From IMG/VR virus record IMGVR_UViG_3300037159_000004, positions 1 through 59,180 of that record: 59,180 nucleotides of DNA; one strand, given 5' to 3'. The position numbers and the translations under genes were made by a program. Positions 1-59,180 of this stretch are shown here, in pieces. The DNA is from a virus. The notes beneath the pieces were generated by a model. The model worked only from the letters and a program-made list of their open reading frames with translations, was not told where the DNA came from and did no database searches. Position 1 is the stretch's first letter. Each line of letters begins with the position of its first letter.

Positions 1-1754
1 AGCAGCAGCAGAACCAGATCCTGCGCGCCCGCATGCCGCTGATCCTATCGAGACTACATGGTCAGACACCCGACGTGGCCGGGGCGGGTGACCAGTCTGG
101 CGTCGACGCTGACGCTAACGAAGACTCGAACACCCCGAAGGGTGTGGCGGCGCAAGATAAGTCGGCGGTCGCCCCCGACCAGAATTTCTATCAACCAGAC
201 AAGATTGCCGCAGGCTACAGAAGCCACTTTTTCGTGCCGGCGGTAACTCCGCAAGAGAGTGACTCGCTTGCTAAAGCGTACGCCGCGGACCCTACCAACC
301 AGTACGGCGTGGGGCCCGCTAGCGTCATGGCGCGACGCGACTTTCGCATCGCGCAACAGACTCAGCAAAGCCAGCTCGGAGCGAACAACGAGTTTGACAA
401 GATGCACGCGGTGACGAACGCACCGGAAGGTGGCGCGATGGGTATCCTAGAGGCGTCGCACCCTGACACCGTCGACGCTATCCGTCGCCAGTTCGCGAAG
501 GATCCAGACGAAGCGATGGACGAAGACGCGGCCGCACGTATGTTCGCCTCGCACGCTGCGGGCGAGGTGCACCAGTACACCGGCCGCAAGGCGGTGGAAG
601 ATAAGGCGGGCGTGTACCGCGACGAGGTGACGCAGATGCCGATCCCCGGCGTCGAGAAGGTTGGTCTCTCGACTGATCAGTATCTCAAGCTCGCGCATGA
701 AGCCATCGCCCCGACACAGATGGACGACGGCAACGGCGGCAAGGTCACCGTCCCCGCATGGAAGGCCGCACAGATCGCTGGCGCAAAAAACATTAATGGC
801 CCCGGCGATTGGATCATGGTGAACGCGTCGAAGAACGGTCTACCGGGCTCCGCCGCGACCTTGAGCCCGAACAGCGCACCGAAGCAAGAGGCGCGCAAGG
901 TCGCGCAGGCCGCGCTTGATAAAGCGCAGGCGCAGCGCGACGCCGCGCCGCCGCCGGTCAACGGCACACCCGCCTCCGCTGCGGGTGGTCTCGGCGTAGC
1001 ACGCAACGCTCAAGGCAACATCGATCCGAAGCTGACCGATGCGTTGAACGATAAGAAGTACGACTACAAGCCGACGAACAACGGCGAACCGTACGATCCG
1101 GCGATTGGTAAAACACCGCCCCCGTCCGTGGCTGAAGACATGAAGAACCAGACTACCGCGCGGAACGGTCTCGCCAAAGATTCGAACCAAGGTGTCGGCG
1201 CCGCCTCCGCCGCGCTCACGATGTACAAGGCTGCACAGGACGTGCTCGCGAAAGGTAACTACAACGGCGGCGCCTGGAACCAGGAGCTGGCGAAGTATTC
1301 GAAGTGGCTGCCGGCAGACTGGCAGAGCCACATGACTGGCGACTACCAAGAGACCGCTAAGTATCTCGGGACCGCGGCCCTGCAGTCTGGCAAAGGAATC
1401 TTTGCGAAGATGACTCAGATGGAAGCGAAGATGCTGATGACTGAGCTTAACCCGTCGGCCGGTATGGACCCTGGCGCACTACGCGACATGATCGGCAAGG
1501 GCTCGAAGATGGCGCAGTACAGCCTCGACTCCGCGAAGCGCGTGCCGGCGTACTTGCACTCTGGTAAGGATGCGAATCAGTTCAACTCGTGGAACCAGGA
1601 GCACTTCCCGATGGAGACGGAGACGCAGCCGCCGACGGCGAAACCGAACGCGGGCGTCAACGCCCCGAAATATAACGATGCACAGGTGAGAGCGTACATG
1701 CAAAAATTTGGACTGAAGGACGAGCAGGCCACACGTAAAGCGTTGGGGCTGTAA
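1..1754 (+). CDS. Internal virion protein-like, C-terminal part (5' end off the window)
   Basis: The frame is open from base 3 with no start nearby, so the gene begins outside the window. The first ATG, at 33, is probably internal because the codons before it (QQQNQILRAR) read as normal Gln-rich linker. The product is hydrophilic and Ala/Lys/Asp-rich with long Pro/Asn/Gly linkers and no recognisable catalytic motif. It overlaps the giant virion protein gene downstream by one base (TAATG), so the two are probably translated together. Position between the lysis cassette and tail fibres (if the genome is circular) suggests an internal head or DNA-ejection protein. It may be the second half of the protein starting at 58184, whose frame joins this one exactly. 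Function is inferred from position only. Confidence 0.7.
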   Translation, partial: QQQNQILRARMPLILSRLHGQTPDVAGAGDQSGVDADANEDSNTPKGVAAQDKSAVAPDQNFYQPDKIAAGYRSHFFVPAVTPQESDSLAKAYAADPTNQYGVGPASVMARRDFRIAQQTQQSQLGANNEFDKMHAVTNAPEGGAMGILEASHPDTVDAIRRQFAKDPDEAMDEDAAARMFASHAAGEVHQYTGRKAVEDKAGVYRDEVTQMPIPGVEKVGLSTDQYLKLAHEAIAPTQMDDGNGGKVTVPAWKAAQIAGAKNINGPGDWIMVNASKNGLPGSAATLSPNSAPKQEARKVAQAALDKAQAQRDAAPPPVNGTPASAAGGLGVARNAQGNIDPKLTDALNDKKYDYKPTNNGEPYDPAIGKTPPPSVAEDMKNQTTARNGLAKDSNQGVGAASAALTMYKAAQDVLAKGNYNGGAWNQELAKYSKWLPADWQSHMTGDYQETAKYLGTAALQSGKGIFAKMTQMEAKMLMTELNPSAGMDPGALRDMIGKGSKMAQYSLDSAKRVPAYLHSGKDANQFNSWNQEHFPMETETQPPTAKPNAGVNAPKYNDAQVRAYMQKFGLKDEQATRKALGL

Positions 1755-4700
1755 TGGCTGACGATATCGATATCAGCGACATGCCGCACCCGAGCACAGT
1801 CGGGCTAGACCCCGCAACGCAGTCGGACCCTTCCGACGGCATGCCCGGTCCTGAAGACCTTTATCGCAAGTTCTACTTCGGTGGCGGCCTACCGAACGCT
1901 GAAGGGAAGATGGGTCCAACGGGGCCGATCCCGAAAGACGTGCTAGACGGCTTCATGGCGAACCCGCCCTCGTCCAGCGTCAGCGAGAACCTCAAGAAAG
2001 GTGCGTCTGCGCTCACTGGCTTGCCGAAGGTTGCCGCGGTCTGGAACCCGGTGACACCGACCGTGGCCGCCATAGCGGGAGCTGCCGGCGGAGCGAGCGG
2101 TATACTGGACGCCGCCGCCGACGTAGTCAGGAACCCGGACGACCTGCCGAACGTTCTCCCACGAGCGCGCCAGCGCATGCGTGACTGGTCGTCCGGCGTC
2201 TACAATCTGGCGGAGTACCTACCCTCCAAGCTGGCTACCGCCGAAGGTAACAAGGCCGCGGACACCCTCAACGACCTACCGCACCAGATCGGCAAGAATA
2301 TAAACGACAACGCCGTGCGTCCGCTGGTTGGCGATAACGTAGCTGACACCTTCGGCGATGTTGCCGGCGACGTTGGCACGCTGCTCCCTGGACTGCACGC
2401 CCCTGCGTTGGCGCGCGGCGCCGCGGGCGCCGTATCGAAGGCGGCGAAGGCAGGCAAGGCGTTCGTCGCCAGCGAGGCGGCATCAGTGAGCCCGCCGTCC
2501 CCTGAGGCTCCTTCGACCCCTGACGTCGGCACCCCAGTCTCTGCCGACTCGCTGCGCGCTCAACCGAACCCGATACCACCCCCGGACGGCACCGTAGCCG
2601 CTGCCCGGGCGCAAGCACAACCGGCCGCCGTGCCAACTGCAGAAACGGGGGATACGCAGGTAGCGGCCCCCACCTCGAACGCCGCCCCTGAGGCTTCTCC
2701 GTCGGTCGGTTCCGAGCCCACCCCCGCTGAAAATGCGCCGCGTCCCGCTGCCGGCGAGATTCCGCCGACAGGCGCCGCCGACCTCCCCGCCACGGACAAC
2801 GCCCCGCAGGACATGAACCTGTCACCCGACGAGCGGGCGCTGGTACGTGAAGGCGTCGCCGCGCGCCGCCGGGCATCCGATAACGCACCCGACTCCACCC
2901 AATCGCCCGGCGACGCGCAGCGCGGCTCCGTACGCATCTTCAATTCTCCTAAGGACGAGGGCCCGCAGGAGACCCCGCAGCCCGGAGAGCAGAGCGAGCG
3001 CGCGGCGCAGCTTGATGCGCTCGATAAACTCTCCGGCGGCGGTCTACCGTTGCGTCGCGCGTCCGCGATATCTGGTGACTACAACGCGACCGGCAACGAC
3101 TGGCAGGCCGCCAAGACCGGGAACGAGGCCGCACAGAGGCAGCTCGCGAGCGAGAACGACGCGCTCCACGCCGCAACCGACAACGTACACAACAGCACCG
3201 GCTCGCTCTCTGCAGACAGCGTCGACCCGACAACGTTGGGTGACCGTGGACGTACTACCCGCGGCGCTATCCAGGCTATCGAGAAGCACTTCAACGACGC
3301 GACTGACAGTATCTATGATACAGCCCGCGCGCAGAACCAGGGCCGCGCTATGCCGCGACCCGCGCGCATGAGCGCGTACCTGAACGACGACTCGAACTTC
3401 ACGAACGACGCCGAGCAGGGGCTACAGCAAGCCGCGAAGCAGCGGATGGAGAGGCTCTGGACTACCGGCGACCCGGACACTAACTCACCCGCCGGCAGCG
3501 TCAACGGCGCCGAGCGGCTACGTGAGTTTCTGAACGAGAAGGGTAAGAACCCGCAGGCGATGGGCGTCGCGGGTGATCTTAAGAATCATCTCGATATGGA
3601 CGTCGCCGAGCACGGCGGGCCCGGCCTGTTCGAGACCGCGCGCAACATGCGCCGCCATCAGTTCCAGATGCTTGAAGAGCCGGCCGGCATAAAGAAACTT
3701 CTGGCGCCCGGCGACAGCCAGGGCATCAACCACGCGATCCCTGAGCACAAGGTGATGGACTATATCGCCGACCTGCCTAGAGAGCAGCATGAGCACGTCA
3801 TGAACGTGCTACGTGCCGGCGCGCACCTGTCGCCTGAGATAGCAGAGTCGAGCGCGGCCGCGATCCGCGAGGTACAGGCGCACACGATCAGCCGCCTGCA
3901 TGACGCCGCGACCAACGACGGCGGCAAGTGGAACGCCAGAGATTTCTACAACGCCAGCTCCAGGTACGCACGCAACGCGGCGGACACCTTCAAGGACCGG
4001 CCTGACATCCTCAAGAACCTGAAGACGATCAACGACGCCGGCAACGTGCTCCACATGGACAAGAGCTACCCCGGCGCCGTCGGGCAGGCGGCACGTAGCG
4101 GTATACTCACGGGCGCGGTTAAGGGTGTGGGGGCGGTAGCCTCCAGCCTCGCGCACGAGATACCCATGGTCGGCCGTATAGTCGGTCGGGGTATCGAGGG
4201 CGCGACAGAGGCGGCGACCGGCGACATCGGGAAGAGGGCCGCCGAGAAGGCGTTCGAGAAGCGTACCGTCGACAGAAACGGAAAGCAGCGCGGCTCTGTC
4301 CAGCTCTTCAACGACAACGAGCTGAACCGAAAGAACGAGGAGCGGACCACCTTCCACGGGAAGGATGTCAACCCACGGAATGAGCGCAGCGAGCGGACCG
4401 CGAACCAGCAGATGGGTGGCCGGCGCCCGCTCACCGACGAGCAGAACGATGTGCTCGGTCGCCTCATGGGCGGGAAGCAGCGCGGCGCGGTCGGCGACCT
4501 GAGCCAGCGCGATGCGATCACTCACAAGAGCGCACCAGCTCAAGAGAGTGAGGGCGTCACCAACCACCTCTATGGTGTGCCTAACAAAGGCGGCGGGATG
4601 CTTGTGAAAGAGTACCCTGAGCGCGGCGTTAGCCAGGTACAGACGGCGAACGTGAATGATAAGGGTAACGGCTGGGGCACACGTATGCTGCAGCGAGCCG

Positions 4701-6862
4701 CGGACGACGCGCACGCTCGCGGTCAGGTACTGCACAGCGACGCGCAGGTATCAGAAGGTCAGACCGGCGCATATAAAAATCTTTCTCAGCTTGGCTATGA
4801 CGTCAAGATGAAGGACAACGATGTCCACGGCGGTGCCCGGCACGCTGTTGGCGATCACGTCTTCGAGGTGAAGCCCGGGAAAGGTTACCAGGCCCCTAAG
4901 GAGCTGGAGGACTTCATCAAGAAGAGTGCCCCAGCTCACCGCGTTGATGAGAACGGTCCCTCGAACTGGGAGGAGCTGCAGGCTCGCCGGAACGAGAAGG
5001 TGATGCCGATCAACCCGCAGGGCGGCGAGAATAGCATCTACAAAGATACCCCAACCAACATGGCGTTCCGTGCCTGGCACGACAAGACGCACCTCGACGT
5101 GAACGGTGGGTTCGATCACGACGGTGAGCTACGCACAGCTCAAGAGCAGCTGCGGCAAGCTAAGGCCGCAGGCCTGAGCGAAGAGTCACAGAAGGCTCTC
5201 TGGGCTGACACCTACGAGACCTTCAAGCACCACGAAGAGAACGGCGAGTTCCCGAAGGACCCGCGCCAGTTCGTTGCGCAGCGGATGAAAGACAAGACAC
5301 CGCTCGCTGACCGTATGCCGAAGCAGCGCGGCTCCGTGCAAGTGATGAACGATGAGGCTCCCCGCACCGCGGAGGAGGGCTCGCAGCTCAACATTGGATT
5401 GCACCAGGGACAGGAAGGCGACAAGAACTTCCGCAAGATGAGCAAGCAGGAGGCGCAGGCCGCAGTCGAGTCGACGGGCGCGAAGGTCACCAAGACCTCC
5501 ATCCTCACACCGAAGCAGCACGGCGTCTCCGAGCCGACCGCTGTGATGAGCACCGACCGTCCGCTGACTGACCATGAAATGAACGGCGTGCTCGCGAAGA
5601 CGAAGCAGTCAGCGATACCGCAGCGTACCGGTCAGGGCGATGAGTCGATGCACGTCGCGCCGGGCCACGAAGAGATCGCGAAGAAAGAGGGCTGGGACCA
5701 ATTCAACCGCGACTACTTCCGCGAGCACGATGGGCGCACCGCCGCTGAGACGGAAGCGAACCCGTCCGCTCCGAGCGCTCACCCGCCGAGCCCGAACGCT
5801 ACCGTCAAGGACGCGAAGCAGTCAAAGTTCCCGGGAATCTACGATGACCCGAAAGAGATCATGCAACGTCTCGGGGCCGGGCAGCCTGAGTCGCCGCACC
5901 TCAAAGAGATCTTCGGCAAGACCCGCAAGGATCTGCACGACGACGCGATTGCGCGCGGCGACGTTGAACCGAAGACACCGATCCCCGGGATAGCGCCGAA
6001 GGGTAAGGGGTCCGCCCACGCGAGCCAGGTGACGACACCTGAGAACGCCGAGCGGCTCCGCAACACCATCAGCGCCTACAAAGAGCACGACCTCAGCGGT
6101 TACCACGGGATGGTGGGCTGGTATGAGATGGACCCGATGTATCATTCGATCAAGAAGATACTCGGCGGGAACGAGGAGGCTGCGGGCAAGGTCTACCACA
6201 ACCTGAACAGCTACACCTCCTACGCGTCGCCGATGTCGTCCGTCGGGCCAGAGATCAGGCGCGGGAGCGCCGCCGCTACGATGGCGGCCGAAGGGAACTT
6301 CGACAAGTTCGCATCGCACGGCGGTCTCCCGCAAGACAAGGTACCGTCAGCCTTGAAGTCGAAGAACTTCGAGCTGGGGAACGAGGGCCACGCGATGCAC
6401 TCGACCGCTCACGCTGGCGCGATGTCGCGCTTCAATGAGACGGGGCAGGAAGCGAACGCGGTCAAGACCGGCACCTACCGGCGCTCGTCCGACTCACCCT
6501 CGCGTGAGGGTAGTGACCACCAGAACACGGTACCGGTCGGTGACTCGCACTGGGCTCGCGGGGTAGGTCTCGCCGACGTACGCGGCGCGAAGATGTCCGA
6601 CGGGTCCGCTGAGGGTACGGAGATGAAGGTGCTCGCGCCCTGGTACCACGACGAGGTTGCGCGTCACCACGACATCAACCTCCCATCTACATCTGCGCAG
6701 GCGGTGCAGTGGGGTGCGCTCAGTAAAGAGACCGGGGTCAACTCACCCATCGGCGCACCGAAGCTGGAGATATGGGCAGACGAGATCGCTGAGGCAGCGA
6801 AGAGAGAAGGTGTCGCCCCGAAGGCGATGTGGGAAAGGATCGTTAAGAGGTTAGCAAAATGA
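1754..6862 (+). CDS. Giant multidomain internal virion protein with GNAT-like domain
   Basis: This 1702-residue protein is the largest in the window. A hydrophobic Ala/Gly stretch lies near residues 100-120, followed by a Pro/Ala-rich linker to about 390. A short motif, (K/A)QRG(S/A)V followed by Asn or Asp, recurs near residues 389, 844, 908 and 1190 and divides the chain into blocks. The block from about 930 to 1045 resembles a GNAT acetyltransferase: a GNGWGTRMLQRA acetyl-CoA-loop-like segment and a later YKNLSQLGYDV helix-strand. The C-terminal 300 residues are rich in His/Asn/Ser and resemble conserved tails of large phage polyvalent proteins. Such proteins are typically packaged in podovirus heads and ejected with the DNA. 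The repeated motif could be a linker or a processing site; ejection and enzyme roles are inference. Confidence 0.75.
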   Translation: MADDIDISDMPHPSTVGLDPATQSDPSDGMPGPEDLYRKFYFGGGLPNAEGKMGPTGPIPKDVLDGFMANPPSSSVSENLKKGASALTGLPKVAAVWNPVTPTVAAIAGAAGGASGILDAAADVVRNPDDLPNVLPRARQRMRDWSSGVYNLAEYLPSKLATAEGNKAADTLNDLPHQIGKNINDNAVRPLVGDNVADTFGDVAGDVGTLLPGLHAPALARGAAGAVSKAAKAGKAFVASEAASVSPPSPEAPSTPDVGTPVSADSLRAQPNPIPPPDGTVAAARAQAQPAAVPTAETGDTQVAAPTSNAAPEASPSVGSEPTPAENAPRPAAGEIPPTGAADLPATDNAPQDMNLSPDERALVREGVAARRRASDNAPDSTQSPGDAQRGSVRIFNSPKDEGPQETPQPGEQSERAAQLDALDKLSGGGLPLRRASAISGDYNATGNDWQAAKTGNEAAQRQLASENDALHAATDNVHNSTGSLSADSVDPTTLGDRGRTTRGAIQAIEKHFNDATDSIYDTARAQNQGRAMPRPARMSAYLNDDSNFTNDAEQGLQQAAKQRMERLWTTGDPDTNSPAGSVNGAERLREFLNEKGKNPQAMGVAGDLKNHLDMDVAEHGGPGLFETARNMRRHQFQMLEEPAGIKKLLAPGDSQGINHAIPEHKVMDYIADLPREQHEHVMNVLRAGAHLSPEIAESSAAAIREVQAHTISRLHDAATNDGGKWNARDFYNASSRYARNAADTFKDRPDILKNLKTINDAGNVLHMDKSYPGAVGQAARSGILTGAVKGVGAVASSLAHEIPMVGRIVGRGIEGATEAATGDIGKRAAEKAFEKRTVDRNGKQRGSVQLFNDNELNRKNEERTTFHGKDVNPRNERSERTANQQMGGRRPLTDEQNDVLGRLMGGKQRGAVGDLSQRDAITHKSAPAQESEGVTNHLYGVPNKGGGMLVKEYPERGVSQVQTANVNDKGNGWGTRMLQRAADDAHARGQVLHSDAQVSEGQTGAYKNLSQLGYDVKMKDNDVHGGARHAVGDHVFEVKPGKGYQAPKELEDFIKKSAPAHRVDENGPSNWEELQARRNEKVMPINPQGGENSIYKDTPTNMAFRAWHDKTHLDVNGGFDHDGELRTAQEQLRQAKAAGLSEESQKALWADTYETFKHHEENGEFPKDPRQFVAQRMKDKTPLADRMPKQRGSVQVMNDEAPRTAEEGSQLNIGLHQGQEGDKNFRKMSKQEAQAAVESTGAKVTKTSILTPKQHGVSEPTAVMSTDRPLTDHEMNGVLAKTKQSAIPQRTGQGDESMHVAPGHEEIAKKEGWDQFNRDYFREHDGRTAAETEANPSAPSAHPPSPNATVKDAKQSKFPGIYDDPKEIMQRLGAGQPESPHLKEIFGKTRKDLHDDAIARGDVEPKTPIPGIAPKGKGSAHASQVTTPENAERLRNTISAYKEHDLSGYHGMVGWYEMDPMYHSIKKILGGNEEAAGKVYHNLNSYTSYASPMSSVGPEIRRGSAAATMAAEGNFDKFASHGGLPQDKVPSALKSKNFELGNEGHAMHSTAHAGAMSRFNETGQEANAVKTGTYRRSSDSPSREGSDHQNTVPVGDSHWARGVGLADVRGAKMSDGSAEGTEMKVLAPWYHDEVARHHDINLPSTSAQAVQWGALSKETGVNSPIGAPKLEIWADEIAEAAKREGVAPKAMWERIVKRLAK

Positions 6863-7023
6863 GTGGAATGAAGGGCGCGCAGCCGACAGTACCGACCGGT
6901 CCTACACCGAACAAACCTATCCCGAAGACGGAGGTAGGTGACATGGAGCACTTCCACAAGATGGCGACCTCAGGCGCGCTCGCTGACATGCTCTTTAAGC
7001 TCGGTGGAACCAGGAAGAAATAA
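6859..7023 (+). CDS. Small hypothetical virion-region protein (54 aa)
   Basis: A 54-residue reading frame fills the gap between the giant virion protein and the first fibre gene. Its ATG overlaps the upstream stop as ATGA and its TAA overlaps the next start as TAATG, the coupling used throughout this genome. The N-terminal half is Pro/Thr-rich (PTVPTGPTPNKP) and the C-terminal half is an amphipathic helix ending in basic residues (GGTRKK). No family is recognised; a small structural or assembly protein is plausible from position. Confidence 0.6.
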   Translation: MSGMKGAQPTVPTGPTPNKPIPKTEVGDMEHFHKMATSGALADMLFKLGGTRKK

Positions 7024-7649
7024 TGACTACTAATACCGGTCAACTCTTCTACGACCCCATCGCGCGCCCGCTCTCCGCGCTCGGCGTCTCGATGCCAGGC
7101 GCGTACTACAATTTCTACGTGTCCGGCACGACGAACCCTGCGCCTGTGTTTCAGGACGCGGGCCAAACGCTGCCGTTCCCCGCCGCGTCACTGAACGGCT
7201 CGAACCCACTCTTCACCGTGATCCAGGCGGACGGTACCGGCGCGATGCCACCGATGTTCTTGAACCCCGAGATAATCTATCGGGTGCAGCTCTACAACTC
7301 CACCTGGAGTCTGATCGAAGACGTCGACCCGTACGTGCCGTCGATGCCTATCACTGGGAACGGCCAGCTGCAGATCGATGCGCAGGGAGAGGTGACAATC
7401 AACTCGCCGGTCCCTGGCGGCACGGGCGTCACGCTGTCGGTCGATGCGCGCACGAGCGGCACCGCGCTGTCGCTTAACGGCTCCGGCGTCGGTGCGCCTG
7501 CGATAATCGCGAACACGACCGTGGTCGCCGGGTCGCAGACCGCAACGTTCGTGGCGACAAACAAGCCAGGGTCTGCCACGACAGCACCCACGAAGTGGTT
7601 GCCGATCACCTGCGACGGCGCGACCTACTACATCCCACTCTGGCAGTAA
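7023..7649 (+). CDS. Short tail-fibre / appendage protein, paralogue of the next gene
   Basis: The 208-residue product matches the first 208 or so residues of the downstream fibre. Shared features are a SGTTNPAPVFQD-like segment near the N-terminus, an IIYRVQ strand, a VDPYVP turn, and a closing segment WLPITCDG(x)xYYxPxW. It stops exactly at the point where the longer paralogue continues into its repeats, so it looks like a complete N-terminal (virion-binding or oligomerising) module without a receptor-binding end. It may be a fibre base or adaptor protein, or an old duplication of the fibre N-terminus. Composition is Thr/Ser/Gly/Asn-rich as expected for beta-structured appendages. Confidence 0.65.
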   Translation: MTTNTGQLFYDPIARPLSALGVSMPGAYYNFYVSGTTNPAPVFQDAGQTLPFPAASLNGSNPLFTVIQADGTGAMPPMFLNPEIIYRVQLYNSTWSLIEDVDPYVPSMPITGNGQLQIDAQGEVTINSPVPGGTGVTLSVDARTSGTALSLNGSGVGAPAIIANTTVVAGSQTATFVATNKPGSATTAPTKWLPITCDGATYYIPLWQ

Positions 7650-7650
7650 C

Positions 7651-9930
7651 GTGAGTTATCCGACAGTATCAGGCGACGCAGTTGAAGGTTTACCGATGCT
7701 TGAGCCGCAGAGCTGCCTCGGGCCGGCGTTCGCGAACTCGACCTACCAGTTCTTACTGTCTGGTACGTCGACGCCCGCCAACGTCTACCAGGACGGCGCG
7801 CTGACGAACCCGTTCCCGATCACGGGCTACGTCACCTCGGACAACTTCGGCCGGTTCCCACCGATCTATCTCGACACATCAATCATCTACCGCGTGCAGT
7901 TCTTCAACAGCGCGAACGTGCAACAGTGGCAGGTAGACCCGTACACGCCGCCGCTGGCGACGACGGGCACCTCCACGAACGTATCGTACGGTATAGGTAT
8001 AGATGTTACGGGAGAATTTATCTTCGCCGCGCCAGCCGCTGGCGGTACAGGTATCACGCTCACGCTGAACGCGGGGGCGCTCGGCACGGAAGCGTTAGCG
8101 GTCATTGGTACGTTGGCTGGAAACTCGGCAATCGCCGTCAACAACTCGGCGACGACCGGCGCGCACACCGCTACGTTTACTGCAAGCAACAAGCCGGGCA
8201 CAGCGACCTCTGCGCCGGCCGGCTGGCTCCCGATCACTTGCGACGGTGTGCAGTATTACACACCGATCTGGCACGGGAACCCCTTCACGCCGTACGTTGT
8301 GAACCCGTCAGCGCTCGGTGAGGTGATCAACGCATCGAGCGTTACGTTCACCGGCACCGGCCTCACGACCGTCGTCGGCGGTACGGCTGTGCCGGTCAAC
8401 TGGTTCTCGCCGACATCGACCGGTATCGGTGCCGGCTACTACATCAACATCACGAAGACCGGCGGACTCTCTGGTCTCGCGTTCAGTGCTGCGCAGGGTG
8501 CGTGGACCAACATCGGCGCTGGCGGTCTGACGATTACCAGCAACGCCTCGTCTGAGATTCTCGGTACGTACCAGATATCGACCAGCGTCACAGGCTCGCC
8601 CGTCGTCGCTACCGGCGTCATCAACCTCTCGGGTAATGCTGGCGTACAGAGTTTCGACATCAACGGCGTGACGCCGTTCGTTCTCGCCGGCAACGGGACC
8701 TCGACACTTGGCGGCGCAGGCTTCGCGAACTGGTTTACGCCGACCACCTCGAACGTTGGCTCAAGCTACTGGATCAAGATCATACAGACGGGCGGCACGT
8801 CGGGGTACAGCTTCAGTGCAGCGTCCGGCGCGTGGACCAACATAACCAACGGCGGTATCACTATCGGTATCAGCGGGACGGGTCAAACCTCCTTCAACGT
8901 CTCCGGCGCGTATTACATCGCGAGCGATTCGGCCGGCGCGCATATACTCGGCGATGGCTTGATCACGTTGTCCGGCACGTCAGGCGCCGGCTCGTCCGTG
9001 CAGTCACCTAACTGGAGCGGGACGACACCGCTGAACCTCGCCGGTAACGGCTCTGCTACGCTGAACGGCGCTAGTACATCGAGCTGGTTCTCGCCTAACG
9101 TCGCGAACTCCGGCAGCGGCTACTACATCAACGTCACGCGCACGAGCGGCACGGCTGGCGTGAACTTCTCCGCGGCGCAGGGGTCGTGGACCAACATCAC
9201 GAACAGCGGCCTGTCTATCGACATGACCGGATACACGGGCGACGTCGGTACCGTCTCCGTCGGCGGTACGTGGCAGATATCCAGCAGCGTCAGCGGTCTG
9301 CCAGTGCTCGGTAGCGGCACGATCTCGCTGAGCGTCAACGCCGGCACCGTGACGCGCACCTATACGACGGGGACGGCCGCTACAGAGACGGCACCGACCG
9401 GCGCGACGACGGTAGTCATAGAAGAGTGGGGTGGCCCAGCCGGCGGCGGCGGCGGCGTCGCAACCGCGTTCGCGCCGCCGGCCAATACCGGGGGCGGTGG
9501 CGGTGGTCCCGGCTACAGCCGTAGCTCGTATACAACATCGGGCGGGAAGACGGTGATCTACACCGTTGGCGCGAAGGGGTTAGGGGGTGCCATCGGTACG
9601 AACGGGACGGCCGGCACCGCGAGCAGTGTCAGCTCGGGCACGCTCGCCGTTACCACGATGACAGCCAACGGCGGCGCGTTAGGTGTAGGCGCGAGCGCAG
9701 GGTCGGGCAACAGCGGCCCGGGCGGGGCTGGCGGCACCGCGGCGGGCGGTAATCAGGCTAACACTTCGGGCAGCGCTGGGACGGCCGGCACCCCCGGTAG
9801 CCCGGGCTCAGGGGGCAGCGCTCCGGCCGGCGTGAACGGTTCTGGCTCGTCCGGCGGAGGCGGAGGTTCTGTAAACACCGCCGGATCCAACGGGGTCGGT
9901 ACCGGTAAGATAGTGTTCAAGTACTCATAA
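7651..9930 (+). CDS. Tail fibre with triple repeat and glycine-rich tip
   Basis: This 759-residue GTG-start protein begins with the same module as the short fibre upstream. From about residue 230 to 565 it carries three tandem copies of a roughly 100-residue repeat marked by WFSP, GYYIN and SAAQG-WTNI motifs. The last 170 residues are extremely glycine-rich (runs such as GGGGGG, separated by polar loops) and end in a short strand, KIVFKYS. Glycine-rich distal domains are known in phage adhesins, where loops between polyglycine helices contact the receptor; here that is an analogy. It is the last gene of the rightward unit and faces the leftward operon across a terminator. Likely the host-receptor-binding protein. 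Confidence 0.7.
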   Translation: MSYPTVSGDAVEGLPMLEPQSCLGPAFANSTYQFLLSGTSTPANVYQDGALTNPFPITGYVTSDNFGRFPPIYLDTSIIYRVQFFNSANVQQWQVDPYTPPLATTGTSTNVSYGIGIDVTGEFIFAAPAAGGTGITLTLNAGALGTEALAVIGTLAGNSAIAVNNSATTGAHTATFTASNKPGTATSAPAGWLPITCDGVQYYTPIWHGNPFTPYVVNPSALGEVINASSVTFTGTGLTTVVGGTAVPVNWFSPTSTGIGAGYYINITKTGGLSGLAFSAAQGAWTNIGAGGLTITSNASSEILGTYQISTSVTGSPVVATGVINLSGNAGVQSFDINGVTPFVLAGNGTSTLGGAGFANWFTPTTSNVGSSYWIKIIQTGGTSGYSFSAASGAWTNITNGGITIGISGTGQTSFNVSGAYYIASDSAGAHILGDGLITLSGTSGAGSSVQSPNWSGTTPLNLAGNGSATLNGASTSSWFSPNVANSGSGYYINVTRTSGTAGVNFSAAQGSWTNITNSGLSIDMTGYTGDVGTVSVGGTWQISSSVSGLPVLGSGTISLSVNAGTVTRTYTTGTAATETAPTGATTVVIEEWGGPAGGGGGVATAFAPPANTGGGGGGPGYSRSSYTTSGGKTVIYTVGAKGLGGAIGTNGTAGTASSVSSGTLAVTTMTANGGALGVGASAGSGNSGPGGAGGTAAGGNQANTSGSAGTAGTPGSPGSGGSAPAGVNGSGSSGGGGGSVNTAGSNGVGTGKIVFKYS
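8341..9351 (+). repeat. Three tandem ~100-residue repeats inside the fibre gene
   Basis: Protein-level repeats start near 8341, 8668 and 9025. Each contains in order a WF(S/T)P motif, GxxYY/WI, a TGGxxG turn, F-S-A-A-x-G-(A/S)-W-T-N-I, and a closing hydrophobic strand with L-S. The DNA copies have diverged, so the duplication is old. Boundaries are approximate. Confidence 0.75.
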
Positions 9931-9953
9931 AAAGAGGGGCGCCGAAGCGCCCC
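9926..9953 (-). terminator. Rho-independent terminator of the leftward operon
   Basis: Read on the minus strand, a perfect 7-bp stem GGGGCGC / GCGCCCC closes a TTCG tetraloop and is followed by TCTTTTTAT. This is a classic intrinsic terminator just after the last leftward gene. On the plus strand the same hairpin has no T-run after it, though it may still stop rightward transcripts weakly after the fibre gene. It marks the point where the two units converge. Confidence 0.9.
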
Positions 9954-9978
9954 CAAGGTCTCACCCTCACCGCTCAAG

Positions 9979-10506
9979 CTAGTGCTGCGTGTGCCCGCTC
10001 AAGGACACACGTAGATTCTTTACGGGCGCGACCCCGGTCAGCTGCACCAGCTGAATTTCCACCCCCCACTTCCAGCCGCGCTTGCGGCACGCCGCGGTCA
10101 GCTCCTCGACCGTATCGCCGTGGACGATATCTGCCCACGACCTGTTGCTCAGTTCGGTACCGATGATGCCGGCGCAGCTGTCCGCAATGGCATCCTTCAG
10201 GTCGTGCACTTCTAGAATCGCTTTCTGAACGTCAGAGATGCGGTACGTGATCACCGCATCGAACCCGATAGCCTTACCGTCGCCCGTCGTCGTCGCGAGG
10301 CCAGTCAGCCGCTCCGTCCGCGGCACGATGAAGTCTTCGATCACGTTATCCACGAACGGAATCTTCCAGTACCAACCCCCGCTGTCGAGCACGCGCAGCA
10401 ACTTCCCCATGCGCAGCTGGACACCGCCAGAATACGGCGGCATCACCTTGATGGGCTCCAGCTCGTGCCAGATACTCGCCAGAAAATCTAGCAGTTTGTC
10501 CAGCAC
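9979..10506 (-). CDS. SPFH / Band 7 (stomatin-prohibitin-like) domain protein
   Basis: The 175-residue product starts at GTG behind a GGGAG ribosome site. An amphipathic N-terminal helix is followed by hallmarks of the SPFH fold: GGWYWKIPFVDNV, a paired-strand region with TGDGKAIGFDAVITYRI, and a helical stretch ending in VHGDTVEEL. Cellular family members (HflK/C, stomatin, prohibitin) form membrane-attached rings that control proteases or organise lipid domains. This version is short, with little beyond the core domain and no clear transmembrane helix beyond the N-terminal hydrophobic segment. It is the last gene of the leftward operon. A role in modulating host membrane proteolysis or lysis timing is inference. 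Confidence 0.8.
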   Translation of the reverse strand: MLDKLLDFLASIWHELEPIKVMPPYSGGVQLRMGKLLRVLDSGGWYWKIPFVDNVIEDFIVPRTERLTGLATTTGDGKAIGFDAVITYRISDVQKAILEVHDLKDAIADSCAGIIGTELSNRSWADIVHGDTVEELTAACRKRGWKWGVEIQLVQLTGVAPVKNLRVSLSGHTQH

Positions 10507-10510
10507 GTTA

Positions 10511-10987
10511 CTACTCCCGGTTCAGCTTGATGGCCATCGGCAGGAACCCGCTGTCGATATCCCAGCTCGCGTTCTCGTCTTTCGGTTTCTCTGGCCCAGC
10601 CTCGCGAGCGCCAGGCGCCAGCGGCGCGTCGCCGTACCGCTCGTGCAGCTCCTGTGACCAGAGAGCTGCGCGCCACACCAGCTGGCTCGCCTCGTTCAGG
10701 AGTGAGTCTACGGTCGTGACCCACTCTTTGGTGCCAGGCGTTATAGGTTCGCGCGCCAGCAGCGCCTCGATGTCGGCAACGTCGACGGCGTGCCGCACGA
10801 TGCAGTCGGGGTGATCGTTAGATTTACCGCGCGCATGGTGTAGTGGCTGGCCGGGGTTATGCTTGTCGTTCCCCGACTTAGAGATGCGCGCCATCCCAGC
10901 GAGCGCCGCCGGGGCGTACTTGAGGACGCCGGAGAAGAGCGGGACGTTCTTACGTTCCGCGCTGTCGGTTGGTAGGGTCATCTTCAT
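10511..10987 (-). CDS. DUF5664 / dATP-dGTP diphosphohydrolase-like protein
   Basis: The conserved core is VPLFSGVLKYAPAALA, then SKSGNDKHNPGQPLHHA and DHPDCIVRHAVD, followed by LVWRAALWSQELHERY. This pattern is typical of phage DUF5664 proteins, named in databases as dATP/dGTP diphosphohydrolase N-terminal (MazZ-like) domain. The start at 10987 has a GGGAGG site five bases upstream; longer starts would overlap the previous gene. It probably has helical nucleotide-pyrophosphohydrolase-like structure and could adjust nucleotide pools. No PurZ homologue is present, so it does not by itself indicate 2-aminoadenine DNA. The biochemical assignment is from family naming. Confidence 0.7.
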   Translation of the reverse strand: MKMTLPTDSAERKNVPLFSGVLKYAPAALAGMARISKSGNDKHNPGQPLHHARGKSNDHPDCIVRHAVDVADIEALLAREPITPGTKEWVTTVDSLLNEASQLVWRAALWSQELHERYGDAPLAPGAREAGPEKPKDENASWDIDSGFLPMAIKLNRE

Positions 10988-10988
10988 A

Positions 10989-11228
10989 TCAGCCTCCCGC
11001 TGGCTTGCTGTCGTGACCAAACTTCAGGCCATTGAACCAGCGCCGGAGCACGTAGCTTCGCACGAGGCTGATGACGGTGAATACGAGCCCTATCTCGAAC
11101 GCGGTCCCGCCGCTCAGCTTGAAGCCGAACATCGGAAGGATAACCATGTTCGCGACCCAGTTGATCGAGAAGCCGACGAAGATGTTCGCCCACGCCTCGG
11201 CAAAAGATCCAAGTTTTGTCTGTGCCAT
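10989..11228 (-). CDS. Small phage membrane protein, DUF7220-like
   Basis: The 79-residue product has two predicted membrane helices (about residues 15-35 and 43-62) separated by FGFKLSGG, then a basic VRSYVLRRWFN segment. This pattern is shared by a widespread family of small phage membrane proteins. A GGAG site lies seven bases before the ATG. The tail contains HDSKPAGG. Function is unknown; possibilities include superinfection exclusion or membrane remodelling. It lies between genes for a nucleotide enzyme and a tiny hydrophobic protein. Confidence 0.7.
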   Translation of the reverse strand: MAQTKLGSFAEAWANIFVGFSINWVANMVILPMFGFKLSGGTAFEIGLVFTVISLVRSYVLRRWFNGLKFGHDSKPAGG

Positions 11229-11231
11229 TAC

Positions 11232-11384
11232 TTACTCCATGCTACAGTGCCAGCGCACCGCGTCGTTGTGAGCGGGAAGCGCCCCGCCTGCGATTTCACA
11301 CGTAGCTTCGGTCGGGTACACCTCACGATGTATCACCTGCGTGTGTCCTGGATGAATAAACCACCAAATTAAAATCCACCTCAT
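11232..11384 (-). CDS. Small hypothetical protein (50 aa) with hydrophobic start
   Basis: A 50-residue frame fills the gap between the membrane protein and the phosphoesterase. Its ATG overlaps the phosphoesterase stop (ATGA), and its stop lies three bases before the next ATG. The start MRWILIWWFIHPGH is strongly hydrophobic and aromatic, and two cysteines follow (ATCEIAG and WHC). Possibly a secreted or membrane-inserted peptide. No family recognised. Confidence 0.65.
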   Translation of the reverse strand: MRWILIWWFIHPGHTQVIHREVYPTEATCEIAGGALPAHNDAVRWHCSME

Positions 11385-12160
11385 GCGTATCGCCTCCGTA
11401 GGTAGTCCATCGAGAGCGGCATGATATCATAGGTGCCGTCGCCGCGCACCTCATTAAGCACGACGATGCCGCGCCACTCGCCGTTGCTCTGCACGTCCCG
11501 GTACACCTCGTCGTGCAGGTAGAAGCTGCCGGCGACCAGACCGTGACGGACCAGCTTGCCGGGGTACTGCTGGCACCCGTACAGGAACCCTTGCTGGTGC
11601 CCCTGGACGAAGCTCTGCCCGATCTTGTTCAGCCGGTTCGGTATCGTGCCCCCGACCGGACGACCGCTCAGCGTGTTGCTGAAGTAGTGCGAGTACCAGA
11701 TACCGTCGATGGGGACAATCTCTAAGAACTCGTGTCGCTCGAAGCCGGGCGTTAGCATGTCGTCGCGGGTCAGCATACCCTCCAGCTTCGGCTCTTCGCT
11801 GACGGCACGGTCGACGCGGAACTCGTGGTTGCCGAACGTGAACACCTTGCGCGGGTTCCACTTCTTGTATTTGCGTCGTGCCTGCTCCGCCTCCATCGGC
11901 GCCACCAGCGTACGGAACGCTTCGTTACCGACCTCGATGTCCGCCTTGAACCGTGCGCCCTCAGTCTCCTTGGAGCCGGGCAGGTTGTGCTTGGAGCAGG
12001 AGGGCATGTCCCACCAGTCGCCAATGACAACGATCACGTCCGGCTTGTAGTCAACGATGGCCTGCGCGGCCCAGCCGATATGTTCGAGCGGTACCCCGGG
12101 CCGGATCTGTGTGTCCGGTATGATCATGTGCCGCCGGGCGGTTGAGTGAGATTTCGTCAT
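11381..12160 (-). CDS. Calcineurin-like metallophosphoesterase
   Basis: Metal-binding motifs of the family are visible in order: IPDTQIRPG (about residues 14-22), IGDWWDMPS (47-55), FTFGNHEFR (about 109-117), a YSHYF strand, and VQGHQQG, with a late GSFYLHDE. The length of 259 residues is normal for phage members. It overlaps the endonuclease VII gene by four bases (ATGA), placing it in the replication/recombination operon. Substrates are not predictable; phage relatives are often assumed to act on nucleic acids or nucleotides. Family assignment is firm, substrate is open. Confidence 0.85.
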   Translation of the reverse strand: MTKSHSTARRHMIIPDTQIRPGVPLEHIGWAAQAIVDYKPDVIVVIGDWWDMPSCSKHNLPGSKETEGARFKADIEVGNEAFRTLVAPMEAEQARRKYKKWNPRKVFTFGNHEFRVDRAVSEEPKLEGMLTRDDMLTPGFERHEFLEIVPIDGIWYSHYFSNTLSGRPVGGTIPNRLNKIGQSFVQGHQQGFLYGCQQYPGKLVRHGLVAGSFYLHDEVYRDVQSNGEWRGIVVLNEVRGDGTYDIMPLSMDYLRRRYA

Positions 12161-12537
12161 TGCGTTCTGCTCCGTTTTAAATAATTAATAGCTAGTGAGA
12201 GGGTATCCTCAGAATCTCCGAACAGTCCTATGCCTTGATTACACGGGCCGCAAAGCCAGCCACGAAACTCGCCGGTCAAGTGGCAGTGGTCTAGGTGCAT
12301 GCCGTTTTTCCTGGGAGGATTACCGCAGCACTCACATGTGTTCGGCTTAGGTCTAGTCGGCTCCGGCTGCTTCCGTGCTTTTCGTTTACGCTCAGGGTAA
12401 TCGATGCGCGCCTGCTTTTCTCTGGCTTTAACCTTATCCGCGTTGAGAGCGTACCATTTACGGTACATGTCACGAACCTTATCTCGGTTCTTGGCCGCCC
12501 ACCTCCGACTAGCCGCCTTATGTGCTTCAGTGCTCAT
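12157..12537 (-). CDS. Recombination endonuclease VII-like protein (copy 1)
   Basis: The N-terminal half is a basic helical region (RRWAAKNRDKVRDMYRKWY). The C-terminal half has the T4 gp49-type zinc and catalytic signature: CECCGN, then LDHCHLTGEFRGWLC, then GPCNQGIGLFGDS. The four cysteines bind zinc and the DHCHxTG box is the active site of this His-Me nuclease family. Enzymes of this type resolve branched DNA before packaging. A second member lies at 43631 with the same architecture. It overlaps the helicase gene upstream by 11 bases. Confidence 0.85.
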   Translation of the reverse strand: MSTEAHKAASRRWAAKNRDKVRDMYRKWYALNADKVKAREKQARIDYPERKRKARKQPEPTRPKPNTCECCGNPPRKNGMHLDHCHLTGEFRGWLCGPCNQGIGLFGDSEDTLSLAINYLKRSRTQ

Positions 12538-13945
12538 GACGTACTCTGGATCTGGCGCGCTTCAAAGCGTCCTCGATGGATATTTTACGAAAGTTGCTGT
12601 CTATCACGTCGCCGTCCAAAGTGTTCTTTGCCTTTGCGTACCATACACGAACCGCCGCCTTTTTACCAGCCTGAGCTTGCCGAGCTGGGCCAACCCTTTC
12701 GAGCATCTGAACCCAAAGTTCCGCTGACCACGTATACGAATAATGTAAAATATCGCGGCATGGCTCGTGTAGGTTCAGCCCGAACGCGCTCTGCTCCTGC
12801 AGCAGCATAACACGGTACCTCCTGGCGTTCCAGTCGCTCTCGTCCTGCTTGCCAGAGTAGGTACGTGCTGAGATACCACGCTTCTTGAGGTGCGCCATTA
12901 TGCGTGGCGGGTCGCTCTTCCACCAGTAGCTCACCAGAAGAGACTCAGGCTCTATCTGGTCAAGGACATCGTCAAGAGCTTCGAGGCGAGCCTCGTGAAC
13001 AGCGTGCGTCTGCTCGGTGGCAGTATCGATAATACTGCCAGCACAAATCTGAAGCAGCTTGGAAGACTTAATCGCAGCAGTGCCAGCTTCAATTTGCGCA
13101 TCGTCCACCTCCAAGAAGAATTCTTTTTCCATCCGCTTGTATTGTGCGCGAGCCGCTGGCGGCAGCTCGAACTCGACGGGCAGCAGCTGGGGCTTCGTGA
13201 TGTCGAGCCAGTCCTCTGCTCTATACGCAACCAAAACATCCTTCACCGCCTCCTGGATCGCCTCGGCCGCGCCGCTCTGCAGGACAATCTTCCTTGTGTA
13301 CCGATTCTCCATCAGGTAGGCCTCGGAGAACGCGGTATAGCTCCTCTTCAATCGCTCGCCGAAGTCGACGAAGTACATTTGCCCCCATAAATCGGAAAGT
13401 CCATTGGGCGCTGGTGTGCCTGTGAGGTTCCACCAGCGACCAGTGAATTGCGCTATATCCGACAGCGCCGATGCTCGCACTGTACCCTTGCTCAATCGGA
13501 ACCCTTTGAGCCTCGAACACTCGTCGGCAATAACTATTCTGAAAGGCCACCGCTCTTGCGGCCACAGCGTCACCAGCCACGGTACCAGCTCGTAGTTGAT
13601 GATGTAGATGTCGGCAGTTGGCCGCCGCAAAATATCTAAGCGCTCTTGCAACGTGCCAGTTATCTGAACCACGTTCAGGTGCTGAAAACTGGACCATTTA
13701 TCTTTCTCCCCAGACCAGACGACGTCGGCTACTCGCTTTGGCGCAAGAACGAGCGCCGGGAAAAAGTTCGAGCCGATTAACTTCAGCATGTCCAGGGCCA
13801 AAAGGCTCGTCCCCGTTTTTCCCAGGCCAGGGTCCGCCACCAACATGGAGCGGGGGCGGTCCATTAGGAATAGCGCCGCTTCCGACTGGTAGTCGCGGGG
13901 GTTGAAGGCCGGCAAAATCAATGAGCTGAGCGATGTGTCGATCAC
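12527..13945 (-). CDS. SNF2-type superfamily 2 helicase/ATPase
   Basis: Helicase motifs appear in order: a PRDYQ entry motif, Walker A ADPGLGKT (about residue 37-44), a DECS box (IADECSRLKG), motif III LTGTPAPN, and a C-terminal QMLERVGPARQ arginine-finger region. At 472 residues it is a compact phage SNF2-like enzyme. The likely start is GTG and the upstream ribosome site is weak. It is preceded by a VRR-NUC nuclease, a pairing seen in many phage replication modules and thought to act in repair or fork processing. The overlap with the nuclease frame is unusually long (248 bases). Confidence 0.9.
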   Translation of the reverse strand: MIDTSLSSLILPAFNPRDYQSEAALFLMDRPRSMLVADPGLGKTGTSLLALDMLKLIGSNFFPALVLAPKRVADVVWSGEKDKWSSFQHLNVVQITGTLQERLDILRRPTADIYIINYELVPWLVTLWPQERWPFRIVIADECSRLKGFRLSKGTVRASALSDIAQFTGRWWNLTGTPAPNGLSDLWGQMYFVDFGERLKRSYTAFSEAYLMENRYTRKIVLQSGAAEAIQEAVKDVLVAYRAEDWLDITKPQLLPVEFELPPAARAQYKRMEKEFFLEVDDAQIEAGTAAIKSSKLLQICAGSIIDTATEQTHAVHEARLEALDDVLDQIEPESLLVSYWWKSDPPRIMAHLKKRGISARTYSGKQDESDWNARRYRVMLLQEQSAFGLNLHEPCRDILHYSYTWSAELWVQMLERVGPARQAQAGKKAAVRVWYAKAKNTLDGDVIDSNFRKISIEDALKRARSRVRHEH

Positions 13946-14204
13946 AGCCGATCACCCACACGTCCATGCCGCGCTTACGCCAGAACCCGTGCCGGCGCAG
14001 CTGGTGCTGCTCCGGCTCGACATCCTCTGCCCACTTCGTTTCCGCCAGGCACACGTACCCGTTCGGGAAGCTGCAGAGACGGTCAGGGTCGCCCCTGACC
14101 GTGGTGATGTGTTTCTCGCACGCACCCCCTAGCTCCTCAATTCGCTCTCTCAGTGGTGTCTCCACTGATGATTCGCGGCGCGTCTTCTGCCAGCTTCTCG
14201 GCAT
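13698..14204 (-). CDS. VRR-NUC domain nuclease with long out-of-frame tail over the helicase gene
   Basis: Residues about 15-95 form a VRR-NUC (PD-(D/E)XK) core: TPLRERIEELGG, a TVRGDPDRLCSFPNG segment, the catalytic VCLAETKWAE, and a closing VWVIGCDRHIAQLIDF. The start at 14204 has an AGGAG site eight bases upstream but overlaps the preceding gene by 68 bases; GTG at 14165 is an alternative. After the domain the frame stays open for about 80 Pro/Gly/Arg-rich codons inside the helicase gene. That tail looks like antiframe sequence, so the real protein may end early through a missed frameshift, or the tail may be tolerated. Confidence 0.75.
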   Translation of the reverse strand: MPRSWQKTRRESSVETPLRERIEELGGACEKHITTVRGDPDRLCSFPNGYVCLAETKWAEDVEPEQHQLRRHGFWRKRGMDVWVIGCDRHIAQLIDFAGLQPPRLPVGSGAIPNGPPPLHVGGGPWPGKNGDEPFGPGHAEVNRLELFPGARSCAKASSRRRLVWGER

Positions 14205-14478
14205 CGCTCTTCTCCTGGTTCATGATCACCGCACCCTTCACTGCGCGGCCGAAGACCTTGCTCGCCTGCACCCAGGCCTGCGCCTCGTCCACGCCGAAGA
14301 AGGTCGCCGCCCACACGCGCCGGTCCGTCATCATGTCGCGGCCGTAGACCGCGTACATCGGGATCGTTGCGCCGTTCATCGGCATCAGCTGCGTCTCAGC
14401 GGTCAGCGTCTTCGGGAGAGCGAAAGATGTTTCAACTTCCGCCTTCAGTTCGTACTTTGTCTTGTCTTTCTCAGCCAT
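14137..14478 (-). CDS. Hypothetical protein, 113 aa
   Basis: ATG at 14478 follows a GGAG site by seven bases and begins MAEKDKTKYELKAEVE. The protein is acidic and Lys/Ala-rich with a central GATIPMYAVYGRDMM segment and a WAATFFGVDEAQAW motif. It sits between DNA polymerase and the VRR-NUC nuclease, so a replication accessory role is possible, but no family is recognised. Its 3' end overlaps the nuclease start. Confidence 0.7.
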   Translation of the reverse strand: MAEKDKTKYELKAEVETSFALPKTLTAETQLMPMNGATIPMYAVYGRDMMTDRRVWAATFFGVDEAQAWVQASKVFGRAVKGAVIMNQEKSDAEKLAEDAPRIISGDTTERAN

Positions 14479-14479
14479 T

Positions 14480-14695
14480 TTATTTCTCCGATTTAAAACT
14501 TGCACGGCTGCCGGATAGCGCGGCCCCCAGTATACCAAGCTGCCATGATTGGAACCACGTCAGCTTACTGACATTGAACACGGTGCTAATTACGGCGTTC
14601 CACGTCCACTCTATAAGGAACGCATTGATAAAAACAAGTAATGCGAGCGTCAGAACGAACACAATACCGGCGTTAAAAAGTTTCCATCCGTCCAT
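14480..14695 (-). CDS. Small membrane protein, 71 aa
   Basis: One strong membrane helix (about residues 9-30, AGIVFVLTLALLVFINAFL) is followed by a second, weaker hydrophobic segment (WQLGILGAALSG). An AAGAGGTG ribosome site precedes the ATG. It lies between the DNA polymerase and a hypothetical gene, with a one-base gap to the latter. Function unknown. Confidence 0.7.
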   Translation of the reverse strand: MDGWKLFNAGIVFVLTLALLVFINAFLIEWTWNAVISTVFNVSKLTWFQSWQLGILGAALSGSRASFKSEK

Positions 14696-14698
14696 AAA

Positions 14699-16948
14699 TC
14701 ACCTCTTTCCGTAACGAAAATTAGTCCACAAGTCGGCTGCAATGGGCAGCCCCTCCATCCATTTCTCCAACTTTTTGATCACCGCCAGGAACCGCTCCTC
14801 GGGATACGAACCCTTCGGCACATCCAATCCGATTTCATCATGAACGTGCAGCGAGATCGCGGTGCGTGCGTACGGCTCCAGCGTGTTCAGGTACGCGACT
14901 ATCTCGGGCACCTTCATCGTGTCGTCGTGCACTCGGAGCATCGCGGCGCGCAGCACATCGTTCGCGATGGCCTGCACAATATTCTCAACGAAGAGCCCCG
15001 ACCAGGCGCGCTCGCGGCGCCAGCTGCGTCCGCGTACCGTTGAGTAGGTGACGTACCGCGAGCGCCACGCGCGCCCGCCGAGCACGTCCTCGATCTCTTC
15101 TGTCTTCAGCTGCGGGGCCGCGTACAGGAGACGCCGACCGCTCGGGAGCTGGATCACCAGGAACGAGGCGTTGCACCAGACCTGGCACCGGCCGACGTTG
15201 TAGACGGTCCCGTTCTTGTCGGCGACCGCTTCGAGGATCGCGGTGTGCAGGTCGTAGCGCAGCTTGTTGATCGCGGGGTTCGCGGTCCGGAACGATTGCT
15301 TCAGGATGTCGCACGCCATATAGACGTTGCGCTCCAGCTCGAAGTCTTCGCCCTTGAGGAACGCGCGCTCCCAGGCCGTGTTCGCTTTCTCTAGCTGCTC
15401 AGGTGTCGCGCCCGGGAGCACAACGAACTGTAGCGGCTCCAGGTCCATCTGGTAGGCGATGGCCATGTTGACGAGCGCCGCGACGCCGCCACCGAAACCG
15501 AACGCGAGGATACAGACCTTACCCATCTGCCGCTCAGACTCGTTCACTTCCTCGGGCGGCTTCCCTAGCATCTTGCCGGCGATGATCCGGTACGGATCCT
15601 TCGACTTGTCTTTCGGGTTCTCGAAGAGATTGTTGAAGGCGGTGAGCACTGATGTCTCGCCGGCAACCCAGGCCGTGATGACGGTCTCGACGTTCTTGAA
15701 GTCGGCGACGACCAGCTCGTTCCCCTGCGCGGCGATGATGCCGTGACGGACAGCGATAGCGACCGCCTCAAACGGCCCGCCGTAGACTAGTGGGTTGTTG
15801 AGTGCAGCGGCAGAATAGATCCCTGGGATGATGACATCATCGATAACGCTCGCTTTAACAGGGTCCAGTTCAATTCGTCCGGCGCGAGGGTGTCCCGGAG
15901 GGCGCCGGACGGTGATAGCCGGGCGTGCCATGTTATGCGGCTGGTATCCGCGAGCCGCGTGACGACCTGTACGACCCGCACCTGACCAACGGCACCAGTG
16001 GCGGATGCGACTCTCGGGGCCAACCAGCACAAGTCCCCGCTTGAATTTAGTACCAGCACTTTTTCCGGCTTCGAGCCGCTCTTCGAGAACAGTGCGAAGA
16101 ATTGGGTCCAGGTCGTCACTTTCGAGGTAGTCACGTACGTCTCCTGCTCTTAGGGATTCGATGTCGATGTCGTAGCGGTTACGGATGTACGCGAGCAGCC
16201 GCTTCGCCTGCGTCGCGGAACCGATCTGATCTTCGGTGTTGGCGCGCATCACCTTGCGCGACGCCTCGCGCGCTTGGTCAAGGAAGTCGGATGCCGCGGC
16301 CGCGAGTTTCACATCGAAGCCGAACCCGCGCTCGTTCACGAGCTGGTCCAGCATCCAGCTCCGTAGGTTCACGCCGGCATAGTTGACGTGCGGCATCCGG
16401 TTGAAGATCGTGCGCAGCGCCTCAGTGTCTCGGATCGCGTACGCGCAGAAGCGCGCCCACTCCTCGGGTGCCTCGTGCGGCTCGATGAAGCGACCGAGCG
16501 CCGGCTGTATCGTGCAGAAGGTGTCGATCAGCTTCTTGTCGTCGACCAGCTTCGCTTCGTCTTCGTTGAGCCCACACACCTTCCCGAGCCCTTCGAGAGA
16601 TCCCTGGAGCCCGTGCGCGCTCGCGCCGGCCATCGTGCACCGCCATCGCGAGACCGACGTGATCAGCTTGACCGCACGCGCCAGGATCAGTCTGTCGAAG
16701 GCTGCGTTGTGCGCGACGATCAGGAACTCAGGGTCATCGAGCGCGTCACGCAGATCCTTCGGGCACGGCTCCCCAAAGATGGGGAGCCATATCTTCACGG
16801 CGCCGGTCGCGAACCCGTACGTCACGATCATGCACTCGGCCGCCCGCGTGTAGCGGTCCGTCCCGACAGAGATGTCGAGACGGTTCCGCGTCTCCGTGTC
16901 CAGGAAGAGGATCTTCAAAACGGTATCGCCGACGCGGCCCTTCGCCAC
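14699..16948 (-). CDS. Family A DNA polymerase with 3'-5' exonuclease
   Basis: The N-terminal proofreading domain shows FLDTETRN (about residues 15-22), HNAAFDRL (80-87) and YAIRDTEAL (about 170). Polymerase motifs follow: motif A VADFKNVET (about 410), motif B RQMGKVCILAFGFGGG, and motif C SLHVHDEIG (about 700). The order and 749-residue length fit a phage replicative polymerase. GTG at 16948 is given as the start; an in-frame TTG at 16918, overlapping the upstream stop as TTGA, would remove 10 residues before the exonuclease. The surrounding DUF2815, DUF2800 and helicase genes form the rest of the replication module. Confidence 0.93.
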   Translation of the reverse strand: MAKGRVGDTVLKILFLDTETRNRLDISVGTDRYTRAAECMIVTYGFATGAVKIWLPIFGEPCPKDLRDALDDPEFLIVAHNAAFDRLILARAVKLITSVSRWRCTMAGASAHGLQGSLEGLGKVCGLNEDEAKLVDDKKLIDTFCTIQPALGRFIEPHEAPEEWARFCAYAIRDTEALRTIFNRMPHVNYAGVNLRSWMLDQLVNERGFGFDVKLAAAASDFLDQAREASRKVMRANTEDQIGSATQAKRLLAYIRNRYDIDIESLRAGDVRDYLESDDLDPILRTVLEERLEAGKSAGTKFKRGLVLVGPESRIRHWCRWSGAGRTGRHAARGYQPHNMARPAITVRRPPGHPRAGRIELDPVKASVIDDVIIPGIYSAAALNNPLVYGGPFEAVAIAVRHGIIAAQGNELVVADFKNVETVITAWVAGETSVLTAFNNLFENPKDKSKDPYRIIAGKMLGKPPEEVNESERQMGKVCILAFGFGGGVAALVNMAIAYQMDLEPLQFVVLPGATPEQLEKANTAWERAFLKGEDFELERNVYMACDILKQSFRTANPAINKLRYDLHTAILEAVADKNGTVYNVGRCQVWCNASFLVIQLPSGRRLLYAAPQLKTEEIEDVLGGRAWRSRYVTYSTVRGRSWRRERAWSGLFVENIVQAIANDVLRAAMLRVHDDTMKVPEIVAYLNTLEPYARTAISLHVHDEIGLDVPKGSYPEERFLAVIKKLEKWMEGLPIAADLWTNFRYGKR

Positions 16949-17172
16949 GCCTCATACGCGGCCGCGGGCGTGTGCCCGAACCCGTGGACAGGGTACGCGT
17001 CGTTGCTAAGCCTCTCCCGCTTTATGCGGCACACCCACGTTATCGTGCCGGGCAGCTTACTGATCTTCGGTTTCGTCAGCGATGACAATCGGCGACGGTT
17101 GGCTTGCAGCTTCTGGAACTCCAAGAACATGAGGCGTGACGACCGGAGGGGTGGTGAGTCTTGCGTATTCAT
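16915..17172 (-). CDS. Hypothetical protein, up to 85 aa
   Basis: The C-terminal half, with WVCRIKRER and GFGHTPAAAYEAWRRA, resembles small phage proteins in which a Tyr/Trp-rich strand is followed by an alpha-helix. The N-terminal half overlaps the preceding gene for 116 bases and may not be translated; no in-frame ATG lies beyond that overlap. It overlaps the polymerase start by up to 34 bases. Function unknown. Confidence 0.5.
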   Translation of the reverse strand: MNTQDSPPLRSSRLMFLEFQKLQANRRRLSSLTKPKISKLPGTITWVCRIKRERLSNDAYPVHGFGHTPAAAYEAWRRAASAIPF

Positions 17173-17389
17173 TGAGCACCTGTTGAAAGTATCGGTTTTT
17201 GGCGAGCATCCCCTGCCGGGATTTTCGGATCTGGTTCATGCGGTCAGCGAGGTCGTGGAGCCCACGCTCCGCGAAGAAGCGGCGCATGTTCTTACGCTGC
17301 GTGCGCAGGTACCGCGCCAGCAGCTTGTTCACTACCGGGCCGACCGGCTCGTAGCCCATGCTGGCGAAAGGCTTCTGTTGCGTGTTCAC
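17057..17389 (-). CDS. Hypothetical basic helical protein, 110 aa
   Basis: The GTG start overlaps the upstream stop as GTGA and has a GAGGTG ribosome site. The middle of the protein is strongly basic and helical (LLARYLRTQRKNMRRFF, DRMNQIRKSRQGML), suggesting nucleic-acid contact, and the tail is Pro/Val-rich and acidic. Position next to DNA polymerase is compatible with a replication accessory factor. No family recognised. Confidence 0.6.
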   Translation of the reverse strand: MNTQQKPFASMGYEPVGPVVNKLLARYLRTQRKNMRRFFAERGLHDLADRMNQIRKSRQGMLAKNRYFQQVLNEYARLTTPPVVTPHVLGVPEAASQPSPIVIADETEDQ

Positions 17390-17589
17390 AGCTTCACCTC
17401 GTCGTACTCGATACGCCACACGCGAATCTTCGGCTTACGCACCGCGATGTCCGGGAACATCTCCAGGTACTCGCGCCATTCCTTACGTACCTCCGCCTTC
17501 GTCTTGCAGCGGGCGTGACGCGCCAGGTCCGGTACCCCTGTCGCGTGCTTATCGCTCGTGTCTTCCCAATCGTAAAACGCTTCCGACAT
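17386..17589 (-). CDS. Hypothetical protein, 67 aa
   Basis: An AGGAG site lies six bases before the ATG. The product is charged and Trp-rich (YDWEDT, RKEWREYLEMF, RVWRIEYDEV). It is coupled to the next gene by a GTGA overlap. No known domain was recognised. Confidence 0.65.
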   Translation of the reverse strand: MSEAFYDWEDTSDKHATGVPDLARHARCKTKAEVRKEWREYLEMFPDIAVRKPKIRVWRIEYDEVKL

Positions 17590-17708
17590 TTCAGTCTCCT
17601 AGTTTCAGCCCATCTCCCGCGCGACGCCAGTGCCATCAGATGCACCAACTTAATTTGCCAGCTTTTATTGACTGGACGGCGGCGCGCGGGCGGGACTCGG
17701 TTACAACC

Positions 17709-18374
17709 TCAGATCAACCCAGCGCCGCCGGTCGGTGCCGTGGCGCCTGCCGGCGCTGCGTCAGCGTCCTGCGGGACCAGACCGAACTCGCTGCCGCTCG
17801 CGACCGAGCTGCCGCGCAACCGCTCACCGTGCTTCGCGAACTGCACGCCGAGCACGCTGCAACCTAACCCGGGAGAGTTGCCGTAGAGGTAGGTGTAGAA
17901 CTCCAACAGGACGTTGGCGTAGCTGCCCTCGTAGGGCCAGCACGGGTGGCTCGGGGTCAGGATCACGGGCGTGTTCCTGTTCGAGATGTTCACGCCGTTC
18001 TCGGTCACCAGGATCGTGGGCTGATCCTTGTTACCTGCGGAGAGATAGAGCTGGCCCGCGTAGGCCGGCTTCCCCGGGCGGTACTGGTCACCGCGCTGTA
18101 GCGGGAACCGCTGATTGTTTCCCTTGATCATGTCCAGCGTCTGCTGGGTCTGCTCTTTCCACTTCGCCGTCGCGACGTCGCGGATCAGCTGCTGCAGCTG
18201 GGGGAACTGCGGGTGGGTCGGCGGGAACACCGCATCGATGTGGAACTTCCCGTCCGCCTTGCCGGTGGTCGGATCAATCTTCGCGTCGCGGCCGACGTAC
18301 GCTTTGGTCAACGACACGCGCAGAAGGCGCACGTTGTCCAGCTTGATCTGACGGTTTACCATTTCTGTCGACAT
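17709..18374 (-). CDS. DUF2815 single-stranded DNA-binding protein
   Basis: The 221-residue protein has DUF2815 family features: an N-terminal strand pair, DAVFPPTHPQ, then PCWPYEGSYANVLLEF and GLGCSVLGVQFAKHGERL, followed by a disordered acidic, Ala/Pro-rich C-terminus. This family is an OB-fold group thought to act like T7 gp2.5, binding single-stranded DNA at the fork. It is followed by DUF2800 nuclease upstream and DNA polymerase downstream, the usual arrangement of this phage replication block. The low-complexity tail may be a protein-interaction tail as in bacterial SSB. Confidence 0.8.
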   Translation of the reverse strand: MSTEMVNRQIKLDNVRLLRVSLTKAYVGRDAKIDPTTGKADGKFHIDAVFPPTHPQFPQLQQLIRDVATAKWKEQTQQTLDMIKGNNQRFPLQRGDQYRPGKPAYAGQLYLSAGNKDQPTILVTENGVNISNRNTPVILTPSHPCWPYEGSYANVLLEFYTYLYGNSPGLGCSVLGVQFAKHGERLRGSSVASGSEFGLVPQDADAAPAGATAPTGGAGLI

Positions 18375-18397
18375 CTTCGATTCTCCTGTTACTAACT

Positions 18398-19609
18398 TTA
18401 GATCAGTCCCGGCTCTTGCGTCGGGATAAATTGGATCGGCGTCACCGCCTCTCCCTTATGGGTCAGCGGCACGAGCCGGAGCTGAGGCTCCGACTGTGTA
18501 ACCAGCCCCTCGTCTGCGAGCGCTCTGTACTCGCCCTTCAGAATCTTTTCAGCCTGGGTCGGCGAGACGATCTCGCGCGGCTCGTAGATCTTGTCCGGGT
18601 CCGCCAGCAGCTGCATCATCGACTCAGCCTTCGCCTTGTCGACCCACACACGCTTGCCCTTGTTCCCGTAGATCATCTTCTGGCCGTCGATGACGACGCC
18701 CAGCTTCGCGCGGCGCAGCGCCTCAGCTCGAAAGTCGGTGATGGCCGCCGAGATTTCATCCAGCTGCGCGTACACGACACCGAGCGAGCTGTCGTCCAGC
18801 TCGTGCCGCTTCACCAGCGGCTCGAACATGCTCATGATCCGCTTCGCTCGCGCGACGCAGCGCCCGCGCACCTCGCAGTAGGTGCACTGCTCTTCGCCGG
18901 CCACCAGGTGCAGCTGCGGGTCGAACGGTACGTTCTCGTGGTAGATGTCGTACGCCAGCTTCGCGACAGGGCGGATCAGCGCCATGAAGGTTTCCAGCTC
19001 GGCGCGGGTGTAGGTCCACTCGTCGTAGTGGTTCAGCTTCGGCTGGTGGATGCAGAACCGGAACGCGTTGAAGTCACCGATCAGCATGAACTCAAGCATC
19101 GCGGCGCAGAGATAGATCAGGCCCTGCGTGTTGTCTTTCGCGTTGACGAGCAGGTACCCATCCTTGTAGTCGTGCACGCTCAGGACGCCCTTGTAGAGCT
19201 GATCGCGGATGACGGCCCCGCCCTCAGGGTACAGCTTGATGATGTCGCTGTGCCCCTGCTGGTCAGGCACGCCCAGGACCGGGGTCGTGTCGAGCCGGTG
19301 CTCGACCAGCATCTCGCCCGGCTCGCGGTTGATCACCTTCACGCACGAGCGGACGCGGTCGAGCCGCTCCTCGTCGACCTTGAACGTGAAGGGCGGGTTC
19401 TCACCGAACGTCAGCTCCTTCCCGAGCCAGCTATCGAGATCGAGCGCTGGGTTCTCCAGCTGCCACTGCAGGAGCCAGTGCGAGCAGGTTCCGCTGGCGC
19501 TGTGCTCTTTGTCGGGGTCCGGCACACCGCGCGACAGATAGAGCGCGCCGACGCAGCGCAGCCAGCGCGAGGAGCCGGAAGGCGCAAGGATTGAGTGCGT
19601 ACCGCTCAC
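18398..19609 (-). CDS. DUF2800 PD-(D/E)XK (Cas4/RecB-like) nuclease
   Basis: The start HSILAPSGSSRWLRC and the core with QQGHSDII and VHDYKDG match DUF2800 proteins, whose catalytic site is of PD-(D/E)XK type (Asp in GHSD, Asp and Lys in DYKDG). A late CTYCEVRGRC cluster, together with Cys near residue 20, could hold an iron-sulfur cluster as in Cas4/AddB relatives. GTG at 19609 is chosen because it overlaps the upstream stop (GTGA) and has GGGTGG before it; a GTG three codons earlier is possible. Likely a recombination exonuclease paired with the DUF2815 protein. Confidence 0.82.
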   Translation of the reverse strand: MSGTHSILAPSGSSRWLRCVGALYLSRGVPDPDKEHSASGTCSHWLLQWQLENPALDLDSWLGKELTFGENPPFTFKVDEERLDRVRSCVKVINREPGEMLVEHRLDTTPVLGVPDQQGHSDIIKLYPEGGAVIRDQLYKGVLSVHDYKDGYLLVNAKDNTQGLIYLCAAMLEFMLIGDFNAFRFCIHQPKLNHYDEWTYTRAELETFMALIRPVAKLAYDIYHENVPFDPQLHLVAGEEQCTYCEVRGRCVARAKRIMSMFEPLVKRHELDDSSLGVVYAQLDEISAAITDFRAEALRRAKLGVVIDGQKMIYGNKGKRVWVDKAKAESMMQLLADPDKIYEPREIVSPTQAEKILKGEYRALADEGLVTQSEPQLRLVPLTHKGEAVTPIQFIPTQEPGLI

Positions 19610-19863
19610 TGGAACCACCCCAGGTCGTATACCCCATAGAGTGTAGTCTTCATCCGTTGATTCTCTGCCCTAAGATCCTGGCACTCTTTCACCAGCTCCG
19701 CGTAATCGGCGTCGAGCGCCGTGAACTTGCGAACCCACACGCTCTCATCGAGCGGGGACCGCTGCAGGGTCGAGCACTTCCGCTCATACTCGCGCCGCAG
19801 ATCCTCTAACGGCTTCGCGGCGTCGTGCTTGGGGAACAGTAGACGGAACAGCCAATTCTTCAT
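19606..19863 (-). CDS. Hypothetical coiled-coil protein, 85 aa
   Basis: It begins MKNWLFRLLFPKH, a short amphipathic or membrane-associated start, followed by a heptad-rich helix (LEDLRREYERKC, ECQDLRAENQRM) consistent with a coiled coil. Its ATG overlaps the upstream small membrane gene (ATGA) and its stop overlaps the nuclease start (GTGA). Function unknown; an i-spanin-like or structural role is not supported by position. Confidence 0.65.
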   Translation of the reverse strand: MKNWLFRLLFPKHDAAKPLEDLRREYERKCSTLQRSPLDESVWVRKFTALDADYAELVKECQDLRAENQRMKTTLYGVYDLGWFQ

Positions 19864-19961
19864 AGCGCGACGCTCAGCGCCAGCGCGACGGTCGCGCCGA
19901 TCCAGTGGCCGGTGCTGTACAGTACGATGGAGGTTATCAATAGTCCCTGGCAGATATTCAT
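19860..19961 (-). CDS. Tiny membrane protein, 33 aa
   Basis: A 33-residue frame has ATGA overlaps on both sides and a GGGAG site eight bases before its ATG. It is almost wholly hydrophobic (GLLITSIVLYS, ATVALALSVAL) and would form one or two short membrane helices. It is too short for standard gene calls, but the coupling and ribosome site make it credible. Confidence 0.65.
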   Translation of the reverse strand: MNICQGLLITSIVLYSTGHWIGATVALALSVAL

Positions 19962-20368
19962 CTTGCAATCTCCCGTTGTAGATCCTTCAGCGCCTGCTGC
20001 ACGGTCCGCGGCGGCTGATAGTTGTAGAGCGGCGCCACCAGGCGCAACGCCGTACGCATCAGCAGCGCGGCGCCGAAGTTCCGATCATTGCCGGACCTTT
20101 GCGTCTTGAACTCGGCGGCGTGCGCCAGCAGCTCCTCGTTGTAGCGAAACTCGGAGTCGGTGAGATACTTCTCCCACCAGTAGTTGGCGCCGACGTGGCG
20201 CTGCTCGCGAAGGTGTACCTCCTCGTGCGCGATCAGTGCCGGCGGAATGGCGGCGCCACTCGGGTTGTAAATATGCCCGTCATACGCGAACAGCACGCCG
20301 GGGTCTTCCGCCTTCGGGAACGCGGCCTTGATCTGTTCGAAGTTCGGCGGCCGCTGCAGGATGATCAT
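19958..20368 (-). CDS. HExxH zincin-like protein
   Basis: The sequence IAHEEVHLREQ contains an HExxH zinc-protease signature near residue 48, followed by a helix with YWWEKYLTDSEFRYNEELLAHAAEF, where a Glu could be the third zinc ligand. At 136 residues it is a minimal zincin. Similar small phage proteins of unknown role are known. It is coupled to its neighbours by ATGA overlaps. Protease activity is inferred from the motif alone. Confidence 0.65.
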   Translation of the reverse strand: MIILQRPPNFEQIKAAFPKAEDPGVLFAYDGHIYNPSGAAIPPALIAHEEVHLREQRHVGANYWWEKYLTDSEFRYNEELLAHAAEFKTQRSGNDRNFGAALLMRTALRLVAPLYNYQPPRTVQQALKDLQREIAR

Positions 20369-20775
20369 ACGAGTGCCACGAACGGATCGTCGGCCAGCTC
20401 GTCATCGTAATCTGAGTCAGCAGCCTCTGCAGCGTCGTGAATCATCAGGTCCACCTGACGACCCTGGTACCGCATCTTGTACACGCGACCGGTGATGCGG
20501 ACAGGCTCCATCTTGAGTTGATCGACAAGCGCCGCCACCAACCCTGCGCGGTCGATCTCCTTCACCCTACCGCCGTGCCGATAGATGACGAGGTTAAGGT
20601 CTTTGCGCTTCCCTTCGCGATATAGCACGCCACCAGACAACGCGACGTGTGCGCCGTAGGTCGGCGCAATCGCTTCGAGTTTGATGCAGAACTCGACCGC
20701 GATGTCTCGCATCCATGCCAGGTCTGTCATGCACTCACCAACGCACTTAGCCCCATTACAGTGTTTGCAACTCAT
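20365..20775 (-). CDS. Hypothetical protein with N-terminal Cys cluster, possible nucleotidyltransferase-like fold
   Basis: The start MSCKHCNGAKCVGEC may bind zinc. The body has a GGVLYREGKRKDLNLVIY segment and a later QVDLMI strand, spaced like the carboxylate-bearing strands of a minimal nucleotidyltransferase, with alpha helices between. The fold call is tentative because the usual GSxxxG-DxD loop is weak. A GGAGAGGG ribosome site precedes the start, and the acidic tail ends at an ATGA overlap. Confidence 0.55.
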   Translation of the reverse strand: MSCKHCNGAKCVGECMTDLAWMRDIAVEFCIKLEAIAPTYGAHVALSGGVLYREGKRKDLNLVIYRHGGRVKEIDRAGLVAALVDQLKMEPVRITGRVYKMRYQGRQVDLMIHDAAEAADSDYDDELADDPFVALV

Positions 20776-20878
20776 AGCTTCAGCCCTCTCCGGTTACCAC
20801 GATCCGGTGCGCTTTGACGTCTCTTGTCCCGCTGTACGCGGAAGACCGAGAGCGCGGTGCCCCTTGCGGGAACTCAGT

Positions 20879-21286
20879 TTAGACCAGTGACGCCTGCTGG
20901 ACCTGCACAGCGGCAGCGTCCTGTCGCGCGATCTCTTCCTCGAACGCGTCGTACACCGCCTGCCACTGCTCTTGCGGCAGCGTCACGGTGTTCGTCGCGC
21001 CGAAGCGCTTGAGGATCGCTTCGGCTGCGTCCCGGCTCTTCGCCGCCACCTTGAGCACGAGCGCGTTCACTTGTGCCTTGGTGATGGACGGGACGACGGG
21101 GGCGGGCTCAGCGGGCGCCACAACGGCAGGTGCCTGCACTACCGGAGCAGATGCAGCGGGCTCGGCCACTGCCTTGGCTTTTCCCTTGGCGGGCTTCCCG
21201 GTCACCGCCTGCTCGACAGCTTCTACATCCGCCAGGAAGGCGTCGGCGAGCGCGTGGAGCGCGGCCGCAATCTTTGCGTGGTTCAT
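20879..21286 (-). CDS. Hypothetical protein, 135 aa, first gene after promoter copy 1
   Basis: The ATG at 21286 lies about 35 bases downstream of the predicted start of a phage promoter and has a GGAG site ten bases before it. An N-terminal helix (KIAAALHALADAFLADVEAVE) leads into an Ala/Pro/Val-rich linker and a C-terminal folded part with ITKAQVNALVLKVAAK and AAEAILKRFGA. A similar layout is found in small phage replication-region proteins. Promoter proximity suggests high expression. Function unknown. Confidence 0.7.
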   Translation of the reverse strand: MNHAKIAAALHALADAFLADVEAVEQAVTGKPAKGKAKAVAEPAASAPVVQAPAVVAPAEPAPVVPSITKAQVNALVLKVAAKSRDAAEAILKRFGATNTVTLPQEQWQAVYDAFEEEIARQDAAAVQVQQASLV

Positions 21287-21321
21287 CGGTTTCAGTCTCC
21301 TCAGTTGTAAAACACAGTGTC

Positions 21322-21360
21322 TACAGTTCCAGCAATAACCCGGATACGGCCGGGTGTCAA
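21322..21360 (-). promoter_or_regulatory. Phage promoter element, copy 1
   Basis: Reading leftward: TTGACA, 17 bases, then TATTGC followed by TGGAACTGTA. The 16-base block from TATTGC on is shared with copies 2 and 4, and all but one base with copy 3. The -35 overlaps the stop of the gene at 21357. The spacer holds a small inverted repeat (CCCGG / CCGGG). Confidence 0.8.
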
Positions 21361-21629
21361 GGCACCTCGAATTGTTGTTTGAAGGATCGGTTGTTGGACG
21401 AATCTTCGTCCCTGAGACCTTGCATACTCTCAGCGAAGTCTTGGGTCGCGGCAGCGTGCCGGCTGTTGGGCGCCCTCGTCTCGTTGACGTACGCGCGCTC
21501 CGCTCGCTCGATGGCTTGCCGCTCCTCCGGCGGTAGGTTGGCAAGGTGGGCGGCGAACCGCGCGCCACGGTTGATGGCTACACCATCGAGCGTGGGCGCC
21601 AGTCGCCAGGGGTGATTTAACTTCGGCAT
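21357..21629 (-). CDS. Hypothetical protein, 90 aa
   Basis: The start is supported by an AGGGGA ribosome site. The product is charged with a short GVAINRGARFAAHLANLPPEE motif and a helical ERQAIERAERAY stretch; the tail is polar and disordered. Its stop codon lies within the -35 hexamer of a downstream promoter, so a new transcript begins right at its end. Function unknown. Confidence 0.65.
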   Translation of the reverse strand: MPKLNHPWRLAPTLDGVAINRGARFAAHLANLPPEERQAIERAERAYVNETRAPNSRHAAATQDFAESMQGLRDEDSSNNRSFKQQFEVP

Positions 21630-21748
21630 CTTCGAGTCCCCTGTTTAGATTTTGCGTGATCGTACTTGTCGCCCATCGCCTTACGCACGCGCACCTGCGC
21701 GGCGTAGAGACGGGCCTGCTGATATCGTTCGGCGAATGTTAGAGTCAT
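21617..21748 (-). CDS. Small basic protein, 43 aa
   Basis: A 43-residue frame begins MTLTFAERYQQARLYAA and contains VRKAMGDKYDHAKSKQGTRR. The ATG overlaps the preceding stop (ATGA) and follows a GCGAGG site. Similar MGDKY-containing mini-proteins are common in phage operons. Basic, possibly nucleic-acid binding. It overlaps the next gene by 13 bases. Confidence 0.6.
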   Translation of the reverse strand: MTLTFAERYQQARLYAAQVRVRKAMGDKYDHAKSKQGTRRCRS

Positions 21749-22245
21749 GACAACCTCGCGAGATTGTTCCAGCTGCTGAACTTGCCCCACACCGACGCGC
21801 TCCTCTCAGGGCGCGCGTTGGCGTCTACCTCGTACCAGCCAGCCGGCGCCGTGTGGTACTCGTAGGCGCCGACCAGCTCGTGCGGTACCGTGACGAACGA
21901 GTCGATGGCGTCGCGGCACGCGCGGAAGGTCTCCCCGCTCGACGTGAAGTCGTCCAGGAAGATCCACTTGCGGCCGAAGGTTCCCTCGATGATCGACCAC
22001 GAGTGACTGTTCTCGTTTGGCTTGCGCACGATCAGGAAGTTGCGCGACATCGCGCGGGCGAGGAGCGGCGCCACCAGTATCCCGGAGAGCCCGCGCGCCA
22101 CGAAGGTGTCGAACTCGATCCCCTGCAGGTTCCGGTAGGCCGCCGTGATGATGCCGGCGGGGTCGGTGTAGGCCCAGTCGCTGTACTGCTGCCCGTGGCG
22201 GCTCACCACCATCTCGGGCGGGTTCAGCGGTGCCACGGCGTTCAT
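21745..22245 (-). CDS. Phosphoribosyltransferase-like protein
   Basis: The 166-residue product carries a PRPP-loop-like motif, KWIFLDDFTSSGETFRA, with two acidic residues followed by a Ser/Thr-rich loop as in type I phosphoribosyltransferases. An upstream GIEFDTFVARGLSGILVAPLLA segment resembles the family's second beta-alpha unit with its flexible loop. A GTG-rich longer frame exists, but ATG 22245 overlaps the upstream stop (ATGA) and has CAGGTG before it. Possible role: nucleotide salvage, or a regulatory PRTase without catalysis. Substrate unknown. Confidence 0.7.
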   Translation of the reverse strand: MNAVAPLNPPEMVVSRHGQQYSDWAYTDPAGIITAAYRNLQGIEFDTFVARGLSGILVAPLLARAMSRNFLIVRKPNENSHSWSIIEGTFGRKWIFLDDFTSSGETFRACRDAIDSFVTVPHELVGAYEYHTAPAGWYEVDANARPERSASVWGKFSSWNNLARLS

Positions 22246-22826
22246 CGCGTCACCTGCCACACGTTCTCGACGCGGGTCCGGCGGTGCGGCGCCTTCGCGA
22301 TGCTCACCCACTCGCCGCGGGTGCCGGTGTCGACGAACTTGCGGCCGACGATTAGCACGTAGTGGCCGGTCACGTTGATGACGTAGGTGCCGGCGCGGTC
22401 CGGCCGCTGGCGGAGCCAGGCGGCGAGCGTGCACCCGACCAGCTTGACCGGGGTCATGGCGCTCCCGCCCATGTCTAGCCCGCTCGGCGGGCGCCACGCC
22501 TGCATACCGCTCTGCTTGTCGCCCCTCCACCAGGTATTGGAGACGTACTCGACAGCGTCTTCGACGGTCTCACCGACCCGGCGCCGGGCCTGGTAGTGCT
22601 TCGGCACCTCGATCTGCTTCACGTCGAAGCCGCCGACCCTGACCAGGGTCTTCAGCATCTCGTTGTTGCTCATGCCCTTGACGGCGCGGTCGCTGTTGGT
22701 CGCGAGCCGGACCTTGGCGGCAGCCTCAGAGGTGCTGCACCCGAGCAGCGCCGCGAGCACGAGCGGCCCGCAGTAGCGGTTACCATCCCGTTTCACGCTC
22801 TGGTGGGTAATTCGTCTGTTGTTCAT
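22242..22826 (-). CDS. Papain/C39-like cysteine peptidase-fold protein
   Basis: The sequence NRYCGPLVLAALLGCS has a candidate nucleophile Cys at the start of a helix, and later TYVINVTGHYVLIVGRKFVDTG supplies a His and an Asp in the order used by papain-like and C39 peptidases. At 194 residues it matches a single such domain. No signal peptide is seen, so it would act in the cytoplasm. It is coupled to the PRTase-like gene by ATGA. Catalysis is inferred from motif order. Confidence 0.6.
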   Translation of the reverse strand: MNNRRITHQSVKRDGNRYCGPLVLAALLGCSTSEAAAKVRLATNSDRAVKGMSNNEMLKTLVRVGGFDVKQIEVPKHYQARRRVGETVEDAVEYVSNTWWRGDKQSGMQAWRPPSGLDMGGSAMTPVKLVGCTLAAWLRQRPDRAGTYVINVTGHYVLIVGRKFVDTGTRGEWVSIAKAPHRRTRVENVWQVTR

Positions 22827-22848
22827 CGTCAGCTCCTAGTTTCAGTTT

Positions 22849-23376
22849 TCAGGCGGGAACTAAATTAGCACGGATCCTGGCCCACTTCAAGCGGTTCGCC
22901 TCGTTGCCGGCGTGCGGGTTCGGGTGCTTGGGGCCCAGCTTCACGCCCCGGGCCTTCAGGGCGGCCAGGGCCGCCTTGGTGCGCTGCGATATCATGGCGC
23001 GCTCTTTCTCCGCCAGCGCGGCGAAGAGGTGGAGCATGAAGTTATCCACATCTTTGCCCAGCTCAGTCACTATAAAATGGACCTTATGCACCATAAGACC
23101 GCTTATAGTGTGCACGTCCCTGGATAGGCGGTCCAGCTTGGACACAATTACTGGCCCCCCGAGCACCTGCGCCGCCGCCAGGGCGGCGATCAGCTGGGGC
23201 CGCTCCGTCAGGCCGTCCGAGACGCGTTTCCCGCTCTGAACTTCTGAGAAGGTCTCCTGTAGCTCGATACCTTCCCTGGCGCAGAACTGTTCTATGGCAG
23301 CCCTCTGAGCCTCCAACCCTAGGCCAGACTTCCCTTGTTCGTTGGTGGAGACGCGAACGTACGCTACAGCTCTCAT
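22849..23376 (-). CDS. Serine recombinase catalytic domain without a clear DNA-binding domain
   Basis: Resolvase motifs are clear: [10 protein letters not shown] with the nucleophile Ser near residue 10, then [13 protein letters not shown] and the long helix [25 protein letters not shown]. Only about 25 residues follow ([18 protein letters not shown]...), so the usual helix-turn-helix or the large-serine recombinase C-terminus is missing. It could act in DNA inversion or resolution with a partner, or be a truncated element. A homing-type HNH gene sits immediately upstream with an ATGA overlap. Confidence 0.85.
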
Positions 23377-23837
23377 ACATGCCTCCAGGTACGGCGCTCA
23401 CGTACCGACTTGATGACAGGTCGGGATACCTCGAAACGCCTCGCCAGCGCGCTGATGTTGTCAGCGGATGCACGAATGGCGACGACTTTGGCGTCATCCA
23501 GCTTCGCCAGTCCGTGCCGCGCGCCGTGGGCGGTTGTTCCGTGCCGCTGCTTGTCGCCGTGGTTCGCCTGCCTGGTCTTCCAGGCTAGATTCAGAATCCG
23601 GTCGTCGGTCTTGTCTCCGTTCTCGTGCGCCGCCTCATATCCAGGCGGGCACGGACCGCGAAAGGTCAGGAGCACTACACGAGATAGTCTCAGCGTTTTA
23701 CGCGCGCCGCGACCGTCATAGATTGTCACGCGAGAGTATCCGCTTCCGGTACAGCCGATAGACATCTTACCACGCGGACCGAACATCTCTCCGCGCCCGT
23801 TGACGTGATACGCCGGGAATCCCGGTATCTGCTTCAC
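23373..23837 (-). CDS. NUMOD4/HNH homing-type endonuclease
   Basis: The N-terminus [17 protein letters not shown] is a NUMOD4-like motif. The HNH part follows: [30 protein letters not shown] and an NxxN-H tail. A C-terminal helix-turn-helix-like segment ([19 protein letters not shown]) would bind DNA. Free-standing genes of this type are mobile in phage genomes. It is inserted between a small gene and the serine recombinase but keeps GTGA/ATGA coupling on both sides. Confidence 0.88.
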
Positions 23838-24067
23838 GGGCGCCGCTCCGGGACCAGCTCGAACCCGAACCGGGTGGATCGTACGCGGGTCCGGCCGCGG
23901 GGGAGGATCGCGGGCAGTAGCGCCCGGCTGTCACCCTCCTCAAGCGCCAGCGTCAGCGCGCTGTCGGCGCCGACGGAGAGCGTGATCTCTTCGGTGTAGG
24001 TGCCGTTCGGCTGGATGGTGCAGGTCGTCTCGACCTTGCAGCCCTGCGAGGTGAAGCGGACGGTCAC
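23834..24067 (-). CDS. Hypothetical beta-rich protein, 77 aa
   Basis: The GTG start overlaps the upstream stop (GTGA). The sequence alternates strands (VTVRFTSQGCKVETTCTI, TYTEEITLSVGAD) and ends in a basic segment. A longer upstream start is unlikely because it would overlap the preceding gene. No family recognised. Confidence 0.6.
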   Translation of the reverse strand: MTVRFTSQGCKVETTCTIQPNGTYTEEITLSVGADSALTLALEEGDSRALLPAILPRGRTRVRSTRFGFELVPERRP

Positions 24068-24282
24068 AGCGTCACCGAGAGACCGACCAGCATCAGTACC
24101 AGGTGACCGAGCTGGATGTCCAGGACACGAACCCACAGCTCGCAACCCTTCACGAACTCTTGCTCGTCGCGGATCGCGCTCAGCCAGTCGTACCAGGCAG
24201 TGATCGACTCGCGCGTCGGCTCCACCGACCGCTTCATGTCGTTAATCTCTTCCAGAATCTGCTTAATCTGCTTAATCGTCAT
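24064..24282 (-). CDS. Hypothetical helical protein, 72 aa
   Basis: A strong GGAG site precedes the ATG. The N-terminal helix (IKQIKQILEEINDMKRS) is amphipathic and the C-terminus is hydrophobic (LGHLVLMLVGLSVTL), perhaps a membrane anchor. Function unknown. Confidence 0.65.
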   Translation of the reverse strand: MTIKQIKQILEEINDMKRSVEPTRESITAWYDWLSAIRDEQEFVKGCELWVRVLDIQLGHLVLMLVGLSVTL

Positions 24283-24283
24283 T

Positions 24284-24499
24284 TTACTCTCCTACTAAAT
24301 CCAAGTTTCCAGTTTCAGGTTCCGATCTCTCCAGCAGATTCTGAAGCATGTTCACGAAGTTGTCAAGTTCGCACTCCAGGGGCTCGCTGCCGGTGTGCCC
24401 GCGGTCTAGACAGTACGATACGATGCACTCCATCGCCAGCCGCGACAGGTCTATGACCAGCTCCTTCTGCGTGAGGATATTGAAGCGGGGCGCGGTCAT
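24284..24499 (-). CDS. Hypothetical protein, 71 aa
   Basis: The start overlaps the upstream stop (ATGA). The protein is acidic and helical (LVIDLSRLAMECIVSYCLD, NFVNMLQNLLERS). No domain recognised. Confidence 0.6.
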   Translation of the reverse strand: MTAPRFNILTQKELVIDLSRLAMECIVSYCLDRGHTGSEPLECELDNFVNMLQNLLERSEPETGNLDLVGE

Positions 24500-24705
24500 A
24501 GACAGTCCGCGTAGTACGCGGCCCACTGGTCGTTCCAATATTCATCGTTGTCTTCGCGACACGGTGCGCAGAGCGCAACCCAGTTGAGTGTCGCATCGAC
24601 ATACGCGGTGCGCTGGTGATACCAGAATGCACCCTCACGCTCGCAGCGCTGGCACTTCACCAGCAGTCCAGCGTACAGATCAGCTTCGACCATCTTCCGT
24701 GTCAT
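24496..24705 (-). CDS. Zinc-ribbon-like protein, 69 aa
   Basis: Two Cys pairs, CQRC and CAPC, are separated by 25 residues containing FWYHQRT, the spacing of a zinc ribbon. The tail is acidic and aromatic (DEYWNDQWAAYY). It is coupled by ATGA on both sides. Possible DNA- or protein-binding mini-regulator; no function known. Confidence 0.65.
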   Translation of the reverse strand: MTRKMVEADLYAGLLVKCQRCEREGAFWYHQRTAYVDATLNWVALCAPCREDNDEYWNDQWAAYYADCL

Positions 24706-24914
24706 GGCTTGATCCCCGCGGCCTCGAACTGAGTGTAGGTGACGAAGAGCTGGTTCAGGCCGCGCGCAAACTCTACGTCGTCCAGGTAGTACAGGTCCGG
24801 CACCGAGCCCGTGATCGAGTTGCCGATGATCTGCGCGAGCCGTAGGTTGGGGAAACGCTCGGCGAGTAGCCCGAGCGTCTCCACCGTGTTCTTACGCAGC
24901 TGCTTGCTGTCCAC
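24702..24914 (-). CDS. Hypothetical protein, 70 aa
   Basis: GTG at 24914 has a GAGGAG site eight bases upstream within the preceding gene; ATG at 24938 would add eight Ser-rich residues. The sequence NTVETLGLLAERFPNLRLAQIIGN and a YYLDDVEFARGLNQLF helix suggest a compact helical fold. Similar small proteins occur in other phage operons. Function unknown. Confidence 0.6.
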   Translation of the reverse strand: MDSKQLRKNTVETLGLLAERFPNLRLAQIIGNSITGSVPDLYYLDDVEFARGLNQLFVTYTQFEAAGIKP

Positions 24915-25125
24915 GGAGGAACTCCTCGTGCTGCTCATGGTAGTAACGGTGCCGCGAGCGCACCAACTGCTGGTGATGCTTCGCCTGCATCGGGAGCCCG
25001 GCCCCGAGCAGCTGCACCACCTTGGCCCGGTCCTGCCTGTCGAGCCGGTGCGCGCGGCGCTTCGCTCGGTTGACTCCGATGTCGAGCGGCTTCCCGCCCT
25101 CCTTGCTGACGTAGATGTATCGCAT
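24892..25125 (-). CDS. Hypothetical basic protein, 77 aa
   Basis: A TGAGG site precedes the ATG. The protein is rich in Arg, His and Gln (NRAKRRAHRLDRQDR, HHQQLVRSRHRYYHEQ), suggesting nucleic-acid binding. It follows the orphan helicase fragment by one base and overlaps the next gene by 23 bases. Confidence 0.55.
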   Translation of the reverse strand: MRYIYVSKEGGKPLDIGVNRAKRRAHRLDRQDRAKVVQLLGAGLPMQAKHHQQLVRSRHRYYHEQHEEFLRGQQAAA

Positions 25126-25126
25126 G

Positions 25127-25402
25127 TTACCTCACATTCTTGGGTGGTGAAGGGATCAGGATCAGCTCCGACTTCGCGCGGGTCGCGGCGACGTACCGGA
25201 GATTTTTCTCTTGCTGCATCTGCCAGGGCTGCCGGGCCCACTTGCTGACGAAGTCGTAGTTGAGCCAGAAGACTCGGTTCGCTTCCAGGCCCTTCGCCTT
25301 GTGCACCGTCGCGAGGACGATGGCGTCGGCCTTGTTCTGGAAGAGGCGCTCGATGATGCGGATCAGCTCAGGTATCGATCCGCCGCACCTCTTTCGCGAT
25401 CT
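25127..25402 (-). pseudogene. UvrD/Rep-family helicase C-terminal fragment without a start codon
   Basis: This frame encodes helicase motif V (IVLATVHKAKGLEANRV) and motif VI (QEKNLRYVAATRAKSELIL), the characteristic end of a UvrD-like superfamily 1 helicase. The frame opens just after a stop and contains no ATG, GTG or TTG before motif V, and motifs I to IV are not found upstream. The first 35 bases overlap the gene at 25368. It is best read as a 5'-truncated remnant, although reinitiation from an unusual start or a sequence error that split a longer gene cannot be excluded. Confidence 0.65.
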
Positions 25403-25598
25403 TCAACGCGAGCGCAGTCTCGTACTCCTCGATGCGCTGAATGACCAGCTCCGCCGCGTGCTTCAGGTTGATCTCGCCCGTGACGTTCAGGAAGAACGGG
25501 TTCGGGTGACTGTTCACGCTCGACCCCGGGCCGCCGGACGTCTGCAGCGACTGCTTGATCGCTGAGACTACCGTCATTATCTTTGCATCGACTGACAT
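25368..25598 (-). CDS. Hypothetical protein, 76 aa
   Basis: An AGGAG site lies six bases before the ATG. The product has an N-terminal helix (MTVVSAIKQSLQ), a Pro/Asn loop and a C-terminal helix (AELVIQRIEEYETALALKIAKE). It ends where a helicase remnant frame begins. Function unknown. Confidence 0.6.
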   Translation of the reverse strand: MSVDAKIMTVVSAIKQSLQTSGGPGSSVNSHPNPFFLNVTGEINLKHAAELVIQRIEEYETALALKIAKEVRRIDT

Positions 25599-25607
25599 GA
25601 ATTTCTC

Positions 25608-25811
25608 CTATGAAGTAAACACGCCAGCGACTACTGGCTTCTCGCTGTCGTGGTGATCCCAACCTTGGGCGTTGAAGTCGACGATGTCGGAAACACTCCA
25701 CGCCTCTGCCTGAGTGATGGCGTCGTGCAGGGATTCGGCCTTGATGTCGATGCCGACACTCAACTTTAGGTCCACCATCACATTAAAAGATTTTTGCTTT
25801 GACTTAGCCAT
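25608..25811 (-). CDS. Hypothetical protein, 67 aa
   Basis: A small alpha/beta protein: strands NVMVDLKLSVGIDI, a helix with LHDAITQAEAW, and an acidic turn. This pattern resembles small phage proteins with a ferredoxin-like half fold. Its start overlaps the sigma-like gene by eight bases. No function known. Confidence 0.6.
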   Translation of the reverse strand: MAKSKQKSFNVMVDLKLSVGIDIKAESLHDAITQAEAWSVSDIVDFNAQGWDHHDSEKPVVAGVFTS

Positions 25812-26568
25812 GTCCGTAATCCCTCACTTGTTGTGCAATCTCGATCTTGCGCGACTCGGTGCTCTTCACCGCCTCGCGCACCTCTAGGTCTTCGATGTCC
25901 ATCCGCGTCGAGCGCTTGTCCGCGGGCATGAAGCCCTCGAACCACATGCAGCGCCAGCAGGGAGGGCAGTCTTTGCCGGCGGGAGGTGCGAAGTCTAGCT
26001 GCTCCAGCGCCATATCGATCTCCGACAGCTTATCGTTAGCGTCGTCCGACGACGTTGTGGCGGCTGTCTGCACCAGCCGCTTTGAGCGGGACTCGTCAGG
26101 CACCAGCCGCGACAGCTGCTTTATACGCGCTCTAGCGAAATAGACCGCGTCATGAGAGAACCCTCTCTCCATTATCTCTTCCCGCGTGAACCCTCTCATG
26201 ATCAACAGTGCGATCTTTTTGTCTACGGGGGTCAGCGCGTTGATCAGTGCGTTGGCAGACGATTCGGCGGCGACGATGTCGTACGTTGGGTCTCCCTCAC
26301 CCATGTTCTCTATCGATTCGTCCGACGTCGGCAGCTCGTTGCGTCGCAGATCCTGGTACGCGTTGCGTACTGTGTTCATGAACCATGTCTCCAGCGTTGT
26401 CGTCAGGCTGTAGTTCGCCCGATTCTCCCAGCACCACAAGAGCGCTGCCGATATCACGTCGTCCCGGTCCGCCTTCTGTAGGCCCCGGCCGTGTAGAAAT
26501 TTGTTGGCCTGCTTCCCGGCGGCGCGCGCCAGCTGCATCGTGAAAACCTCTGACGCGTTCTGCGACAT
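25804..26568 (-). CDS. Sigma-70/ECF-like transcription factor
   Basis: Residues about 10-75 resemble sigma region 2: DRDDVISAALLWCWENR then a LETWFMNTVRNAYQDLRR helix, the pattern used for core RNA polymerase and -10 recognition. Residues about 110-150 resemble region 4: LTPVDKKIALLIMRGFTREEIMERG, a helix-turn-helix. The C-terminal 90 residues are unusual and contain CPPCWRCMWFEG, a possible zinc site or anti-sigma-like element. It is a good candidate to direct host RNA polymerase to the repeated promoter element in this genome, but that link is inference. Confidence 0.65.
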   Translation of the reverse strand: MSQNASEVFTMQLARAAGKQANKFLHGRGLQKADRDDVISAALLWCWENRANYSLTTTLETWFMNTVRNAYQDLRRNELPTSDESIENMGEGDPTYDIVAAESSANALINALTPVDKKIALLIMRGFTREEIMERGFSHDAVYFARARIKQLSRLVPDESRSKRLVQTAATTSSDDANDKLSEIDMALEQLDFAPPAGKDCPPCWRCMWFEGFMPADKRSTRMDIEDLEVREAVKSTESRKIEIAQQVRDYGHG

Positions 26569-26900
26569 CAGAGGGACCCCTTCGTGATGGTCGTCATCGC
26601 GATCCGCTTCGCGAGCGTCTCTGTCTCAAGGTCCGTGATCGCCTGCGCCTTCAGGATGATGGACGCGATCTGTGCCTGCAGCGGCTCGGGCAGCTCGCGC
26701 AGCTCGGGCATCTGCATCAGCTCGCGCATCCCGGTCCACAGATTCTTCGCCAGCTTCGCTTGGACTGAGTAGGCGTTGCAGAGCGCGGTCAGATCCCGCG
26801 ATCCGTCCCCTACCCAGTTGAGGCGCAGGTCGTGGCGCCCGGCCTGCAGCTGTATCAGGCGGGAGAGCGCGTCCCCGCTGTTTGCAATTAGATCAGCCAT
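26568..26900 (-). CDS. Hypothetical helical protein, 110 aa
   Basis: The protein is almost entirely alpha-helical (ALSRLIQLQAGRHDL, LTALCNAYSVQAKLAKNLW, ELPEPLQAQIASIILKAQA). Its stop and the sigma-like start overlap by one base, so the two may be expressed in equal amounts and could interact. No family recognised. Confidence 0.6.
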   Translation of the reverse strand: MADLIANSGDALSRLIQLQAGRHDLRLNWVGDGSRDLTALCNAYSVQAKLAKNLWTGMRELMQMPELRELPEPLQAQIASIILKAQAITDLETETLAKRIAMTTITKGSL

Positions 26901-29478
26901 TGGTCAAGTCCCCGTTCGTGCGTTGCAGTTTCCACCTCACGCCGAACCTGTTGTGTCCGTCGTGCATCAGCTTCAGGTTGCTCCCGATCTTATCCTTCGC
27001 GGCGCGCAGCCAGTACCCGACCTTGATCGGGTTGTTCGGCTCCGCGCACCCCATCTGCATCAGCGCGTCACTCATCTCGTTGTTAGGGTCCGAGAGGCTC
27101 CCTACAACGCGCGACATGTCGCCAGCGGTGAATGGTCGATCACCAAAGTTTGCTACCAGCTTCTCGAAGAGTGGCCCAACGTTCTTAGTTTCGTCGTCAG
27201 TCTCGTTGATCTGCGTGATGACCGGGTCCGCCATACCGAGCCAGATCAACGGATCGCGCGTGAGCCTCGACCATCGCTCGAAGCTGGGCAGCGTGACCGG
27301 CATCTTCTCTTTGCCGTCGGTGGCAATGTACGCCTTGATGATCGTGAGCGCATCGACCAGCAGCTGCGCCCGGCGGGCCATGACGTACGATCTCGGCTCC
27401 GCGATCCTGAAGACGCGGTCGCGTAGGTTCTCGGTGTTGGCGTCGAGCCGCACCACAATACTACGACGCGCCAGGTCCGAGACCGGCGTCATGTTGTTGC
27501 CTGACGCGACCAGCACCGTCTTGTTCGGTATCGCGCTGGTCACGCTCTCCCCTAGCTTGCGATCCTTCCAGACAGCGCTCGTGATGAACGCGGAGAGTGT
27601 TGGGGACCGTACCTTCACACCGTCGGGCACGTTGTCGAACCATATCGAGCGGTCGCCTGCCATGAGGCACGCGTAGATCGACTTGCGTAGCTCGTCTTCG
27701 TCGGCCACCCAGGGCCGCATCGCGGGCTCGGTGCCGTGCACGATCCGCGCGGCCATCTCTTGTAGCGTCGACTTGCCGGTCCCCTGCATCGGTGCGTCGT
27801 AGAAGTACATCGGGCACCGGTCCATCGCGAGCCGTGCGGCCTCGGCCAGGATGTGAGACACGAACGCGCTCTCCGATGCTTCCTCTTTCCAAGGGAACTC
27901 GTTGAACGGTTCGCGCAGCCGTTCGAGTGCGGCGAGCGCATCGTCACGGGTTGGGCTCTCGGGTATTGGTGGAAACTCGATGCTCGGCACGTACAGCGTG
28001 CGGCTCATAGGGTCGTAGCCCGGCGTGTCGCAGATGCTACCATCTAGCCGTAGGAACGGCGAGCGGGCGATGGCGTCGAGCGGCCTCAGCCTGGTCCAGC
28101 CGCCGCGGTCCATGAACGCGCTGATGTGCTCTACGCTCGGTGCGGTTGGCACCCAATCTTTTGCTCTGCCGTCATACCTGACGAAGTCACACAGCTCACC
28201 GAACCTGGTCCGCACCCAGCCCTGCGTCGCGGGGATCAGCATCACAGCGTCAGCGTTGCGTTGTATCGCGCCGTCGTCGTGCGCCTCGCTCGTGCGTACC
28301 AGGTGCGAGCCCTGCGTATATACGTGCGGGGTGAGTATCTGCTCCAGCTGCTTCACGATGTTCGAGAACTCGGCGCCACTCAGGTGGATCAGCGGACGTG
28401 CGCCGCTGTCATGTACCGCGGGCGGTACGACGTCGACCAGGTCGCTGTGCGGCTCGGACTCGGGGACGGGCGTGAACGCGTTGACGTCCGCGACCCGCAG
28501 CATGCCGCGCTGCCGGGCCATGTTGAAGATGTGCCGGTAGTCGGTACGGGGTACCTGATTGATGTGGGCGTCCCACCACAGGGCTGCGGCGTTGGGCTCA
28601 TAGCCGACAGCCTTGCGGCTGAAGTCCCGCCATAGCTGCTCTGCGGGCCGGTCGCTGTTATGAAGCGACAGCAGTCCGTAGCCTATCTCGCTCCAGGTAT
28701 CATTGTCGGACGCCTTGTCGAGCATGAAACGCAGGCAGGCGAGTAGGTGTTGCCAGTTGTCTTCGCTGATCGTCATCAACACTTCCGTCGTCACGTCCGC
28801 CGACGCCTTCGCCAGTGCAGTCTGGATTACGGGCGTCGTGCCAGTCTTCGCATAGTTGGTAGTCAGTGTCGACCAAATCTGATCCAGCTGAGCCAGCGTG
28901 ATGGTCGGTATCGTCGAAGGCAGCTCGGGCGTCCATCGGTAGCGCACACCAGAGGAGTGCGTACCACACGCAACGAACTGCTGGCCGTCGGCTAAAAGTT
29001 CTATCGCTGGGCCGCGCGGATTGTCGTCGAGTTTGATCTTGCGTTTCTTGCATGGTTCCTCCATCCGAAACATCATCAGAACTTTGCTGCTGTTCTCGCG
29101 CTTACGTATTGCCAGCGTGTCGAAGGCGCCAGCAATAATATACGCCACGCTGGCCGCTATACGCGGATCCTCGATGTCGATGTCGAACGCGTAGATGCCG
29201 CTAACGGGCCCGGTCCGTACGCACAGGTTCAGGCGCCGGTCGCTCGACCAGTACGCTATCTCGCTCGGCGCTATCTCACGCTTCTGCCATCCCGTCAGCC
29301 CGTGCGCCTCACCGCGCCCGTTGAACATGGAGGGGATCTTGCCTATCTTACCCTGGAGCGCGGACCCCGCCTGCACAGCGACGTCCAGCGATGCCGGCAC
29401 GCACGGCAGCAGATTCGCACCGAGCCCCAATACGAAGTCGAAGTGACTCCATTCATCCAATGTTGCGCCGAGTGACAT
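26893..29478 (-). CDS. Primase-helicase (prim-pol domain plus D5/VirE-like SF3 helicase)
   Basis: The N-terminal 200 residues resemble the bifunctional primase/polymerase domain: a GLTGWQK segment and a YAFDIDIEDP acidic motif (residues about 97-105), then GPAIELLADGQQFV. A middle domain (about 280-350) resembles PriCT. The C-terminal part has Walker A APMQGTGKST (about 560), an IWFDNVPDG Walker B-like strand, and VLVASGNNM with an arginine-finger region DLARRSIVVRLD, as in D5/DUF5906 superfamily 3 helicases. ATG 29478 overlaps the upstream stop (TAATG). It probably primes and unwinds DNA for the family A polymerase. Confidence 0.88.
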   Translation of the reverse strand: MSLGATLDEWSHFDFVLGLGANLLPCVPASLDVAVQAGSALQGKIGKIPSMFNGRGEAHGLTGWQKREIAPSEIAYWSSDRRLNLCVRTGPVSGIYAFDIDIEDPRIAASVAYIIAGAFDTLAIRKRENSSKVLMMFRMEEPCKKRKIKLDDNPRGPAIELLADGQQFVACGTHSSGVRYRWTPELPSTIPTITLAQLDQIWSTLTTNYAKTGTTPVIQTALAKASADVTTEVLMTISEDNWQHLLACLRFMLDKASDNDTWSEIGYGLLSLHNSDRPAEQLWRDFSRKAVGYEPNAAALWWDAHINQVPRTDYRHIFNMARQRGMLRVADVNAFTPVPESEPHSDLVDVVPPAVHDSGARPLIHLSGAEFSNIVKQLEQILTPHVYTQGSHLVRTSEAHDDGAIQRNADAVMLIPATQGWVRTRFGELCDFVRYDGRAKDWVPTAPSVEHISAFMDRGGWTRLRPLDAIARSPFLRLDGSICDTPGYDPMSRTLYVPSIEFPPIPESPTRDDALAALERLREPFNEFPWKEEASESAFVSHILAEAARLAMDRCPMYFYDAPMQGTGKSTLQEMAARIVHGTEPAMRPWVADEDELRKSIYACLMAGDRSIWFDNVPDGVKVRSPTLSAFITSAVWKDRKLGESVTSAIPNKTVLVASGNNMTPVSDLARRSIVVRLDANTENLRDRVFRIAEPRSYVMARRAQLLVDALTIIKAYIATDGKEKMPVTLPSFERWSRLTRDPLIWLGMADPVITQINETDDETKNVGPLFEKLVANFGDRPFTAGDMSRVVGSLSDPNNEMSDALMQMGCAEPNNPIKVGYWLRAAKDKIGSNLKLMHDGHNRFGVRWKLQRTNGDLTNG

Positions 29479-30194
29479 TAGTTTGCCTGGTGCGGTGTCG
29501 TGAACTTGCCAACGATCCAGCCCGGGGTCGACCATGGGGCGCTGTCATCTTCGGCTAGGTGGGTGACGTCAACCTTGTCGCCGGGCTTGAACTGGTGAAC
29601 CAGCCCCGTGCATAGGTCCCCCATGAATATAGGACGATGAAAGAAGATCGGCTCACTCAAATCGGCGGGCGAGAAGAGATGGTGCGCGAACCGTGCGTTG
29701 CATACGTGCGTGTGATAGCTGCCGACCACGTTGCCGGGCTGATCATCGATATGGACGTGCTGGGCGGCGAAGCTGGTGTTTGGTGGCAGCGCTACGTAGC
29801 CGTTCGTGGTTTTGATGATCTCACCACCCCACTCGTACCAGTTGGCGGTCGGCTTCAGCGCGATTGCTTTAAGACCCTCGATGGCCGCCTCCTCGATGGT
29901 CGGGTAGCCAGGCTGCGTAGAGTGCGCCACATCGTCCGAGGATGGTGCTGGGGTAGGGTCCACCCCCTGGCACTGTACCAGCTCACCGTGCGGCGCGACG
30001 AAGACTGCGGTCGGACAGCCTGCATCGTTTCGCTTGAGGTTGTCTTGTGCCCAGTTCAGGTCCCCACCGTGCGCCCGTGCCTTGGTCTGCGCTAACTGGA
30101 CCTTGCCGATCATATAGAGCGCGGTCTCTCTGATGGATAGCCCGGCGAGGAGTAGCGCGGCGAGGAGCAGCGCGGGGAGAAAGAGTTTCTTCAA
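29478..30194 (-). CDS. Membrane-anchored JAMM/DUF4329-like protein (copy 1)
   Basis: TTG at 30194 follows AGGAG by six bases. A signal-anchor helix (FLPALLLAALLLAGL) comes first. The C-terminal domain has SYHTHVCNARFAHHLFSPADL, matching the HxH-x10-SxxD zinc motif of JAMM metallopeptidases, with candidate upstream Glu residues (WYEWGGEI). DUF4329 proteins share this YHTH core. The anchor implies the domain lies in the periplasm. It is the first gene after promoter copy 2 and is followed by the primase-helicase. A related gene is at 33909. Enzyme activity is untested. Confidence 0.7.
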   Translation of the reverse strand: MKKLFLPALLLAALLLAGLSIRETALYMIGKVQLAQTKARAHGGDLNWAQDNLKRNDAGCPTAVFVAPHGELVQCQGVDPTPAPSSDDVAHSTQPGYPTIEEAAIEGLKAIALKPTANWYEWGGEIIKTTNGYVALPPNTSFAAQHVHIDDQPGNVVGSYHTHVCNARFAHHLFSPADLSEPIFFHRPIFMGDLCTGLVHQFKPGDKVDVTHLAEDDSAPWSTPGWIVGKFTTPHQAN

Positions 30195-30226
30195 GGTGAT
30201 CTCCTGTGTTTGAAAACACTGTCGTT

Positions 30227-30265
30227 ACAGTTCCAGCAATAACCCGGATCCTGGATATTGTCAAG
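30227..30265 (-). promoter_or_regulatory. Phage promoter element, copy 2
   Basis: Leftward: perfect TTGACA, 17 bases, TATTGC then TGGAACTGTA. It lies about 33 bases before the gene at 30194. The six bases before TATTGC (CCGGGT) are the same as in copy 1, and a GTGTTTT heptamer in the leader is at the same distance as in copy 1. Confidence 0.8.
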
Positions 30266-30273
30266 ATCCGCAG

Positions 30274-30326
30274 GCCGGCAACCTTCAATGGAGACCGTTC
30301 GGGGTATCTCCTCCAGTTGCCGGCCC
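30274..30326. promoter_or_regulatory. Inverted repeat just upstream of promoter copy 2
   Basis: GGCCGGCAAC at 30274-30283 pairs exactly with GTTGCCGGCC at 30317-30326, with an inner GGAGA/TCTCC pair. There is no T-run, so this is not a simple terminator; an operator or RNA structure at the end of the upstream transcript is possible. Confidence 0.6.
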
Positions 30327-30367
30327 ACTTCCGGGTGCGGCTTGTACTTCGCCCACCCAGCTTGACT

Positions 30368-30595
30368 CTACCCTCCCTCGGCATCACCAGCAGTGCTTGC
30401 CGCAATCAGTGCGGCTTGAGCTTCATCGCCTGCCGGATACGTTTGATCTTGCCATTGCGCACCGTCTGCGGGTCTGCGGCAAACGGCGCTTAAGCGCTCC
30501 TCAAGGTATTCGATTCTATCGCAGCGATCATCCTCGGTAGTTTGATATGGAGGCTCAGGACGACTGCCATCGTACGTACCGTATGAATCCTTCAT
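30368..30595 (-). CDS. Hypothetical protein, 75 aa
   Basis: ATG at 30595 has a GGAG site. The N-terminus is Tyr/Asp-rich (KDSYGTYDG), followed by a helix (RCDRIEYLEERLSAVC) and an Ala-rich tail. It ends at TAG; the same frame continues open for about 55 codons through the promoter, but this is not considered coding. Last gene before promoter copy 2. Confidence 0.6.
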   Translation of the reverse strand: MKDSYGTYDGSRPEPPYQTTEDDRCDRIEYLEERLSAVCRRPADGAQWQDQTYPAGDEAQAALIAASTAGDAEGG

Positions 30596-30631
30596 GGTTG
30601 TTCTCCTGTGGATGGTAATGCACAAGGGTTT

Positions 30632-30868
30632 TTAGCCCGCCGCGGGCTTCGTTGCGGCATCAGAGGTGGAACATCCGGGCGTCATGCAGACCTTTGCGTA
30701 TTGGTGCAACGTCATGCGACCGCAGTCGGGGCACCACCCAGCATCCTCGCCAGCCTGTAACTCAGGCGAGCAATTGTGCGTCTTGATGTTCTCGGCGTAC
30801 CGCTCGGCTTGCGTCTCGTAGCCATACGGGTTGAACGCCCGCGACCAGCAACGCTCACAACTTGCCAT
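30632..30868 (-). CDS. Cys-rich zinc-binding-like protein, 78 aa
   Basis: ATG at 30868 is preceded by GGAG. The product has CERC, a HNC, WCPDCGRM and VCMTPGC clusters, suggesting one or two zinc sites. Its C-terminus SDAATKPAAG is encoded by DNA identical over 29 bases to the 3' part of the gene at 31402. Function unknown. Confidence 0.65.
   Translation of the reverse strand: MASCERCWSRAFNPYGYETQAERYAENIKTHNCSPELQAGEDAGWCPDCGRMTLHQYAKVCMTPGCSTSDAATKPAAG
30636..30664. repeat. 29-bp direct repeat, copy A
   Basis: Identical to 31436-31464, exactly 800 bases away. In both places it encodes the same C-terminal peptide on the minus strand in two otherwise unrelated genes. It contains a small GCCCG/CGGGC hairpin. 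Confidence 0.9.
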
Positions 30869-30885
30869 GTTCCACTCCGGTGTCA

Positions 30886-31344
30886 TTAGGTGAGCAGAGA
30901 CAACTGATTGCGTCGGGCCGCTGCTTTCGCGCGACGCTGCTCGGCGGTGCGCTCCTTGTGGCAGCGCGTACACAGAAGCCGCAGATTGGCCGGATCATCG
31001 GTGCCGCCGTCCTCGACCGCCACAATGTGGTCAACGTCCCAGCCGCGCGTAAGGACGGTCTGGGGGATGCGCGACGGATAGCGAGGATCGGCCTTGATCT
31101 CGTGGTCGCGGTGGTAGCGCTGATGGCCGCACATCTGACAAACCTTGTCCCGCTTGATGATCTTGTCGCGAATGTGGTTCCAGTCGCCGCGCTCGCGCCA
31201 CTCATCGACGCACTTCTTGCTGCACCAACTTTTGCGACCCTTGGGCACCGGTTGATCGCACCAGCGGCATAGCGCACGGCCCTCCGCGTCCTTTCGGTAT
31301 CCGGGGAGCGATATGTTGCCGCGTTGTCCATAGGGTCGATCCAT
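30886..31344 (-). CDS. HNH endonuclease
   Basis: A zinc-binding front end (CRWCDQPVP and WCSKKCVDEW) is followed by CQMCGHQRYHRDHEI and the HNH core WDVDHIVAVEDGG, DDPANLRLLCTRCHKERT, with a basic tail. ATG 31344 is used; a TTG 45 bases upstream is an alternative with no ribosome site. HNH enzymes of this type are common in phages as homing or packaging nucleases; it is not near the terminase, so homing or recombination is more likely. Confidence 0.85.
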   Translation of the reverse strand: MDRPYGQRGNISLPGYRKDAEGRALCRWCDQPVPKGRKSWCSKKCVDEWRERGDWNHIRDKIIKRDKVCQMCGHQRYHRDHEIKADPRYPSRIPQTVLTRGWDVDHIVAVEDGGTDDPANLRLLCTRCHKERTAEQRRAKAAARRNQLSLLT

Positions 31345-31401
31345 GTTCTCAATCGGTTTTCGGTTCGTATCGCATCTTAATTTCCGCAAGGCGTGCTGGC
31401 G

Positions 31402-31707
31402 TCACTTCGCTTCTCCATCGTCATGTGAGCCCGTACCCGCCGCGGGCTTCGTTGCGGCATCAGACTGAAAGTCAAAATGGGTCGCGCTGCGCTTCTCCTC
31501 CCAAGGGTCGGCCTCGGCAAGTTCGGCATCGACACGCTCTTTCATCATTCCCATGAAGTCCTTGATGGTATCGTCCCCGGTCGAGAATCCGCTCGTGGCT
31601 TCGTAGCCGTCGCTCTGGCGGAAAATGCTGTAGTAGACCAGCACGTCCCCGCCCATTGACCGCTCGCGATGCACGTCAATGTCGTAGCCACGGTAGGACG
31701 CTTTCAT
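31402..31707 (-). CDS. Hypothetical protein, 101 aa
   Basis: It begins MKASYRGYDIDVHRERS, a pattern seen in small phage proteins with a short beta-sheet then a helix (DTIKDFMGMMKERVDAEL). The C-terminal 20 residues, starting SDAATKPAAG, come from a 29-base segment repeated in the gene at 30632. Its ATG overlaps the upstream stop (ATGA). Function unknown. Confidence 0.65.
   Translation of the reverse strand: MKASYRGYDIDVHRERSMGGDVLVYYSIFRQSDGYEATSGFSTGDDTIKDFMGMMKERVDAELAEADPWEEKRSATHFDFQSDAATKPAAGTGSHDDGEAK
31436..31464. repeat. 29-bp direct repeat, copy B
   Basis: Identical to copy A at 30636-30664 and in the same orientation and reading frame. This copy is followed by ten more codons before the stop. 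Confidence 0.9.
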
Positions 31708-31898
31708 TTACCCATTTCTCCGCTGGACGTAGAACACTCGACCAGATCCCGGTTGACGTGCGAGCACGACAAGACCGCGGCGGCGTGCCGCATGACGAAC
31801 TTGATCTCGTGCTCCTGGCACATCTTCGAGACCTCCTCGCGCTCGCGCACGTGGATGTACTCACACCCGCACGCGAGCCTGACCTTGTTGGTGCTCAT
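31704..31898 (-). CDS. Small Cys/His protein, 64 aa
   Basis: LACGCEYIHVREREEVSKMCQEH resembles small phage zinc-binding proteins in which a CxC pair and a CxxH pair close a finger. A late LSCSHVNRDLVEC segment adds more ligands. Coupled by ATGA on both sides. Confidence 0.65.
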   Translation of the reverse strand: MSTNKVRLACGCEYIHVREREEVSKMCQEHEIKFVMRHAAAVLSCSHVNRDLVECSTSSGEMGK

Positions 31899-32233
31899 CG
31901 CTTGAAGCTCTCGGGCCAGCGAGCCATCGCGTACTCCAGCGAGTACGGGCTGAACTTATCCCATGGCCGCGACGGTGCTTCAGGTGCGCCATATTCGACT
32001 TCATCCAGTACGTCGACCGACTCATACGGAATAGGGCGTGGGCGGGTCACGATTTTGTCGACCCGCAGGAACGACATCAGCTCGGCCCGGCCGTTCAGCT
32101 GCGGGATACCGTGCTCCGGCGCCGCCTTCGCCTGCGCGATGGCTTCGTCAATGCTGCCGCTGAACACTACGCCCATGTAGGCGACGTTCGCGCTGGTCCC
32201 TCTCACATCTCCACCGTTCTCTGCGTACTTCAT
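31895..32233 (-). CDS. Hypothetical protein, 112 aa
   Basis: TAGGAG lies five bases before the ATG. The product has a GDVRGTSANVAYMGVVF strand pair, a helix (IDEAIAQAKAAPE), and an acidic C-terminal half with DEVEYGAPEAP. No family recognised. The 15-base leader GAAACTAGGAGCTGA is identical to that of the gene at 22242. Confidence 0.6.
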   Translation of the reverse strand: MKYAENGGDVRGTSANVAYMGVVFSGSIDEAIAQAKAAPEHGIPQLNGRAELMSFLRVDKIVTRPRPIPYESVDVLDEVEYGAPEAPSRPWDKFSPYSLEYAMARWPESFKR

Positions 32234-32235
32234 GA

Positions 32236-32415
32236 TCAGCTCCTAGTTTCTGGATCCGAGTCTGGATCCTTGTGTGGGTATTGTACACCGAACCGCTGCA
32301 GTTGCAAGTCAGTGAAGATCACGTTCCGGATCCGCTGCTGGGCCGCGTACTGCGCCCACTCGGGCAGCTCACTCAGCGCGTCGACGTAGTCGTCCCAGCT
32401 CCTGATCTGGCTCAC
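32236..32415 (-). CDS. Hypothetical protein, 59 aa
   Basis: GTG overlaps the upstream stop (GTGA) and the stop lies two bases before the next ATG. The sequence SWDDYVDALSELPEWAQYAAQQRIRNVIF is a typical helical phage mini-protein start, followed by a polar tail. The frame fills an otherwise empty gap. Confidence 0.6.
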   Translation of the reverse strand: MSQIRSWDDYVDALSELPEWAQYAAQQRIRNVIFTDLQLQRFGVQYPHKDPDSDPETRS

Positions 32416-33116
32416 GGGTCGAGCCCCTTGCCGCTGTCGCCCTGCTCCGGGAGATCGCAGTGGTAGCGCACGCGCGTGAGGTGATTACGGGCGTTGATGA
32501 GGCGATTAGCCTGCATCGCGATGAACTCTTCGTTCACCTTGGCGGTGGCCCGCAGATTCTGCAGCTCGCTCTCGTGCTTGGCGAGCGCGGCCTGGCCCAC
32601 GTAGTTGTCGAGCGGACCCTTCATCTCGTCCAGCTCAGTCAGAGCGCGTGCGGCTGTGAGGCGCATCTTGATCTCGGCGGCCTCCGCGTTCACACACCGC
32701 TCCATCAGCTTCTTGGTGCGGATGTTCGTAGCCCACTCACTGAACGTCATCTTCGGTAGATTCTGAAAGTTGCCTGGGCCGCCGGACATGCGGTACCGCG
32801 GCGGGCAGCTCACCCATACCTTGCTGTGCTCGCGCCGGCCGTACTCCACCTCGATGGAGTCCCACGACATCGCTGGTGGGATAGCAGACTGAGGGAAGAT
32901 CGACTCGCTCACCAGGTCGCCGCGGACCATCTTGCGCGGCGGTTGCTTGAGCGGCTCGACATAGAGCCCCTTCGCGGCCTGATTGTCGTACGCTTGCTGC
33001 ATGCTCGCACCGAACTCGGTCGTGCGGCAGGTGTTGCAGCGCTGGTCGGTGTTGTTGCCGCTGAACCATTGGAATGGCTGCTTGCATCTCGAACAAGGAA
33101 CTGTGTAGAGACCCAT
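32412..33116 (-). CDS. Zinc-ribbon protein with long C-terminal helices, 234 aa
   Basis: The N-terminus VPCSRCKQPFQWF and QRCNTCR form a zinc ribbon. The middle has WVSCPPRYRMSGGPG and a Trp motif; the C-terminal 100 residues are helical and charged (NAEAAEIKMRLTAARALTELDE), probably a coiled coil. It could be a DNA-binding regulator or scaffold. Function unknown. Confidence 0.65.
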   Translation of the reverse strand: MGLYTVPCSRCKQPFQWFSGNNTDQRCNTCRTTEFGASMQQAYDNQAAKGLYVEPLKQPPRKMVRGDLVSESIFPQSAIPPAMSWDSIEVEYGRREHSKVWVSCPPRYRMSGGPGNFQNLPKMTFSEWATNIRTKKLMERCVNAEAAEIKMRLTAARALTELDEMKGPLDNYVGQAALAKHESELQNLRATAKVNEEFIAMQANRLINARNHLTRVRYHCDLPEQGDSGKGLDP

Positions 33117-33117
33117 G

Positions 33118-33597
33118 TTATATAAACCTCGCGTCTTTGATGTTTCGTGGAAGTTCTAGCTTGAAGTGTATCGAGCCCGGGGTGCCGCCGCGCCTGCGCA
33201 TCGTGCTCTCCAGCACAGAGCGCGCAAAGTCGTCCTGGTGCTGCAGCGTCGCGGGATCGTCGGTGTAGATCTCCGACTCGACGCTGTGCTGCTCCTGCTC
33301 GCCAGTGTCTTTGATTGTCCAGGTCGCATCGTAGCGCACCAGCTCGTGCGGGTCGATGTACGCGCCGTTCTCGCCGACGGAGGTGACCACGAACTGCTTG
33401 CAGCGACGTATCACGAGCGGGTCGTGTACTCTCTCGAACGTGAGCACGTCCCCCACGTTGAGCCCTGGCTCAGCGCCTAGCGTCCAGCCGGCGCGCGGCG
33501 GTAGGAAGAACCTGCGCGCAACGTCCGGCACGATGATGCCGGCCGCCGTGACAGCTGCAGCTGCGCCTAGCAGCTTGAATAGATCACGACGGTTCAT
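33118..33597 (-). CDS. Tat-signal protein, 159 aa
   Basis: The N-terminus MNRRDLFKLLGAAAAV carries a twin-arginine motif (RRDLFK) followed by a hydrophobic segment and IVPDVARRFFLPPRAGW, the common pattern of phage Tat-signal proteins. The remaining domain is beta-rich (VIRRCKQFVVTSVGENGAYI) with a YDATWTIKDTG segment. It would be folded in the cytoplasm and exported, or anchored, through the host Tat system. Tat proteins with FLPPRxGW are frequent in phages, but their role is unknown. Confidence 0.75.
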   Translation of the reverse strand: MNRRDLFKLLGAAAAVTAAGIIVPDVARRFFLPPRAGWTLGAEPGLNVGDVLTFERVHDPLVIRRCKQFVVTSVGENGAYIDPHELVRYDATWTIKDTGEQEQHSVESEIYTDDPATLQHQDDFARSVLESTMRRRGGTPGSIHFKLELPRNIKDARFI

Positions 33598-33802
33598 TGC
33601 GCTTATCTCCGAGCCTGCGGCTCACCTTGGCTAGCTCAGCCTTGCAGCTCACCAGCTGCGCCTCAAGCAACGCCGACCGTGCGCGCTCGCGTACCGCCTG
33701 GCTTATTTGTTGTTTGAAGGTAGCGATTCGCTTGTTGCGCTCACCCAGCTCGATGGTCAGCTGCCGGCACATCTCTTTCCAGTCGACCAGCTCGTCGCTC
33801 AT
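33584..33802 (-). CDS. Coiled-coil protein, 72 aa
   Basis: It begins MSDELVDWKEMCRQL and is a continuous charged helix (GERNKRIATFKQQISQAV, LEAQLVSCKAELAKV). The ATG overlaps the upstream stop (ATGA). Its end overlaps the Tat-signal gene by 14 bases. Likely a small oligomeric helper; function unknown. Confidence 0.65.
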   Translation of the reverse strand: MSDELVDWKEMCRQLTIELGERNKRIATFKQQISQAVRERARSALLEAQLVSCKAELAKVSRRLGDKRNEPS

Positions 33803-33912
33803 AGGAGGCCGTCGATGTAGCCGTCGCGCCACTTTTGGGGCCAGTGCATGAACGGGCGCGCGTACCGGTTCCGGTCGTAGCGGCCAAGCCAATAGAATAT
33901 CCAGTAGCTCAT
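33799..33912 (-). CDS. Tiny aromatic protein, 37 aa
   Basis: The frame MSYWIFYWLGRYDRNRYARPF is aromatic and basic. ATGA overlaps occur at both ends. It is probably membrane-associated. Too short for a confident family. Confidence 0.6.
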   Translation of the reverse strand: MSYWIFYWLGRYDRNRYARPFMHWPQKWRDGYIDGLL

Positions 33913-34382
33913 TTGACACCCCTCGGGGTGTAGGTGATGATTGTCCCGGACCGGACCACCCCGATGAATGACCTGACACGCATGCTGTTCGCTGTCTGGC
34001 GGTCCATCTCTGAGACCAGCCCCGACTCATCGTTCGTCAGGCTCCTCGGGTGCGTGTGGTAGAGCGCGACCAGCGTCGCGTTCCCCGGTATCCGTAGCGT
34101 GAAGGTCCGGATCTCCCGGTCGCTCCCTGAGCTGACCGGGGCCGTGTAGAAGTAGGCGCCAGCGCGCAGGTAGATCCCGCCACCGTACTCGAACACGATT
34201 GAGCGGTCCTCGCTGTCACGGATCGCGGCCTGGGCGGCCTGGGCGGCGTTACTGTAACCCTCCGGCGCCTCATCGGCGCGGGCGGGCTCGAAGAGTGCGA
34301 GCATCAGCCACACGAACAGCGCCCACATGATCAGGCTGACCGGTAGCGCGAACTTGAGGCCCTCGAAGAATTTGTTGCTCAT
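33909..34382 (-). CDS. Membrane-anchored JAMM/DUF4329-like protein (copy 2)
   Basis: ATG 34382 follows GGAG by six bases. A membrane helix (LPVSLIMWALFVWLMLALF) ending in EPARADEA looks like an anchor or a signal peptide with a possible cleavage site after ARA. The domain has IVFEYGGGIYLR, then LVALYHTHPRSLTNDESG and LVSEMDRQTAN, i.e. HTHP followed by Asp/Ser as in JAMM/DUF4329 proteins. It resembles the protein at 29478 in layout but is shorter. Two such proteins in one phage suggest a periplasmic or cell-wall role. Confidence 0.68.
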   Translation of the reverse strand: MSNKFFEGLKFALPVSLIMWALFVWLMLALFEPARADEAPEGYSNAAQAAQAAIRDSEDRSIVFEYGGGIYLRAGAYFYTAPVSSGSDREIRTFTLRIPGNATLVALYHTHPRSLTNDESGLVSEMDRQTANSMRVRSFIGVVRSGTIITYTPRGVK

Positions 34383-34402
34383 GTCAGTCTCCAGTATCAG
34401 GT

Positions 34403-34633
34403 TTAAGATCGTAGGCGTCTGCGCTGTTGGTCGGGTGACTCGAACATACTGCCCTTGTGCACCACGTCGTCGCAGGCGGCGCGTGCATCCTCCCACGCCT
34501 CGGCTGTCGCCTGCGCGGTCTGTACCGATACGGGGCGTGACACGATCCGGCCTGCCATCGGGTCGGCGGGCTTGCGGCGCATTAGCGCCCTGAGGGCGAG
34601 GATGGCGAGGGCGGCGAGGATGAGGGTGTGCAT
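34403..34633 (-). CDS. Small membrane protein, 76 aa
   Basis: It starts MHTLILAALAILALRALMRRK, a membrane helix with a basic inside edge, followed by a helix (TAEAWEDARAACDDVVH) and a basic tail. The ribosome site is weak, so the start is less certain. Confidence 0.55.
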   Translation of the reverse strand: MHTLILAALAILALRALMRRKPADPMAGRIVSRPVSVQTAQATAEAWEDARAACDDVVHKGSMFESPDQQRRRLRS

Positions 34634-34668
34634 CTGGGTGTGTCCGTGTGGCTGTCTGTGGCTGAACT

Positions 34669-34911
34669 CTACAGCATCCTCGGCTGCATCGCGTTGCGGT
34701 AAGCTACAATATGATCGGACAATTTGCGGGTACGCGCGCTGTCGTAGGCTAACAAATCCCCGTTCGGTGCTGCGCGCCATACTTGGACTAGTTCCTTAGT
34801 TAGGGCGGCGTGCTTGACGCCAGCGGCGTACATTTTGCGCGCCTGGCTAGCCAGCCAACGGCCGCCGATATCGCCTGAGCGGTCTGTGATTGCGTAGAGG
34901 CTGTCTTTCAT
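34669..34911 (-). CDS. Hypothetical protein, 80 aa
   Basis: ATG 34911 has GGGAG six bases upstream. It contains ARKMYAAGVKHAALTKELVQVW and LLAYDSARTRKLSDHI. About 45 bases upstream a TAATAG follows TTGCAG by 19 bases, a weak promoter candidate. The 150 bases between this gene and the next (34912-35063) hold nothing else recognisable. Confidence 0.6.
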   Translation of the reverse strand: MKDSLYAITDRSGDIGGRWLASQARKMYAAGVKHAALTKELVQVWRAAPNGDLLAYDSARTRKLSDHIVAYRNAMQPRML

Positions 34912-35063
34912 CTCAATCTCCCGATCAGTTGTTGGTGAGTGCAAGGCTATTATCGGATTTAATTTAGGGGGCTGCAATAGTGTAACGAGACTTGCGTCAC
35001 AGATCGTTGAAATATTCCCAACCGATCACTTCGCCTAGACAACGTTACAAATGACAGCGTAGA

Positions 35064-35753
35064 TCATGACAATAGCTCCTTGAACTTAGCGTCTACTGCT
35101 GCCTGCAGCCGATCACGGCTTGATTGTTCGTGTTTCGATCTAGCGTCGGCGGCGTGGGCGACGACGGCGTCGGCGGCGGCGGCGTCGGCGGCGGCGGCAG
35201 CGGCGGAGGCGGCGGCGGCGTGGGCGGCGTCGGAGGCGGCGGCGGCGGCGGCGGCGTCGGCGGCGGAGGCGGCGTAGGCGGCGTCGGCGGCGGCGTCGGC
35301 GTAGGCGTAGGCGGCGGCGTAGGTGGCGGCGTCGACGGCGACGGCGCGGGCGCCGTCGTAGGCGTAGGCGGCGGCCCTAGCCTTTACCCTAATCGACTCA
35401 TCCCCTGTTTCCAGATATCGCTTGACGACATCTGGCGCTTTCCATAGGTGAATCACCGACAGCGCCGAGGCTCGAGCATCTGCTCGCAGCAAGTCAGTTG
35501 CATCGAATCGCGCGACAATGCGGCGCTTAGTCGCACAGAGTTTGTCCGATTGTTCGACGATATCACCATCGATATCGACCAAGCAGAGCGTAGCGCCTGG
35601 CGCGAAGCGAACCGCATCCGCTACATGCTTGGACGCATGGTAGCCTTGGACACAGCAAATCGGCTCGCCCTTGAAGATCAGCCATTCGCCGTCCGTGGGG
35701 ATCGGTGACCCATCACGTAAGGTGGATGAGACAAAGTGATATGCGCGGATCAT
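35064..35753 (-). CDS. DUF7666-like protein with Ala/Asp/Tyr repeat tail
   Basis: The N-terminal 125 residues have the pattern AYHFVSSTLRDGSPIP, then CCVQGYHASKHVADAVRF, VVKRYLETGDESIR, which fits the DUF7666 family of phage and mobile-element proteins. From about 130 to 205 the sequence is a run of AADAA and AYAADA units, encoded by GCG/GTC-rich DNA on the plus strand that reads as (GGCGGC)n with variations. The tail would form a long, Ala-rich helix. Such repeat tails vary between phages, probably through slippage. Function unknown. Confidence 0.75.
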   Translation of the reverse strand: MIRAYHFVSSTLRDGSPIPTDGEWLIFKGEPICCVQGYHASKHVADAVRFAPGATLCLVDIDGDIVEQSDKLCATKRRIVARFDATDLLRADARASALSVIHLWKAPDVVKRYLETGDESIRVKARAAAYAYDGARAVAVDAATYAAAYAYADAAADAAYAASAADAAAAAAASDAAHAAAASAAAAAADAAAADAVVAHAADARSKHEQSSRDRLQAAVDAKFKELLS

Positions 35754-36091
35754 GACGCGTACAACCAGCTCGTGCTATAGGCGGCCACATCAAAGGCCGC
35801 GCCCGGCTTGAAGTACGGGTGCTGCTCACCCACCACCGCATCGACCGTGGCGCGCACACCCTTGGCCGGCGCCTTGAAGCCTGCGGCCTTGTAGATGTTG
35901 CCCTCGGCGTCGACGAACGCGTAGACGCTGCCCGTCATCTCACCGTAGCCGCTGAGGAGGATGACCTTGGCATACTTCGGGCCCTGACGCAGTACGAAGT
36001 TCACGCGGTTCGGGCCGAACTGACGCTCGTTGTAGCCGGTCCGCGCGATGCGAGCGTTCAGGTAATCGACTAACTCTTGCGCCTTGCTCAT
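35750..36091 (-). CDS. Hypothetical phage protein, 113 aa
   Basis: ATG 36091 has an AAGGAG site and lies only about 23 bases after promoter copy 3. The protein has a helix (KAQELVDYLNARIA) and a compact beta-rich part: FVLRQGPKYAKVILLS and GSVYAFVDAEGNIYKAAG. This pattern is seen in short phage early proteins. It is coupled to the next gene by ATGA. Confidence 0.7.
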   Translation of the reverse strand: MSKAQELVDYLNARIARTGYNERQFGPNRVNFVLRQGPKYAKVILLSGYGEMTGSVYAFVDAEGNIYKAAGFKAPAKGVRATVDAVVGEQHPYFKPGAAFDVAAYSTSWLYAS

Positions 36092-36110
36092 ACCTTCATC
36101 TCCTTGGGCC

Positions 36111-36149
36111 TTCAGTTCCAGCAATAACTCGGTTCAGGTCTGGCGTCAA
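36111..36149 (-). promoter_or_regulatory. Phage promoter element, copy 3
   Basis: Leftward: TTGACG, 17 bases, TATTGC then TGGAACTGAA. The following gene's ribosome site is only about 16 bases after TATTGC, which places the start of transcription inside the conserved block and argues against reading GGAAC as a -35. Confidence 0.78.
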
Positions 36150-36186
36150 CAGTATACCGAGCCAGCGGCCCGTGATGTGATGCGCG

Positions 36187-36369
36187 TCACAGTTCTTGGT
36201 TGCGGTCTCTGCGTCCAGCGGCCGCACGCCGCGCCTTGGCGCGCCGCGCCCGATACCACAGCCGATGCTGCTCGGTCACGTACGCGCCTTGATCGAGCGG
36301 GCTTGCGACCGCCGCCTCAGTCTGCCAGCTGGCTACTAGCCGGCGCCCTGGATGTCTCTGTGTGCTCAT
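36187..36369 (-). CDS. Small basic protein, 60 aa
   Basis: AGGGGCGAG precedes the ATG. The product is basic and Ala/Arg-rich (YRARRAKARRAAAGRRDR), likely nucleic-acid binding. It is the first gene of the leftward unit, right after promoter copy 4. Confidence 0.6.
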   Translation of the reverse strand: MSTQRHPGRRLVASWQTEAAVASPLDQGAYVTEQHRLWYRARRAKARRAAAGRRDRNQEL

Positions 36370-36392
36370 CTCTCGCCCCTGTTAGTTGGGTG

Positions 36393-36431
36393 TACAGTTC
36401 CAGCAATAACACACCCACCAGCCCGTGGCCA
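36393..36431 (-). promoter_or_regulatory. Phage promoter element, copy 4
   Basis: Leftward: TGGCCA (4 of 6 to TTGACA), 17 bases, then TATTGCTGGAACTGTA. The -10 side is fully conserved while the -35 is the most divergent of the four, so it may be weaker or need an activator. Confidence 0.7.
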
Positions 36432-36460
36432 GCCTCTAGCGGTCGCGTGGTGATGGAGCC

Positions 36461-36512
36461 GATAGAGGTGATGTTTTCCTTATGGACCTCTCAGCTGTCA
36501 CACACCTCTATC
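36461..36512. repeat. Inverted repeat with 10-bp arms
   Basis: GATAGAGGTG (36461-36470) and CACCTCTATC (36503-36512) are exact complements around a 32-base loop. It sits just upstream of promoter copy 4 and could be an operator or an RNA structure. Confidence 0.75.
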
Positions 36513-36671
36513 TGATATATCTGCCATCTGTCTCGCGTTGGAGGAAACAATCACCATCATCACATCACATGATCGGCGCCCCCGTAGGGCCCGGCGGGTG
36601 CGCGGAGTGGTGATGGCTGGCAGCGCGTGCACCCTGCCGCACGCCTCGCTCCGTGCGCGAGCCCCCCACGG

Positions 36672-36722
36672 CCTAGCCGCTGCTCCCCCATCCTAGCCGC
36701 TGCTCCCCCATCCTAGCCGCTG
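36672..36722. repeat. 20-bp tandem repeat, 2.5 copies
   Basis: The unit CCTAGCCGCTGCTCCCCCAT occurs twice exactly (36672-36691 and 36692-36711), followed by its first 11 bases. Confidence 0.95.
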
Positions 36723-36850
36723 GGGCTACCCACTCGGACCACGGGAGTGCCCTAGCTCGCGACCGTGCTGCACTGCGGTCAGAGATCAGGTGATTCAATT
36801 CATGCTCACCGTCGTTTACATGAGCTGGATTCATGATGCACAGCAGCATC

Positions 36851-36876
36851 GACCACGATACGGTCCTATCGTGGTC
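36851..36876. promoter_or_regulatory. Palindrome with 10-bp arms
   Basis: GACCACGATA, six bases, TATCGTGGTC form a perfect inverted repeat. Its 26-bp size fits a dimeric repressor operator or an origin-binding site. Confidence 0.7.
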
Positions 36877-37022
36877 CAGCCGAGCGCCTGGTCGCTGGCT
36901 GCTGGATATGTCCATTGACATAACGCTGCGTGGGCCAGGTCGGGCGGCGGCACGCTGGCATAGAACCTCAAAACCCCCACGCGATCCCACTGTAACGGTA
37001 ACCCCCGCATCGTCGCGGCGAG

Positions 37023-37155
37023 GGTCGAAACTGTTTAGGGTACCCCAGCGGCCAGGAAGTATCACCATCATCACCACCCCAGCGGTAGCTCGCCAGATAC
37101 GGGCGGCCGGTCGCAAACTGTTTAGGTCGGCCGGGAAGTATCACCACCATCACCT
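37023..37155. repeat. Two ~45-bp direct repeats with iteron-like cores
   Basis: Both copies contain AAACTGTTTAGG (37028-37039 and 37115-37126) and GGAAGTATCACCA (37055-37067 and 37134-37146), the latter running into CATCACC repeats. A related ATCACCATCATCAC stretch lies at 36550. The copies lie just upstream of the first rightward gene. Confidence 0.85.
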
Positions 37156-37223
37156 CATCCCGACTTCTCGTTTTTTGCACTAACAGGGGCGGAGGGGACT
37201 TCAACTTCACCCCGGTGAGAACC

Positions 37224-37433
37224 ATGACAGAGCAGGCGGCTACGATGTATACCCGAGAGAACCTGACGGTGCTCTTCAAGTGCAGCCACGGCGAGCTGGG
37301 GCGACTCCTCGCGCGCAAGATGGCGCCGCTCCCTGTCCGGATCGACGGCCAGATCCTCTGGTACATCGACGAGGTGCAGAACGCGACCGCGACCGTGCAG
37401 CGCACCCTCGAACGATGGAAGACCCGCCGATGA
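37224..37433 (+). CDS. Small helix-turn-helix-like DNA-binding protein, 69 aa
   Basis: The segment YTRENLTVLFKCSHGELGRLL followed by APLPVRIDGQILWY resembles the winged helix of excisionase/AlpA-type regulators: a helix-turn-helix, then a short wing with a hydrophobic turn. ATG 37224 is preceded by GGTGAG; an in-frame GTG at 37215 is an alternative. As the first gene of the rightward unit beside the repeat region it is a candidate regulator or origin-binding protein. The family assignment is tentative. Confidence 0.6.
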   Translation: MTEQAATMYTRENLTVLFKCSHGELGRLLARKMAPLPVRIDGQILWYIDEVQNATATVQRTLERWKTRR

Positions 37434-37501
37434 ACCGCAAGCGCTGGCGTAGATACTCCAGACGCCGCCGGCTACTCGCGCGGCTGCTGGCGCTCCTGTG
37501 A
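37430..37501 (+). CDS. Tiny Arg/Leu-rich protein, 23 aa
   Basis: MNRKRWRRYSRRRRLLARLLALL is a highly basic peptide with a Leu tail. It is linked to both neighbours by ATGA and GTGA overlaps, the main reason to list it. Confidence 0.4.
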   Translation: MNRKRWRRYSRRRRLLARLLALL

Positions 37502-37647
37502 ACGGGCGCGTGAAGCTGCAGGTGCAGAACGAGCGAGGGCGCTGGCGCACCGCCTACTGCCTCGTCACGATGCTGCACGAGAACCTAATTCACCTCAAGG
37601 CCTTCGGCTTTAAGGTACGCGTCGGCGGGAGATCGCAATGGGAATGA
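37498..37647 (+). CDS. Small protein, 49 aa
   Basis: The GTG start overlaps the upstream stop (GTGA). The product has a VKLQVQNERGRWRTAY strand pair and a helix HENLIHLKAFGFKV. It overlaps the next start by ten bases. Similar short beta-hairpin proteins occur in phage early regions. Confidence 0.55.
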   Translation: MNGRVKLQVQNERGRWRTAYCLVTMLHENLIHLKAFGFKVRVGGRSQWE

Positions 37648-37919
37648 AGCCACGCGAGCCGTTCCATATCTGCGTCTACAACGTCGGGCTCGACGGGTGC
37701 CCGCTCTGCATCGCGGAGCGCGAGGCGGGGCCGGCGTTCCAGAAATATTGGCGCTGCGCTCACTACCCGAGCGCGATGACGAATTTTTTCTCCACCCGCC
37801 AGACGTGCGAGTGGGACTGTCACACGACGGAGCTGCAGTGGCACCACAGCGGATTCAATCCGATGCCGAAGAGTTGGGGCACCCCCGCGCAGGTCGCTGA
37901 CAAAATTTTTGGCGTGTAG
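37638..37919 (+). CDS. Cys/His-rich small protein, 93 aa
   Basis: GGGAG precedes the ATG. Cys and His occur as CPLCIAERE, RCAHY, TCEWDCHTTE and WHHSGF, suggesting metal binding. The stop codon TAG forms part of the following tRNA (bases 8-9 and the next), so the transcript must choose between translation and tRNA processing. Function unknown. Confidence 0.6.
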   Translation: MGMKPREPFHICVYNVGLDGCPLCIAEREAGPAFQKYWRCAHYPSAMTNFFSTRQTCEWDCHTTELQWHHSGFNPMPKSWGTPAQVADKIFGV

Positions 37920-37984
37920 CTCAGCGGCAGAGCAGCGTGCTGTTAACGCGTTGGTCGTTGGTTCGAATCCAACCTCGCCAGCCA
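37910..37984 (+). tRNA. tRNA-Asn (anticodon GTT)
   Basis: A complete cloverleaf can be drawn: 7-bp acceptor TGGCGTG / CTCGCCA with one mismatch, D-arm GCTC..GAGC, anticodon stem GCGTG/CGCGT with loop CTGTTAA (GTT), T-arm GTTGG-TTCGAAT-CCAAC, discriminator G and an encoded CCA. It overlaps the preceding gene by ten bases. It lies ahead of a cluster of Asn-rich structural genes using AAC codons. Confidence 0.95.
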
Positions 37985-37991
37985 TGAGTAC

Positions 37992-38028
37992 ACCCCGGTA
38001 GCGCCTCTGCCTCGCACGCGCCCGGGGT
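37992..38028 (+). terminator. Possible terminator hairpin after the tRNA
   Basis: ACCCCGG pairs with CCGGGGT across a 23-base loop and is followed by AATTTTGG. The long loop and short T-run make this weak; it could instead be part of tRNA 3' processing. Confidence 0.4.
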
Positions 38029-38154
38029 AATTTTGGAAAGACCGCGCTGATCACGCGGCGGCCGCCAGTGATGATCCTGACCGCGATAGAGCTTCGGCAA
38101 CGGCAGGAAACTGGCGGTGACATATTTTTGAACGGGTGGTGAGAGACCCGACCC

Positions 38155-38204
38155 GACAGGTTATAGCCTGTCATTTTGTGTAGAAATACAGGCTACAGCC
38201 TGTC
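38155..38204. promoter_or_regulatory. Pair of 18-bp palindromic operator-like sites before the late genes
   Basis: Site 1 (38155-38172) GACAGGTTATAGCCTGTC and site 2 (38187-38204) TACAGGCTACAGCCTGTC match at 15 of 18 positions when one is inverted. Their centres are 32 bases apart, about three helical turns, so a regulator bound to both would face the same side of DNA. They lie 14-63 bases before the first structural gene. The sites also fold as hairpins in RNA. Confidence 0.7.
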
Positions 38205-38217
38205 AAGGAACCTCACC

Positions 38218-38721
38218 ATGTCGATTGGAAATTTAGGCGCGGCCCCCGGCGCGCAGCCCGCCGCCGGCCCGACCGGCGCACCGATCTGGTTGGACACCGG
38301 CCCCGCCGCGGGCTCTGCCCCGGTAGGTCAGGCCGGTAACCCGGCGCCGTACGGCGGCGTCACGTACTTTAATTCGAGCTTCGAGTCGATCATGGCGGCG
38401 GTCTCGCGCGGCGAAGTGTCGCTGAACCAGATCGTTGCTAGCGGCAGCCAGTTCGGCGGCAACAACCCGAACGCGCAGGCCGGCAACCCGACCCTGCTCC
38501 AAGCGTTCAGCCAGGGTCTCGGGCAGAACGGTACGAACGGATTGAACGGGAACGCTGCGGGCGGCGGGACCGTGAACAGCTCGATGGCGAGCACCGGCAC
38601 CGCGCCGGGATCGTTCGACAACAACACCGCGATGGGTGGAACGCAGACCATCGACGCGAAGCAGGTAATGAACGCGCCAGGCGTGCAGCTCGCGTCCCCG
38701 GCACAGTACGGCGGGAACTGA
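38218..38721 (+). CDS. Low-complexity virion-region protein, tandem family member 1
   Basis: The 167-residue product is Gly/Ala/Asn/Thr-rich without charged clusters. A recurring core, IMAAVSRGEVSLNQIVASG, is shared in altered form with the next genes, and the C-terminus ASPAQYGGN recurs as well. AAGGA precedes the ATG. It is the first gene after the operator pair and tRNA. The family may be head-decoration or minor virion proteins; no known family was recognised. Confidence 0.7.
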   Translation: MSIGNLGAAPGAQPAAGPTGAPIWLDTGPAAGSAPVGQAGNPAPYGGVTYFNSSFESIMAAVSRGEVSLNQIVASGSQFGGNNPNAQAGNPTLLQAFSQGLGQNGTNGLNGNAAGGGTVNSSMASTGTAPGSFDNNTAMGGTQTIDAKQVMNAPGVQLASPAQYGGN

Positions 38722-38722
38722 A

Positions 38723-39244
38723 ATGACCCAGTATGTCAACCAGGGCCCAGTCGTAGGGCAACCGATGTCGCCGTTCTTCGGCGCACAGAACGGTCTCGGC
38801 GCAACGCCCGTTATCCAGCAGCCGACCACGGCACCGACCGCGGGCGGCATGCAGGCGACCGGCGTGCAGATGTCGCTGCTTGAAGCGTGCTCGCGCGGGA
38901 TCATCCCACGTAACGCGCAGCTTGCGACGATCTCCGGCCAGGCCGTGAGCGCTGGCGTCAGCGCGCTGCAGGGCGACAGCATGTCAGTGGACGAGGGTCT
39001 CTCGTCCGGCAACGGCGCGCAGACATCTCTCGGTGTCGCGGTGGCGCCGAACGGCGGCAACCCCAACTCAATCACGACGATGGGCGTCAACAACCAGGTC
39101 TTCGTCGACGGCATCGGGACCGCGAACGACACGCAGTCGACCGGCCCGACGCCGACCAACACAGAGACGGTGGTGAGCGCCCCGACCCCGGGCTCGACCA
39201 CGACCGCGAACATCACGCTGGTTACGGGAGTATATTCAGGATGA
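38723..39244 (+). CDS. Tandem family member 2, 173 aa
   Basis: Core motif LLEACSRGIIPRNAQLATIS corresponds to that of member 1. The rest is Gly/Ser/Thr/Asn-rich, with a GNGAQTSLGVAVAP stretch, and the C-terminus is TLVTGVYSG. One base separates it from the previous stop. Confidence 0.68.
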   Translation: MTQYVNQGPVVGQPMSPFFGAQNGLGATPVIQQPTTAPTAGGMQATGVQMSLLEACSRGIIPRNAQLATISGQAVSAGVSALQGDSMSVDEGLSSGNGAQTSLGVAVAPNGGNPNSITTMGVNNQVFVDGIGTANDTQSTGPTPTNTETVVSAPTPGSTTTANITLVTGVYSG

Positions 39245-39702
39245 CGATCTATGGGACTCCGGGCGGCACTGTCGCTAACACGCAGCCCTTCCAGGGCACG
39301 ACCCCGGGCAACACCGTCGCGGGCGCAACCCTGCAGGTGGTGAACCCGGGCGTAGGGCTCTTCCCGCCCAACTCTGACAACCGCAGCGGTGACACGATCC
39401 TGGCGTCCGTCTCACGGGCCGCATGCCCCGCGAACGTCGACATCACGAACGCGGGCACCCGCGACTCGCGCCCCGGTCGGAGCGTGCACGAGAGCATGAG
39501 CGACGCGAACGCAACCGGCACCAACTCCGCCGAGACCGTCGTCTTCGGCGGCTCGCTGAACGTCGGCCCAGCGGGGAACGGCTCGGCCGCGGGCGGCTTC
39601 AACCAGACCAACTCACCCAGCTCGGGCGTTGCGCACATACTGCCCGCGAACGCGGACGTCAAGGTGCCGGCGATAGCTACGCCAGCGCAGTATCAAGGGT
39701 AA
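39241..39702 (+). CDS. Tandem family member 3, 153 aa
   Basis: Core motif ILASVSRAACPANVDITNAG aligns with the other members; the C-terminus ATPAQYQG closely matches that of member 1. It starts within the previous stop (ATGA). Confidence 0.68.
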   Translation: MTIYGTPGGTVANTQPFQGTTPGNTVAGATLQVVNPGVGLFPPNSDNRSGDTILASVSRAACPANVDITNAGTRDSRPGRSVHESMSDANATGTNSAETVVFGGSLNVGPAGNGSAAGGFNQTNSPSSGVAHILPANADVKVPAIATPAQYQG

Positions 39703-39705
39703 CCT

Positions 39706-40140
39706 ATGACAAACTTTTACGGACTAAGCAACCCGATGGAAGTCAACGACGGGTACCCAGGCGCGGCGCCTGTACCCGGCGCTGGCACCCTGATGACAGG
39801 CAACCCGAGCGGCGAGCCGTCCGGTGTAGTCTACTCTCTGCCCGGCAACCAGAACGCTCCGCAGCAGCTGACCTCTACGCAGATCTCCGCCGGCAACATC
39901 GTCACCAGCTCGGTCCCGACCAACGTCCTCACGGCGCCCGGCACCGACTCTCTGCTCGCGCAGATGTCGCGCGGGCAGGTGATCATGGCTGACTCCACCT
40001 ACGGGCAATCACAGTCTGTGCCTGCGAACGGGGGTGCCTCGAACATTCCGCAGCCTACGTCGGTGCCGGTAACGGCGCGCGTCGCGTCGACGCTCACGTA
40101 CCCGTCGCCGGGCAGCGCGCAGAACTATACGGGCAACTGA
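39706..40140 (+). CDS. Tandem family member 4, 144 aa
   Basis: Core motif LLAQMSRGQVIMADSTYG and C-terminus GSAQNYTGN match the family pattern. It is Pro/Ser/Asn-rich between those points. Its stop overlaps the next start (TGATG). Confidence 0.66.
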   Translation: MTNFYGLSNPMEVNDGYPGAAPVPGAGTLMTGNPSGEPSGVVYSLPGNQNAPQQLTSTQISAGNIVTSSVPTNVLTAPGTDSLLAQMSRGQVIMADSTYGQSQSVPANGGASNIPQPTSVPVTARVASTLTYPSPGSAQNYTGN

Positions 40141-40526
40141 TGACCACCCCGACGGGGCCAGGGATCACCTCCCCGATAACGACCCCGTCGTACCTCGGCG
40201 CCGTGCGCCAGCAGAACCCCGTCGGACAGAACCTGTCGGCGAACTATAACGTGTTCGCTCCGGCGGGGGTCTTAGGCGACAAGTGGGGCGCGAACGGTGG
40301 CGACCAGGTCGCGGTCGGCGGGGGCGCGACGGACCAGACCGGGTACCTAAAGCCGGTAGCGATCACGCCCGCCAGCTGCGAGACGGCGACGAACTTTTTA
40401 GATTCGCTACCGAACGCTACCACGAACCAGCCAACCCAAGCCACCCGGCTCGGGCGACTGAACAGTGACGCGCTGCCAGGTCAGACAAACGATCCATTGT
40501 CCAGCGTTGGCAACAACGCGGGCTAA
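40140..40526 (+). CDS. Tandem family member 5 (divergent), 128 aa
   Basis: Composition and position follow the family (Thr/Pro/Asn/Gly-rich, tandem coupling), but the SRG core is not evident and the end SVGNNAG differs. A conserved CETATNFLDSLP helix is a new feature. It may be a degenerate family member or a separate small virion protein. Confidence 0.55.
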   Translation: MTTPTGPGITSPITTPSYLGAVRQQNPVGQNLSANYNVFAPAGVLGDKWGANGGDQVAVGGGATDQTGYLKPVAITPASCETATNFLDSLPNATTNQPTQATRLGRLNSDALPGQTNDPLSSVGNNAG

Positions 40527-40538
40527 TTTATTCATGCG

Positions 40539-40557
40539 GTCGTAGCCACACTACGAC
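40539..40557. other. Hairpin after the tandem family
   Basis: GTCGTAG-CCACA-CTACGAC is a perfect 7-bp stem without a T-run. With a nearby CCGCC/GGCGG stem it may be an RNA-processing or attenuation structure between family 5 and the next gene. Confidence 0.5.
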
Positions 40558-40608
40558 TGCTGCTTATCCGCCACGGGGCGGCGATGATGTTAGATAGAGG
40601 AAATTTTC

Positions 40609-41094
40609 ATGACAGCATTAGGCGTCTTCCGAGACGATTTCTATAACGCAGTATCTGCGTTGGCGCAAACGCAGTATACCACCACCGCCCAGGGCAACGG
40701 CACGATCCTGGCCGCCGCCGCGATTGGTGGGGCAGGCGATTGCTATGTGGTCTCCAGCGGCGCGACTGCGCTGACGACCGACTCCGCGATCAACATCATC
40801 GCCGCGATCCAGATCGCGGTGGCGACGGCGTACAAGCAGGGACTCGGCGGCTTCGCTGCCGGCGTCAACCCGCCCCCTGGCGTCCCGAACCTGTTCAACG
40901 TCACCTGGACGCTGGTCATCGTGAACACCAACGGCGGTACGCTCACACTGACGGCAGGCACTGGTGTCACTCTCTTGGGCACGACCACCGTACTGACAGG
41001 CGCTATGCGCGTGTACGCGGTCACGATCCTTTCACCGACAACGGTCTCGATACAGGGCATCTTTGCATCCATCCTTTCCACCTTCACGGTCTAA
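40609..41094 (+). CDS. Beta-rich virion-region protein, 161 aa
   Basis: GAGGAAA precedes the ATG. After a short helix (RDDFYNAVSALAQT) the protein is almost all beta and Thr/Val/Gly-rich (VNTNGGTLTLTAGTGVTLLG), typical of decoration or fibre domains. Many TT/TL repeats suggest a small beta-sandwich. Function inferred from position only. Confidence 0.65.
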   Translation: MTALGVFRDDFYNAVSALAQTQYTTTAQGNGTILAAAAIGGAGDCYVVSSGATALTTDSAINIIAAIQIAVATAYKQGLGGFAAGVNPPPGVPNLFNVTWTLVIVNTNGGTLTLTAGTGVTLLGTTTVLTGAMRVYAVTILSPTTVSIQGIFASILSTFTV

Positions 41095-41125
41095 TTTTTT
41101 CGATTCAATCAAAGGAATATTTTAC

Positions 41126-41395
41126 ATGAGCAGCAAGATCAACACCAAGAACGGCGACAAAGCCAACGAGAGCGGCGAAGCGTACCTCAAGGGCCGCCGG
41201 GCCGGCGTAGAGGGCACGTACGGCAAGTCGCGCAGCGGCAACGTTGCGCAAGAGACCAACGTAACCGACAAGATGGACCAGAGCGACTCGGGCAGCTTGC
41301 AGAGCGACCTGACCAGCTCCGCGCGCAGCTTGTACCAGGACGCCGTCAAAGGCCGTGGCGACAAGATGGGCGACAAAGCATTGACCGAGCGATAG
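41126..41395 (+). CDS. Hypothetical hydrophilic protein, 89 aa
   Basis: ATG 41126 follows AAAGGA by nine bases. The product is Lys/Asp/Ser-rich and likely disordered (KNGDKANESGEAYLKGRRAG, NVTDKMDQSDSGS). Possible virion core or assembly helper. No family. Confidence 0.6.
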   Translation: MSSKINTKNGDKANESGEAYLKGRRAGVEGTYGKSRSGNVAQETNVTDKMDQSDSGSLQSDLTSSARSLYQDAVKGRGDKMGDKALTER

Positions 41396-41397
41396 AC

Positions 41398-41544
41398 ATG
41401 GGCATCATAACTGTTGTCGTTGTCATCGGGGTCCTTGTGGCAGGGTACGCCGCGTACCAAGTGTACAAGGCCAATAAGGCCGTGACCGCCGCCAACGTCG
41501 TGGCGCAAGCCAAGGCCGACGCGGCCGCTGTCAAAAAGTCGTAA
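41398..41544 (+). CDS. Small membrane protein, 48 aa
   Basis: One membrane helix (GIITVVVVIGVLVAGYAAY) is followed by an Ala/Lys-rich cytoplasmic helix. It fills the two-gene gap with two bases to the preceding stop. Possibly an internal virion membrane peptide; function unknown. Confidence 0.6.
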   Translation: MGIITVVVVIGVLVAGYAAYQVYKANKAVTAANVVAQAKADAAAVKKS

Positions 41545-41545
41545 C

Positions 41546-41746
41546 GTGCCAAGCGTTTCCCCAGCTCAGGCGAAACTGATGCGGGCTGCCGCCCACGGCT
41601 GGAAAAAGCCAGGGGGCGGCGGCCCGTCGGTTGCCGTGGGGAAAGAGTTTATGCACGCCGATGAGCGTGCTAAAAAGGGCGCCCGCTCGAAAGAGCAGCG
41701 CGCCGACCGTAAGAGCGCGATGAACGAATGGGCTGAGGGAAAATGA
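41546..41746 (+). CDS. Conserved phage small protein, 66 aa
   Basis: A GTG start one base after the upstream stop. The motif SPAQAKLMRAAAHGWKKPGGGGPSVAVGKEF is similar to short proteins found near structural genes of many phages; the basic, disordered tail (KKGARSKEQRADRK) suggests nucleic-acid contact. Role unknown. Confidence 0.7.
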   Translation: MPSVSPAQAKLMRAAAHGWKKPGGGGPSVAVGKEFMHADERAKKGARSKEQRADRKSAMNEWAEGK

Positions 41747-42003
41747 GCGGCATATTCAAAAAGAAGAACAGCGAGGGCCGCAGCATCAAGCACGTCGACG
41801 GCCCGCGCGCGAGCCACGGCGGTGGCGACACAGAGAACGCGAAGGTCGCCAAGAAAGCGCACCGTAAAGGTCCGCGCCCTGGCACCAACACATCCGACAA
41901 GCAGGCGCCGCATAAGCAGCGCGCGGCCAAAGAGCTGAAGCACGTCGACCAGGGACAGATCCTGAACGAGTGGTGCTCCGGCAAACGCGGGAGCTACAAG
42001 TAA
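41743..42003 (+). CDS. Basic disordered protein, 86 aa
   Basis: ATGA coupling to the preceding gene. Lys/Arg/Gly-rich throughout (MSGIFKKKNSEGRS, KKAHRKGPRPGTNTS) with a helix near the end (KELKHVDQGQILNEWC). Similar proteins in other phages may be virion-associated nucleic-acid binders. Confidence 0.6.
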   Translation: MSGIFKKKNSEGRSIKHVDGPRASHGGGDTENAKVAKKAHRKGPRPGTNTSDKQAPHKQRAAKELKHVDQGQILNEWCSGKRGSYK

Positions 42004-42368
42004 TGGCGATAGATACAACTTTTCAGCCGAAGACCCCCACGTTCGTGGTAGACAGCTCGGTCGCGGTCACCATCGACGGGCGCCAGCAGGGCGTAACCTC
42101 GTGGCGGATCCAGGCCCTTGGGGCCATTGGTGCACCGGGGACCCCGGTGGCCGGCTATATTACGTACGGGCAGGGCGGCAAAGCAGCACCCTCAGCACCA
42201 ACCGCGGCTCTGGCTCTAGCCACCCCCGTAGTGAACACGCTCGGCGTGAACGCCGGCCAGACCCTCTACATTGAAGGTATCGGCGCGTGGGTACAGTTCA
42301 TTGGCAGCGTAGCGTTCGCTACCGGATCGTTCGCAGTTACCGGCGGACAGGGAGGTTGTGGTGGCTGA
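42003..42368 (+). CDS. Small beta-rich protein, 121 aa
   Basis: TAATG coupling. Beta-rich with VDSSVAVTIDGRQQGVTSW and GPGTPVAGYITYGQGG patterns; likely a virion surface or decoration domain. The last five residues, GQGGCGG, are glycine-rich. Confidence 0.6.
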   Translation: MAIDTTFQPKTPTFVVDSSVAVTIDGRQQGVTSWRIQALGAIGAPGTPVAGYITYGQGGKAAPSAPTAALALATPVVNTLGVNAGQTLYIEGIGAWVQFIGSVAFATGSFAVTGGQGGCGG

Positions 42369-42714
42369 TATCGCACCGATGCTCGGAGCAATCCTCGGCA
42401 TCAGCAAGACCCCGAAGGGTCAAGATAAAAAGCGCGCGAAGAAGTCGCGGGGCGAGAAATCCGTGACGGAGCCTGAGCAACAGCACGGCGAGCTGGCGTC
42501 CAACAAGGCGCCACCGGCACCGACAGACAAGAAGCTCATGCGCGAGAGCGCGAAGCACACGATCCGCAGCTCGACCGACAGCTGGGTCTCGGGACACATC
42601 TCCACGAAAGAGCACGGCGCTGTGGTAGCTCGCGCGAAGCACGTACTCTCGGGCAAGGCCGTCCGTGAGTTTAAGGGCACGAGCGGCGAGCGCGCGTTCA
42701 AGAAAATGCGATGA
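42361..42714 (+). CDS. Hypothetical basic protein, 117 aa
   Basis: GTG at 42361 (a second GTG three bases earlier is possible) behind GGGAGG. The sequence is Lys-rich with a helical KLMRESAKHTIRSSTDSW and GTSGERAFKKM end. It overlaps the previous gene by eight bases. Confidence 0.6.
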   Translation: MADIAPMLGAILGISKTPKGQDKKRAKKSRGEKSVTEPEQQHGELASNKAPPAPTDKKLMRESAKHTIRSSTDSWVSGHISTKEHGAVVARAKHVLSGKAVREFKGTSGERAFKKMR

Positions 42715-42782
42715 TAATCGTCACACAGATCCGGCTCGGTATGTGCTACTGCGGCATCCGTATGGATCGCTCCTGGCGATGA
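42711..42782 (+). CDS. Tiny peptide, 23 aa
   Basis: ATGA coupling at both ends links this 23-residue frame, MIIVTQIRLGMCYCGIRMDR, to its neighbours. A CYC motif is present. Weak but consistent with the genome's style. Confidence 0.35.
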   Translation: MIIVTQIRLGMCYCGIRMDRSWR

Positions 42783-42853
42783 GCTACTTTCTTTTTGGCT
42801 TCATCTGCGGAGCGATCTTTGTCATCGCTTACGCGAAAGCCTTCAGTACGTGA
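42779..42853 (+). CDS. Tiny membrane peptide, 24 aa
   Basis: MSYFLFGFICGAIFVIAYAKAF is a single membrane helix. It is coupled by ATGA to the preceding frame and followed closely by the next gene. A genuine lysis or membrane peptide is possible. Confidence 0.45.
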   Translation: MSYFLFGFICGAIFVIAYAKAFST

Positions 42854-42856
42854 GCT

Positions 42857-43309
42857 ATGCCACAGATAGGTAACAGGTACCTCCAGGGTACCCCGATCCT
42901 GCCGTACGCCAACGTCAAGGCGTACCCGAACACGGACATCTTCTTTGACCTGCAGTTCGTGGACCACACGAACACGCCGGTCATCCCGACAGATATACGT
43001 CTAGAGATAGACGACATCTCTAGCGCCACCGTGACGATGGCGAGCACCCCCGTGACGCTGAACCCAGCCGGCGCGATAGGCACGGCGTCGGTACCGTTCA
43101 CGTACCCAGCCTTCGCGGCGACGATGTACATGCAGGTGCTAGCCTCCGCGTGGCAGATGACGTTCCCGTACACAGGCTCGCAGCTGTGCCAGGTCGGCAT
43201 GCAGTTCACAGCCATCGACAGTGTCACGGGACAACCGTTCACGTCGACATCGATCATTGCGATCATTGAATTGTGCGCGCTCGCGACGGTGAGCGGCTTC
43301 GCGTATTGA
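42857..43309 (+). CDS. Beta-rich structural-type protein, 150 aa
   Basis: The product has an immunoglobulin-like pattern: DIFFDLQFVDHTNTPV, VTMASTPVTLNPAG, ASVPFTYPAF. This is typical of head-decoration or adaptor domains. The ribosome site is weak. Role by position: virion component. Confidence 0.6.
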   Translation: MPQIGNRYLQGTPILPYANVKAYPNTDIFFDLQFVDHTNTPVIPTDIRLEIDDISSATVTMASTPVTLNPAGAIGTASVPFTYPAFAATMYMQVLASAWQMTFPYTGSQLCQVGMQFTAIDSVTGQPFTSTSIIAIIELCALATVSGFAY

Positions 43310-43346
43310 TTTTTAAAATTCTCTTTTCGTATGTGAGGTACGGAAC

Positions 43347-43634
43347 ATGACGTTGGATTTCAGTCAGAAACTGCTCGATGACCTGATCGCGGTGCACCTC
43401 CTGGATAAGGCTGAGGGTGTGATCAAGTTGCCGGATTGGCAGCGTATCCTGCGCGGCGAAGTCGTCGCGACCGGGCCTGGACGGATGCTCCCGCTCGGGG
43501 AGCGTGCACCGATGGAGTGCAGCGTCGGTGACATCGTCACCTTCGCGGCCACCGCGGGCATGGACACGGAATACGGTGTCGGAAATAAAATTCGTTTGAT
43601 GCGTGACACCGATGTCGATGCGGTGGTGACATGA
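43347..43634 (+). CDS. GroES-like co-chaperonin fold protein (copy 1)
   Basis: The 95-residue length and the sequence GEVVATGPGRMLPLGE, APMECSVGDIVTF, and KIRLMRDTDVDAVV follow GroES closely: the VxxVGxGR strand, the VGDxVxF strand and the final LMRxxDxxA strand. The mobile GroEL-binding loop region, normally Ile-rich, is here LLDKAEGVIKLPDW. Phage GroES homologues (as T4 gp31) modify GroEL to fold capsid protein; the gene lies in the structural region. Function by homology. Confidence 0.75.
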   Translation: MTLDFSQKLLDDLIAVHLLDKAEGVIKLPDWQRILRGEVVATGPGRMLPLGERAPMECSVGDIVTFAATAGMDTEYGVGNKIRLMRDTDVDAVVT

Positions 43635-44020
43635 AAAATGCCGCAGAGAAACGCGCGTATGATCGCGATTGGGCGCGCACTAGATACGCTACGGATCCAG
43701 AATATCGCGCCACAGTGCTCGCTAGAAACGCCAAAAACCGCGCAAAGAATCTGGACAAGTACCTGGATACGCAGCGCAGGAACAACTGGCGAAAAAACGG
43801 TGCCGAGCCTACGCGACCGATGCCTGAGCTATGCGAACTGTGCGGCGGCAAGCCGAACGGATACCGCAACCGGGTTTTGTTTTTAGATCACGATCATCTG
43901 ACCGGAGCATTCCGCGGATGGCTCTGTAACAACTGCAATATGGCGATTGGGCTGTTGAAGGACAACCCAGAACTGTGTGAAAAAGTGGCGCAGTATTTAC
44001 GGAGACCGCAATGCAACTGA
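43631..44020 (+). CDS. Endonuclease VII-like protein (copy 2)
   Basis: Architecture as the copy at 12157: a basic helical front (DRDWARTRYATDPEYR), CELCGGKP, then FLDHDHLTGAFRGWLC, NNCNMAIGLL. The DHDHLTG box differs by one residue (D for C). It is inserted between two GroES-like genes, overlapping both, and may be a mobile arrival. Two copies in one phage could act on different substrates or at different times. Confidence 0.85.
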   Translation: MKNAAEKRAYDRDWARTRYATDPEYRATVLARNAKNRAKNLDKYLDTQRRNNWRKNGAEPTRPMPELCELCGGKPNGYRNRVLFLDHDHLTGAFRGWLCNNCNMAIGLLKDNPELCEKVAQYLRRPQCN

Positions 44021-44553
44021 CTCCAGAGTTAGAGGAAGTAGGGCGCCGTGTCCACGTATTGCGCGACCGCGTACTCGTGAAGGTGCTCCCCTACGTGCAC
44101 CCGACGCTTGAGACTCCCGGCATTGAAATTAACAAGGGAGTCATAGTAGGCGTTGGTTACGGCCGCCGCCAGCGGCGCAAGGTCGCCTTCAAGCAAGAGA
44201 TCAGCGACGGTCCGCCCGTGCTCGACGCCAGCGGCAAGAAGATGCAGTTCGCGAAGAGCAAACTCTCGGGCAAGACACTATGGTTTGAGGACGGCCCCGA
44301 GACGGGTGCGATCATATCCATGCAAGTGAAGCCGGGCGATGTCATCGAGTTCAGTTTCCGCAACATCACGCTCGTCGACTTCGACCGCGTCGGTTTCCCC
44401 GGGATCGGGCACCTCGCGTTCGTCTGGCAGAAAGCGATCTACTCGGTCGACCCGGACGAATCTTTGAACGAGTGCTTGATGTGGCAGCAGAGCGCGGGCT
44501 ACGACCGTAAAGGAAACTTTATGAGCGGAAGCGAAGACTGGCACCGCGCGTAG
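44011..44553 (+). CDS. GroES-like domain protein (copy 2), 180 aa
   Basis: The N-terminal half has RVHVLRDRVLVKVLPYV and KGVIVGVGYGRRQRRKV, and the middle GAIISMQVKPGDVIEFSF, matching GroES-like beta-barrel strands in order. It is about twice the length of GroES, with an inserted FKQEISDGPPVLDASGKK loop and a C-terminal extension. It may be a divergent co-chaperonin or a virion protein reusing the fold. It follows the second endonuclease VII by an overlap of ten bases. Confidence 0.6.
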   Translation: MQLTPELEEVGRRVHVLRDRVLVKVLPYVHPTLETPGIEINKGVIVGVGYGRRQRRKVAFKQEISDGPPVLDASGKKMQFAKSKLSGKTLWFEDGPETGAIISMQVKPGDVIEFSFRNITLVDFDRVGFPGIGHLAFVWQKAIYSVDPDESLNECLMWQQSAGYDRKGNFMSGSEDWHRA

Positions 44554-44554
44554 T

Positions 44555-45673
44555 ATGGGACAGAACGTAGCGGACGCGGATCAGTACGGCAGCATGGCGA
44601 AGGCGAACACGCCCGGCGCCCCTAAGACGCCGTGGGGTAAGTGGCCGAAGATCAATCCCGAATCCGTTGCGCCGTTGCGCGACGGGAAGCCGGACCTGTA
44701 CAACCACCAGCCGACGCGGTTCGTCTCGAAAGATGAGGCGAAGGCGCGCGGCTGGAAACATTTTTGGACCGGCGAGGTGTGCGTCACCGGGCACCGCGCC
44801 GCGCGGTACGTCGCGAACGGTAGCGTCTGCATAGATTGCTACCGTATAGAGCGCGGACAGCTGCCGGTCTACGGGAAAGGCGTCCCGGAGCTAGAGGAAG
44901 CTCGGCGACGTAACTACACGCAGAAAAATACTACGGCCACAACCGGCCCGGTACAGCCAAGCTCCGCGGAGAAGTTGTTCCTCACGAAGTACGCGGAGCT
45001 GAAAGACTTCGGTACCGCCGCCGACGCGTGCGGGCGCACCGAGTCAGAATTTTTGGCGATCCTGAGCTGGAACGAAACCTTCCGCGACGCGGTGAACCGC
45101 CTCGAAGAGACTCTAGGCATCGCACGGACACAGAAGGTATCGGAATTTTTTGACTGGACGGACGACAAGCGGCGCAGCTTCCTGATCACGTACGCCAACA
45201 CGGCCGACATGAAGGGCTCGCTACGCTCAGTGGGCGCCACGAACGTGCAGTTCCATAAGGAGCTGACCGAGAATGGAGACTTTCAACGAGATTTTGACGA
45301 TGCCGCGCAGATGGCGCGGTCCGTGTTCGATCATGCAGCATCCGCAGCGGCCACAAAGGGGGACGCTCGCATGCTCGGTCGAATCGCGGCGAACTTTTTC
45401 CCGGAAAAATTCGGTGAGAACCTGAAGGTGGATCTCAACGTCAAGCAGAACCTATCGTTGGACCAAGCTCATGCGCAACTTACCACGCTCCTATCAAGAT
45501 TTGATCGACAGGGTATACTCGCCGCTCCCGCCGCAGCTGCAGGCGCTGCTATCGAAGCAGAATTTGAAGTCGTTGAGCCTCGCGGAGTCGACGAAACTTA
45601 TCCAGATCCTGAGCCAGAGAGCGCAGATTCAGGATCAGACCCAAATAGTGACCTGGTTTCAGGATCCGACTGA
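44555..45673 (+). CDS. Probable small terminase-like protein with zinc-binding front
   Basis: The first 120 residues contain WTGEVCVTGHRAARYVANGSVCIDCYR, a short zinc motif. The middle (about 125-300) is helical with repeats of helix-turn-helix-like segments (FGTAADACGRTESEFLAILSW, MKGSLRSVGATNVQFHKELTE), as in small terminase subunits. The C-terminal 60 residues are Ala/Glu/Asp/Pro-rich and overlap the large subunit gene for 203 bases. Directly upstream of the large terminase genes, so a small terminase role is the best inference. Confidence 0.6.
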   Translation: MGQNVADADQYGSMAKANTPGAPKTPWGKWPKINPESVAPLRDGKPDLYNHQPTRFVSKDEAKARGWKHFWTGEVCVTGHRAARYVANGSVCIDCYRIERGQLPVYGKGVPELEEARRRNYTQKNTTATTGPVQPSSAEKLFLTKYAELKDFGTAADACGRTESEFLAILSWNETFRDAVNRLEETLGIARTQKVSEFFDWTDDKRRSFLITYANTADMKGSLRSVGATNVQFHKELTENGDFQRDFDDAAQMARSVFDHAASAAATKGDARMLGRIAANFFPEKFGENLKVDLNVKQNLSLDQAHAQLTTLLSRFDRQGILAAPAAAAGAAIEAEFEVVEPRGVDETYPDPEPESADSGSDPNSDLVSGSD

Positions 45674-46385
45674 CCACCCGGCGCTGAAGAACTGCCCGCT
45701 AGGGCGAAAACACTACCCGAAGCAGATGCGGTTCTTCGCGTTGGAGAGAACCGACGACGAGATCGCGCTTTTCGGTGGAAACAGAACTGGAAAAACGCAC
45801 TGCGGTTGCTTTGCGGACGTACTACACCTCACCGGACTATATCCTGAGTGGTGGCCGGGCAGAAAGTTCGAGCACCCCATTGAAATGTGGGCGGCGACGG
45901 ACACCGCGAAGAATACTCGCGATATTTTGCAAGAAAAGTTCTGCGGGAAGCCGGGGCAGGAGCAAGCGTACGGCACCGGGATGATCCCGGGCGATCTTTT
46001 AGTGCGGCGGACGGTGAAGCACGGTCTCGCTGACGCGTTTGAGTCGGTTTTCGTGCGGCATGTGTCCGGCGGCATCTCGACACTGCAGTTCAAGTCATAC
46101 GACCAGGGCCGCGAAGCCTTCCAAGGCACGCGCCAGCATCGTATTCATCTGGACGAAGAGCCGAAGCTAGAGATTTACACGGAATGCCTGCTGCGACTGC
46201 TGAGCACGGTGCCGGGCGAAGCGAACGGCACGCTAGCGTTGACAGAAACCCCGATGCTCGGCGTGAGTGATTTAATGATCACCTTCATGCCAGAGCTGTC
46301 GCCGGAGCCAGACTCTGCGCCGTCGGCGGCGTGGGATATGGGTGAGGAAGAGGAGATCGTCGTCGATGAGGAGCCAGCAAATTGA
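45471..46385 (+). CDS. terL: Terminase large subunit, ATPase part
   Basis: Walker A is FGGNRTGKTHC, preceded by KHYPKQMRFFALER as in P22-like terminases; then EMWAATDTAKNTRDILQE, FKSYDQGREAFQGT, and the Walker B strand HRIHLDEEP (about residue 225), with a LALTETPMLG coupling motif. The protein stops after an acidic, non-conserved tail of about 35 residues, before the nuclease domain. The nuclease is the next gene. The start at 45471 lies inside the upstream gene; at least the region from about 45660 is needed for the conserved front. It motors DNA into the head. Confidence 0.85.
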   Translation: MRNLPRSYQDLIDRVYSPLPPQLQALLSKQNLKSLSLAESTKLIQILSQRAQIQDQTQIVTWFQDPTDHPALKNCPLGRKHYPKQMRFFALERTDDEIALFGGNRTGKTHCGCFADVLHLTGLYPEWWPGRKFEHPIEMWAATDTAKNTRDILQEKFCGKPGQEQAYGTGMIPGDLLVRRTVKHGLADAFESVFVRHVSGGISTLQFKSYDQGREAFQGTRQHRIHLDEEPKLEIYTECLLRLLSTVPGEANGTLALTETPMLGVSDLMITFMPELSPEPDSAPSAAWDMGEEEEIVVDEEPAN

Positions 46386-47158
46386 GTCGGGCCGCCATCT
46401 TTTTAGACATGGATGATGTTCCTCACCTAGGTGAGAAAGAAAAGAAGCAGATCCTTGCAGGCGTGCCGTCGTGGCAGTTGCAGGCGAGAAAGTCCGGCAT
46501 CCCAGGTCACGGCACCGGAGCGATCTACCCGATCCCCGAAGACGTGATGAAGATCCCGCCCTTCGACCTCCCGGCGCACTGGCCGCGCTCGTACGGGATG
46601 GACCCGGGCTGGAACTGCACCGCGGTTATCTGGTTCGCGTGGGATATCGACAACGGTTTCAGAGACGCCAGCGGCCAGCAACGGTACCCGGCGGTAGCGT
46701 ACGACGAGTACTATCGCGGGCAGGCTGACCCAGCCGTCCACGCCGCGGCGATCATGCGCCGAGGCCCGTGGATACCAGGCGTCATCGACCCGGCCGCGCA
46801 GAAAGCGCGCGGGCCCGACGGCGAGCTACTGATCGACGCATACTGCCGGCTCGGGCTGAAGGTCAGCAAGGCTGATAACACTGTCGTGTCTGGTCTGGTC
46901 CAGACCTGGGACATGCTCTCGACGCAGCAGCTGCGCGTGTTCGACACGCTGACGAACTGGTTCAAAGAAGTCCGACTGTACCGTCGCGACGAGAAAGGTA
47001 ACGTCATCAAGAAGAACGATCACATTATGGACGCCACACGCTACAACGTGATGAGCGGGTTCGATGTGGCGAAGGCCCCGCCAGCGAGCGAGGGTGGACT
47101 TCCCTGGTTCTCCTGGGATCCGGCGATGGCGACGAACGGTGGCGTGTGGAGTGGGTGA
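46382..47158 (+). CDS. Terminase large subunit, nuclease part
   Basis: The TTG start has GAGGAG eight bases upstream and overlaps the ATPase stop (TTGA). An early FLDMDDVPHLGEKEKKQILA strand corresponds to the part of normal terminases that follows the ATPase, followed by YGMDPGWNCTAVIW (first catalytic Asp of an RNase H-like nuclease), GVIDPAAQ and KKNDHIMDATRY (third). All metal-binding positions appear intact. A -1 shift at the overlap has no obvious slippery site, so separate translation seems likelier. Acts to cut concatemers at packaging. Confidence 0.8.
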   Translation: MSRAAIFLDMDDVPHLGEKEKKQILAGVPSWQLQARKSGIPGHGTGAIYPIPEDVMKIPPFDLPAHWPRSYGMDPGWNCTAVIWFAWDIDNGFRDASGQQRYPAVAYDEYYRGQADPAVHAAAIMRRGPWIPGVIDPAAQKARGPDGELLIDAYCRLGLKVSKADNTVVSGLVQTWDMLSTQQLRVFDTLTNWFKEVRLYRRDEKGNVIKKNDHIMDATRYNVMSGFDVAKAPPASEGGLPWFSWDPAMATNGGVWSG

Positions 47159-47361
47159 AACCCATCGGTGAGATTGAGGCAGGTTTCCGTAAGCGCGGCG
47201 CGTTCGTGTTGGTCGATGTGAAGAGTCGAAAGTTGTGGTTCTTCCACTATTCGAAAGACTCAAACTACATCAAGCAGATGATGGACGTACTGAAAGGGCG
47301 GCAGACTGAGATGGTAGATTTTTTAATCGCACGAGCGTGCATAAGGGGTGAGACCAAATGA
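47155..47361 (+). CDS. Hypothetical protein, 68 aa
   Basis: GTGA coupling to the terminase stop; GTG nine bases earlier is an alternative. The sequence has RKRGAFVLVDVKSRKLWFFHY and a helix with IKQMMDVLKGRQTEMVDFL. Position suggests a packaging accessory. Function unknown. Confidence 0.55.
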   Translation: MKPIGEIEAGFRKRGAFVLVDVKSRKLWFFHYSKDSNYIKQMMDVLKGRQTEMVDFLIARACIRGETK

Positions 47362-47828
47362 GCGTTACATTGAAGTTAGTACACGAAGAGGGGGTCCGCC
47401 TGCGACAGCAAGCGGCCCACAAGGATTCGCTGACGCAGACCGTTGATTGGCGGTTCGTGAAGCGGCCGGCATCCGACGGCAAGGTCGTCGAAGAGTGTCA
47501 GCAGGACGAGGACGCTCGGCGCGTCGACTCGAACGGCCGCAAGCTGCAGCTCGGCACGTACACCATACACGTCACGCACGGAGCGAATAATCTGGTCGTC
47601 GAGCGCAAGGGGAAAGTCTCTTCGTTCGACTTCAAGAACAATTCGATCCGCAACCAGGTCCGTGTCCAGTATCAAAAGCTGACCGACAGCGGCCGAAAAA
47701 CAAAGGATCAAAAACCCGTGCACGAGTGGAAGAACGATGGGGCGGCCCAGTACATACTGCCTAACACATTCGCGGGCGTGTTCGTCGGTGACGGACAGCG
47801 CGCTATCGTGGACGAGATGCCAACGTAA
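47358..47828 (+). CDS. Hypothetical beta-rich protein, 156 aa
   Basis: ATGA coupling. Basic, with TYTIHVTHGANNLVVERK and a YILPNTFAGVFVGDGQ motif. Located between terminase and portal; likely a head-assembly or packaging protein, function unknown. Confidence 0.6.
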   Translation: MSVTLKLVHEEGVRLRQQAAHKDSLTQTVDWRFVKRPASDGKVVEECQQDEDARRVDSNGRKLQLGTYTIHVTHGANNLVVERKGKVSSFDFKNNSIRNQVRVQYQKLTDSGRKTKDQKPVHEWKNDGAAQYILPNTFAGVFVGDGQRAIVDEMPT

Positions 47829-50303
47829 ATGGGCAGCAACGCAGGCGACAACTGGGATCTGATTGGGAAAGTGCCGGGACAGTCCGGCACCCTCCCGCAT
47901 TCGCCTGGGTTCGAGATTGAGGATGAGGGCGCGCTCATGTCGCGCATCCATACGTTTTATGATGACGGTGTAGGCGCCTGGGAAGAGAACCGCCGCATGC
48001 ACTCCGAAGATTTGAACTTCATCTACAACGCGGAGGCGATGGGTCAGTGGGATCCGGTCGTACTCCAGAACAGGCGCGGCAAACCGTGCTACACGTTCAA
48101 CCGGTGCCTGCAGCCCGTGAACATGGTGGTCGCAGACATGCGCCAGACCCGCCCCGCAGGAAAGTGCCGGCCCGCATCTGACGGAGCCTCTGAGGCTGTT
48201 GCTGATATCTTCGGCGGACTGTGCCGAGACATCGAGAAGTGCAGCCGCGCTGACCAGATCTACAAAGAGCAGTTCAAGTTCTCCGTCGCTGGCGGTTTCG
48301 GTGCGTGGCGCATCATGCCGACCTACATGCAGGACGACGGTGACGGCGCCTTCGATCAGGTGCTGCGCGTCCTGAACATCGCGAACCCGCAGACAGTGGT
48401 ATGGGATCCGCAGTGCGCCGACGCGTGCGCCGCCGACGCCAACCGCTGCATCGTCGCGGAACGCATCTCTGACGATGTTTATGACCAATTGTACACAAGT
48501 GGTGAGAACCCTGTCGGCAACCGATCCAGCTTCAACATGTCGCGCGACAGCTACGGCTGGTTCACCGACAAAGAAGTTCGGATCGCTGAATACTTCGAGC
48601 GCATCCCGCGCGAGAAGATGATCGCCAAGATGACCGACGGCAGCGTGCGAGAGTACGATGCCGACCTAAGGGCGACAGAGAAGCACCTCGATGATCACGG
48701 GCTCACGTTCGAGAAGAGCGGCGTCACCCGGATCGCTACGAACAAGAAGACCGGCACCAAGATGATCCGCAAGACCATCAAGTGGCAGGTCATGTGGGTG
48801 AAGGTCGACGGCTCGAACGTACTCGACGGCCCCTACTACTATGACTGGAAGCGTATCCCGGTCGTGCGTTGCCCCGGCCGCTACATCAACATCGAGGGCC
48901 GCAAGAAATTCCAGTCGCTGATCCGTCACTCCAAGGACGCGCAGCGCAGCTACAACTCCCGTGCCTCGGACATGATAGAGCGCAGCGCGCTCCTGCCGAA
49001 GGCGCCGTACCTCGTCACTGAGGCGATGATCAAGGGCTACGAGATCGAGTGGAACCAGGCGAACGTCGCCTCGCGCCCGTACCTACCCTACAACGTCGAC
49101 AAGAACGCTGAGGGCGGGATGCCGTTCCGCACTCCGCCGCTCGACCTGCCGCAGGGTGCGATGGCGCTCGCGCAGATGTCGATCCAAGATATTCAGGCCA
49201 CGATAGGGTACTTCGACCCTGCGCTCGGTAACTCGGAAGATATGAACCGCGTCTCAGGTAAGGCGCTCGTGCAGCACACGAAGCGGTCCGACCTGGGCAG
49301 CTTCGAGTTTATCGACGGGTACGGGTCAGCGATGCAGCTCACCTGGGAGATGATGGTCGACATGATCCCGACCGTTATGGACTCGGAGCGCGTCACGCGC
49401 ATCATCGGTCACGACGGGATCGAGAAGATGATCACCGTCAACAAGGAAGACCCGAACTCTAACGACATCATCAACGACCTCTCGAAGGGGTCGTACGACG
49501 TTGAGGTTACCATCGGGCCGTCCTTCCAGTCTGCCAGACAGGAAGCGCTCGACACGCTGATATCGTTCGCCGAGGCGATGCCGCAGAACGCTCCAATGAT
49601 CGCGGACCTGATCGCGAAGAACGTCGACTCGCCGGACGCGCAAGAGATGTCGAAACGTCTACGGATCCCGCTGATACAGCAGGGTATCATCCAGCCGACC
49701 GCTGCGGAAAAAGAAGCCGGCGTCGGCGCGCAGAAGAACCAACAGCAGCAGATGCAGGAGCAGCAGCAGCAGCTTGAGATGCAGCTGCTGCAGGGCAAGA
49801 CCACGAAGATGACGGCGGACGCGCAGATCGCGCAGTCCCGCGCCCAGTCGAGCCCGATGGAGCAGCAAAAGATCCAGTACGAGACCGCCGGCAAGCACCT
49901 GGCGAACATCAAGCTGGCGCACGAGATCGGCGCCGACGGCAAACAGCAGCAGAACGACCTGCAGTCCGCACAGATGGATCTCGCCGCCAAGCACGTTGGC
50001 AACCTGCAAGACATGACGCACGCCGCCCAACAGCAGCAGCAAGACCAGCAGCAGCAGGTGGCGCAGCATCAGCACGATCAAACGATAGCGCAGGCGCAGG
50101 CGCAGGCTGAAGCGCAGCGCGCACAGCAGGCGCACGAGCTGGAGATGACCCGCGCCGCCCAACAGCACGAGGCCGAGATGCAGCGCATGCACGCAAAGCA
50201 CTCGCTGACGATGAAACATACCCAGGAGTTGAACGAGCAGAAGGTCGCCGCCGCGAAGGCGATGGCCGCTGCCAAACCGAAGAAGCCCAAAAAGGCTGCT
50301 TAG
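47829..50303 (+). CDS. Portal protein, P22-like
   Basis: At 824 residues the protein is somewhat longer than P22 gp1. P22-portal features include ETFEIEDE-like front acidic strand, DLNFIYNAEAMGQWDP, YTFNRCLQPVNMVVADMRQTRP, GFGAWRIMP, and TIGYFDPALGNSEDMN. The C-terminal 200 residues are Gln/Ala/His-rich coiled-coil (e.g. KNQQQQMQEQQQQ), matching the helical barrel of P22-type portals. It follows the packaging genes and precedes scaffold and coat. Forms the dodecameric DNA channel. Confidence 0.9.
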   Translation: MGSNAGDNWDLIGKVPGQSGTLPHSPGFEIEDEGALMSRIHTFYDDGVGAWEENRRMHSEDLNFIYNAEAMGQWDPVVLQNRRGKPCYTFNRCLQPVNMVVADMRQTRPAGKCRPASDGASEAVADIFGGLCRDIEKCSRADQIYKEQFKFSVAGGFGAWRIMPTYMQDDGDGAFDQVLRVLNIANPQTVVWDPQCADACAADANRCIVAERISDDVYDQLYTSGENPVGNRSSFNMSRDSYGWFTDKEVRIAEYFERIPREKMIAKMTDGSVREYDADLRATEKHLDDHGLTFEKSGVTRIATNKKTGTKMIRKTIKWQVMWVKVDGSNVLDGPYYYDWKRIPVVRCPGRYINIEGRKKFQSLIRHSKDAQRSYNSRASDMIERSALLPKAPYLVTEAMIKGYEIEWNQANVASRPYLPYNVDKNAEGGMPFRTPPLDLPQGAMALAQMSIQDIQATIGYFDPALGNSEDMNRVSGKALVQHTKRSDLGSFEFIDGYGSAMQLTWEMMVDMIPTVMDSERVTRIIGHDGIEKMITVNKEDPNSNDIINDLSKGSYDVEVTIGPSFQSARQEALDTLISFAEAMPQNAPMIADLIAKNVDSPDAQEMSKRLRIPLIQQGIIQPTAAEKEAGVGAQKNQQQQMQEQQQQLEMQLLQGKTTKMTADAQIAQSRAQSSPMEQQKIQYETAGKHLANIKLAHEIGADGKQQQNDLQSAQMDLAAKHVGNLQDMTHAAQQQQQDQQQQVAQHQHDQTIAQAQAQAEAQRAQQAHELEMTRAAQQHEAEMQRMHAKHSLTMKHTQELNEQKVAAAKAMAAAKPKKPKKAA

Positions 50304-50360
50304 TCGATCTGTGTGAGAACCGCCCCGCTGCAGCGCATCGCAGTGTATTAGGAGATCTGT

Positions 50361-51575
50361 ATGGCCTTTACCCGTGACGATTTAGAGAATTATGAAAAGC
50401 AGACGCAGAAGCAGGTTGACGACAAGGTCAACCCGTTCCGCGGTGCTACACCCGCCCGAGCCGCAGACCCGGCAGCGTTAGCTGCTGTCGCCTCGGGACA
50501 AGTTGATGCCACCACGGACGCCTCCCTAAAACAGGTAGTCCAAGGCGACCCGCTAGTCGACGACGATGCCCCTATCGTTGACGAAGACGGAACACTCGGC
50601 GACCAGACCGATTCTGGTGAAGGGACTTCGGACGATAACTCGGACTCGTCCACCGACACCGTCGACCTCAGCGATGACACAGACCCCAACACGGACTTGA
50701 CCGGAGAAGATGACGGCGTAGAGGCGCCGACAGCTCGTCCGGCCCCGAAGAAAGGTTCTGCTGAGGAACGCATAGTAGAGCTGAATGATCTGTCGGAAGG
50801 CTACAAGATATTTGGCAAGCAAATGCAGGGCCAGCTGAAGGATGCTTTAGCTGAGCTGGAACGGCTCAAGGCCGGCGGTAAACCTACCGCCGCACAGACC
50901 GTCGCTGCAGTTGCACCTCCTGTTGTTGAAGACGCACCTATGCCGGACCTAGCCGACGAGGATGTGGCCTTCGACAACGACAAGTATCGTGCGAAGATGC
51001 AGAAGTGGTCGAAGGATCAGGCCAAGATCGCCGCCCGCGAACTAATTCGCGAGATGACGGGTGCAGATGAGGCGGCAAAGCGCCGAGCTGCAGTCGAAGA
51101 GAGAGTCAGTGAGTTTAAGAAAACTCATAAAGATTACGATGCGGTCGTTACCAAGAACCCGGTATTGGGCGCGAGAGAGAATCAGCTCGCGTTCGACGCT
51201 GGTGTCGCTGTCGCTCAGTCGGAGCACGTCGGTCGATTGTTGTATGAGTTTGGGAAGGATACTGCGATGGCGGTTCGAACCGCCAGACAGACGCCAGCCC
51301 AGCAGCTCATAACCATCGGCAAGATGATCGCGAAGATTGAGGCAGAGACCACTTCAGGATCCAGGCAGAACGGCTCTAAGCCCAACGCGCAACAAGGGCA
51401 ACAGAAGTCCATCACCAAGGCGCCTCCTCCCCCCACCCCGACACGGGGCGGCGGACGTGCACAGCCTCGCGACCAGGTCGACCCTAACATGTCGATGGAT
51501 GAGTTCGCGCGGCAGCACAGAGGAAGCAAACAGTCAGCCCGAGAGCAGCATCGCAAGATGCGCGGACTGAACTAA
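50361..51575 (+). CDS. Scaffolding protein
   Basis: The product is acidic and low-complexity at the front (DDDAPIVDEDGTLGDQTDSGEG), with helical middle (KDALAELERLKAGGK, KYRAKMQKWSKDQAKIAAREL) and a basic C-terminus (HRGSKQSAREQHRKMRG). This acidic/helical/basic layout and place between portal and coat match P22-type scaffolds, whose basic C-terminus binds coat. Recognition is by layout, not by sequence motif. Confidence 0.72.
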   Translation: MAFTRDDLENYEKQTQKQVDDKVNPFRGATPARAADPAALAAVASGQVDATTDASLKQVVQGDPLVDDDAPIVDEDGTLGDQTDSGEGTSDDNSDSSTDTVDLSDDTDPNTDLTGEDDGVEAPTARPAPKKGSAEERIVELNDLSEGYKIFGKQMQGQLKDALAELERLKAGGKPTAAQTVAAVAPPVVEDAPMPDLADEDVAFDNDKYRAKMQKWSKDQAKIAARELIREMTGADEAAKRRAAVEERVSEFKKTHKDYDAVVTKNPVLGARENQLAFDAGVAVAQSEHVGRLLYEFGKDTAMAVRTARQTPAQQLITIGKMIAKIEAETTSGSRQNGSKPNAQQGQQKSITKAPPPPTPTRGGGRAQPRDQVDPNMSMDEFARQHRGSKQSAREQHRKMRGLN

Positions 51576-51594
51576 ATAAAATCGGAAAGGAATA

Positions 51595-52878
51595 ATGGCT
51601 AACTCACTAATCACCGCTCAATGGGTCGCACGCAAGGCACTGGTCTTGTTGCACGCCAAGAGCAACTTCACGGGTCGTACGAACCGTGACTATCAGAGCT
51701 TGCTGCCCGGCCCCATCAACGGGGTCATCTTGGGTCAACAGCTCTCGATCCGTCTGCCGTTCCAGTACACTCTGCGTACTGGCCCTCAGATGAACGCACA
51801 GAACTCGGTTCAGCGTTTCGCCACCCTGCTGGTCAACCAGCAGCTCGGCGTCGACATCAACTTCACTTCGGTGGAGCGAGCGATGTTGCTGAATAACTTC
51901 GAAGAGCAAGTGCTCGAACCTGCAATGGCGCGTCTGGCGGCCGGCATCGAGAACTTCACCACGGGACAAGTCAACAACGTTCCGAAGTTCACTGGCGCCT
52001 TCAACACCACCGCGACCTACGATCAGCTGCTCCAGAACGAGCAGTACCTGACGGAAGCGTTGGCCCCTGAGGACGACCGGCGTACTTTCACGGCGACCCC
52101 GCAAACCTCGCGGTATTTCGTTCGTGACAACAAGGGTCTCTTCAACCCCGAGTCCACGATCTCTGACCAATGGTTAGAGGGCGTGATCGCGGATAAGGCC
52201 GCTGGCTACGTCTGCTTCCGTAACACGAAGCTCCCGACGCACGTCATCGGAACCTTCAGCACGACCTCGGCCCCCGCTGTGAACGGCGCCGGTCAGTCGA
52301 ACCCCGGCGCGGGTAACGCGTTCGTCTCCACCTTCACGCTTGTCACCAACGGCTGGGCTGCGGGTCTCACGACCTTGAACGCTGGCGACGTGATCAGCAT
52401 CGCGGGTGTGAACGAGGTCGATCCCGAGACGAAGGCGTCCCTGGGCCGTCCCAAGCAGTTCGTTGTGACTGCGACCATCAGCGACACCGCTGGTGCGATC
52501 TCGATCCCGATTGCTCCCGGCATCATCACCGGTGGCGCATACCAGAACGTGGACAACGTTCCGGCCACGGGCGCTCTTATCAGCGTCTTCGGTCAGAGCG
52601 GTGCGGCTGCCCTCGCGTCCTTGAACGGCGCGTTGATCAAGCAGTCACTCGGCTGGTACCGTGACGCGATTGTGTTTGCGAACCCCCCGATGCTCGACCT
52701 CAGCCCCCTCGTCAAGATGACGGCTGCGGAATCGTTCGAAGGGTACAACATCCGCTTCGCTCAACAGTGGGATCCGTCTAACGACGTGCTCCCGGCTCGT
52801 CTCGACTCGATTGTCGGTGCAGTGCTCGCTTACCCCGAGCTGGCTGTGCGGAACATTGAAGTCGCGTCGGCTGCCTAA
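51595..52878 (+). CDS. Major coat protein, P22 gp5-like
   Basis: At 427 residues, length and sequence fit P22-type coats: an N-terminal helix (ITAQWVARKALVLLHAKSNF), QLSIRLPFQYTLRTGPQ, and LGVDINFTSVERAMLLNNFEEQVLEPAMARLAAG of the HK97 fold spine. A central insertion with GWAAGLTTLNAGDVISIAGV corresponds to an I-domain-like beta-barrel. It begins after AAAGGAATA. Builds the capsid shell. Confidence 0.9.
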   Translation: MANSLITAQWVARKALVLLHAKSNFTGRTNRDYQSLLPGPINGVILGQQLSIRLPFQYTLRTGPQMNAQNSVQRFATLLVNQQLGVDINFTSVERAMLLNNFEEQVLEPAMARLAAGIENFTTGQVNNVPKFTGAFNTTATYDQLLQNEQYLTEALAPEDDRRTFTATPQTSRYFVRDNKGLFNPESTISDQWLEGVIADKAAGYVCFRNTKLPTHVIGTFSTTSAPAVNGAGQSNPGAGNAFVSTFTLVTNGWAAGLTTLNAGDVISIAGVNEVDPETKASLGRPKQFVVTATISDTAGAISIPIAPGIITGGAYQNVDNVPATGALISVFGQSGAAALASLNGALIKQSLGWYRDAIVFANPPMLDLSPLVKMTAAESFEGYNIRFAQQWDPSNDVLPARLDSIVGAVLAYPELAVRNIEVASAA

Positions 52879-52902
52879 TCCATAACCTAAAAGGAAACGA
52901 AA

Positions 52903-53313
52903 ATGGCTAACGTACAAGTGGGTTACGGTCACGGCGACGTGGTTGGAATCCCGTTTGACTTCTATGGTGGCGCGACCCTGGTTACAGGTTCGACCATCAC
53001 CATGCAGACCGGCATCCTGGTCGTGGCGCCCCCGGCCACGATTGCGGCGCTGACGGTCAACCTTCCGCTGAATCCGGTGGATGGTGCGATTGCTGAGATT
53101 TCGGTTGCAGGGGCCGCGGTGAACGTCACCGCGCTCACTGTCGCCGCGAATACCGGCGACTCGCTGCTCGGTGCGGCTGGTAACACTGTCACGGCGCTCG
53201 CGGCCGGTGCCGGTGCCGCCACCTCCACGTTGCGGTACCGCTACTCGTTGAACGGCTTCCAGCCGGCGTCGGGAGCGGCAGTGAACCCGCGTACTTGGTT
53301 CCGCGTGCAGTAA
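52903..53313 (+). CDS. Head-decoration-type or minor head protein, 136 aa
   Basis: AAAGGAA precedes the ATG. Beta-rich, Thr/Val/Ala-rich, with GSTITMQTGILVVAPP and DGAIAEISVAGAAVNVTALTV. Position right after coat fits a decoration protein. No residue-level match recognised. The 122 bases after it contain an inverted-repeat-poor spacer before the next gene. Confidence 0.6.
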   Translation: MANVQVGYGHGDVVGIPFDFYGGATLVTGSTITMQTGILVVAPPATIAALTVNLPLNPVDGAIAEISVAGAAVNVTALTVAANTGDSLLGAAGNTVTALAAGAGAATSTLRYRYSLNGFQPASGAAVNPRTWFRVQ

Positions 53314-53435
53314 AAGAAGAAATAGCGCCGCCGCCCTCACCCGGTAGGTGCTAGTGGTGAACGTCCACCCGTTTAAGAAGACGTGACTTTCGGCCTCTTT
53401 CAGAGTAAAGGGTCCACATATTTTAGAGAGGCGAC

Positions 53436-53870
53436 GTGGCTCAGACAAACCAGCAGATCATCACCGAATCTTTCCAGATTCTTGGCGTCGTACGCGAGGG
53501 GCGAGCACCTACGCCCACGCAGTCCGCCAACGGGATGACTATCCTCAACGACAACCTTCTGACGCAGATGCGCGACGGTTGGGGGAACATAGGCTGGTAC
53601 CCGCAGACAATTGCGCAGCTGAACAGCATAGCGCCTCTCAAAGACGAAGACATCGCCGACGTGAAGTACGCGTTGGCGGGCTGGATCTCTGTACGCTACG
53701 GCGTGACGATCCCGCCGTCGCCGGACCCGTTGAACGGGTTCGATCTCGGCGCCCTGATCTTTCAGGCCATGCGCCGACTGACGAAGCGGTACCTACGGTA
53801 CACGGAGTGTGATCTCGGAGAACTCTCGCGGGCCAACGGCGGCCTCTGGGGCGGGTCTTACTGGTTCTGA
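53436..53870 (+). CDS. P22 gp4-like head completion (adaptor) protein
   Basis: GTG behind GAGGCGA. The 144-residue sequence, with ITESFQILGVVREG, TQSANGMTILNDNLLTQMRDGWGN, KYALAGWISVRYG and LIFQAMRRLTKRYLR, matches gp4-type tail accessory factors that bind the portal ring. Directly ahead of a gp10-like gene as in P22. Confidence 0.82.
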   Translation: MAQTNQQIITESFQILGVVREGRAPTPTQSANGMTILNDNLLTQMRDGWGNIGWYPQTIAQLNSIAPLKDEDIADVKYALAGWISVRYGVTIPPSPDPLNGFDLGALIFQAMRRLTKRYLRYTECDLGELSRANGGLWGGSYWF

Positions 53871-53871
53871 C

Positions 53872-55416
53872 ATGGGGCAGGCGCAACCGCAAACTATACC
53901 GCTGCCGCTCGCTTCGTACCAGCTCGCCGACCTGCGAGCCGGCTCGAAGCGTTTGATTGGCTGCTACCCGGAGCCTGCACCGCAGACGCAGCCTGACGAC
54001 GAGAAGTCTCAGCAGCCCGCGAGCCTGCGTCGCTGGCCAGGCCTCTCGACGTTCACGCCGAGCGGCCTGATCAACCCGCTGCGCGGACTGTGGGAGATGG
54101 CCGGGACGGTGTACGCTGTCGTAGGGTTCGATCTCTATACGGTGAGCACCGCCGGCATGTTCACCATCGTCCCGAGCTCGGCCAGCGGCATCATCGGGTC
54201 AGGGTTCGTGCGGATGACAGACAACGGTGCGTGTCTTGTTGTGTTGGTGCCGGGCACCGACGTCTGCTACACGTACACACCGTTCTCTGGCGGCGGCGGC
54301 GTGCAACAGCTCACCAGCGCCTTCTTTCTGGCGCTCGGTGGCGCCATCGATGTATGGTTCGTCGACAGCTATATCGTGTTCCTGGCGAACAACAACGGCG
54401 GTAACGGATCGTACACATTCTTCAACGACGACGGTCGGCAGGTATCTGGCAACGCGCAGATCACCTTCACCACCGCCGCATCGTTCAATCGGCAGTTCGG
54501 CACGGACCCGTTCTATGGGATGTGTGTCGACCACCGCGAAATTTTGATGTTCGGCTCACGCTCGTCGGAAGGTTTCGTGAATACCGGCAACCCGACTGGG
54601 ACACCCTTCAGCGCGGCCTCCGACACCTATATGCCCTACGGCGTGCACCCGCAGTGCCCCTACAGCATCGCGCTGCAGGACAATTCGGTGATGTGGGTCT
54701 GCAATGACCTCACTGTGAGGCGTCGCGAGGGTCAGACGCCGACACGTATATCGACGGCGGGCGTTGAGGCTGTACTCTCGAACGCGAACAAGCAGGGGCT
54801 GCTGGCTGGCACGTACGCGCTGTCATCCCCGGCCGGCGGCCCGACCTGGAACGGGCACCCGTTCTACATTCTGACTATACCGCTCGCCGAGCGCACGCTC
54901 GTTTATGATTGCGTGACACAGCAGTGGTTCGATCTGGTGTCGGTGCTCAACGGCCAGGAGGTGCAGTACCGTGGCCTGTGCTACCTGAACGCGTTCGGGA
55001 AGCAGCTTGTCGGCGACTCAGAGAGCGGTACCGTCGGGTACCTGGACGACACCGTACAGACAGAGTTTGGTAACACGAGCGCGCCGGTCGTGTGCGCGTT
55101 CACGACGCAGCCGCTCTACAACGCGAACAACCGGCAGATCGTGCGCCGTGTTGAGGCGGTGGTGACGGCCGGCGCCGGACCGACGCCAGGCGTCGCACCG
55201 CGGATCAGTCTACTGCTATCGGATAACTGGGGCGAGACCTTTGACGTGTCGGGAGATGACTCGCAGACGCTCGGTGTGCCGGGCGACACCGCGAACCGTG
55301 CGGTCTGGTGGAACCTTGGACAGTACTACAGCCTGGTGCTGCAGTTCAGGGTGACGGACGCGTCTCCAACCTTCACGGTCGACGTGACCGCGATGGTTGA
55401 ACCCTGCAAGTGGTAG
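53872..55416 (+). CDS. P22 gp10-like packaged-DNA stabilisation protein
   Basis: At 514 residues it fits gp10 size. The start IPLPLASYQLADLRAGSKRLIGCYPE is characteristic, followed by blocks such as GLWEMAGTVYAVVGFDLY, QFGTDPFYGMCVD, IALQDNSVMWVCND and YLDDTVQTEFGN of the beta-propeller-like core. It forms the tail hub below gp4. It is preceded by TGACATG coupling. Confidence 0.85.
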   Translation: MGQAQPQTIPLPLASYQLADLRAGSKRLIGCYPEPAPQTQPDDEKSQQPASLRRWPGLSTFTPSGLINPLRGLWEMAGTVYAVVGFDLYTVSTAGMFTIVPSSASGIIGSGFVRMTDNGACLVVLVPGTDVCYTYTPFSGGGGVQQLTSAFFLALGGAIDVWFVDSYIVFLANNNGGNGSYTFFNDDGRQVSGNAQITFTTAASFNRQFGTDPFYGMCVDHREILMFGSRSSEGFVNTGNPTGTPFSAASDTYMPYGVHPQCPYSIALQDNSVMWVCNDLTVRRREGQTPTRISTAGVEAVLSNANKQGLLAGTYALSSPAGGPTWNGHPFYILTIPLAERTLVYDCVTQQWFDLVSVLNGQEVQYRGLCYLNAFGKQLVGDSESGTVGYLDDTVQTEFGNTSAPVVCAFTTQPLYNANNRQIVRRVEAVVTAGAGPTPGVAPRISLLLSDNWGETFDVSGDDSQTLGVPGDTANRAVWWNLGQYYSLVLQFRVTDASPTFTVDVTAMVEPCKW

Positions 55417-55417
55417 C

Positions 55418-56242
55418 ATGACGATTATCCTTGCTACGAAGCCGGGCATCAACGGCGCGAACACGTTGTCGATCCCGAAGGATTGGGACTCGACCTGGTT
55501 CCGCAAGTTCATCGCCAACTCGCTGAAGGGTGCGGACGTCCGCAACGCGATAGGCGCGAACGGCATCACGATCACCGGCAACATCTCCAGCCCGTACGCG
55601 ACGATATCTCTCGGCGGCGGTCCGATAACACTCCAGCCGGGCGCGGGCGGTACGATAACTCTGACGATTGACGGGGCCGCCAACAATTACAGCGAGTCGA
55701 TCATCGGCTCTAATACGACGGGCCAATCGTACGGCGAAATTATAACGGCGGGCACCAACGCGTCGGACGTGTCGTTTCTTGTCCGCAGCGCGTCCCTAGT
55801 TCCTTACTTCGAGGTGAGGGGAGACGGCAAAATTTTAGGCGACGGCCCGACCGCTGGCGTGCTCGTGGACATGACCCCGGACCGTGGCACGTTCACGCTG
55901 ACCCACACCGGATTCACCACGGGCGTCACGAGCACCGCGACCTGGTACCGTATCGGCAACATCGTCATATTGAATACCGGCACCGGCTCGGGCACGAGCA
56001 ACGCAACTACGTGGACCGCGACCGGCGTCCCCGCCGCGATACAGCCTACACTAACGCAGACGATCATCATAGGAGATGTGGTAGATAACGGCGCCGGCAC
56101 CGCCGCAACGGTAGGGCTGTCGTCCGGGTCCGGCACCCTCACGTTCGGTAAAGGGTTCGTGAACGGCGGCGCGTTCACTAACTCCGGAGCCAAAGGGTTC
56201 AATAATACTGGCGGCACAACGTTCGTCTACATTTTAGGATAG
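55418..56242 (+). CDS. Fibre- or baseplate-like structural protein, 274 aa
   Basis: ATG 55418 lies one base after the gp10-like stop. The front DWDSTWFRKFIANSLKGADVRNAIGANGITITGN, which is typical of a virion-attachment module, leads into Gly/Thr-rich beta repeats (GSGTSNATTWTATGV). Possibly a tail-needle, side fibre or tailspike-like protein without a recognised enzyme domain. Confidence 0.6.
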   Translation: MTIILATKPGINGANTLSIPKDWDSTWFRKFIANSLKGADVRNAIGANGITITGNISSPYATISLGGGPITLQPGAGGTITLTIDGAANNYSESIIGSNTTGQSYGEIITAGTNASDVSFLVRSASLVPYFEVRGDGKILGDGPTAGVLVDMTPDRGTFTLTHTGFTTGVTSTATWYRIGNIVILNTGTGSGTSNATTWTATGVPAAIQPTLTQTIIIGDVVDNGAGTAATVGLSSGSGTLTFGKGFVNGGAFTNSGAKGFNNTGGTTFVYILG

Positions 56243-56248
56243 TGCCTA

Positions 56249-56608
56249 ATGAGTACCCTAAGCTGGAAACTTTCAACTAACCCCGCGCAGGCGCCAGAGT
56301 ACTGGCTACTGTTCGTCGACAGCAACGCGTGCACTGCGCTCGTCAATCAGGCGCCGTACGTCGGGCCCGGCGACTACAGCGTCGACCTGACGAAGCTCGA
56401 TACAGGGTCGCCGGTACCGACCGACGGCGCTGCGCATACCTACAGCGTAGCGCTCGTAGGTAACGGTACCATAGGACCGCAGTCCGCTGCCGTACTGATC
56501 ACGCTACCCGCCCCCGTACTCGTCGCCACAGCTGGCGCGATTGCGAGTGGCGTGCAGCAAGAAGCGCCAGACGTGTGGCCAACAGCCGACACGCTGGCTT
56601 TAACTTAA
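56249..56608 (+). CDS. Fibronectin-like beta-sandwich protein, 119 aa
   Basis: The sequence SPVPTDGAAHTYSVALVGNG and a PQSAAVLITLPAPV strand fit a fibronectin-III-like domain. Such small domains occur in phage virions near fibres. Function not determinable. Confidence 0.55.
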   Translation: MSTLSWKLSTNPAQAPEYWLLFVDSNACTALVNQAPYVGPGDYSVDLTKLDTGSPVPTDGAAHTYSVALVGNGTIGPQSAAVLITLPAPVLVATAGAIASGVQQEAPDVWPTADTLALT

Positions 56609-56621
56609 GAGATGAGATGAG

Positions 56622-56918
56622 ATGACAATTATGCTGAAGTGGACGATGGAATCAGTCATGGCCGCCGTCGCTATCGTTGTAACCACAACAGGCGGCCTGT
56701 ACACGACCGTGTATCACGGCGGTGTCGTCAATCAGCAGATAGTCGATCTGCAGAATAAGAACACGCAGACGGAGGCGCACGTAGCGAAGCACGACGACCA
56801 GCTCGCCGTCATCCAGCAGCAGAACTCCGCTCTGAAGCAGTCAGTAGATGATATCAAAGACACCGTCCACGACATCCAGTACCAGGTGAGGAAACCGCAG
56901 CATGGCAATAACCAATGA
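56622..56918 (+). CDS. Membrane-anchored coiled-coil protein, 98 aa
   Basis: A membrane segment (VMAAVAIVVTTTGGLYTTV) is followed by a heptad-rich helix (IVDLQNKNTQTEAH, SVDDIKDTVHDIQYQV). It precedes endolysin with a 17-base overlap, so a lysis role such as holin or antiholin is plausible; the coiled coil would lie on one side of the inner membrane. Confidence 0.6.
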   Translation: MTIMLKWTMESVMAAVAIVVTTTGGLYTTVYHGGVVNQQIVDLQNKNTQTEAHVAKHDDQLAVIQQQNSALKQSVDDIKDTVHDIQYQVRKPQHGNNQ

Positions 56919-57384
56919 CACTGTCCTCGATCCGTCGATTGATCGCCGTCTGGCGGTTGACCTTGATGCTTCGGAGGATGATAAGCTCGTCGCGTACCTT
57001 GACACGAAAGGGAACTGGACCTGCGGCCGTGGGCACCTGATGCCGCAGCCGGCGCCTGGCCGGACGTGGGAAGGGTTCTCTGTAATTCAATCGACGAGCG
57101 ACCGATGGTTCTGCACCGACGTGATGAACGCGATGCGGCTCGCATCGCGATGGGCAGAATTTCCTTCATGCGACACCGACTGTCGCAAGAACGCGCTCTA
57201 TGAGATTGCGTTCAACATGGGCGTCCGATGGGAGCAGTTCGGCCCAACGCGCGCCGCCGTGAAAGCGCAAGATTGGCAGACGGTGCACGACCACCTGCTC
57301 GCTAGCTTGTGGGCGAAAGAGGTCGGCCCGACACGTTCGAACCGCGTCGCGAACTATTTTCTGACGGGTGAGTACCCGTCGTGA
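56902..57384 (+). CDS. Endolysin, phage lysozyme (GH24-like)
   Basis: The sequence ASEDDKLVAYLDTKGNWTCGRGH has the catalytic Glu near residue 25 followed by a Asp/Thr-containing turn as in T4-type lysozymes, and later ALYEIAFNMGVRWEQFG and RSNRVANYFLTGEYP match the C-terminal lobe. At 160 residues it is standard length. No signal peptide, so a holin is required. Confidence 0.85.
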   Translation: MAITNDTVLDPSIDRRLAVDLDASEDDKLVAYLDTKGNWTCGRGHLMPQPAPGRTWEGFSVIQSTSDRWFCTDVMNAMRLASRWAEFPSCDTDCRKNALYEIAFNMGVRWEQFGPTRAAVKAQDWQTVHDHLLASLWAKEVGPTRSNRVANYFLTGEYPS

Positions 57385-57578
57385 AGATCAAAGATCTGCG
57401 CGATATCCTGGTGTTTGTTCTGGTCACGGCCGCATGGGTGTTCTCGACAGTGTACCTGTTCGATCATCCGACGGACACCAACTTCGCGACATGGGCGGGG
57501 CTGTGCCTGACGATTACGGGCGTATACCATTGGATATGCATGAAGGACGATAAAGAGAAGGACGCACCATGCCAGTAG
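57381..57578 (+). CDS. Holin-like protein, 65 aa
   Basis: Two membrane helices (ILVFVLVTAAWVFSTVYLF and FATWAGLCLTITGVYHWICM) with charged ends (KDDKEKDAPCQ) fit a class II holin. GTG start overlaps the endolysin stop. Candidate holin by position and topology. Confidence 0.7.
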   Translation: MKIKDLRDILVFVLVTAAWVFSTVYLFDHPTDTNFATWAGLCLTITGVYHWICMKDDKEKDAPCQ

Positions 57579-57700
57579 TTCTCGCACTTCTTGCCAAAGA
57601 CTGGAAGTACCTTGTGATCATCGCCGCGTTGTTGGGCGCGGTAGGCTACATCTATCATAAAGGCGAAGTTCACATCGAAGCAGCGGACGCGTTGGAGTAA
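57569..57700 (+). CDS. Small membrane protein, 43 aa
   Basis: One helix (YLVIIAALLGAVGYIYH) with a short acidic tail. It starts inside the holin-like gene. Possibly an antiholin or additional lysis component. Confidence 0.55.
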   Translation: MPVVLALLAKDWKYLVIIAALLGAVGYIYHKGEVHIEAADALE

Positions 57701-57705
57701 GCGAT

Positions 57706-58182
57706 ATGATCCTGGCACTACTGAAACTCATTCCGGTTAAGGATCTGTGCTACGGCGCTGCCATTATCCTGTTACTGGCCGCGTTCGGCTGGTACACCGT
57801 ACATGAACGCCACGAAGGTGCGGCTAAGATAGAAGCCGCCGATCAGCGTACAGCGATGGTGGCTGAAGCTAAGGACAAGGCGATAGAGGCGGCCGGACAA
57901 GCCGCTGCGAATACTATAGGAGAGGTTTATGAGAAAGCTGTTAGGATTCCTGCCGTTGATGATCTTGGCGTCGTGTGCCACACGACCCGTAGTAGTGGCG
58001 TGTCCCAAGCCGCCGATAATCAGCGCAGTCCTGATGCAACCCCCGCACGTACAGACGGACCTTCGTTCGATCCTACAGGGGCAGCCCTCACCGTCGGCCG
58101 CGACGCCGACGCATTGATAGCCGCGCTACAAGCGCAAATTTTGGATCTCGTTGCCAGAATGAACGGGTCCGTCGCGAAATAG
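57706..58182 (+). CDS. Rz: Rz-like i-spanin
   Basis: An N-terminal signal anchor (CYGAAIILLLAAFGWYTV) is followed by a charged, helical periplasmic part (AAKIEAADQRTAMVAEAKDKAIEAAG). Gene layout with an out-of-frame lipoprotein gene nested inside it is diagnostic of Rz/Rz1. It bridges inner and outer membranes at lysis. The 158-residue length is normal. Confidence 0.88.
   Translation: MILALLKLIPVKDLCYGAAIILLLAAFGWYTVHERHEGAAKIEAADQRTAMVAEAKDKAIEAAGQAAANTIGEVYEKAVRIPAVDDLGVVCHTTRSSGVSQAADNQRSPDATPARTDGPSFDPTGAALTVGRDADALIAALQAQILDLVARMNGSVAK
57929..58117 (+). CDS. Rz1: Rz1-like o-spanin lipoprotein
   Basis: The signal MRKLLGFLPLMILASC ends in a lipobox with Cys at residue 16, followed by a Pro-rich short chain (ATRPVVVACPKPP). 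It is fully embedded in Rz in another frame. AGGAGAG precedes its ATG. Outer-membrane partner of the i-spanin. Confidence 0.85.
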   Translation: MRKLLGFLPLMILASCATRPVVVACPKPPIISAVLMQPPHVQTDLRSILQGQPSPSAATPTH

Positions 58183-58183
58183 G

Positions 58184-59180
58184 ATGGCGACGACACCCGC
58201 ATCTTCTACTGATAGCCCGATCACTAGCGGCACGTTTAAGGGCTGGACATCGGCACAGTTGTCGTCGTATTTCAATTCTCTGCCCGGCCCTACGCAGGCG
58301 CAGATGGCTTCGATGCAGTTGAGTCAGCATGGTAGGGAGGCTGGTAACCCGTTAAACAACGGGCAGAAAGTATATAACTATTCACCGCAGCAAGAGCAGT
58401 TTTTAGATCAGATTCAAACTTCTAACTGGTCGCAGCCGGGCGGCCTCGACAGCTTCCTGTCGAAGTTCTTGCCGATGGTCACCGCCGCAGGCTTGGGCGC
58501 CGCGTTCGGACCTGAAGCTGCGTCGGCGCTAGGGGTCGGCGGCTCTGCCGGCGCCGCGTCCGTAGCCGCGACGGGGTCTCTTGGAGCTACCGCAGGCACG
58601 GCCGGCGCTATAGGCGCGGGGGCTACTACGGGAGCTATTAGCGGTGCCGCTGGTGGCGCACTTACCGGAACTAATATAGGCAAGGGCGCGCTGACAGGCG
58701 CTGTCGGCGGTGCGCTCGGTGCGGCGGCGGCCCCGGCCGCGACCTCACTTGGCAATGCGACAGGGTTAAACTCGTGGCTGTCGACGGGTGTAGTGAAAGG
58801 TGCAATCGGCGCCGGCACTAACGCCCTCGGCGCGGCGCTTAACGGCGGCAACGTCGGCAACGCTGCGATCCTCGGCGGCGCTGGCGGATTTATCAGCGGT
58901 GCCGTCAGCAGTGCGACTGGCAGCAACACGTTGGGGAAGGTAGCGTCAGAGGTGGGCAGCGCGGTCGCCTCCCCGTTCCTAGGCACCAGCAGCGCGACGC
59001 AGAACAGCGGCACGCAGAACAGCGGCAGTACAGTAGGTAATATCAATATGGCAGCAAACGGTTCGAATTTAACTAACGCTGGCTCCGCTCTGGCGCCAAC
59101 GAGCACAGACACGACGCTCGCTGGCGCCATCGGCAGCGCGCTGGGTGGCGCGCTGCCCTCCGCAGCGTTCTATGCGTCGA
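58184..59180 (+). CDS. Gly/Ala-rich virion (ejection-type) protein, N-terminal part (3' end off the window)
   Basis: The start follows the Rz stop by one base (TAGG-ATG). The first 85 residues are polar; from there the chain is dominated by Ala/Gly hydrophobic helices (TAAGLGAAFGPEAAS, GALTGAVGGALGAAAAP), as in internal virion proteins that insert into membranes during DNA ejection. The frame is still open at the last base, and the final base plus bases 1-2 would make a codon in the frame of the gene at the left end. See that entry. Confidence 0.7.
   Translation, partial: MATTPASSTDSPITSGTFKGWTSAQLSSYFNSLPGPTQAQMASMQLSQHGREAGNPLNNGQKVYNYSPQQEQFLDQIQTSNWSQPGGLDSFLSKFLPMVTAAGLGAAFGPEAASALGVGGSAGAASVAATGSLGATAGTAGAIGAGATTGAISGAAGGALTGTNIGKGALTGAVGGALGAAAAPAATSLGNATGLNSWLSTGVVKGAIGAGTNALGAALNGGNVGNAAILGGAGGFISGAVSSATGSNTLGKVASEVGSAVASPFLGTSSATQNSGTQNSGSTVGNINMAANGSNLTNAGSALAPTSTDTTLAGAIGSALGGALPSAAFYAS

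What the first reader, a model, noticed from the sequence alone, without database searches (positions are those of the whole stretch)
21322..36431. Family of four phage-specific promoters with an extended conserved -10 side
Copies at 21322-21360, 30227-30265, 36111-36149 and 36393-36431 all read leftward and all have exactly 17 bases between the -35 and TATTGC. The -35 is TTGACA, TTGACA, TTGACG and TGGCCA, while TATTGCTGGAACTG is invariant. Each sits just upstream of a well-placed gene start. Conservation running through the expected start site is more than host sigma-70 needs and suggests a dedicated sigma factor or a regulator binding over the start site.
Basis: seen in the sequence. Interest (0 to 1): 0.85.

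Follow-up and report, generated by a model that had tools for sequence, protein, structure and literature searches.

The report
Four matching phage early-gene promoters
One uncultivated phage starts four of its early gene blocks from four look-alike signals; the look-alike part is private to this phage, so it is probably the ordinary host-read start signal in a lineage-specific version, although the phage does carry its own candidate sigma factor.

Summary
The invariant core is slightly longer than reported (GTTATTGCTGGAACTG, 16 nt). All four copies lie on the early strand, 21-37 nt upstream of start codons, in a 59-kb uncultivated phage with a P22-type portal.

Relatives do not support a conserved phage-specific promoter. 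The core is absent from nine relatives sharing the early region (about 402 kb) and from 36 further viral contigs apart from two chance-level hits. Yet six relatives keep TTGAC[AC] at the orthologous spot upstream of the MNHAKIAA gene, mostly with sigma70-type -10 boxes (TACTCT, TAATTT).

Unexpectedly, the phage encodes a divergent ECF-like sigma factor (25804-26568, -), present in all nine relatives. However, its predicted -35-reading helix is hypervariable, and two sister phages with different helices keep the same early promoters, which argues that this sigma does not read them.

Best reading: host-sigma70-type early promoters whose -10/start core became uniform in this lineage, perhaps under a shared phage regulator. 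The sigma reading stays open. No transcription start has been mapped and the host is unknown.

The parts
36395..36431 (-). Site C: TGGCCA-N17-TATTGCTGGAACTG, upstream of the first early gene (ATG 36369)
   Evidence: poorest -35 of the four
36113..36149 (-). Site D: TTGACG-N17-TATTGCTGGAACTG, upstream of the MSKAQ gene (ATG 36091)
   Evidence: relative G2 has TTGACC-N17-TACACT upstream of a gene starting MSKAQ
30228..30264 (-). Site B: TTGACA-N17-TATTGCTGGAACTG, upstream of the gene before the primase (TTG 30194)
   Evidence: relatives G1, G4, G7, G8 have TTGAC[AG]-N16-TANNNT shortly upstream of the primase
21324..21360 (-). Site A: TTGACA-N17-TATTGCTGGAACTG, upstream of the MNHAKIAA gene (ATG 21286)
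   Evidence: orthologous promoter-like sites in G1, G3, G7, G8, G9, G11
36187..36369 (-). 60-aa early gene downstream of site C, no family match
35750..36091 (-). Early gene downstream of site D (DUF7717 / phrog_5014)
29478..30194 (-). Early gene downstream of site B, hydrophobic N terminus, precedes the primase
20879..21286 (-). Early gene downstream of site A (MNHAKIAAALHAL...), present in relatives
26893..29535 (-). Primase-type replication protein, marker used to find relatives
25804..26568 (-). Candidate phage ECF-like sigma factor, 254 aa (region 2 about 30-77, region 4-like about 107-155, conserved CPPCWRC tail)
37171..37184 (+). TTTTTTGCACTAAC: candidate late promoter/leader element upstream of the first late gene
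   Evidence: same place in G6, G8, G21; variants in G2, G7, G9

Best explanation
The four sites are early promoters of one transcription programme. Shown: a sigma70-type -35 (three of four), an exact 17-nt spacer, an invariant 16-nt block covering the -10, the discriminator and the expected start, a gene start just downstream, and TTGAC-type promoters at orthologous places in relatives. Inferred: the host RNA polymerase with its housekeeping sigma reads them from the start of infection. Inferred: the invariant block is this lineage's version of a looser group pattern (TA-N2/3-CTG, often followed by TGTA), spread or made uniform within the genome and kept uniform because one trans-acting factor, the host holoenzyme with or without a phage regulator over the start site, acts on all four. 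The phage's own ECF-like sigma more likely serves other, probably late, promoters.
For: Four exact copies vs 0.01 expected, early strand only. The window and G1, G3, G7, G8, G9, G11 keep TTGAC[AC] upstream of the MNHAKIAA gene, places chosen by orthology and not by motif. Relatives' -10 boxes are mostly TANNNT, several with an extended -10 TGn. 11 of 17 promoters of relatives share TAN2-3CTG (not independent, and picked with a TTGAC and TA..T filter). Site C lies upstream of the first early gene. G7 and G8 share A/B promoter elements although 7 of 9 codons of the sigma's recognition helix changed, none synonymously. That helix is the least conserved part of the sigma across 11 phages (mean pairwise identity 0.29) while TTGAC persists.
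Against: TATTGC is a weak sigma70 -10 (C at the important last position) and all four copies have it. Site C has a poor -35 (TGGCCA), so the core seems to matter more than sigma70 would need. Promoter-like sites without the motif exist on the same strand (32307 TTGCAA-N16-TACAAT; 22890 TTGAAG-N17-TAATTT), so other promoters could make the phage sigma first. In G5 no TTGAC-type site stands at the A position. No transcript data; host unknown.
Confidence: 0.5

Rival explanations
1. The phage's ECF-like sigma (25804-26568) reads the invariant 16-nt core, as the phage sigmas phi32_gp36 and SaPh711_gp47 read their own promoters; the four sites are middle promoters.
For: A sigma-like gene exists and is in all nine relatives and a bog MAG contig; PDB profile hit to ECF sigma 5uxx E=0.0026; phrog_1740 sigma in 7 of 10 members, best 1.4e-5; ECF sigma structures lead the Foldseek lists. 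The core is invariant although one -35 is poor and the -10 is weak for sigma70. phiEco32 promoters show such a single invariant element (PMC8948821).
Against: The helix that would read the -35 is hypervariable while TTGAC is kept; G7 and G8 differ in that helix and in residues just after region 2 but share A/B promoters. Window and G8 are nearly identical in the conserved end of region 2 yet their cores differ. Site C heads the early cluster.
Confidence: 0.25
2. The core is mainly an operator: a phage repressor or activator binds GTT-ATTGCTGG-AAC over the -10 and start and switches all four promoters together.
For: Conservation runs through the discriminator and expected start while spacer and downstream diverge; outer GTT/AAC with a central GC form an imperfect inverted repeat (seen in sequence); a lineage-specific uniform change is what repressor-operator coevolution gives.
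Against: 8 of 14 symmetric positions is weak and not shared by relatives' versions; no DNA-binding repressor was recognised among the early genes, though many are unknown.
Confidence: 0.15
3. No extra factor: recent copying of one promoter within the genome alone explains the identity.
For: 21337 and 30241 also share their leader (69% over 26 nt); relative G9 has a promoter pair shared over -35, spacer and leader.
Against: The other pairs are identical over the 16-nt core only and near random on both sides, which points to selection on the core.
Confidence: 0.07

Closest known systems
phiEco32 and 7-11 phages with a phage-encoded sigma (phi32_gp36, SaPh711_gp47; PMC8948821)
   Same: Podovirus-type phages with early and late genes on opposite strands, a divergent sigma, early genes from host-sigma70 promoters; the sigmas diverge together with their promoter sequences
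   Different: Here the repeated core is on early-strand genes and comes with TTGAC; no promoter of this sigma is known; no convincing tblastn relative of this sigma among 50,697 phage records
Bacterial sigma70 promoters, including extended -10
   Same: TTGACA, 17-nt spacer, TA-starting -10; TGn before the -10 in several relatives
   Different: -10 is TATTGC in all four copies; identity continues to the expected start
Start-Associated Sequences (SAS) of cluster K mycobacteriophages (PMC3203893)
   Same: Short asymmetric repeat, one orientation, upstream of non-structural gene starts, private to a phage group
   Different: SAS lies 3-7 bp from the start codon and contains the Shine-Dalgarno; here the core ends 21-37 nt upstream, at the -10/+1 of a promoter
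ECF sigma factors (RpoE/NepR 5uxx, SigH)
   Same: Region 2 then region 4-like helices; best profile and fold hits
   Different: Extra conserved C-terminal tail of about 90 aa with CPPCWRC; very low identity; hypervariable recognition helix

Membership tests
sigma70-type promoter | -35 close to TTGACA | tested here: met
   TTGACA, TTGACA, TTGACG; the fourth, TGGCCA, only 4/6
sigma70-type promoter | spacer of about 17 nt | tested here: met
   exactly 17 in all four
sigma70-type promoter | -10 TATAAT with A at position 2 and T at position 6 | tested here: inconclusive
   TATTGC: A2 present, T6 absent in all four; relatives mostly TANNNT
sigma70-type promoter | transcription starts about 7 nt downstream of the -10 | not testable with these tools
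   no transcript data for this phage
phage-sigma promoter (phiEco32-like) | phage encodes a sigma factor | tested here: met
   (sequence and a modest-confidence fold only)
phage-sigma promoter (phiEco32-like) | promoter changes together with the sigma's DNA-reading parts | tested here: not met
   G7 vs G8: helix changed, A/B promoters the same; one pair of phages only
phage-sigma promoter (phiEco32-like) | phage sigma holoenzyme transcribes from the site | not testable with these tools
   needs in vitro transcription
ECF sigma factor (25804-26568) | region 2 with core-binding and -10 segments | tested here: met
   phrog_1740 in 7 of 10; Pfam Sigma70_r2 in 4 of 10 members but below the curated cut-off
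ECF sigma factor (25804-26568) | region 4 helix-turn-helix | tested here: inconclusive
   helices 114-124, 129-134, 139-155 predicted at pLDDT about 80; no Pfam region 4 hit
Start-Associated Sequence | repeat includes the ribosome-binding site 3-7 bp from the start codon | tested here: not met
   core ends 21-37 nt upstream of the start codons

The most novel reading that the evidence does not exclude
This uncultivated phage group uses an ECF-like sigma whose -35-reading helix is under diversifying change, so that sister phages read different late promoters (a private transcription code, perhaps against co-infecting relatives), while each lineage keeps its own uniform set of early start-region elements.
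Probability: 0.25. Interest if true: 0.7.

Novelty: new variant of a known kind. Interest (0 to 1): 0.45.

Why it matters
Repeated promoters within a phage genome and phage sigma factors are both known kinds. What is useful here is a group of ten or more related genomes in which early promoters stay in place while their sequence shifts lineage by lineage, together with a sigma-like gene whose predicted DNA-reading helix changes fastest. That gives a direct way to ask which promoters a phage sigma reads and why its specificity diverges.

Tried and rejected
The full promoter pattern with exact core matched no viral contig. GGAAC inside the core as the -35 of an ECF promoter was rejected: the -10 would fall at the start codon at 36091. 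The late-side element AAAC-N-GTTTAG as a sigma regulon was rejected: one or two copies per genome. TTTTTTGCACTAAC gave no second good copy per genome. Nucleotide search of cultured phages gave no match. The one genome-collection scan gave one locus, a bog MAG contig. The full-length sigma model was low confidence (pLDDT 61); trimming to 161 aa gave 69 and again mainly sigma hits, none below E=0.001. Paper searches for a phage ECF sigma with a hypervariable helix found nothing on point.

Full report
Observation. The invariant block is GTTATTGCTGGAACTG, 16 nt; the -35 is TTGACA, TTGACA, TTGACG and TGGCCA; the spacer to TATTGC is 17 nt in all. Four matches to the whole arrangement were found where shuffles give 0.01. 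All lie on the early (-) strand, and each is followed by a start codon: 36369, 36091, 30194 and 21286. Flanks are not conserved except between 21337 and 30241.

Genome. The window is a 59,180-base virus record. It has a P22-type portal and coat, leftward replication genes (helicase, DNA polymerase, exonuclease, primase) and rightward structural genes. No cultured phage is close: best coat identity is about 32%. 138 viral contigs encode a relative of its coat protein, as does one contig of a MAG labelled Solirubrobacterales from a bog, which is only weak evidence about the host.

Relatives. Nine contigs with 71-76% identical primase were fetched and extended. The core is absent with up to 2 mismatches, and only four scattered hits with 3 mismatches appear in about 402 kb of relatives (460,976 bases with the window). 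The full pattern matches no viral contig. In 37 further records the core with up to 2 mismatches gives four hits, two in the bog MAG and one each in two viral contigs, against six for the reversed control pattern. Yet the promoter positions are kept. Upstream of the MNHAKIAA gene, G1, G3, G7, G8, G9 and G11 carry TTGAC[AC] followed by TACCTC, TACTAC, TACTCT, TACTCT, TAATTT and TACTCT; G5 is an exception. Across 17 promoters of relatives, 11 have TA-N2/3-CTG. That set was chosen with a TTGAC and TA..T filter and contains orthologues, so the P value printed there overstates the case. Several relatives continue with TGTA a few bases on (TACTCTGGATTTGTA, TACTCTGGAAAGTGTA), so the window's TATTGCTGGAACTGTA looks like one version of a group pattern; this last point is by eye.

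Sigma gene. Gene 25804-26568 (-) looks like a divergent sigma: Pfam Sigma70_r2 E=0.0048, below cut-off; phrog_1740 sigma in 7 of 10 members, best 1.4e-5; PDB profile hit to ECF sigma 5uxx, E=0.0026; AlphaFold2 models of modest confidence whose best PDB matches are ECF sigmas (5uxx probability 0.95-0.98) at E about 0.04. It is in all nine relatives and the bog MAG contig. Region 2 is strongly conserved, but the region-4 recognition helix is the least conserved stretch (0.29 mean pairwise identity; positions 140, 141, 143, 144 at 0.07-0.22). Between sister phages G7 and G8, codons 139-147 hold 7 nonsynonymous changes and no synonymous ones, against 9 nonsynonymous and 35 synonymous elsewhere. 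Their A promoters (TTGACA-N16-TACTCTGAAAATGTAGC) and B promoters (TTGACG-N16-TACTCTGGATTTGTACC) are the same. If this sigma read those -35 boxes, they should have changed. A small recombination patch could also explain the helix change; the argument about the promoters holds either way.

Interpretation. I read the four sites as host-read, sigma70-type early promoters in a lineage-specific uniform version (confidence 0.5). What sigma70 alone does not explain is the weak -10 (TATTGC) and the identity to the expected start; a shared phage regulator is a reasonable but untested addition. The phage-sigma reading stays open (0.25): the first early genes could be middle genes, since sigma70-like sites without the motif exist at 32307 and 22890. 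The nearest functional precedent is the phiEco32/7-11 group, where early genes use host sigma70 and late genes use a phage sigma with its own promoter consensus (PMC8948821). This phage may work like that group; it is not shown to be a member.

Limits. No transcript, no host, no protein test. Relatives are uncultivated contigs, and the sample of promoters is small. The natural experiment rests on one pair of phages.

Noticed in passing
window 25804-26568 (-); L130 13420-14175; L131 12926-13681: ECF-like sigma candidate with hypervariable recognition helix; G7 vs G8 differ by 7 nonsynonymous and 0 synonymous changes in 9 codons. Conserved CPPCWRC tail of unknown role.
   Followed up: yes
L130 5301 (-), L132 5648 (-), L282 8628 (-): G7, G9 and the bog MAG contig have late-strand TTGAC..GGGGC..TARNNTTGCCCTAA sites, and their sigma helices look alike (K[RK]x[IV]D[ED][AT]HQ); no such site was seen in the others. 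Three cases only; the MAG site lies about 2 kb further into the late region.
   Followed up: partly
window 37171-37184 (+): TTTTTTGCACTAAC followed by a GGCGGAGGGG leader before the first late gene; same element in G6, G8, G21 and variants in others: candidate late promoter.
   Followed up: partly
window 36700-37160: Conserved non-coding block between early and late genes: CATCGTCGCGGCG..AAACTGTTTAG (the latter twice), ATCACC/ATCGTCACC repeats, and TGACCGCAGTGCAGCA on the other strand; origin-like or regulatory.
   Followed up: partly
window 38155-38206: Two 18-bp near-palindromes (GACAGG-N6-CCTGTC type) immediately before the ATG at 38218.
   Followed up: no
window 32307 (-) and 22890 (-): Sigma70-like sites without the motif (TTGCAA-N16-TACAAT; TTGAAG-N17-TAATTT); shared leader sequence AAACTAGGAGCTGA near 22829 and 32236.
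   Followed up: partly
window 30636-30664 and 31436-31464: Identical 29-bp repeat encoding SDAATKPAAG near the ends of two small early proteins.
   Followed up: no
L178 / L282 (PLES01000005.1): Contig binned as a Solirubrobacterales bog MAG is a phage of this group (coat 97%, sigma present): misbinned phage or a hint of the host.
   Followed up: partly
window 22849-23376 (-): Small serine recombinase (resolvase domain only); no clear evidence for integration.
   Followed up: no
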